Shown: positions 1-37,300 of the stretch, one piece after another
How the letters are laid out: the number at the start of each line of letters is the position of its first letter
Position numbering within the stretch: the first letter of the stretch is position 1
Source of the DNA: Spirogloea muscicola
Lineage: Eukaryota > Streptophyta > Zygnematophyceae > Spirogloeales > Spirogloeaceae
NCBI GenBank assembly: GCA_009602725.1
Contig: WELB01000118.1
Span: 245,803-283,102, forward strand
Length of the DNA: 37,300 nucleotides
Direction of reading: 5' to 3'
The notes under the pieces: generated by a model
Databases searched by the model: none
What the model was told of the DNA's origin: nothing
Seen by the model: only the letters and a program-made list of their open reading frames with translations
Position numbers and translations under genes: made by a program

Positions 1-983
1 GCGGCGGCCCGGCGGCGGTGGCGGCCTGGCGCTGGCGGCCCGGCTGCCGCGCCGAATGGCGGGAGGTCCAGGACCCGGCCTCCGGCAAGGTCCGCCGTCT
101 GGCCGCAGCCGTCTAGAGCCATCAACGAAGCACCTTATGCCGTCTCCCGGCTCGCCGTCGCCCGGCCCGGCTCCCGCGCCCGCTCTTAAACCCCGCGGCT
201 CCCCGTCTGGCGGCAGCCATACTACTGGAACACCGCCACCGACGAGACGAGCTGGACGACGCCGCCGCCGCCGCCGGCTGCCAAGGCCGCCGCCGCCTCC
301 TCCGGGCCAGAGGTGCGCTGCTAGGCAGGTTCCCTTCGTCGCATTTTGTCGCGCGCAAGCCCCTTTCATTGTAGGGACTTGTTGGAGACTACCCACCTCA
401 GTACACAGCAGCTCACGGAGCGCAAACTGTGCATGCATGCGCAGCCTGAGAACGAGGAGATGTTCGATGCGCTGCTGCGGGCGGAGAAGGCCCGCTTTGG
501 CGACGTCGCCGACAAGTACAGGTGCTGCCTCGGCTGCCGGACCCACAACACCGTGCCACCCACCGAGGCACAGGCTGCGCTGCCGACAACCTCTGCCGTG
601 GCCCGCCGCTCCTCTAATTTCGTCGCATGGTGCTCGTGGCGCAGGCCGTACTGCTTTGAGGATCGCTTCTTCGCATACCTGGCAGGCAGGATCGAGAGTG
701 AGAAAGTGCGGGAATCCAGGTAGCTACCTTCCGTGATCTTAGCATCATTCCAATGGTGATCTTGGCCGGAAGGCATACAGATCTTGCTCTGACAGGCGCC
801 TCTATGCTTGGTTGTTTTCCTCTCCCGGGCTGCCATCTCCTTTTTCCCGGTGACATCTGTTCGTTCTTCTGCTGACTGGCACTGCTAACACTATCTTTGA
901 CTACTTTGCATTGCAGGCAGGAGGTGGAACGTCTGCGGGCGCGCCTGGCAAACCCCCTCCTAAAAAATCCACCCCCATACTAA
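1..983 (+). CDS. WW-domain protein, 5' end outside the window
   Basis: Partial gene; the reading frame is open to the left edge, so the start lies upstream. Proposed exons: 1-89, 217-312, 409-521, 917-983 (TAA). Exons 1 and 2 join to give a complete WW domain: EWREVQDPASGK from exon 1, then PYYWNTATDETSW from exon 2, with both signature Trp residues, the Tyr-Tyr pair and the Thr-Ser-Trp end. A short Pro run and an Ala-rich linker follow. Exons 3 and 4 encode a charged, probably coiled-coil segment (ENEEMFDALLRAEKARFGD, then QEVERLRARL), and the protein ends NPPPY. WW domains bind proline-rich ligands; the partner and process cannot be told. All junctions are GT-AG and keep phase. It is convergent with the ATPase gene. 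The WW domain is secure; the splice model of exons 3 and 4 is good; which WW family it belongs to is unknown. Confidence 0.75.
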
Positions 984-1402
984 GTACCGGGACATTTTGA
1001 CCTATCACAGCTACACCTGTGCAGCTTGCTTGTAGCTCTTCTCTGAGAAGACGTTGGTGTACTACCTGGAAACCTACAACAGTTGGCTGGCTTGCACTTC
1101 AATACCATTGCTCTCTGATCCAATGCAGTGCAAGGGCTGGTTAAGGATTAAAGATCGACCAGTAAACTTGCTACAGGTAAGGCTTTGCACCTCGTGCCTG
1201 CATCAGCCTCAGGGTCTGCTGACTATGAGGAATCATCAAGCAGTACTCAAGAGTTGTCGTTGGCAAATGGGGACTGTGAAATGTAATTCAGTAAGTGAGT
1301 GAAGCTGCCCAAACGAGCACAAAATGAGGTGTGAGGAAGCTAGATTGTGAAAGCTGGTAAGAGCAACTTAAGTTGCTCAATAAACTAAAGAGCCATGCTG
1401 TG
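984..1402. other. Intergenic space between two convergent genes
   Basis: The WW gene ends at 983 (+) and the copper ATPase gene ends at 1403 (-), so this stretch should hold both 3' UTRs. I see no coding exon, RNA gene or repeat in it. The short open frames here have no recognisable motif. Confidence 0.6.
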
Positions 1403-4400
1403 TCAGCTAACAAGCGAGGCAGTTTTTCTATGAGGGCCCTCCATCTGCCTAGTGGAATCAGCTGATGATAAAGGTAGAGCATCTGAGTGCAATCGTAAGA
1501 GTAAAGAGTTTGAAACAACTGCAATGGAGCTGAAGGCCATCATACTTCCTGCACAACACTCATGCAGATCTTACGATTTTAGTACAAGTAGTGCAAAAAC
1601 TGGTACACAACGAAGCAGAAGGCCTAAGTCAAGCACCTATCAAGGAGAGTTGCGATGAGCTCCTTTGCAGAATTGCAGCACCATTTACAGGGTTGGCAAA
1701 AGCGAGGCTAAGTTTTATGATTAAATTGCTGTAAGACAACTTGGCAAGTTCTCGCTAGTCAGATTGCTGTGATTGCCAGTCCTTGCAACCAGATTAGACA
1801 GAGACTCGGGCTAGACTAGAGTGGCAAGTGCAAGCAATGCCGGCTTATCCAGTGCACTGACCTGCCTCGGCCGGGCTCAGGGCAGTATTGAATGCAGGCA
1901 AGAGGGCCCCAGCTGCCAGGGGAACAGCTACGGTGTTGTAGGCAACTGCCCAGATCAGATTTTGTAGGATCTTTTGGAATGTTTGCTGTGCCAATTCCAT
2001 CGCCTCCACCAACTGCAAGCCAATCATTGCTCCCCATAACTCCAAAAAGCAGTGAGGTCTCCATGTTGCACACGGCCATCTTACTTGGACAAAGCGAAGC
2101 ATTGAAACAACTATGATGAGGAGCTGGGACCCTGTAGTTACAGTCCAAAGCAAAAAGCATGCACACTGCCTAGAGCAATGAGAAGGCTACCTGATACAGG
2201 CGATTGCCCAGGAGGATGACAGAGGCTGCATCAGCTGCAGCATCTGATGCACCTCCCTGCCGCATGGCTACTCCCACATCCGCTACCGCAAGTGCAGGGG
2301 CATCGTTGACACCATCGCCGACCTGCAATATCCATGGACATGGCTCCGTCAATGAACTGCTGTAATACCTCAGCAACAATTCTGTGGCGTCAACTGCCCC
2401 ACACGGTGGGTATGGTGTTGACTTTGATGATAGCAAGCCTATTAAGGTGGCCCACCTGAGCCAGCCCCTACTGACATATAGTGGCTCGGATGAAGACTCA
2501 CCATGGCAACACAAGCTCCAGCTTCCTGGAGTCTTTGAACTTCCTCCGCTTTCCTCTGGGGGGTCACATTCACTAGTACGTCTTCTGCTGCTACTCCAAC
2601 CTCTGAGGCGACCGCTTGTACAGCATTCAGGTTGTCCCCCGACATGATAAGCACACGCTTGCCCATGGCGTGCAGCCTGCATGGCATGGGCATACACAGC
2701 AAAGTGTTAGTGAAATTGCATATCTCTATGCATAGAAGGAGGAGAATCTGAGCAGGCCATTCAGTCGAAATAGTGGTCTCCTCTCTGTAAATGTAAATAT
2801 GCAAGCTATGATTCCTCTCACCTGTCCACTGTCCGCCTGGCATCAGTTCGTACGCAGTCGACGAGGCTGATGGCTCCCACCACCCCCCGGCCTTCGACTC
2901 CCACAAAAACGATGGTACATGAAGTGCCCTCAGGCTGAGTCCCCTGAGAGAGCAGTCTGTTGACGAGAGCAAACTCCAAATCTGCTGCTGCCTTGCTGGA
3001 GGCTGATGCCTGGCCCTGGAGTTGGCCTGCGGCTCTTCGGTTCACATAATCGAAGCAACCCACATAAACAGTCCCAACATCCGGCAGGGATGCTGCGGCG
3101 CCCTGCCCGGGCTCCGTGATTGCTCCTCGGATGGGCAACGGGCCGAGCCCGCGCTCTGAAGCCCCATTGACAATGGCAGTGGCAAGCGGATGCCTGGTCC
3201 CCGCTTCCACAGCTGCTGCCAATTGCAGAATGGCGAGTTCTGCTGATGTCGCGGATTCTAACACGAAGCCAGCGAGCTCTCCCACAGAGGCGATGTTTGC
3301 GATACTTGGGTGCCCTTCCGTTAACGTTCCCGTCTGAGTGCACAATGCCAAGCATTGATCAGCAGTAAATTGGGCATCTTGCCATCCATTGGAGTAACAA
3401 GCTTGGAGTTGCAGTCAGGCTTCACAGTATGGAGCACCTGTACATGTGTGTGCTTTCTTGAAGTTTCTAATTTGCTTTCTTATATCAAGACCAAAGTAAG
3501 TCACTTGCCTTGTCAAGCACGACGGTATCCACACTCGCGAGTTTCTCCAGGGCATCGCCGCCCCTCAGAAGGAGCCCCCTGCCGGCCCCCAGGGAGGTGC
3601 CAACCAAGACGGCGGTGGGAGTGGCCAGCCCCAGAGCGCAAGGGCAAGCCACGACCTGGACAACACCGTGATGCAGCAGACTTGACTTTCAGTATTCCAT
3701 CTCTGCCATAGAAACCTTGACAATTGAAGCTCCAAAATGGCTGCAGAACTGGTGCCGCAACTGGATACCAGGACATCAATGGCCAGCTTGAGACTTAGAA
3801 GCAGTGCGCTTCCGCTCTCCCCAGCAGCATCATTGAGCAGCACATCAGGGAACAGGCGTGTGCCCAGGTAGTACCTGCAATCTTTACATTACGATGGTCA
3901 TGGAGCTCTGTCTAATATGAACTTGATGTAAGTCCCTGTTCCTTACGCATCAGGAGCACCAAATGCATCGGAACATCTAGCCTCTCAAATCATACAAGTA
4001 AGTGGCAGCAGATTGAAAGTCCAGAGTGGCTACCAGAATGTGAATGTGCTTGCAGAGAGGCCAAGGATTGCGTAAGCAAAGGGACCGGCAATCTTGTCGG
4101 CCAGCCGCTGGACCGGAGCTTCTCGCCCCTGCGACTCTTCCACCTGTTTGCCGTCCTGCTGTGTCAGTCGGCTCCTTGACAGTCAAGCTTGAACTAGTGA
4201 CTGAACCCAAACAATGACTAAGTATCTGTGACTTTGATCTGCCACAGTCATGTACCCCACAAGAGCAGGGCTTTGCTGAGAGACCAGTATGGGTTTGCAG
4301 GCTTGAAGTGATCGATTCTCACCATCCGAGCAATGCCTGACACTGCACACTTCGCACCAGTGGCAGTGGCCTTCACCCGGATGGCGCCCTCCCAATTCAC

Positions 4401-6423
4401 AGTTCCCGAGAGAACCTTCATCCCCTTCTCCTTGGGTACTGGCATGGCTTCGCCCGTGAACATGCTCTCATCGACGGCGCTCCGCCCAAGCACAACGACT
4501 CCGTCCACAGGTATGGTGTCGCCAGGGAGAACCAGGACACAGTCCCCTTGGCGCACTTGCTCAATGGGCATGACGAGAGCCGATGATGGAGAGAGAAGCT
4601 CCGAGCTGTCGGGCCTCTTCCCAGCGCCATCTTCCACGGACCCCGCATCATCAACCAGCATGCGGCACGTGGCAGGCAGAAGCGACTGCCACAGGGACAA
4701 AGTTAGCATCACCTCAGCATTCGAAGAACTTCTTGAACAACTTGTCAAGGCATCTAGACTCCAGCTTAGATGACAGGCCAGCCTTCAGCTGCTTCAGTTG
4801 ATAGCTTGGCATGTGCAATCACTCACAAGGAGGGCTTGGAGGTCGCTGGCTGCCTCAGCCCGAGCCTGAGCTTCGAGGGACCGCCCCAGGAGCACAACGG
4901 CCAGCAGCATGGTCGGCTCCTCAAAGAAGGAGGCGCCCCATTCAAGGGAAGGAATGAGAAGTGACACAAACGACGTGGCGAAAGCAGCGCACGCGCCAAG
5001 GCCGACGAGAGTATTCATTCCCGGGGCATTCTTTGCCAAGGCATTGAAGCCGTCAATAACCAGGCCTGCACGTCTGCTCTCTGCATGTCAAAGAGTATTT
5101 GCTGCAACCTATGCAGCAGCCAAGTAATTTTCCTCTGGACTGCAATATGCAGGTCATGACGAAGCTACGATTTTGGCACAGCACAAGGGTGTTTTGATAC
5201 CCCCTCCTCAATGGTTGCTTGGAAGCCTGGAGATTACATGCAGTAGTACCTATCTGCCAAACTGCTAACTCCCAAACTGCTGCAATGGCAGATAACCAAT
5301 GAGTGTTGCAAGACTGCAAACCTCTGGCAGGGCCGAGCAAAGCTGCCAGGGATATTGTGCACTTGACCCAGGGCTCGTCCAGGGCCACAAACAATGGCCC
5401 GTGGGCAATCTGGTGCCAGCCCAGGGCGTGGAAGGTGTGGCCCAGGTGAGACCCGCAGCAGACTGCGGCCAGCACGACGGCTCCTGCCACCTGTATGCGG
5501 CTGCCCGCCAATGTAGCAATCTTCCTCTCCGCCACCTTCTGCCTGTGCGTGGCCGCTGCGAGAAGCATGAGGACATAAGAAAGTAAGAAATGGGGACTTC
5601 AAGCCAGCCCCTTAAGCATTCAAAATTCCAACAAGAGCTACTTCTGAGGCACAAGAATCATGTACTGTGTCTGAGCACGTGTACTACAGGGTGGTGCAAG
5701 ACACACGGTAGTAAGGAACATCCAACAAAACATAACTGGAACGTGGTTTGTTGACGTGCTGTCAGCCAATAGGAAGTGCCTTAGTGGCCTTAGCTGCATA
5801 CCCGAGAGCTCGCCTTCAGCCAGCCCCCTTCTGACACGGGAAGAAAAGCCCCGCTCCGTCAGGAGCGCCGCAAGCTCTTCACCTCCGTCGTTTGCCACTG
5901 GAGCGGCGGTTCTCAATCTGACGGCGGCCGTCTCTGTCAGGAGGTTTACGCTGGCAGACGTCACGAGGGGGTGGCTGCTGAGGATGCTCCTCACTGCTCC
6001 GGCGCAGCCACCGCACATCATCCCTTGCACGTCCATTAGCACGACGGCCTCCTCTGACGGCGCTGATGCTGCCACCCCTGCAGCCTCGGCCGCTAGATGG
6101 CTTCCCAAAGCAGCAGCTTCTGTTTTGCAAGTGACTTGCTGTATTCCTGTGGAAGCGCGCACCCTGAGCTGGCGTCGCGCTGCACCATTGGAGCCTCTGC
6201 CGCATGACCACTGAGACCTGAGCAGTGCGTCCTGGACACCTCGTCTCACAAATGGCAGCTGAATCGGCAGGTTATACCGGCGGTGGCCGACAGAGAGCGG
6301 CGCGGTCGGCAGCCGGAGCGCAGTCGACGGCAAGCGTGTGGGCGGCAGGACAGCAGCTGCCGCCCCAGCCGCCATGGCCGCGCCGTCCACGGCGGCAGAG
6401 GGCCGGAGCTGCCGCCGCCGCAA
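1403..6423 (-). CDS. Copper-transporting P1B-type ATPase, PAA1/PAA2 class
   Basis: Cu+ pump. Related plant proteins PAA1/HMA6 and PAA2/HMA8 supply copper to plastid stroma and thylakoid lumen. Exons on the minus strand: 6423-5802, 5555-5322, 5065-4827, 4685-4323, 4143-4034, 3874-3769, 3655-3509, 3333-2822, 2676-2502, 2322-2191, 2012-1862, 1548-1403. All phases close, giving about 978 aa (PAA2 is near 880, PAA1 near 950). Landmarks: basic/Ala-rich N-terminus that could be a transit peptide; heavy-metal domain GMMCGGC at 134-140; actuator TGE at 442-444; CPC at 562-564; phosphorylation D606 in DKTGT; HP at 655-656; GDGVNDAP from 838. Two later helices carry AYNTVAVP and MMAFSS, the YN...P and MxxSS copper signatures. 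The start could be M1 (6423) or M17 (6375). One intron (3508-3334) has a GC donor. PAA1 versus PAA2 is undecided, so no symbol is given. Confidence 0.93.
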
Positions 6424-6900
6424 GCAACGCTCGAGTCGCCGCTTGGCTGACGGGGTCCGCCGAGCCTATACAAGGCCAGCGCCCTGCGGCCAGGGGCCGA
6501 GAGCGTACTCCGCGCGGCGCGTTTCTCGCCGCATTCTGCGGCGGTGGCGGCTGCGGAAGCGGCGGCGGCGGCGGCGGCGGCTGTGGCCGCGCGGCGGCGG
6601 CGGCGGCGAGGTGGCTTTTGCGGCGGATAGCCTGGCCCGCTCGCGAGCCGCTTGTCGGATGCCACGTGGCGGCGACTGAGCGGGCGTCGGAATGAAGGCT
6701 CGCCCGTTTCAGCCGTCGATCGGCCCAATCGTCGGGCGGTGGGGATCCAGGGGCCGCTATGCCACGCTGCGCCAGCCGGGCGGTGGAAAAGGGAATTCCA
6801 CTGGAAATCTTGACGTCAGTACCACTCCGGCGGAGACCTGAATTTGCATCCAAAGCCACTTTCTCCATAGGCGGCAGAAGCTCATCCCCATAGGGGGGAA
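6424..6900. promoter_or_regulatory. GC-rich region upstream of the copper ATPase, with a CGG run
   Basis: This stretch lies just 5' of the minus-strand ATPase gene and probably holds its promoter and 5' UTR. It is very GC-rich and contains a CGG/GGC trinucleotide run at about 6539-6612. Long open frames exist on both strands here, but they are low-complexity Ala/Arg/Pro/Gly and I treat them as composition artefacts. No specific motif such as a TATA box or copper-response GTAC cluster was recognised. Confidence 0.4.
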
Positions 6901-7085
6901 ATGCGCGGCCGAATTGACTGGTAGCTGGGAGAAGCCAGCCCAAAAGGAATGGACAAGGTCAAGAGGAGCCGAATGGCGCAGAAAGCAGAAAGCAGTAAGC
7001 AGGGGACTAAGTGCTAAGACGACAAGGACATACCCACGAGTGAGCACGGGAAGAAGACGTGGCACTCCCAATGAAAAAAATGGGG
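6901..7085 (-). repeat. Retrotransposon 3'-UTR-type module with GGCTGG/CCAGCC hairpin
   Basis: The plus strand reads GCGCGGCCGAATTGACTGG, then a GGCTGGGAGAAGCCAGCC hairpin, then GGAATGGACAAGGTC, then a segment ending GGGACTAAGTGCTAAGAC. The same block recurs at 21558-21660 and 36160-36270. On the minus strand its order (TTAGCACTTAG, CCATTCC, hairpin) resembles the region after the stop codon of family-A tails (TTAGCGCTT, CATTC, hairpin), so I read it as a 3'-UTR fragment in minus orientation. At 7028-7048 an inverted LTRGY-type ORF end is visible (minus strand). A GTGGCACTCCCAAT segment then abuts the next retrotransposon fragment. Confidence 0.6.
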
Positions 7086-7092
7086 GCAAGGC

Positions 7093-7788
7093 GTGCGTCA
7101 ATGCCAGTGTGGCGAGCGAGGGGCCGAGCCTGGCGAGCTGGCTGCTCACGTCCTGCGCTGTTCCCATGGCGGCGAGAGGACGGCGGCCCACGACCGCCTC
7201 CGGGACGCGATGCACGGCATCTTGGTGGAGGCTGGCTTCGCGGTGGCAGCGGAGCACTCCGGCGTCATGCCGCTCCAGGCCAGGGCCGACGGTCTCCACG
7301 CTCGTCGCGTCGACCTGGTGGCCACCCCACAGGCCGGCGGGCCACGTCTGCTTCTGGATGTGGTGACTACCGACGCATTTGACCGCTCCCACCCAGCCCA
7401 GTCTGCCACCAAGGCTGGGTATGCGGTCGCCTGCGCCGCTCGGGCAAAAGAGATCAAGTACGCCGACCATCCACCGGAAGACGAGTTCTTCCCGTTGGCA
7501 ATTGACATCCATGGGGCACTGGGCGCTCGGTGGCTTGAGCTACTTAACCAGCTCGCCCGCCACGCAATCGCCCGTCGCTTCCATGGTGAACCGGTAGACT
7601 TTCCTGCAGCCGGGTCGCTGGCGCAAGTGTATCGCATGCGCTTGGCCGTCTCGCTGCAGAGGTCCATGGCCCGTGCGCTGCACCTTCGTGCCAGACGAGC
7701 CCTCGCTGCTGCCTCTGGCTCTGTCCAGGGGACCCACTTCCAGGACCCTAGCCTCTCTGATTTGCGGCTGCTTAGCAGGGGTTACTGA
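7093..7788 (+). pseudogene. 5'-truncated non-LTR retrotransposon ORF, family A: zinc motif, RLE endonuclease, tail
   Basis: Open for 231 codons and ending TGA, but lacking the upstream reverse transcriptase, so it is a truncated insertion. Order: a C-x-C...H...C motif (CQCGERG, then AAHVLRCSH) with a following R..H; a PD-(D/E)xK-like core (RRVDLVATPQ, then LLLDVVTTDA, later a Lys-rich KEIKYAD); then FFPLAIDIHGALGARWLELL; then the tail RMRLAVSLQRSMARALHLRA ending SDLRLLSRGY. In R2-type and Dualen/RandI LINEs a CCHC knuckle and a restriction-like endonuclease lie C-terminal to the reverse transcriptase. Assignment to that broad group is by motif order only. The body has no stop, so it is either young or under recent constraint. 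No clear target-site duplication was seen. Confidence 0.75.
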
Positions 7789-7975
7789 GTGATTTGTAGC
7801 TGCTTTCTTTCTTTGTGTGCTTTGGTTTCTTAGCGCTTCCTCTGGCTTCCTCTGGCCCCCTTCTCGTTCTTTGTTTATTCTTTTTTGGGCTGGCTTGTCC
7901 AGCCCCTATCCTCAATGGGCGAGCCCTTCCTTTTCAACGGGGGCAAGGGCTGCGAAAAGCCAGCCCAAAAAAGAG
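7789..7975 (+). repeat. Family-A 3' UTR with hairpin module, plus a second hairpin in the opposite orientation
   Basis: After the TGA comes a pyrimidine-rich segment similar to those at 22066-22140 and 36833-36900, then GGGCTGGCTTGTCCAGCCCC and CAATGGGCGAGC. This is the plus-orientation hairpin module. From about 7940 the sequence switches to the reverse orientation (GGGCTGCGAAAAGCCAGCCC). The 3' boundary of the element is probably near the switch. Confidence 0.6.
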
Positions 7976-8611
7976 AAGAAGTGGCACTCCCAATGGGGGC
8001 AAGGGCTGCGAAAAGCCAGCCCAAAAAGAATTCACAAAGGTTCAGAGGGGCCTAAGAGCGGTGAGCAGCTACAAAGAAGAAGAAAGAGCTCGCCCATTGA
8101 GGAAGAGGGCCTGAGGATGCTATGGTAAAACAGGGGGAGGATGGATCACTCAGTAATGCCGACGAGTTCGTCCCCTTGGCGGTGGACGTGCACGGGGCTC
8201 TTGGGTCCCAGTGGCTTGACCTATTGGCTAGGCTTGCGCGGCGGACTGTGTCCCGCAGACGCGGCGAGCCAGCCGACTTCAACGCCGCGGGCTCGTGGGC
8301 TCAGGTATATCGGATGCGCCTCTCTGTATCCCTGCAGCGGTCCATGGCCCACGCTCTGCATCTGCGAGCTGGTCGTGCTCTTGCTGCGGGCTCTGGCTTT
8401 CGTCAGGGTGATAGCTTCCCGGCCGCTAGTCTGTCGGATCTAAGGCTCCTCACTCGTACTTATTGAGTGATCCATCCTCCCCCTGTTTTACCATTGCATC
8501 CTCAGGCCCCTTTGTAGCTGCTCACCGCTCTTAGGCCCCTCTGAACCTTTGTGAATTCTTTTTGGGCTGGCTTTTCGCAGCCCTTGCCCCCATTGGGAGT
8601 GCCACTTCTTT
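7976..8611. mobile_element. Fold-back element: ~150-bp inverted repeats around a LINE tail fragment
   Basis: The left arm, about 7976-8152, is the reverse complement of the right arm, about 8463-8611. I see about one mismatch, plus one roughly 30-bp insertion in the left arm near 8077-8107 that contains a GCTCGCCCATTGAGG module piece. The arms run from GTGGCACTCCCAATGGGGGC through the hairpin module to AAACAGGGGGAGGATGGATC. Between them is a family-A retrotransposon tail of about 310 bp. Such long, nearly perfect arms imply a recent event: an inverted-repeat transposition unit, a twin insertion or a palindromic duplication. Confidence 0.7.
8122..8466 (+). pseudogene. Family-A retrotransposon tail inside the fold-back element
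   Basis: An open frame of 114 codons. Residues 1-12 come from the left inverted repeat. From ADEFVPLAVDVHGALGSQWL onward it matches the 7093-7788 copy, including RMRLSVSLQRSMAHALHLRA and the end SDLRLLTRTY before TGA. The zinc motif and endonuclease core are missing, so it cannot encode an active protein. It differs from the upstream copy at many positions, so it is a separate lineage and not a local tandem duplicate. Confidence 0.7.
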
Positions 8612-8740
8612 CAGTAATTACGAGTGAGGGAAGACGTCGCCCAAGAGGGGCGGCAACGGAGGTGTTCCAATTTGCGGCACGGCGAGCCGGCTGACTTCGA
8701 CGCCGCTTGCTCGGCAGCGCCAGTGTGTATCACCCGGCCC
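8612..8740. repeat. Short retrotransposon tail scraps
   Basis: At 8612-8632 the minus strand shows an LTRNY-stop-like end. At about 8660-8735 the plus strand has a GEPADFDAA segment like the family-A tail (GEPVDF and GEPADF in the two previous copies), after which similarity stops. These scraps mark the boundary before the SET gene region. Confidence 0.45.
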
Positions 8741-9220
8741 GTGCTCTAGCTGGGGCTCCTTGGGGTTTCTCAAGTTCCAACGCAATGAGGTGGGACGCAA
8801 TCGCGACGCGGGCCGGGTCTGGCGTCGAGGAAGTTGACCGGCCGGCCAGATCCCGGGATGATTTTCGAAACCAGGCCAGCCCCGCGCACCCCTTCCGTGG
8901 AGGCGCCGGCAACTGTGCCCGCTTCCGTCGCCGCCGACGGCTGCCGCAGCAGTCCCTCCTCGCCGCCGCTGCAGCCGCCGCCGCCGCCTGCGACACGCCC
9001 GGCGACGCAGCGACGTTCGAGAAGGCGGAGGACCTCGATCGGCCACCGTCGACTCTTTGCAGCGCCGGCGCTCCAGGCGCCTGCTGGCCATTGCTGGCCT
9101 AATCTTCGTGCTCGCATTCGGGAGCGACGATGGGCCCCCGGCACTCCTGATCACAAGCCAGTCTCTTGGCGGCCTATAATGGCCCGAGACGGCCTGCTCT
9201 GCTGCGATAGTCCTCCGGCA

Positions 9221-12200
9221 ATGACAGGCCATGTGCGAGGCTTCACCATCTTTGTCTTGGCGAACCTGCTCTGCACAGCCGTGCCGGCATTGGCGAGCTC
9301 CGGGGGCGGTGGTTATGAGGTCTACAGAGAGGTACTGTTCTGATTCTTGTACGCCAGCAGGTAGCCAGGTTTTTGTCAGTTCTACTTCTCCTCCATCAGC
9401 TCGTCCGGACGAGCTCGGACAAGCAGACCTCAGTGAAGTCGTGGTGCAGCTCATGAAGAGGTTATGCATTGAGTATCGATTGTCCGCTTTCTGCAGTTTT
9501 CGAAATGGCTGGACGAGGTTGGAATAGAGGGTGCTACTCCGCCCAACCTGCGGATGCTTATCTTCAGCCCTTCTGAAGGCCTGGAGGGCTTGAGCCACCT
9601 CATGAGCTTAGAAGAGACCGCACGATCGGATCTAAGCGGCACCGAGCGCGGCATAGTGGCCGCACAGGATGCCAATATTGGAGACACGATCCTCGTTGTG
9701 CCTGTAAGATGTATACCTTACTGTGGCTTGCCAACGGGGTGGCCATGATGCTGGTGGTCCCTTCTTAGGTGCCAACTCGACAGATACCAGACCAGCACCC
9801 GAATCCAGAATTCAGTAGTGTGGAGATCGCACCTGACAGGAATGAATAACCTAGCAGGTCTGTCTTTGATCACTTGCAGTTTAATTCCACGATTGTCCTT
9901 CCAGAGGAGTACAAACCTTGTGGCGAAACGGTGGCCTGGGACGTGTCAATCTCAGTCGCCCTCTTGGAAGAATTGTATGGCCTTTTAAATTTTGACCACA
10001 GCAAATGCAGAAGGGCCAGGCCATTGTGATTTATGAGTCTGCCTAGCACCTCAGAAAGTTTTTCACAATATACATTACTCACGGAATGACGTTGGCAGGA
10101 TGTGCATGCTGTTTGGAGAACCTGCAGGCTGCTGGAGCGACAGTCAGATATTCTGTTATGCTGGCTTATCATGATTGGGGGGTGTCATGATTGGGGCCTG
10201 CATTATCAGGCTTCTGCAAGTCAACAATTTTGGCTTTGGCTCACAGCCTTGATTGTTCTTTACTAGGCATAAAGGCAACAAGTCAAGTTACGCGCCTTTT
10301 CTACGGACTTTCCCAAGGAACGTGGATGTTCCTTGGATAACCCTCAAGCCAGAGGTTAGCCGCATCTAACTTTTCCTCATGAGAGTCTATAATATAGATT
10401 TTTGTCAGTTACCCCATGGACATAGGTTAGATATTGCATGTACGTCTCGGGTCCATCACAACTCAAAGCTGGATACTGATATAAGCTTATATGTCAAATA
10501 TCAGGAGCATATCTGACAGCAATGAAGACTGACTAGTTGTCTTCAAGCTCGTCACACAACACTGCAGGAGTATAAGGAGGCGCAGTTTGGACCAGCTATT
10601 AGCTTCATGGAAAGCTGGTGGACTTATACACACAACATTCACAAGCTGTGTAACCTAAGTGGAGAAACAGGAGGTTCATATGAACAATTTGGTAAGGGAA
10701 GCCTTTCGTTAGCCTTCCACCCGATATTAAACTACTGCTTACTCTCATTTATCGTTCTATTTCTGCAAGATCTCGTTCATCTATCCTGGTCTCCGACTGC
10801 TTCATGTCGACCTCTGGGTGCATCAGAGTCAGACAATTAGCTGCTTCAAAGCCAACTGCCATTGTACACTGATGCATCGTTGTTGAGCACTTGAGCAGCC
10901 TGGGCCATGGCCATGGCCTCAACCCGCGGATTCAGACTACCAGTGCCTGATGAGAATGGAACTATTAAGGTCACGCCCATGTTCATGCCTTTTGGTGACC
11001 TCTTCAACCACCATCCAGCAGGCCTTTCACATGTGAGCACATGCTGTGGAACCTGCCTTGCAGGCTCCTCGGGCGATGACGGTCATATGCAGTCCTGGTG
11101 ACAGATGTACTTCTTGCAGTGCTGCTCACTACCTTATGAAAGACTTTCCTGCAACCTTTTGTGCTCCAGATTGAATGGGAAGAGAAAATCACACATGATA
11201 AGCTTGAGCTGGTGGTCACTCGGCCAATCAGGAAAGGAGAGCAGATATATGATTTTTATGGTGAAAGGTCCACTACAAGTTACTACGTTGAGATGGGTAA
11301 GCTGTGTAGGGAGGCTCACGAGAAGAGAGATTCTGTAGTGGGGCATCTAGCTCTTTGCAGGAGACTGCTTGACCTTTATTGATAGGCTTCTGGAAGGTTG
11401 TTATAAGAAAACTCATGTGTCCTGCATAAGTTATGCAGCCAAGCTGCTGAGACATTGGAGTAACTTCGAGAAGTGTACAGTTTATCTGCTCAACACAGGC
11501 GGCATGCCTATTCTGCCTTTGCAATGAGCACTACCATATGCCAGCTCAGGATTGCAATGGGCTTGCTTCCTGCATGCAGGTTTCGTTCCTGCAGATAATC
11601 CTTACAACGACGTCCCAATCTTCACAAATTACGGGGTCTGTAACCAAGCCCTGGAGCTTGTCATATTCGCATAATTGTCTTGGCCTTATGATAGCTCATC
11701 CCGATGCCCTTAAGCACCAATATATGTAGTTGATTTCGTGTTTCTTGTTCCTCCTTTCAGGAGCTTGTCAACTGGGTTGCAGAGAACTTTCTGCAAGTCC
11801 CCGAGCTTGAGCAATCTGAACACAGCAGACTAGTGAGGCTGGCCAGTGATGTAGCGAAAGCATATGCAGAGGAGGATGACAGTGGCTTGCCAGTTGCTGA
11901 TTACCTTGAGGTGGAGGACAGATACATGGATGCAGGGGGAGACGACTATGCCTCCTTTGAAGCCGTTGTTGAGACAATTGAATCAGTGATCAGAGATAGT
12001 GATGCTGAGAAGTTGGCAGAGGATGGCAGTGAAGGAGCAGATTCACAAGAAAGTCCGGACGAGGATGATGATGCCTTGATAGTGAATGCACACAAGGGTG
12101 CAATCGACTCGCGCCTGAAACCCGCCATCATGGCACTGGCTTGGGCTCTCCACCTAAATGAGAGTTCGTCAGAGACGTATCCCTGGGGAGATGCACGCCT

Positions 12201-12826
12201 CTCGCAACTTGCTGCTTACAGGACTATTGCATTACGGCTTCACCAGATTATGAGCGCCTTTCCAACTACGGTGCAAGATGACTTGGATCTGCTGGACAGG
12301 TCAGCTATCTAATGTCAATACTATGGGCCAAACTAGAAAAAGATGGCATACTGGTATAAGGTTAATCTTGCCAATATGTTGTGAGTTCTTCTTCATTAAG
12401 ATGGGCTATGATATCAGCAGCCCATCTTCTTCTTTTGCAGCCCTGCTCCTATGTGATTAGGCGCTATAGCTGCTATGGTTGAAATGTTGAACGTGACTCC
12501 ACCCTGTCAAACCTGGTGAAAACTTCTAGGAATATTTTTATCAGAAGGTAGCACGTCGGGCAAGGCAAAGTCACGGTCTTGTGATGATCCGAGTAAAGCT
12601 CCCTGTCTGCAGGGCAAAGGCGTGCAAGGAGCAGGATGAGAAGTCATGTACGTGGTTGCAGGACGGGAAGGATGCGCTGTCTGAGCCTATAAGACTTGCC
12701 ATCACCTACCGGATGACCATGAAGATAGACCTTGCTGCGGTCGTGGCTTTGCTGCACGACAAGCTAGCTATCATTGAGGAAGGTGCCATCAAGTCTGAAA
12801 GTCCGCTTAGGCATGAAGAGCTGTGA
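9221..12826 (+). CDS. SET-domain protein, Rubisco-LSMT/SETD3-like
   Basis: Probable protein lysine (or histidine) methyltransferase. Exons: 9221-9331, 9497-9703, tentative 9769-9819, 9880-9974, 10267-10354, 10568-10691, 10899-11032, 11170-11296, 11580 to about 11650, 11761-12299, 12613-12826 (TGA). The N-terminus has a hydrophobic stretch (FTIFVLANLLCTAVPALA) suggesting a signal or targeting peptide. The SET N-part is FSKWLDEVGIEG followed by RGIVAAQDANIGDTILVVP. The inserted region has SYAPFLRTFPRNVDVPW and FAWAMAMASTRGF. The SET core has MFMPFGDLFNHHPA, RKGEQIYDFYGE and YGV-CNQ. A C-terminal region rich in acidic residues and helices resembles the Rubisco-LSMT substrate-binding domain. The third exon and the donor of the ninth are uncertain. 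An in-frame ATG at 8834 could give a longer Arg/Pro-rich leader. Substrate unknown. Confidence 0.82.
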
Positions 12827-13570
12827 GGTGATCGTCACTTTTCCTTCTAAAGAGCGTAAGCTCAGCTAGTTTTGGGATGGCTGTTGCAGTGGGTACCCTG
12901 AGCATCTTTTTCGCCAGTCCATAACTTATTCATGCACTGCTGAATCGAATTTGCAGCCTGGTGAAGCTAGGGCGCTACACATGCTCATGCTTCTGTTTGC
13001 CATGGCGAGTGACAGTGACACCAGTGTGGTACAGCAATAATGTGCAGCCATTGCAGCTACTATTGCTGTGAAGCATAGAATGCCGTTCCAGCAATTCTGT
13101 GACAAACCGCGATCAGAAGTGTTCAGGATAAGCTCCTTTGTAAATCATTAACTGTAGAATGAAGCGTGTTATTGGGACATGCTTTGACAGATAGACTACA
13201 CAAACTCACAAAACTGACTGAGACACCTCATTGAGAAGGACCGAGATGGTCTACTCTCACAGCAATATCAGGTATAGCATGCAGTCTCCAGCCTGTTGAA
13301 GATGCAAGTGTCGGTAGCTTGTCTCATAGATAGATGCGTACCAGCCCGACTGACGTTTCAGTACTGTGCATAATAATCTGCCATCTGATCTTGAAGCGAG
13401 TCAATGCGTAGTGCATCAATGGTGTCCTTCGAAAATTTCTTAATAAGCTCAACATGCGGTAGGGTGGGGAAGGGAGGGGGGGCGCATGGGGGATGACCTC
13501 TTCCCGTTGCAAACCTCACGTTTGCGTGTGGGGGGAAAATGCGTGTATATTAAGAGATGGGGAGGCCATG
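12827..13570. other. Intergenic, no gene recognised
   Basis: This holds the SET gene 3' UTR and unassigned sequence. I see no coding exon with recognisable content, no tRNA and no long repeat until the family-B 3' UTR near 13500. Confidence 0.5.
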
Positions 13571-14345
13571 TGTGCCCAAGTACAAAGGCAAGCACATTGG
13601 ACAAATGTACGTCACCTGCTGCTAAGCTGACCCGCTCAGTAACCACGAGTCAGCACATAGAGGTCGCTAGCTGACGCTCGAATACCGGACGGCAATTGAC
13701 TAGCTCTTGTGCCAGCAGCTAAGGCTCGACCAGCTTTCTGATGCAGAGCATACGCCTGAGCTCGTTGCAGACAGGTTGACACTCGACGTCGCAGAAATGA
13801 CAGATAGGCTGCCGGCATACCCATCTGGGCTGGGAGCATATCCTCGCGTCGTGCATATCCCAGACTCGCTATGTTCTCGAGTAGGGTATGGAAGCGAGGA
13901 CCCAAGCAGCCGAAAGTGTCGATTGCGGCCGGGAGGAGGTGGTCACTGCGGGGGTAGTCTGAGTAGTGTCGGAGCTTTTTCTGCTCAGCACCTCCCACTG
14001 CGTGGCCAGCAATGTGTGTGGAAGCGGAACTCTTGTATGCCTCAGTCACCACCACATCAACCAAAGCTCGTGGGCCTCTGCCAGGTTGTACACCCACAAT
14101 GTCCAGGGTGCGACGGTGATGGCCTCCCTGGGAATCCGTGGTGATGGGCATTACATTGCTCACTTCAACGATGGCGCAGTAGCCGGCGTCGCGCATCAAG
14201 CCCGCCAGGGCGTCCCGTAGGAGATTGTGGACGCCCACCACCTCAGGGCCTGTGGGACACCGCAGCATGTAGGTGGCTAGGTCTCCGCCCTCCGTACGGA
14301 AGCCACACTCACACTGAGTTACTCCAATCAGGCAGGTCGGGGGCA
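13500..14345 (-). pseudogene. 5'-truncated non-LTR retrotransposon, family B: zinc motif, RLE endonuclease, tail, 3' UTR
   Basis: The minus-strand ORF ends at 13636-13638. Order: TQCECGFRT and ATYMLRCP (C-x-C...C motif, with His replaced or shifted), then HNLLRDALAGLM; the endonuclease-like core RRTLDIVGVQPG, RALVDVVVTEA and K..HYSDYPRSDH; then DTFGCLGPRFHTLLENIASL; then FLRRRVSTCLQRAQAYALHQ and the end SDLYVLTRGY. The 3' UTR (13635 down to about 13500) matches the one after the 15531 copy (GCAGCAGGTGACGTACATTTG). Compared with family A the protein is clearly diverged but keeps the same order. The reverse transcriptase is absent. The 5' boundary abuts a family-C tail in the opposite orientation. 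Confidence 0.72.
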
Positions 14346-14378
14346 GGCCCAGGGCTATCGTTCCGGCCGAGGGGCAGC

Positions 14379-14576
14379 TTGGGCCACTCCAGCATTCCGC
14401 AGGCCTTAGTTGCATATTATAGAATGCGGCTCTCGCTTAGTTTGCAGCGCTCGCAAGCATTGGCTCTTCATCAACGTGCAGGGCGCGCTCTAAGTCAGGC
14501 CTCCGGCTTTCGTGGCGGCGCTCCAGCTCCCCAAGTTAGCTTGTCAGATTTGTTTGTGCTCACCCGTGGGTACTAA
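14379..14576 (+). pseudogene. Family-C retrotransposon tail
   Basis: About 60 codons: YYRMRLSLSLQRSQALALHQ, RAGRALSQASGF and the end SDLFVLTRGY, followed by TAA. This tail differs from families A and B and is closest to the copy at 37040-37236. It lies head to head with the family-B copy, so two different 5'-truncated tails point away from one junction near 14350-14390. Confidence 0.65.
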
Positions 14577-15530
14577 TGTCATCTTAGGTACCTTAGATTA
14601 GGTCTCCGTATTATGTAGCATTGTTTAGTCTGTACTCGACTCTGCCTGAACAATGTATTGGCTTGAATTGGCCTCCCTTTCAATTCATGCGCCCCGCGCG
14701 CCTTCTCTCCGGCCGAGGGGGGTGGTGGGTGGTGGGGCGGGCTGAGGCGGACAGGGTTAATCGCGTGGATAGGCCAAGACATCAGCACCCAGACAGTGCC
14801 TCACCGAAGGCGCAGTTTTATACTGCAGGCCTCCAGTTGCTTGCTCAGCTCAAGCCACTTTGCGAGATGGTGTGCGGAAAGGGTTTGCTGCAGGGGCTGA
14901 CATGGGTGCAGAGCTCCTCGCCACATTCTCCAAAGACACACCAACCAACAGAGGTTCTAAATTTAGGAGCAGATTTTGTAAAGCCTTCTCCAAAGCCATG
15001 GGTTATCGAGTCGCCATGTGCCCCCTGAATCATGACGAGCCACGCCACCACCCAGCCCCACTGCAATACATTTGTCCTTCGCTTCAGATGTTCTGACCTT
15101 CTTTGGATGGAGTAGTGTCCATTTTCACGCCACTGCTGACTCGCAGGCACTAGCAGCTTGGATTTTACCGACTACTTGAGTGTTGTGTCTGAAGGATGGC
15201 AGCTACTTCAGCAGAAAGGACCGGCCTGTACATCCAATGGGCAAGCTGTGTGACAAGTGTCAAGTCACACTCTTGGCCCTCTCCTCTTAGGCTTCTGCTC
15301 AAAGATGCTTGCTTCTCTACTGTGCAACAGTATGCACGGCTGCAGTATTTGTGCATAGAATAGCATACCAAAGTCCTGATGTCCACTATGTGCCCCTGGA
15401 AGGACGACAACGCTGGCGCAGTGAAGCCACCTCCTTAGAAAGCTGCTTGAGGCCCACAGTGACCCTCCTGTGCGCTGCCTTGGCAGCCACGTATAGATAA
15501 GTGGATATACGATAAGCATACCCCACGAAG
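14577..15530. other. Intergenic between retrotransposon fragments
   Basis: About 950 bp without a recognisable gene. Several short open frames exist on both strands but none shows a family motif. A G-rich stretch lies at about 14715-14745. No hairpin module was found here. Confidence 0.4.
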
Positions 15531-16010
15531 CAGAAAATGCAGAGAAAGCTTCGACACTACTCTGACTACCCCCGCAGCGATCACCTCCTACCGGCGGCAA
15601 TTGACACTTTCGGCTGCATGGGCCCTCGCTTCCACACCTTACTGCAGAATATTGCAAGCTTGGGATACGCTCGACGTGAGGATATGCTTCCAGCTCAGAT
15701 GAGCATGCCGGCAGCCTACTTGTCATTCTTGCGTCGTCGAGTGTCAGCTTGTCTGCAGCGAGCTCAGGCTCATGCGTTGCATCAGAAAGCTGGTCGAGCC
15801 TTAGGTGGTAGCTCAAGAGCTTGTCGATTGCCGTCCGGTATTCGGGCATCAGTTAGTGACCTCTATGTGCTGACTCGTGGTCACTGAGCGGGTCAACTTA
15901 GCAGCAGGTGACGTACATTTGTCAATGTGCTTGCCTTTGTACTTGGCCACACATGGCCCTCCATCTCTGAATACACACGCATTCCACGAATGCTGGCGGC
16001 AGCGGTCTCT
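15531..16010 (+). pseudogene. Family-B retrotransposon tail and 3' UTR
   Basis: Coding from about 15537 to TGA at 15885-15887: RKLRHYSDYPRSDHLLPAAI, DTFGCMGPRFHTLLQNIASL, then the tail ending SDLYVLTRGH. The zinc motif and most of the endonuclease are gone. It is very close to the 13636-14345 copy, and the 3' UTR is shared (GTGACGTACATTTGTC, then TGCTTGCCTTTGTACTTGG). The opposite strand is open for 194 codons, but this is a shadow of the conserved tail. Confidence 0.7.
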
Positions 16011-16167
16011 CCGCGTGCAATGCTCTGCAATTGCTCAAATGTTGACATCATTCAGTCATAAAGAACTGACAGACAACGAGCCCATACATTATACTTCATG
16101 GCACGAAGGCGCAATTGGCTCTCCCAGCGATTGAGGCCCATGTACTGCAGGCAGGCGGCCTATCATC

Positions 16168-16325
<158 letters not shown>

Positions 16326-16334
16326 GTCCGGGTG

Positions 16335-16830
16335 GACCCGAAGCGTGCCCACAAAGTAGTCCGCCTCCGATTGTCCCTACAGCACTACTCCGACTACCCC
16401 CGGTGCGATCAGCTCCTGCCAGCTGCAGTTGACACTTCTGGCTGTCTGGGTCCGCGTTTCCACACCCTCCTCCACAACATTGCCAATCTAGGCTACACAC
16501 GACGAGCAGATGTGTTCCCGGCTGAGATGTGCTTGCAAGCTGCATATCTGTCTTTCTTGCGACGACGAGTTTCGGCCTGTCTGCAGCTTGCCCAGGCTAA
16601 TGCCTTGCACCTGAAAGCTGGGCGAGCTCTAGTTGGTGGCAGAAGGGCTTCTTATCCGACATCTAGTACTCAGGCATCGATTAGCGACCTTTATGTTTTG
16701 ACCCGCGGTTACTGAGCGGGTCATTCTGCTGTAGGTTATATAAGTCTTAGATGTGCTTCCCTTCGTACTTGGCCATTTGGCCTTCGTTTGTTTCAAATAC
16801 ACGAATTTATTCCCCTATTTAGGCTTATTG
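16335..16830 (+). pseudogene. Family-B-like retrotransposon tail and 3' UTR next to the TG/CG tract
   Basis: Coding from about 16360 to TGA at 16713-16715: LQHYSDYPRCDQLLPAAVDT, CLGPRFHTLLHNIANLGY, then FLRRRVSACLQLAQANALHL and the end SDLYVLTRGY. It diverges from the two other family-B copies (for example in RADVFPAEM) and has a different 3' UTR (GGGTCATTCTGCTGTAGG, then TTTGTTTCAAATACACG). Pieces of that UTR recur at about 22290-22385 and 36000-36060 in minus orientation. Confidence 0.68.
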
Positions 16831-17744
16831 CAGAACGAGTACCTGTTGCTGAGTTTCAAGAAAGGGCTAGATGTTGATCTTGCATCCTCATTATTTCATA
16901 ACTGGATCAATTCTGCAGCTGCTCAATTGAAAGACAAGGTATCTCCTTCACTACTCCATATAGCCACTCAGGATGCCCTGTCTTTGGGGGTCACGGCATC
17001 AAGAGAGCTACCAATAATGTTGCATCCACCAATTGCACTGTCCACTCTCTTCTTGCAGCTACTGAGTGTCACAATCTCGGCCCCCACTGCAAGGCCCAGA
17101 CTCGAAGTGCAAACGGCATTGCTCCCAGAGAGCTGAAAGAGCTTGTGATAACAACATCGTGTTCAACACTTACTTTTGCGAGCTTGGTCATATTTCCATC
17201 AAGTAAAGGTTGTATTCCTCCTACCTAGGTGTCTTCGAAACCAAAGATTCCAAATGTGGTCAATAGTGACAGAGTCAAGGCCAATTCTGTGCTCCTGTAC
17301 TCCTGTGTGAATGCATGGCATTGATAATTGGAAGCATATCTGCCCATTTAGCCCACGATTCGGATGATCCAACTGGAACATGTCTATCACTCAAATAGCA
17401 CGTATTGCTGCCCGATAAGACTCAAGCATTCGATAAGCAAGCAGTTGGCAGATAGACAACAGCAACAGATGGCAGAATTGCTCCTCCGCCGTATGTATCG
17501 GTCTAGCACAACGGTCAGAATGGTTGTGCATCCTCGCTCGGGTTTGAAGTTTGATATGGAAGGGTTTCGACTGACACTCTTTAAGCTATGCTTCGCATGG
17601 GAAGCCGAGGCAGTCCATCAATTGACGACGCATGAGTGAGGCAACCTCCTTGACTTGCTTCCGGGAGTACAGTGGTGCAGCATACACAAGGCCAAGGTGA
17701 AGATCGGGCCCCGCCTGTACATGTACAAGCAACTTATGCAATGG
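16831..17744. other. Intergenic, 3' of the acyltransferase-like gene
   Basis: Unassigned sequence with short open frames only. It probably includes the 3' UTR of the minus-strand gene that ends at 17745. No repeat module or RNA gene was recognised. Confidence 0.4.
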
Positions 17745-20700
17745 CTACTCAGCAGCCATAACAACCACTAAAGCGCCAGGTCGCTGGCACAGTTGATGCC
17801 ACCACTGAGTGATCTGAAAGTACACAAGCCCTTCTAGCCAAGACTCTGTATGCTTGAGCATAGAGGCAATTGCAGCAGGAAAGTATAGGTTCAGCATTAG
17901 GGTGCTCAAGTGGCCGGACACATTGCAAATATATGAAGCAAGGGGGGCGGTCTTCCAGCAGTACCTGAAGGGTGTCTCCAAGGGCGATGCAAGGGCCTAC
18001 CCCATGGATGGAGGCAAACGGACCCAGACTTTCACTTAAGCAAACCTGATCAACATTCCTCCAGTTTGAGTGGTGGGGTGCATTGGTGAAGGCGGCCACC
18101 AGCGATGTGCGCAGGGAATGTTCTGGCGTGAGAGCGGGGTGCTTCAAAGCCTGTTGGCATGGTATGAGAACTAGCAAAGTAGTAAGGAACAGCCTTGCCA
18201 GAGTGTCTGCCTGGTCTCTCAGCAGAACTTTAGCTTGCTGGGGGTTGCATGCGAGCGTGTCCACGTTTCATCGTAGACAATGTCATAGGTGAATTGGCAT
18301 GAGACGATGTCAGGAGCAGGCCTATGCACGTGATTTTGATCAATACAGTCCAATGACTTGCAGAGTGCGATGCCAATCAGGTCAAGAACAAGCCTCAGCT
18401 GTTCCAGTGAAGGGGAGCCAACTCGAGTGGCGGATAGCACCTGAGAGAAGAGCATGTTCAGAACAGACATCTCGGTGAAGTGCTTTCCTTTGGCCTCTGC
18501 AACAGCAGCTGTTTGCGATATCTGTCTTGCCAAGTCCCAGATATCTGTGGACTCTCCGACTTTCTCTGCAGCTGGCAGTGCTGAGTAGAACATGCCTAAC
18601 GAGTTGGACGGCACAGGTGGCTCCAGATATTTGCGGACGTCAAATACACTGCATCAAAGTCTCAGTGCGTGGAGTTGGTGCAGGCGTGGGAGATACGCAA
18701 ATGTACAGTGGTTGGATAGGGACGACGTGCAGACACTGCTGTCCGATCGAAGCGAGCGACAATACCTGGTCATCCCGTACGTTGCCATCTTGTTCTCTTT
18801 GAGGCCCTTGACTGCAGCCACAGCTTTCAACAAGGCAGCGCATTCTGCTCCATGAACTGTTGTGCCTTCTTTCTCACAGGCGCTGAGGAGGGCCACAGTC
18901 ACTGCAGCACTACGGGTAGACGCCTCCTCAGTGAGTCCATCGATCTCATTTGCCATTGCTGGGCATATGGGGAAAAGACAGAAGGCGAGATCCAGGCAAG
19001 GTGTAATCTGATGTTTTACGACATGTACCAACCAAGGTGTAGTCCCTAAGGACGAGATGGGTTTGCGTATCAGCTACAACATGTCAAAGGAGCTTCGATA
19101 GTGTGGCTCGCCTGCTTTTCCAAGAGCTTCGCTAATGAACTGTGTATGGAAATTGCTTGTCCTGTAGTCGCTCAGTCCCTGCTGGAAAGGCAGGAGAGCC
19201 TTCTTTGCATTCGCAGCGTAACCAACTGCATCGATGCCTTTCTGAAAGAAGCCCTTGTCGAGCTTGAGAGCCAGGAGGTCCTCCAGGCTTGGAGGGATTG
19301 TGCAGTCATCCATCTTCACATTGCTGACAAGAGCCTCGAGAGGTGGCTCCTCGCCCACCTGACCAGACAAGATAAGTGGATGCATCTCTGAAGCAGAATG
19401 GCATAAAGTTGTACTCAACAGAAGAAGTGGAACTGCACCGTACGTTCCTAAGATTCTAGCCAGAATTCCTTGAGAAGGCTCAAACAAGGCAAGTTGCATC
19501 ATGCATGGCATCTCAGGCATGGAGTCTCGCCTTCTTGTTCAAAGCACAGCTAAGAGCTTCCAGCAGGGACTGCGAGATGGTGATGACACTCTGCCGGTCC
19601 AAGCTGCCGCCATGCGCACGGAGAAGTATCAGTGAATCCTTGTGGCCACCAAAGCTGGCAGCGCTTGCTGGGAAGAACCACACCTGCAAGACACAACCAC
19701 AGTAACCTGCATATTGCTCACGTGCTCACAAACGATACTCAGATGCCCAGTGCGCTACTGAACAAATCTGTTAGGCACAATTGACCTCAGATACCACGAT
19801 CAAGCCGGCTAGTCAGGGTCATGTTCTGGTTTTCCCAGGCTTGTCGAGCATTCAGATGCTACTTGCATTACTTTTTCTGCTTACCTGGAAGACATCAGCA
19901 GGCCCCTTGATATCTGTGCCTAATGGAATGCTGAAGCCGAGCTCCATGACCCTTTGCAGCAGCGTCACTTCTGGCTCTTCCTCCAACGACTTCATGCATG
20001 CACGCCCATGACGCCCAGGGTAGCTAGCGAGGCAAATGAGCTAGATTCCGTTTGATAACAACCACATGCCATACACCCGAGATGCAATGTGCAGTGTCAG
20101 AAAATGAGGTCCTGGTTGTGGAGTCGTATATAGTACTGTATATAATGGCAGGCTGGGGTCAACAAGGACGCTGGGGCCAGTGGGCTTCAGCTTGTAGCGG
20201 AGTTTGCCCTTGCTATCTTTGACAATTTGCGCACCTGCATATGGAATTGAAAATTTGTAAGGAGGTATCAAGTTGGCAGGAAGATCATGCATGGCCGAGT
20301 ACTGCCGCAAGGTGTAGATGGCGGCTACTGCTGCCAGAGTTTCCCATGTGGAGTTCGGGAAGCGAGCAAGGAAAGCCATGCCTTTGATGGCCACTTTGCA
20401 CAGGCGATTTCAGCTTCATATTCGATCTTCTAGTCCTCCCAGTGTTACTCAAGAGTTGGAGGACACTAACTGCGCATGATCTTACAGACTAATGTTGACC
20501 GCCAAGTCTAGTCATGTACGATCAAAAGCAAGCTTGCTCTTGTCCAGCTGGCTTCTTGGTGCTCTTCCTGCATGCCAGCAGCTTACCAAGAAAAGGATGC
20601 ATTTTGACAAGGGCGTCCACTGATGACTGGAGCTGCCCAACATCAGGCATGCTGCCCAGCCCGAAGCCGACCTGGACGATGCCCGTGCCCATTTCGTATG

Positions 20701-20776
20701 CTCTATGCCAGAGCTCCTCCGACACGCCCAACGGCCGCTCCAGCGGCTCCTGTGCGTCAGCGGCGGCCGGGGCCAT
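17745..20776 (-). CDS. Condensation/alcohol-acetyltransferase-like acyltransferase, probably frameshifted
   Basis: Secure exons (minus): 20776-20587 (MAPAAADAQEP start, to KMHPFL), 20234-20075 (GAQIVKDSKGKLRYKLKPTG), 20023-19885 (MKSLEEEPEVTLLQRVMELG), and 19683 onward (VWFFPAS, then LILLRAHGGSLD). Further coding blocks lie near 19390-19200 (HPLILSGQVGEEPPLEAL), 18960-18700 (LLSACEKEGTTVHGAECAAL), 18650-18430 (FDVRKYLEPPVPSNSLGMFY) and 18160-17745 (SLGPFASIHGVGPCIALGDT). HPFLGA near the N-terminus, the HGGSLD block and GTTVHGA are in the order expected of the alcohol-acetyltransferase/PapA-like condensation superfamily, which transfers acyl groups from CoA or carrier proteins. The usual HHxxxDG is not clearly present. 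The C-terminal frame changes near a G6 run at 17942-17947 (see findings). Exon ends between 19500 and 18160 are not settled. Confidence 0.6.
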
Positions 20777-21195
20777 GGTGGCAAGAGCAGCAGCAGGTCG
20801 AGGCCCTTGCGTGCTCGAGCTAGCTGGAGCACGCGACACCAGTGCTGTGCTTGCTGAGAAGTCACGATACTCTTTGCCGCTGGCTGCAGCTATAGCGGGT
20901 CTAAATGCTGAGCTTGGCCTCAGCAGAGTGGCAGGTGCGGCTGGCAGAAGTGAAGGTTGGCAAGCTCTGGTCGCCTGATCGACCCCGAGTAGCTGGGAGT
21001 GCTGGGCCCAAACGCCGACCGACGGCCAGGCGCGCCGCGGCCGAGGACTGCAGCACAGGTCAGCCAGAGGGGAGGGAGGGCAGGCAGCTGACGCAGGCTG
21101 GGGGCGGGTGGATCTGGAGAGGGGGCAGGAAACAGCGCTTCCAGATTGACTGGTGGCTGTGAGGGGCCAGCACAAAAGAATGGGGCAGGTGCGGA
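20777..21195. promoter_or_regulatory. Upstream region of the acyltransferase-like gene
   Basis: GC-rich leader of the minus-strand gene. The frame upstream of the chosen ATG is open and Ser/Ala-rich (SAFRPAIAAASGKEYRDF) but I see no ATG in it close by, so a longer plastid-targeting leader would need an upstream exon. No core promoter motif recognised. Confidence 0.35.
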
Positions 21196-21362
21196 CGGGC
21201 GGGTGAGCAGGAGAAAGGAAAGGGGAAGGAAGGGGGAGATAGAAAGGGAGAGAAGGAGAAGAGGGAGATAGAGTATAAGGGAGAGGGGGAGAGAGTGAGT
21301 GGGAAAGAGCGAGAGATAAGGAGAGGGAGAAGGGGAGAGGGGTAGAGAGAGAGAGAGAGTCG
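21195..21362. repeat. Polypurine (GA-rich) tract of about 160 bp
   Basis: The plus strand is almost entirely G and A, built of irregular GGAGA, GGGAGAT and AGAGAG units, ending in a pure AG run near 21345-21360. Long polypurine tracts with mirror symmetry can form intramolecular triplex (H-DNA). It is bounded on both sides by retrotransposon-derived sequence. Confidence 0.85.
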
Positions 21363-21544
21363 ATAACAGAGCCAGACTCACAGGGGAGATGGGGGCGGAG
21401 AAGCTGAAGCTGGGAGTTGACAGGTGGGAGGGGGGGGACGCGGCGGGCCCGAGGTGGGCCCTCGGCCGGCCGGTGCCCGTCGGCGGCGGCCGGCCGGCCC
21501 GAGGTGGAGCCGATCGGCCGCCGCCGGAGGTGGAACGGCCTGGA

Positions 21545-21990
21545 AAAAAGAAAAGCGCGGCCGAATTGACTGGTGGCTGGGAGAAGCCAGCCCAAGAGGA
21601 ATGGACAAGGTCAAGAGGAGCCGAATGGCGCAGAAAGCAGGGGACTAAGTGCTAAGACGACAAGCCTGGCCGTGCCTTCGCTGGGCTACATCGAAGAAGA
21701 AGTGGCACTCCCAATGGGGGCAAGGGCTGCGAAAAAAAGAGCTCACCCATTGAGGATAGGGGCTGGAACAGCCAGTCCAAAAAGAAGAAGGCTCGCCCAT
21801 AGAGAAAGAGGGGCTGGCAAAGCCAGCTCAAAAAGAATGGACAATGTCCAAAGCCGAATAATGAGAAGCCGAGGAAGGACTCCTCTACTCCCCCTACTGC
21901 CCCTATTCTCAATGGGCGAGCACTTTCTTCTACTCTACCAATCACGACAACATACTAGGGAAGCTCAGTACCCGCGAGTGAGCAACAGCT
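21545..21990 (-). repeat. Cluster of 3'-UTR and hairpin modules in minus orientation
   Basis: A GCGCGGCCGAATTGACTGG block (21558-21660) is followed by GTGGCACTCCCAATGGGGGC (21700), then two consecutive hairpin modules: GGGGCTGGAACAGCCAGTCC (21761) and GGGGCTGGCAAAGCCAGCTC (21812), each preceded by a GCTCGCCCAT or GCTCACCCAT box. A plus-orientation CAATGGGCGAGCACTTTCTT end lies at 21909. At 21968-21985 an inverted LTRGY-type ORF end is visible (minus strand). Confidence 0.6.
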
Positions 21991-22194
21991 GCCTCTGGCT
22001 CTGGCCAGGGGACCCACTTCCAGGAGCCCAGCATCTCTGATCTGCGGCTGCTTAGCAGGGGTTACTGAGTGTCTCGTAGCTGCTTTGTTTCTGTTACTTA
22101 GCGCTTCCCCTGGCCCCCTTCTCGTACTCTGTGCATTCTTTTTCGGGCTGGTTGTTCCAGCCCCTATTCTCAATGGGCGAGCACTTTCTTCTCC
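21988..22194 (+). mobile_element. Family-A tail end and 3' UTR, near-identical to 36752-36958
   Basis: It starts in the tail (AASGSGQGTHFQEPSISDLR), reaches the stop TGA after LLSRGY, and continues through the UTR to the hairpin module and GCACTTTCTTCTCC. Against 36752-36958 I count three differences and no length change over 207 bp. The 5' truncation falls at the same base in both, so the two are copies of the same truncated unit or share a source. Confidence 0.75.
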
Positions 22195-22700
22195 GAGTAG
22201 CTCGAGGCAGGGAAGGAGGCACTCCGCCGCCGAGACCCGGAGGCCGCAAAAAAGAATGAGCAGAGTACAAGAAGCCCAAGAAGAAGGGGAAGATTTCGTG
22301 TATTTGAAACAAACGAAGGCCGAAGGCCAAGTACAAAGGCAAGCACATCTAAAGACTTACATAATCTACAGCAAAGTGACCCGCTCCGCGAAGAAGGGGG
22401 CCAGGCGAAGCACTAAGGCGAAGCACTAAGAAAGAAGCGCACAAGAAGAAACAAAGCCGCTACTAACTACTCAAACTGCGAAAAACCAGCCCAAAAAGAA
22501 TTGACAAAGGTTCGAAGGGGCCGAAAAAGCGTGGAGCAAACATCGAGCGCGAGGGGGCAAGTGGAAAAGCCAGCCCACAAAGAGAATGAGATTATACAAC
22601 CACCTGGCGGCTGCTGCTTCCTTCGCCTCCTTTGTAGAGCAGCTTGTCACTCTTTTCAAAGAGGCTTTTCACGGCTTGGAAAGGCTGGCCCAACTTAGTT
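22195..22700. repeat. Mosaic of inverted retrotransposon UTR pieces
   Basis: About 22285-22390 is the inverse of the 16715-16800 UTR (CGTGTATTTGAAACAAACG, then CAAGCACATCTAAAGAC, then ACCCGCTC). About 22465-22510 and 22560-22590 hold inverted hairpin-module halves (AACCAGCCCAAAAAGAATTG and AAAGCCAGCCCACAAAG). No gene seen. Confidence 0.5.
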
Positions 22701-22764
22701 AGTCTACGGCCTGCTGCTGCCTTGGACCTTGTCCATTCCTCGTTTGTTCTCTTCTTTGAGGCTG

Positions 22765-22995
22765 GCCCTTAATGCTCACTCGCGGGTACTGAGCGTCCTT
22801 AGTGTGTTGTCGTGTTTGATAAAGTAGTCCTTTTCGGCACCTCTTTCGTTGGCTTTGGACATTGTCCATTGTTTTTGGGCTGGCTTTGCCAGCCCTTCTT
22901 CTATATGGGCGAGCACTTTCGTTTTTAATAGCCATTGTCCATTCTTTTTGGGCTGGCTTTGCTGGCCCCCTTTTTCTATGGGCGAGCACTTTCTT
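22765..22995 (+). repeat. LTRGY-stop end followed by two hairpin modules in tandem
   Basis: CTCACTCGCGGGTACTGAG at about 22772 is an ORF end (LTRGY, stop). Two plus-orientation modules follow: GGGCTGGCTTTGCCAGCCC (perfect palindromic arms, about 22877) and GGGCTGGCTTTGCTGGCCCC (about 22949), each after a CCATT.TTTTT box and each ending GGGCGAGCACTTTC. They are about 72 bp apart. Confidence 0.65.
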
Positions 22996-23114
22996 CTTGC
23001 CATTGCTCACTGACGAGAGCTTCTTCTGTCTAATCTTCTGGGCTGGCCTTCACAGACATCGCTTCCTTCTGGACTTCCTGCAGCTGCTTGCACAGCGGGC
23101 CATCGTCGTCAGGG

Positions 23115-23330
23115 CAGCAAAGTGAGCTGCCCGGCTTCAACGCCGCTGAGTCGCTTGTCCAGGTCTTCCGCATGCGGATCTCTATCTAGTTTCACCGTTT
23201 TAGGCTCATGCAGTGCACTTGCGGGCAGGCTGCGCTTTGGCTGCTGCTTCTGGGTTCCATCTAAATGACTCTTTTTACCGCTGCAAACTACTCCGACTTG
23301 CGGCTGCTGACTCGGTGTTGGTAGGCTCCC
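23115..23330 (+). pseudogene. Decayed family-A retrotransposon tail
   Basis: Pieces of the tail can be followed across frames and stops: PGFNAAESLVQVFRMRIS, then a stop, VHLRAGCALAAASGFH in another frame, and LRLLT near 23300. The degree of decay contrasts with the intact copy at 7093-7788 and shows several ages of insertion in this region. Confidence 0.55.
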
Positions 23331-23394
23331 ATTCGCTGTACCCACTTTGCAGAGCTGTGCGGTCTAGCCACTTTCGGCCCTTTGGGACCTTGTC

Positions 23395-23760
23395 ATATAT
23401 TCTGGGCTGGCTTTCCCAGCCCCATTGAAGAAAAGAAGATTCGTTTGTTTTAAATACACGAAAATCCTTCTGGGCGCAGGCTTTAGCATTTGAAGAAAGA
23501 GAAGTGCTCGCCCATAGAGGATATGGGCTGGAAAGGCCAGCCCAATAAGAATGAACAAAGTTCGAAGGGGGCCAGGGGAAGCGCTTAAAAGCTAGCATAT
23601 ATGGAACCAAGCAGCTACAAAACGCTCAGTAACCCCTGCTAAGCAGCCGCAGGTCAGAGAGCCCCTATCTTTCTGGAAAGAACTTCCTCTATTTGGGCTG
23701 GCCTCTCCCAGCCACCAGTCAATTTGGCCGCGCTTTCCTCTTTTCTGGGCTGCCTCTGCA
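23395..23760. repeat. Hairpin modules in both orientations and an inverted family-A end
   Basis: Plus module GGGCTGGCTTTCCCAGCCCC at about 23402; minus module GGGCTGGAAAGGCCAGCCC at about 23525 with GCTCGCCCATAGAGG before it and AATGAACAAAG after it; inverted SDLRLLSRGY-stop at about 23626-23668 (minus); plus module GGGCTGGCCTCTCCCAGCC at about 23694, running into CAGTCAATTTGGCCGCGC, the inverse of the block at 6901 and 21558. Confidence 0.6.
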
Positions 23761-24356
23761 CAGCCAATTGTTGATCGAGCTACTTCATCACCCGGCCTTT
23801 CCGGCAAAAGGTTCTCTGGGCAGCGCTCGTAGGGGACGAGAAGGAATTTATCAATACAGAAGAGCTTTCGAAAAAGTGGGGACGGCTGTGCAAGGCCAGC
23901 CCAATTATAAGCGTCTGGACAGGCTGCGGCGGCTGGCCCTACGTCGCCTCCGGGGTGACAGCCGGCCGCCTGCAGCCTATCCACGCCTTATCGCCAGTTG
24001 AATGCGCTCAGGTTGGTCCATTTGCCCGGCTAGGGCACGCCCGAGGAAGCAGCTCGGAAAGGCACGCGCCCGCCGAGGCGCCGGCCGGGAGCAGTCGCCG
24101 AGGCATCCCCTGCAGCTCGCCCAGCTCGTGGCCGAATGCCTGCAGCCCAGGAGGCACCGCCAGCCTGCTTGAAGGGCTTGCATCGTGTCACTGCAGCTAC
24201 TGCAGCCGGCGTAACAGGCTTTCCGGCCTGGGCTTGAGCCCACTCCTGCAGCAAGCATTTGCTGCAGCCGGGCGCCGTGACTGCCGGACTCAATTTGGTG
24301 ACGAGTTCGTCCTTGGCGCCAGTGCCTTACACTCTGCGACTGCCCACTCTGCAGGC

Positions 24357-25795
24357 ATGGCATTGCGCATGTGCAGCAGCAACTGGCAGTGTCGCACTTC
24401 GGCCAGGGCTGCTATTGGTTTCAATGCCAGACATACAGCCCTGCTGAGCCGCTTGTTTATCATCTTGGCCTGCACCCTTGTACCTGTTCTTACTGCAGGT
24501 CAACTTCCCCTGCAGCTCGACGGTAAAGTAGATATCTACAATAGTACTTTAAATTCTACAGTTTCATGCTAGCAGGACCTTTCCTTGATGTACTTATATT
24601 GTGTGCGCTCTTGTGATAAAAGGGGTGCACTGGTGTGGGTGGTGTGCATGTCATATGCAGTCCGTGCATGCAAGCAGCGTGAGATTGATTGTCTTACTTG
24701 ATGCATGAGTAAGCATGCAGGCCAGACGACCCTGTCAATTGACCCGTCAAGGTCGCAGTCCTCCTGGCTTTCGTCCAGCAATGGCACAGCAACGATCTCC
24801 CTGGAGCCTCAAAATTTCAAGTCAACGGGATCTCTGCAAGCTCAGCTGGGCACCGTGGCCTCAAGCGGCAGCTTGCCATCCAGCTTTACAATAGTCAGCT
24901 CCCTTATCTCGACAGGTATATGCCTACAACCACCCCAAGAACTACAACAACGGATTGTGAGAGTCAAGAAGGGCAGGTTTCTTGATGGTATAGATGACAT
25001 GGATTGACAGGCATAAATCACGATTGAGCAAGCTACAGAGTGACAGAATGCAACTGCGCATTTCTGTCCAGTCCAACTGGTTGACTGAGCAAGAGTGCCT
25101 GCAGATCCAAGGCACATGGGAGCAACCGTGGCCCTCGGTTTGACATCACTTGCAAGGATCCGCGCGAGCAGTGCCACACTGGACATGCAAAGTCAGACCG
25201 CTCGGGTCAGCTGAAGGGGCACCTTCCAGCCAATACTCACATCTGCTACTATTACTCTCCACAATCTCACGGACACCATTGCAGGCAGCCCATACAGGTG
25301 AGACATGACAAGCACTGGGCTTGTCTTGCGCTGGTTCATTACCGACGGTTTCAAACGGGATTTGTTGTCACCTTGCAGATAACCTGTAACTGCTTCTTTT
25401 CTTTGTTTGTACCGCTTGCACATCACTGTACTTGCACATAGCTACCAATTTGCATCGTAGTCGTTGCTCTTGAAGCTGCTGACGTTGACAACGTTGTGTT
25501 GCTACTTGCTACGATTCACATGTGCAGCCAGACGTCCCTGACGACACGCTTGAGCAGGCAAGACCTTGCTAGCGCTGTCAACAGTGCCTGGCACCTATCA
25601 ATGGGGTCTGGGTCAAGACGCAACCACACTGGGCTACTCACACTCAGCGGCCTGGCTACAATGCAGATTCCATTGAGCACCTTTGTAAGAAGCAGCACCC
25701 AGCTCTCCAGCCGCATGCTGGATGCAGCTCTAGGCAGCGGCGGATATATTCAGGTGCACCTGCAGCTTCGGGCCAACCAGCTGCTGCTTGGCTAG
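24357..25795 (+). CDS. Unknown secreted or membrane-anchored protein with one in-frame TGA
   Basis: No family recognised. Proposed exons: 24357-24522, 24721-24915, 25105-25297, 25528-25795 (TAG); the phases all close, giving about 273 aa. The N-terminus carries a hydrophobic stretch (LLSRLFIILACTLVPVLTAG), a signal peptide or signal anchor. The rest is rich in Ser, Thr, Leu and Gly with alternating polar/hydrophobic residues (NGTATISLEPQNF; ATVALGLTSLARI; LTSATITLHNLTD; GLLTLSGLATMQIP), which suggests a beta-rich extracellular domain. A TGA at 25212-25214 interrupts an otherwise continuous exon. The only alternative is a 24-base intron (25206-25229), which would be unusually short. It could be a pseudogene, a sequencing error or readthrough. 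Convergent with the O-fucosyltransferase-like gene. Confidence 0.5.
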
Positions 25796-26159
25796 GCTCA
25801 GCTGCTTAGCCTTCACACACAACTGTCGGGTGTACCATGAAGGGCTTGATTATGAGCTCTACGACTGCGAAGCCCATTGTGTATGGAGATGAAGCCTTGA
25901 TGACAGGTTACAGGGTACCACGCGACCAGAGTTGCAAATACCAAGTGGCCAATAGCACAGATTTATGTCTGCTCGCTATCTGACTGATGGCCTGTCAGGC
26001 CAGCGAGTCACATGCTACTATGACCAGCTAGTCGTGGGTGAAAACTTGCTAAATCAAGGAGAACATGCAGCGGACATCTTACTGCTGAGGAACTAGAACC
26101 AATAGCGACATATATAGATTAGGACAGAAAAACTTAGTGGATCAGACGGTTGTAACAAT
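25796..26159. other. Intergenic between convergent genes
   Basis: Both flanking genes end toward this interval. I see nothing beyond probable 3' UTR sequence. Confidence 0.5.
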
Positions 26160-28186
26160 TCATCTCTTATTGCTAATATCAAAGCTTGATAGTGACGGTA
26201 GCTTTCGCAGCTTGTGACCAGCGCAAATTGTGCTGTCAAGGCACGAGACCTTCTCAAGCGCTGTCCTCATCTCAAAGATGCGAGTGCTTGTGGGCGATTT
26301 GCCACTAGCCAGGAACACCCTGGCTTCTGCACAGATCACGACCTCTAGAGATGACAGCGCAAACGAGCTGCTGTCCATGCCAAGGTGGTCGAACTTCTCA
26401 TCCACCCAGGCTGGCACCTGGCCTTTTTCGTCTCTCCAACTCATTGGTAACTGTCAACAGAACAACCAGGGCTGTCACTTCAGTAAATTGGTACAGCAGT
26501 CCTCGGTGAATCATTTTACAACCTGACCAGATTCGTGTACAGATTGATCAGACTTGAGAAGACAGTTGCTGCACAGCCTGGTGAAGACAAGGCCAAGTGA
26601 ATACTAGACTAGACTCTAGAGACCAAGAGTCCCTTACTGTCAAAGGAACAATCGTATATTAGGAAAGTCAGGACCTTGTCTGCCAATTGATGGCAGGTTA
26701 CTCACTTGCACGAGCTGCACGGGGCCTGTATGACCATTTCCAGCCTTCAGCAGGTCTTCGAGCACTGCAATCTCGAGCGGGTGCGCATTGGTGGCTAAGA
26801 ACACCATGCGGATGGTCGTGCCCTCCATCTTTGCCAGCAGGCAGTCAGCGACGTCGGGCAGCGGCCAGAAGCACTCATCGTCATTGGCGCAGGTCCGCCA
26901 GCTATCCCAGGCCTCGCCACGCTCCAGATGCAGCGCCAGGTAATTCTGGCCAAGGAGCGTGTGTATGAAAGCCTCGCCAGTGCGCCCAATGGCTCTGTGC
27001 GGCCGCAGCGGTAGCTTGCAGCGCCGCTTGAAGGGACCGTATGGCTGTAGATAGAAGCTCGGCTGGTCGATTATGCGCGTGCCCAGGAGGTCGCCGAGGC
27101 ACAGCATCTTCGCGCTTGAGCTGAAGCCCTCCTGCACGCTCGCCAGCGTCTCTCCGCCTAGCGGCAGCCCTGCAAAGGCCTCCTCGTCGGGCCAGACTAC
27201 ATCAGAGCGCTCCACGTCCTGCACCAGCACCCGGCAGCCGGCCTTCCAGCACCGCAGCTCGTCCACCACGATCGTGTCGTCCTGGCCGCCTTCCTGCTCC
27301 TGCACTCGTGAAATCGAAGGCCGCCATTCAGTGGGCGGGTTGCATCATGAAGCATGCGGTCATTGTCAGCCACGGCGACAACTTAACACCATCTCTGGCA
27401 GCACTGAGCCACGAGAAGGACCCACCTTGTAGTCCCGGAGGGACAAGATGGTGTTGTCACCATAGCAGCGGCCGGCCGCGGCGACGTCCAGGGCCAGGCT
27501 CCAGTCCCAGGCGGCGGACGGCCGCGCAGAGGAGCCGGCCCAGGGCCGCTGCGGCACCACGAGCGTGCGCTGCAGGAGGCCGGCGAGCAGGAGGTGCGCC
27601 TCGATGCACGCCAGGCTGCTGCCCACGTCCGGCGAGCCGCAGAAGGCCAGCAGGTAGCGACCAGCCTGCGAAAGGAAAGCTCAGTTGGCAGAGCATGCCT
27701 TTGGTAAGGGAAAGGTCGTCGGTTCAAGTCCTGTTGTAGGCTTCATAGATTTCTGACATGATGGCTAAGACAAAGCAGATTAAGTTATACTTCGAGTGTT
27801 GGGCAAGACGGTGGCGACGGCGGCGCTGTCTTAATGACACGCGGGGGGGCCTAGATTGGTGTCAGCCAGCATCAAGCGCGGCAGAGCAGCACTCCACAGC
27901 CTGCCGAGAGATCCGGCTCTCACTGGGCGTAAGGTTTAGGGTTAGGGTTTGAGGCTGGCCACAGTGGCGCCGCATGGATCGGCGCCGATCGGCGGCGGCG
28001 GCCAGTCACCTGGGGCTGCCACGAGAGCTGCTCGTCGGGAGCCAGCCGCTGCGGCGGCGGGTCGTCCCCGCACGGCAGCGGCACCGCCGCTGCGGCAGCG
28101 CCGGCGTCATCCCCGCCGTCGAGCCCGCCGCCGCCATCATCTCGGGGCCGGCCCCGCCGCTCCCGCAATGCGCGGCCACTTCTCAT
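26160..28186 (-). CDS. GDP-fucose protein O-fucosyltransferase-like protein
   Basis: Exons (minus): 28186-28010, 27665-27426, 27299-26706, 26450-26160 (TGA); all phase 0, about 433 aa, similar in length to animal POFUT1/2. The start of the domain is AGRYLLAFCGSPDVG, and the first helix/strand has LLLAGLLQRTLVVPQRPW. The centre has KLPLRPHRAIGRTGEAF and NYLALHLERGEAWDSW, which corresponds to the HLRxGxxW block of O-fucosyltransferases. Near the end are FLATNAHPLEIAVLEDLL and FDHLGMDSSSFALSSLEVVI, the sugar-nucleotide end of a GT-B fold where an acidic D...S..S block is usual. It would transfer fucose to Ser/Thr in secreted proteins, but I see no signal peptide in the Arg/Gly/Asp-rich first exon. 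The Arg of HLRxG is shifted (see findings). Confidence 0.7.
27664..27742 (+). pseudogene. tRNA-Thr(GGU)-like sequence of bacterial/organellar type, degenerate
   Basis: Plus strand, in the first intron of the O-fucosyltransferase-like gene. The D arm GCTC-AGTTGGCA-GAGC is perfect. An anticodon loop TTGGTAA (anticodon GGT at 27703-27705) follows between partly paired stems, then a variable AGGTC and a T loop TTCAAGT in a weakly paired stem, then TGTAGGC-T. The 5' GCCTGCG pairs with the 3' TGTAGGC, but about six extra bases separate it from the D arm. The layout is like bacterial and organellar tRNA-Thr(GGU). The 5' end coincides with the minus-strand splice acceptor of exon 2. I call it a pseudogene or tRNA remnant. 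Confidence 0.5.
27933..27954 (+). repeat. Short telomere-like tract (TTTAGGG type)
   Basis: The plus strand reads GGTTTAGGGTTAGGGTTTGA, about three degenerate plant-type telomere units. On the minus strand it contains AAACCCTAA, the plant telo-box. It lies within intron 1 of the O-fucosyltransferase-like gene, about 75 bases downstream of the exon 1 donor. Confidence 0.7.
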
Positions 28187-28791
28187 CACAGCGCCGCCGC
28201 CGCCGCCGCCGAGCGCATGGCGCGGGGCGCGCGGCGCCTGCGCCGCAGTCGGCGCAGGGGGTCCCGGAGGTCAGGGAGAAGAATACGTCTCCCAATATGA
28301 ATGGAATATGATTTATGCACTTAGGGAAACAGCTCATGCCACGCATGGCAATGGCTGCCAATACATGTTCATCATTCCCGGCCGCTGGCGTGGCTCTCGT
28401 TCGGCGGACGTCCCGTTTCCTAACGGCGGCGTCGTCACGTAACCGCGTTGCCGGCCTCGGCTGAACGTCGGGCCAGCCCGACCCTGCGGCCCGACATTCA
28501 TAGTTTCACAGCTATGATGCTTAATTACCCTCCAGCTATCACAGCCGCTATCTTACATTTCAGCAGCCGCTTTTTTTCTTTCTGCCTGGCCCGACGATCG
28601 TCCGCCCGCCTCCGCCATCCTCGCGATCGTCCACCTTGGCCGGCTGCCCGCCACCGCCATGTGCAGTCGGCGCGGCGGCGGCGGCGGCGGCGGCGGCGAA
28701 AGCGGCAGTGGCGGCAGTGGCGGCCCCCAGCGGGCGGCCGCGGTCGTGCGTCGACGGCGGCGCGTCTAGGACTGCGGGGCCCGACGGCGGC
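28187..28791. promoter_or_regulatory. Divergent promoter region between O-fucosyltransferase-like and KEA genes
   Basis: About 600 bp between two genes transcribed away from each other. It contains CGG/GCC trinucleotide runs near 28195-28215 and 28673-28700 and AT-richer sequence in between (28290-28350 and 28500-28580). It probably drives both genes. No specific motif recognised. Confidence 0.45.
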
Positions 28792-31700
28792 ATGGCGCGG
28801 GCGGCGGCTCGCCTTCCACGGCGGCTGGCCGTCGCCGTGGTCGTGCTCCTCGTCGCCGTCGGTGCCTCAGCGGCAGACGGCGAGGACGGGCGGGAGGTGG
28901 CGCCGGAGTACGACATTGAGGAGAGGGACGCGCCGAGCGCCGGTAGCCTCGCTGACATCATTGACCGGGTGCTGGAGAAGGAGTTCCCCGATCATGACCC
29001 TAGCGAAGGTGAGCGCTGTCCTATGCCTCAAGCCCTGGTCCATTGCAACGAAAAGCAGCCGGCTTCTGAGTAGAAGGTTGATCACATTTTACTTGGCCCA
29101 TGCTACTTATATCATGCAGCTTGGCACCTATGAAGTGCACCTGGCCGTACAAGCTTTCCTTCATCGCCGCAGTGCTTTGCAGCTCAGCTTATTGTCTTGT
29201 GTATATTTCTTCCCAAGCAGTCCTCACAAACAGTTGTCGTAATTGTAGACCGAGATTGGTAACCGTCTACTTAAAGCCCTAGCGTAATATTAGTGGCAAG
29301 GCTAGGGACTTGTCTCTGACATCCAGCTTGCCCTTCAAGTCTTTGATCAAGGTACTGTACTTCGCATAGGATAAATAAGGCGTAAATGATCAGAGACAAC
29401 ATGATCATTACGAATTCTTTGTTGAACCATAATGTTTGAAGGTTACCTGCCGTCTCGCTTCTTGTTGCGATCTGCAGCCAATGAAGCAGAGGTTGGGAGC
29501 AACTTCAATACAACAATAGCTGAATCGCAGGTCCCGATCTCTTCCCTGCATCTCCTAAGAGCTTTCTAGGCACTTAACGTGAAGCCAGTTTGTTGCTGCA
29601 CAGGATTCACATTCACTGCTGCATTACGCTGCCAGTTTTACAAGAGTGAGGAATTTTGCTTTGTGGCTCCACCCTCTTTTGCGATGCGTTTGTTAATTGA
29701 TATCAGCTTCAAGGTGCATCAGCATGCTGACATTTATAGGAATGATACATTGAAATTTTTCGAAAAGTGACATGCTTCTCCTTGTAAAGGCTACTCTGGA
29801 AACAGTGGCACGGGTAACGCACGAAAAGCCAAAGAAGAACGAGAGTGCAGCCACAGAGTACGTGACATAAGATGTTCCCTCAATTCCCTTTGCTTGGCTG
29901 CACAGCTTCTCAGCATGGGTGCTCACTTATGAGCAGCTGGGGCCTTTCAATAAGAACCTCCATTGTCTTTTGGGGCTGCTATACAATGATTACCTTGAGT
30001 GACACACAAAGCTGCTGATTTAATCATCTGATACAGCGTGGCGATGAAGTTGCTCAAGCTGACATGCAGACGTACATGTTGCTGCAGAACATCCAAGCGT
30101 TTCCAATTCAAGGACCTATTCGCGGGCAACAAAGATGAGGAGTCAGAGGGTGCAGCATCTCTCCTCATTGATTCAAAGGCAAGAGCAGTTAACAAAACCA
30201 TCATATGTGCAATGGGAGCAATAAGATCATCACACTGCTTATCCCAGAATTGCTCATGGCATGCTTGTCAGTCAAAGTTTGTCAGAGTGGCTGCAATCAA
30301 ATTCTCATTCTGGACCATGTATTATCGTACAGGACAACGTCTTTGTACTGTCAAGCCCAAGGTTGGGAACGATGGTGCTTCAACAAGACCTGCAGTAAGC
30401 TCAACTCGCAAAATCAGCCCATTGTTGGTGACTATCTGACTCTGCAGCGCCAGGCCTTGGCTGCTTGCCTGTAGATGCAATAATTCCTGCAAACATCATC
30501 GCCCGATGATGTGCTGGAGATTTACGATGAGGCATGATGAGGTTAGGGCACTGCTTCTTAAGCCCGTGAAGCCCAGAACGTCACTACCTTCCTCCTACCT
30601 TGCAGGCTCATCTCGGACTTGGTCGTTGTCATTGTCCTTGCGGCTGCCGGAGGTGTCCTATTTGCCTTTGTGGGGCAGCCGGTAGGGTCATTTGCTCTTG
30701 TGCTTGTGTAACTCCTGTCATTGCACCACTGCTTCATTAGATCCTTTTCCCTGCTTGTAATGTTCAATTCAAGTACATCTCTGCCATGGGGCTTCCATCA
30801 TGATTGTGATTGCTTCAGCTGCATTTGGCAAGCTGTTGTGGCCAATGAGTAGCTCATAAGTACAGTGTGGCCCTCTATGCACCATGTGTTATTTGGCAGG
30901 TCATTACGGGGTACTTGATTGCTGGTGCTGCTATTGGTCCTGGTGGGTTTGGTCTGATCAGACAAGTTGTGCAGGTATAAGATACTATCAAGTAGGTTGC
31001 AGATGTAGTTGCAATTGTGTGATGCCAATGAGTGTGCAGCTCTGCACCTCACACACGCTCAACTTACTCCTTGTGGCCTACAGGTCGAGTCACTTGCTCA
31101 ATTTGGGGTCCTTTTCCTCCTCTTCTCTCTTGGCATGGAGTTCTCTTTAGCAAAGGTATTGTACCATGATCTGAGTCAGCAGATGTATGTCATGTGGCGC
31201 AGTTACTACCATGATGCTCTTTTTGGTGTCTTAGGTGACTGTTAGAATTTCTGAGAGCTTGACAACAGTATATTGCTCTGTACCGCTGCTTGTCCTGTCT
31301 GATCATGAGCTTTTGTGGGCAGTTGAAGGTGGTTCGTCCAGTAGCAATTGGTGGAGGTCTCCTGCAAACTGCCCTATTCATGGGCCTGTGCGGTGTCCTG
31401 GCTGTTGTGAGTGGCCCACATCCAGCGAGCGCATGCCAGCCTTGTAATGTTGGACCTCCATCGCATATCTGCACTAGATTTGGCCAAGGGTGATGCTGAC
31501 AACCAGGCATTGTAATCTAAGCTCCCCTGACTAACAGCCCACCATTTTGTAGGCTTGCGGAGGCAGAATCACAGAAGGCGTGATTGTTGGAGCTCTTTTA
31601 TCCATGTCGTCAACTGCTCTGGTAGAAGCCTCATCCTGGTGGTTGTGCAAGGCCTCCAAGCGGCACTGCTGCAGTTGCAATCTGCATACCTGTTCTTGAC

Positions 31701-34625
31701 CAACTTTGGTACTCCATATGATCCTTTCATGGTCAAGTTGCTGATCATCACACTGACAATGAATACTTCTGTCTGCTTGTCAGCATATTTGTGACAATCG
31801 CCCCCTGCAAAACTCACTGCGCAGGTACTGAAGTGCCTAGCTGAAAATAACACCATGCAGACATTACATGGGCAGGTGACAGTAGGGACTCTGCTCTTGC
31901 AGGTAAGCAGTCCCAGCTCCTGGCAATAGCAATGTGTTGAAGACTGGTCAAACCAAATATGTGCCTCTGTTGCACTGTTACCATGGTGTGTATTCGAGGT
32001 TACTGGGATGTCTATCTGAATGATGACAGACTGACTGCTATCTGGATTAGTTGAGTCTTTGTTTACTTGCAACTGGAGAGATCTTGCACGGAGTATGGAT
32101 GAGCTCGCAGACTTGTCAAGGTTATGCACATGTATGCATATGAGGGGAGTACGACTACATCTACTACTTGCTTACTGTGCTCGTGGAGCCTGATTAATTG
32201 CAGAACTGTACAGTTGGGCTACTTTTTGCCATGCTGCCTGCGTTAGGACAACAAGGCAGTTACCTTCAGAGGTTACAAAGTGTAGCGAAGGAGTGAGCAG
32301 CTCATTGGCCTGATTCTTGCTCGTGCGCTGTGCTTGTGCTTTTCGCTGCTCGTTATACCGTGCAGACAGGCTTCCAATTGCCAGTTAAAGATTGGCACAT
32401 AGATGCATGTTAGCTCGTGCGGATTATATCTAGTAAGGAGGCTGAGTGGCGTGTTGCTGCTGCAGATTGACATTGTTGGTCGTTTTCGTGGTGGTGGCTA
32501 TGCTGCTTGCTTACTACTTCATGCCCTATTGCTTGAAGTTGCTTCACAGCCTTAGTGCGCAGGTCCATAAAGCTCGCCAAAGCTTTCAAATGTTACACCT
32601 ATCATAGGACACCTTATTCTGACTTACCTCACTTGACAACACTGTGAATCTGCACTTACTATGAAACCGGATTAGGACCCACAAACTTCAAGATTAGTGT
32701 GAAGCTTGCAGCGTAGGCATACTGACAAATTGCAAGATAACATTGTGAGCTCAAGCAGTGCCTGCTTTATGTCCTTGAAGTTCAAAGAGTCAACAGCCAG
32801 TGAATGCATTACGTGATCCTCTGTCTTCTGTGGTTCTGCAGACTGCGGAGCTCTACCAGCTTTGTGTCATTGCATTTTGTCTTAGTATGGCTTATGTAAG
32901 AACATTGCTTTACTTCATCAGCTTCATTTGGCAGGCTTCATCTTGGAGACTACCCATGTCATGCTGCAATGCATAGAACTAAGTTTCTGTGGTGGTACTT
33001 GTATTGACAAGATTCGTACATATCTTACTTTGTACTTGTACAGATTGGCAGCAAGCTTGGGGTCACGATAGAACTAGGGGCATTTGTGGCAGGCGTCATG
33101 ATTTCTACATCTGATCTCGCTGAGCATACCCTTGAGCAGGTAGTCAATTGATCATCTACTGACTTGCAAGATGCAAATCTCTGAGGCTGGCCACCATGTT
33201 GTTGTTTATTTGAACTACTCTGCTGAAGATTGCAGTATGATAAGTGTGCTCAATGTTCACAGGTAGACCCCATCAGAAACATTTTTGGAGCTCTATTCAT
33301 GGCATGCATCGGCATGATCATGTCACCAGCCTTCATGTGGACCCACATCAATGTCATGCTGGCATCTCTGCTTGTTGCATTTGTGTCCAAGACTGCCCTC
33401 ATCACCTGTGTAGTGAGAGCTTTTGGTTACAGCACTCGGAGTTCCTTGACGGTGAGGCTCGCTGATGGATAGTTCTTCCCTACCTGACCAATCACTTAAT
33501 TTAGCAATGTGTGCCTTTGGCAGCAGAAGTGGCAGCTTTTCCAATCTTGTGTGTCATTCTTGCTTTGCAGGTTGGCATGTCCTTGGCACAAATTGGTGAA
33601 TTTGCTTTTGTTTTACTCAGTCGTGCTTCGAATCTGCACCTCGTTCAGGTATGCTTTTAATGACATGCCAACCCTGTTGATGGCCTTGATGTTGTACATA
33701 CTTGTGTGCAAGTCAAGGGAAATGAAGACGAACGTTTTGCAACTCAGATGTTGCAGCAGCAGTGAAAGAGATGAGCAACTGCGTCAAGAATGACATGGCT
33801 GCATGAGAAGCATCACTCAGCTCATCTGCTCTTATTCTGCAGAGAAAAGTATATCTGCTGCTTCTTGGGACGACAGCGCTTAGCTTGGTAAGTATTCCTT
33901 GTCTCTGCATTGTTCAATTTGCAAATATTTGTGCCTACTGTTCTGGTCCTTGATAGGTCCAAGCATGTTGAGTGCCCAAATTCCTTGTGTGTTTCTGTTT
34001 GTCCCCGCTGCATTGCCCTTATGTTTCAATATTTGCAATCTTGAGCAATGACTTGCATGACAGTGGAGGCTTAAAGCAAGCAATTCTGCTTTTGTAAGCA
34101 GGTTGCAACGCCATTGGTGTTCTGGATGACCCCGCACATTGTACGTTTTGGAGTGCTGATGAGATGGCTGCAACAAGAATCAGATGGTGTAGAGGTGTTC
34201 AGCTATTTCAGTGATGGCTCTTGCTGCTTTTGTATTTGCTTTTGCGACAGCCAAGTACTAATGATGAAGGGTAGATAATACCATGTTGTTTCCCTTAATG
34301 CTGAGCTCACCTGTCGAGTCTTTCAGCAATGCTAATACTATACTGATTGGTTGTGGCAGAGTTTATACAGTTGCAGCAAATCAGTAGCTTGTGCAGAATG
34401 CGTTGCTTCTTACTGAAAGGTGCATTGCTAGATCAGAGAAGGGCATATCACTTAATGGTTGGCTTTGTTGGCATGCAGATTGCAATGAACGGCGACCATA
34501 GTAACGGGCGTTTCATTTCCCTGTCAGTGCAACCTTCCAAGGTACTTCATGACAGCGGATCAATGACAAAGACACCTCAAGCCCAGCAAGTTGGTGCATT
34601 CACGAAAGGGCAACAACAGGACTAA
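28792..34625 (+). CDS. K+/H+ antiporter of the KEA4/5/6 (CPA2) type
   Basis: Twenty exons: 28792-29008, 29478-29530, 29790-29857, 30088-30178, 30333-30394, 30606-30681, 30900-30974, 31084-31155, 31323-31406, 31553-31621, 31825-31902, 32204-32271, 32466-32562, 32842-32895, 33044-33139, 33263-33451, 33571-33648, 33843-33887, 34102-34194, 34479-34625; all phases close, about 603 aa. N-terminal signal peptide (LAVAVVVLLVAVGASA), then the plant-KEA-specific DIIDRVLEKEFPDHDPSE, ATLETVARV and RFQFKDLF. The transmembrane part has LISDLVVVIVLAAAGGVLFA, GYLIAGAAIGPGG, QFGVLFLLFSLGMEFS, IVGALLSMSSTALV, ELGAFVAGVMIST and AQIGEFAFVLLSRASNLHLV. It exchanges K+ for H+ in endomembranes, as Arabidopsis KEA4-6 do, and lacks a KTN domain like them. 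The conserved Q-D is Q315-N316 here. The intron 30179-30332 has a GC donor. Confidence 0.92.
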
Positions 34626-35440
34626 GTCCTCTTCTTAATTACTCGCGCTCTTAGTCATAACTTACGATTCTTTCATTGATTGGGTAGCCTACATTAATTA
34701 TCAGAGATTATAAATTTGTACGTATAACGATTACTCATGTACATTACAAAGTAGCCCTGTCAATGAAGATTGCTGGCAACATCGGCATGTGTTTTGGCAA
34801 ATTCTGAGATAGGCAACTTCTTAAGTAAGTCAGATTTTCGGTGCTCTTGTTAAAAAACTTGGGCCAGAAAGGGTGATGCACTGATTTATCTGTCACATTC
34901 ATCACTTCACTTCATCTTGCATGTCGAAAGCCCGAGTCCGTGGCAACAACCAGAGAAAAGTTGCTCCTTGTGTTGTGCGGTTGGGGAGCAAAGTGATGTA
35001 GAGATTTGTATCAGACCATGATTGGCTGTGTTGCAATTCTCTGAATGGGAGCAAATATGGGTGCTGTTGACAGCTTCTAGCCACTTGAATATTGCGCTGT
35101 GTTTCATAGGACCCTGTTGGTCTGTTGGGTCGGCCTTCAAGAGCCCTCGCCTACTTTAAAGGGCTTTTGACTATCATGGCTCATAAAGGTAAAGTCATCC
35201 CTTGCTCCAGCTCACTACTGTCGCCTGTGGCTTGTGCTCGCTCTACCTTCAAGCGCAGCATATCTCAGTCAATATTTCATACGTACACACGCATGATCTT
35301 GACTGGATCGTCCGATTGTCTGCTGCCACTGCTACTGTCCTCCAGCTAGCTGCCTCTGTGAACGAGCTGGAAGCCAGTCAGCGCAGGAAAGTAGATCAAG
35401 AGGTGTCGCTGGCGTAACGAAGGGTAGAAAATCCAGAAGG
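34626..35440. other. Intergenic, with one weak candidate C-terminal exon
   Basis: No gene is secure here. At about 35212-35417 (+) a frame ends VRLSAATATVLQLAASVNE...QRRKVDQEVSLA before TAA, following a plausible CTCCAG acceptor. It looks like a helical protein end, but no upstream exon could be linked, so it is not called as a gene. Confidence 0.3.
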
Positions 35441-35454
35441 GCAACGGCGTGAAT

Positions 35455-35535
35455 AAAGAAATTGCTCGCCCACAAGGGGTAGGGGCTGGGAAAGGCCAGC
35501 CCAAAAAGAATGGACAAGGGCCAAAGAGCCAAAAG
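35455..35535 (-). repeat. Solitary hairpin module
   Basis: GCTCGCCCACAAGGGGTAGG, then GGGCTGGGAAAGGCCAGCCC, then AAAAAGAATGGACAAGG: a complete module in minus orientation with no retrotransposon coding sequence beside it. It is the clearest stand-alone copy in the window. Confidence 0.7.
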
Positions 35536-35990
35536 CAGTGAATAAGCAGTGACGGCCAGTCAAAGTGCATCAAGTAGCTATCACAAGGTGCGAAAGTAGT
35601 GACTGGCAAAAATCCAAGATCCTCGGAGTAGCCGAGTAGAGATTGAGTGTGAGGAAGCGCACTCAGATGCATGATAGTGTTTGCTCTCATGCACAGCCCT
35701 TACTCGCTTGCAGAAGCGACAGATTGTGAGTTGAAGATGGCCTCAAATGCCCTCTAGTACAGGACCTTGAAGTCGGTCACTGCATAATTATTTGGCTCTT
35801 ACACTTGACAGTGGCTGTATAGGGCCAGGTCAGGGAATGCCCAGAGTGCTAATTCCTTGTCCATACACTTCAATCTACACAGGCTTCAAGAGCTTCAAGA
35901 GGAGCCCGTTGGGTCAAGGACTCCCCGTGAGTCGTGGCTGTTGAGCTCACTGACAGCCTCCTTGTCAGGACCACTGGCCTTCATAGCCGC
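35536..35990. other. Unassigned sequence between repeats
   Basis: About 450 bp with no recognisable gene, module or RNA. Confidence 0.4.
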
Positions 35991-35999
35991 TCCTTGAGT

Positions 36000-36110
36000 A
36001 CAAAGGCAAGCAAGCACATCTAAGACCTACATGACCTACAGCAGAATGACCCGCTCAGTAACCGCGGGTCAAAACATAAAGGTCGCTAATCGATACCTGA
36101 ATACAGAGGG
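36000..36110 (-). pseudogene. Family-B-like retrotransposon end and UTR
   Basis: On the minus strand, ISDLYVLTRGY and stop lie at about 36085-36050, then GCGGGTCATTCTGCTGTAGG and TGTGCTTGCTTGCCTTTGTA, matching the copy that ends at 16715. The insertion is only about 110 bp, an extreme 5' truncation. Confidence 0.65.
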
Positions 36111-36124
36111 GCCTGGAGAAGGCA

Positions 36125-36355
36125 TAGAAAGCGCGGCCAGATTGACTGGTGGCGGGAGAAAAGCGCGGCCGAATTGACTGGTGGCTGGGAGAAGCCAGCC
36201 CAAAAGGAATGGACAAGAAGGGCAAGAGGAGCCGAATGGCGCAGAAAGCAGGGGACTAAGTGCTAAGACCGGAGAGGCCAACCCACAGGAATGGACAAGG
36301 TCCGAAGGAGCCGGACGGTGCAGTAAACAAGGTACCGAGTGCTAATAAGGGCCAA
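36125..36355 (-). repeat. Two tandem 3'-UTR-type modules
   Basis: A first unit (GCGCGGCCGAATTGACTGG, then hairpin GGCTGGGAGAAGCCAGCCC, then GAATGGACAAG, then GGGACTAAGTGCTAAGAC) is followed at once by a diverged second unit (GGAGAGGCCAACCCACAGG, AATGGACAAGGTCCGAAGG, then GGTACCGAGTGCTAATAAG). A short duplicate of the GCGCGGCC.GATTGACTGGTGG start precedes the first. Confidence 0.6.
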
Positions 36356-36718
36356 TTTACACCGGGACGGACGGACGGACGGAGGGGTACGTGTCGCGCG
36401 GTGAGTGGAACGCCCGGCTTTACACAGCCTGCGCGCCCGGACGCGGACGCGCGCCACGGAGGCGCCACATAGGCGCTGACTAGGACGCTTTTTGGGGCGC
36501 GTTAAGGCGGAAACGCGCGCGTTTGCCACGAGGGCGGACGGACTCGGCACCACCTCCCGAGGAGGGGCCAGTTCCGTCCACCCCCCCCCCCTCCCCCGTC
36601 CACGCAGTTGGACCCCAACAAACCGCCCGGGCTGCCCAAAAAGGGTCAGTCGGCACCCACCCCTCCCCGGCCCCCATCATCAGCAGGCCCGGGGGAGCGT
36701 GACCAGCCTCCCCTTCGG
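36356..36718. other. GC-rich unassigned sequence with CGGA repeats and a C10 run
   Basis: It contains four to five CGGA tetranucleotide units near 36364-36384 and a homopolymer C run near 36579-36590. No gene recognised; the open frames on both strands are low-complexity. Confidence 0.4.
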
Positions 36719-36958
36719 GCGCTGCACCTTCGTGCCGGCAGAGCCCTCGCTGCTGCCTCTGGCTCTGGCCAGGGGACCCACTTCCAGGAGCCCAGCATCT
36801 CTGATCTGCGGCTGCTTAGCAGGGGTTACTGAGTGTCTCGTAGCAGCTTTGTTTCTGTTACTTAGCGCTTCCCCTGGCCCCCTTCTCGTACTCTGTTCAT
36901 TCTTTTTCGGGCTGGTTATTCCAGCCCCTATTCTCAATGGGCGAGCACTTTCTTCTCC
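36719..36958 (+). mobile_element. Family-A tail end, 3' UTR and hairpin module
   Basis: LHLRAGRALAAASGSGQGTH, then the end SDLRLLSRGY and TGA (36830-36832), then the UTR and the module GGGCTGGTTATTCCAGCCCC with CAATGGGCGAGCACTTTCTT. From 36752 it pairs base for base with 21988-22194. Confidence 0.75.
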
Positions 36959-37039
36959 TTCGGCCCGCCTCCCTCCTCCCCTCAGCGCTGCTGGCCTCTC
37001 AAGCTGACCAGCGGCGCCGGGAGCAGAGTGCTGCCCTTC

Positions 37040-37236
37040 CCGGTAGCTCGGTGCCTTTGGGTCTGGTGTCCTGCTACCGTATGCGATTGTCTATGTCCCT
37101 GCTGCAGCGCTCCCAAGCGCTTGCTTTGCACCGCCGCGCTGGTCGCGCCCTTGCAGCAGCCTCTGGCTTGCGCAGCGGGGTTGCTCTTCCTCCCCTCAGC
37201 TCATCTGACTTCCTACTGCTGACACGGGGGTATTGA
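37040..37236 (+). pseudogene. Family-C retrotransposon tail
   Basis: Begins near 37040 and reads YRMRLSMSLLQRSQALALHR, RAGRALAAASGLRSG and the end SDFLLLTRGY before TGA. It is closest to the 14379-14576 copy. It follows the family-A module by about 80 bp, so two different elements inserted almost at the same spot. Confidence 0.65.
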
Positions 37237-37300
37237 GGGCGCCCTGTCTGCCTAGCCTTTGGCTCCGTCATGAACACCTGTATGCATCTGGCTGGCATTT

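What the first reader, a model, noticed from the sequence alone, without database searches (positions are those of the whole stretch)
6901..36958. A dispersed ~55-bp hairpin module, about 20 copies, both orientations, linked to retrotransposon 3' UTRs
Seen: a GGGCTGG-N(4-6)-CCAGCCC hairpin with a fixed CATTCTTTTT side and a fixed TGGGCGAGCACTTTCTTCT side recurs near 6925, 7890, 7955, 8010, 8560, 21590, 21761, 21812, 22145, 22480, 22565, 22877, 22949, 23402, 23525, 23694, 35480, 36190, 36275 and 36905. Several copies follow the stop codon of a family-A tail; others stand alone or in tandem. Several substitutions are paired or lie in the loop, so the stem is kept. Inference: it is the 3'-UTR structure recognised by the element's reverse transcriptase, and it has been mobilised in trans as a SINE-like unit.
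Basis: partly seen in the sequence, partly recalled or inferred. Interest (0 to 1): 0.75.

Follow-up and report, generated by a model that had tools for sequence, protein, structure and literature searches.

The report
Truncated retrotransposon tails in alga genome
The repeated hairpin is the 3' end of a group of R2-like jumping genes in a photosynthetic eukaryote, and the stand-alone copies are best read as insertions whose copying stopped early, often after 20 to 250 letters, not as a separate small mobile element.

Summary
The hairpins are real but are not one module. They are the 3' ends of at least five tail families (A, B, P, Q, W here) of R2-like non-LTR retrotransposons in a 153-Mb photosynthetic eukaryote. 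A full-length element (4,116 bp; one ORF with two zinc-finger patterns, reverse transcriptase and an endonuclease-type C-terminus) carries the hairpin in its roughly 125-nt 3' UTR. In 97 copies picked by the last 18 nt, unrelated flank begins right after that end and the 5' ends are scattered: 49 well-determined copies run from 18 to 4,116 bp (median 83). Target-site duplications of 5 nt or more occur in 36 of 90 testable copies (8.1 expected), also in 7 of 15 copies too short to hold the hairpin. So the solitary copies are severely 5'-truncated target-primed insertions, not a SINE. The inner hairpin is nearly invariant in sequence; no compensatory double change was found. Recognition of this end by the element's own reverse transcriptase is the best inference but was not shown; trans-mobilisation between families is possible and untested.

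The parts
7088..7934 (+). 5'-truncated A-type element: C-terminal coding end (stop at 7788) plus 3' UTR; terminal module about 7867-7934; the start is approximate
   Evidence: 845 nt from the 3' end, 98.2% identical to L030; ORF 7075-7788; module found by nhmmer
7075..7788 (+). C-terminal coding end of an A-type element: zinc knuckle and restriction-like-endonuclease-type region, ending LLSRGY-stop (the open frame starts a little upstream of the element)
   Evidence: 41% identical over 233 aa to the ORF at 13636-14436
21988..22192 (+). A-type insertion, 205 nt, with complete 3' module
   Evidence: (L=205, 99%)
36716..36956 (+). A-type insertion, 241 nt; duplication CCTT to CCTTCGG (the last 3 letters may belong to the element)
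   Evidence: (L=241)
21899..21931 (+). 33-nt A-type 3'-end insertion without hairpin, inside a B-type tail; uninterrupted comparator in L024; duplication GAGTAG (CTACTC on this strand), with 8 extra letters at the 5' junction
8078..8113 (-). about 35-nt A-type 3'-end insertion inside a P-type tail, at the recurrent site before TTTGTAGCTGCT
21733..21786 (-). A-type 3' end, truncated
21781..21984 (-). B-type tail (RGY-stop and 3' UTR), split by the insertion at 21899-21931
22853..22998 (+). two B-type tails in tandem (22853-22926 and 22931-22998)
23495..23661 (-). A-type tail (divergent subfamily)
8160..8611 (+). P-type element end, 5'-truncated: open coding end 8161-8466 (101 aa, ends LLTRTY-stop), 3' UTR, hairpin at 8564-8583
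7935..8156 (-). P-type tails, inverted (7976-8156 is an inverted copy of 8460-8610)
6897..7073 (-). Q-type tail
21549..21716 (-). Q-type tail
23684..23740 (+). Q-type tail
36127..36345 (-). Q-type tails, tandem and decayed
35450..35526 (-). W-type tail
13636..14436 (-). coding end of a sister family (S type); no GGGCTGG hairpin in its 3' UTR; the related copy ending at 16715 has a GGCC..GGCC hairpin there

Best explanation
The 'module' is the 3' terminus of a diversified group of R2-like, single-ORF non-LTR retrotransposons. Copies arise by target-primed reverse transcription that starts at the element's 3' end and usually stops after tens to a few hundred nucleotides, which leaves solitary 3' ends in either orientation, often in or near older tails of sister families. 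Shown here: a common 3' end, scattered 5' ends, target-site duplications, and full-length elements with the same 3' module. Inferred: the near-invariant hairpin, with an outer helix in A/B types, is the RNA handle that the encoded reverse transcriptase binds to start copying, as in R2 and stringent LINEs.
For: Flank is unrelated right after the end in the 97 copies selected by the last 18 nt. Five-prime ends: 49 well-determined copies, 18-4,116 bp, median 83, 45 of 49 at most 270 bp. Exact duplications of 5 nt or more: 36 of 90 against 8.1 by shuffled pairing; 7 of 15 against 1.4 for inserts under 48 nt and 18 of 34 against 3.0 for longer ones. Uninterrupted comparator for the 33-nt insert at 21899-21931. 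Full-length elements L029 and L031 carry the same module. ORF: RVT_1 8.4e-16, best solved relatives are R2 proteins at 7e-7 to 1e-6, two C2H2 patterns and KELKY, predicted order a-b-b-b-a-b (weak model). The word at 137 nt from the 3' end occurs 852 times, the word at the 5' end 6 times. RGY-stop sites: 42 of 49 outside the S type have the hairpin core within 200 nt, 37 of these 68-112 nt away.
Against: No two-sided compensatory change in hairpin or outer helix on exact copies. Fold energy clearly better than shuffles only for the A tail (z -3.59); B -1.64, Q -0.97, P +0.20. No duplication of 5 nt or more was found in 54 of 90 copies. The control for 'hairpin behind RGY-stop' is 41.6% because the loci were picked for the module. 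The zinc-knuckle spacing differs from the published one. The 97 copies are not a random sample (first listed places on contigs C1-C4, plus the window and three other loci).
Confidence: 0.87

Rival explanations
1. SINE-like or SIDE-like non-autonomous unit: a short transcript with its own 5' head and the shared hairpin, mobilised in trans.
For: Many copies are short and stand alone; R2-derived short elements exist in flies (PMC3414825, abstract and passages).
Against: No common 5' start among 49 copies; no tRNA gene found in the window; inserts of 18-38 nt lack the hairpin yet have duplications; tails are linked to coding ends.
Confidence: 0.06
2. The hairpin is not a reverse-transcriptase handle but is conserved for another reason (RNA 3'-end formation, stability) or by common descent alone.
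For: Near-invariant letters without covariation fit sequence recognition by any factor or simple descent; the sister S type has it no more often than background (5 of 15 against 41.6%).
Against: It stays while the rest of the 3' UTR differs between families A, B, P and Q, and it sits at a similar distance from the point where reverse transcription starts.
Confidence: 0.2
3. DNA-level mobile unit: miniature inverted-repeat element or rolling-circle-element end.
For: Short hairpin, both orientations, thousands of copies.
Against: One fixed end only, duplications of variable length, scattered 5' ends, full-length relatives with reverse transcriptase.
Confidence: 0.02

Closest known systems
R2 and other RLE-encoding non-LTR retrotransposons (CRE, R2, R4, NeSL with Utopia, HERO; clade list from PMC4640811 passages)
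   Same: single ORF with N-terminal zinc-finger patterns, reverse transcriptase, C-terminal knuckle and endonuclease-type region with the KX2KY motif; 5' truncation, reported for R2 (PMC7650587 passages)
   Different: no strict target seen (HERO also holds many non-specific families); zinc-knuckle spacing CX1CX12HX3C; clade not assigned because no reference sequences were at hand; degree of truncation was not compared with a measured set from another species
Stringent LINEs with a 3' tail stem-loop (ZfL2-1, ZfL2-2; PMC4176376, abstract and outline only)
   Same: stem-loop near the 3' end; common 3' end of copies
   Different: endonuclease type differs (recalled); binding not tested here; here the stem letters hardly vary between families
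R2 SIDEs of Drosophila (PMC3414825, abstract and passages)
   Same: short copies carrying an R2-type 3' end
   Different: SIDEs join a 5' ribozyme to the 3' end; the copies here have no common 5' end

Membership tests
RLE-encoding non-LTR retrotransposon (broad group) | reverse-transcriptase domain most like R2-type enzymes | tested here: met
   RVT_1 8.4e-16; the three PDB sequences with E below 1e-5 are all R2 proteins; no tree was made
RLE-encoding non-LTR retrotransposon (broad group) | C-terminal endonuclease with catalytic K in KX2KY and a-b-b-b-a-b fold (PMC5678591 passages) | tested here: inconclusive
   KELKY at residue 1238 of 1350 in L029, KLRHY in the S-type ORF; model shows a-b-b-b-a-b but mean pLDDT is 51.8; no Pfam or PDB sequence match; fold search could not be run
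RLE-encoding non-LTR retrotransposon (broad group) | zinc knuckle CX2-3CX7-8HX4C before the endonuclease (PMC5678591 passages) | tested here: not met
   C-C-H-C is present but spaced CX1CX12HX3C in L029; in the S-type ORF the H is Y. The element is therefore called R2-like and not filed under a named clade
RLE-encoding non-LTR retrotransposon (broad group) | N-terminal zinc finger(s) | tested here: met
   two C2H2-type patterns at 117 and 316; Pfam scores for the second are below cut-off and the first is not listed
Target-primed reverse-transcription products | constant 3' end, variable 5' truncation, target-site duplication | tested here: met
SINE | common 5' head of small-RNA origin and fixed length | tested here: not met
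   scattered 5' ends; no tRNA gene found in the window
Stringent LINE tail | stem-loop bound by the element's own protein | not testable with these tools
   no binding data; structure only predicted
Structured RNA supported by covariation | two-sided compensatory changes | tested here: not met
   0 of 14 named pairs and 0 of 9 predicted pairs; one suggestive exchange in the outer helix between A/B and P types when the helix slips by one base: 19 of 29 clustered modules compatible against 12.8 expected, p 0.0067

The most novel reading that the evidence does not exclude
The near-invariant hairpin is a shared 3' RNA handle for a whole group of R2-like retrotransposon families, so that the enzyme of any one active family can copy the tails of all, and its early stopping litters the genome with thousands of 18-250-bp insertions, many too short for repeat annotation to see.
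Probability: 0.2. Interest if true: 0.6.

Novelty: new member of a known kind. Interest (0 to 1): 0.38.

Why it matters
It turns an odd hairpin into a record of R2-like retrotransposition in a photosynthetic eukaryote. Very short inserts with duplications suggest that insertions of about 20 bp can be reverse-transcription products. The conserved tail offers a test of whether sister families share one recognition signal. The seven counted literature searches (two listed only 12 of 162 and 10 of 98 papers) listed no paper on such elements in green algae by title or abstract start; the library lacks most subscription journals.

Tried and rejected
SINE: rejected on scattered 5' ends. DNA transposon or rolling-circle end: rejected on one fixed end and the reverse-transcriptase relatives. 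Covariation of the inner stem: looked for, not found. Outer-helix test without removing antisense copies was negative (real mean 12.2, shuffled 13.7, 200 of 200 shuffles at least as high), probably because the two strands were mixed; with sense copies only, 49, 12, 1 and 1 of 300 shuffles reached the real value at four clustering levels. Some tail types do not fit the outer helix: among 29 clustered modules six show a T-T and three a T-C mismatch at the tested pair. A genome-wide survival curve by word counts failed at 241 nt (666 hits), probably because that coding word is shared by other A subfamilies. Rfam at gathering threshold: no match in the window. Pfam: no match for two element tails of the window, three weak ones below cut-off for the third. 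Profile search of the C-terminal domain against PDB: two augmin chains at E 0.2-0.3, taken as chance. Papers: listings only; abstract and outline of PMC4176376; passages of PMC3414825, PMC4640811, PMC7650587, PMC5678591.
Full report
What was checked. The hairpin pattern and the fixed 3' side are in the window above chance (18 against 4.1 and 8 against 0.01). The window lies in a 153-Mb assembly with 68 matches to the chlorophyll a/b-binding family; the best of these is closest to light-harvesting proteins of solved structures. The host is therefore a photosynthetic eukaryote, by inference of the green lineage; its name was not available.

Several families, one architecture. A profile search of 226 kb found 152 tail-like stretches at E up to 1, the weaker of which may be chance. 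They fall into types that share GGGCTGG..CAGCC but differ downstream: A and B (..ATGGGCGAGCACTTTCTTCT), P (..CCCCCATTGGGAGTGCCACTTCTT), Q (..CCACCAGTCAATCTGGCCGCGCTT), W, and rarer ones. Of 64 RGY-stop coding ends in the fetched loci, 42 of 49 outside the S type have the hairpin core within 200 nt, 37 of them 68-112 nt away; the S type has it in 5 of 15, near the 41.6% (1,504 of 3,619) of random windows of these enriched loci. An S-type 3' UTR has another hairpin.

The parent element. L031 holds a 4,116-bp copy and L029 a copy that aligns over the same 4,116 positions at 99.9% with slightly different last letters. One open frame of 1,338-1,350 codons, counted from stop to stop and so starting a little outside the element, has two C2H2-type patterns, a reverse transcriptase (8.4e-16) whose best solved relatives are R2 proteins, a C-C-H-C knuckle and KELKY. 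A weak model (mean pLDDT 51.8) shows the a-b-b-b-a-b order expected for these endonucleases (expectation from PMC5678591 passages). The knuckle spacing is unusual, and no clade is assigned. The 3' UTR is about 125 nt and ends in the module.

How copies arise. Ninety-seven copies were selected by the last 18 nt (4 in the window, 93 in fetched loci, nearly all from the first listed places on contigs C1-C4), out of about 1,900 in the genome. Right after that end the flanks are unrelated. Two lie at locus edges, 5 are bounded by N and 41 are under 95% identical to the reference copies (other subfamilies, whose lengths against these references are not reliable). In the other 49, lengths are 18 to 4,116 bp, median 83; 8 are under 30, 45 are at most 270, one is full length. 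Exact duplications of 5 nt or more, allowing up to 3 letters inside the element's start in data and control alike, are found in 36 of 90 testable copies against 8.1 by chance, and equally in very short inserts (7 of 15 against 1.4) and longer ones (18 of 34 against 3.0). In the window a 33-nt insert splits a B-type tail whose uninterrupted relative is in L024, with duplication GAGTAG. Genome-wide, words at 48, 137 and 4,116 nt from the 3' end occur 1,286, 852 and 6 times at up to one mismatch. This is best read as target-primed reverse transcription with severe 5' truncation.

The RNA structure. The B tail shows the same helix (z -1.64); Q, P and S tails do not fold clearly better than shuffles (-0.97, +0.20, -0.53; the Q stretch was a mixture of two copies at two letters). 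In 116 copies selected by the 3' part alone, 63 keep all seven inner pairs and 20 keep six, against 0.8% and 6.5% of random places, but the letters hardly vary and most listed variants break a pair. On exact copies of A, B, P and W there is no two-sided change. A family-level exchange (U-A in A/B, A-U in P, with the helix slipped by one base) is suggestive: 19 of 29 clustered modules compatible, 12.8 expected, p 0.0067, with nine clusters of other types against it. So structure is plausible, and covariation support is lacking.

Targets. There is no strict site; the first bases after the insertion are T-rich. Twenty-two of 49 copies lie within 60 nt of another tail motif, against 13% of random 120-nt windows of the window and the 20 larger loci. 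Two positions are hit repeatedly: before TTGTAGCTGCT, a word of P-type 3' UTRs (14 of about 1,900), and before TTTTCRCAGCC, the loop side of P-type hairpins (13).

Verdict. The element is a new member of a known kind; the unusual point is how short most of the sampled insertions are.

Noticed in passing
L019:4738, L053, L058, L016, window 8078-8113: A-type 3' ends inserted again and again directly before TTTGTAGCTGCT, a word in the 3' UTR of P-type elements; 14 exact cases genome-wide.
   Followed up: partly
L056, L089, L072; 13 exact cases genome-wide: A-type insertions at the same position in the hairpin loop of P-type tails, before TTTTCRCAGCC.
   Followed up: partly
C338:9309-14508 and C20:1130796-1135995: The same pair of head-to-head element copies with identical spacing on two contigs, which suggests allelic duplicates in the assembly.
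   Followed up: no
L020, L022, L023, L065, L081; also L030: Runs of N just upstream of five element copies (and 2,605 N in L030), either assembly gaps or withheld stretches; the five copies were left out of the length count.
   Followed up: no
window 16169-16325: Long TG/GC dinucleotide run just upstream of an S-type coding end, in one open frame with it (16062-16715).
   Followed up: no
window 5638-6465 (-) and 2170-4784 (-): Exons of what looks like a heavy-metal transporting P-type ATPase (HMA domain 5.8e-10; the rest judged by eye).
   Followed up: no
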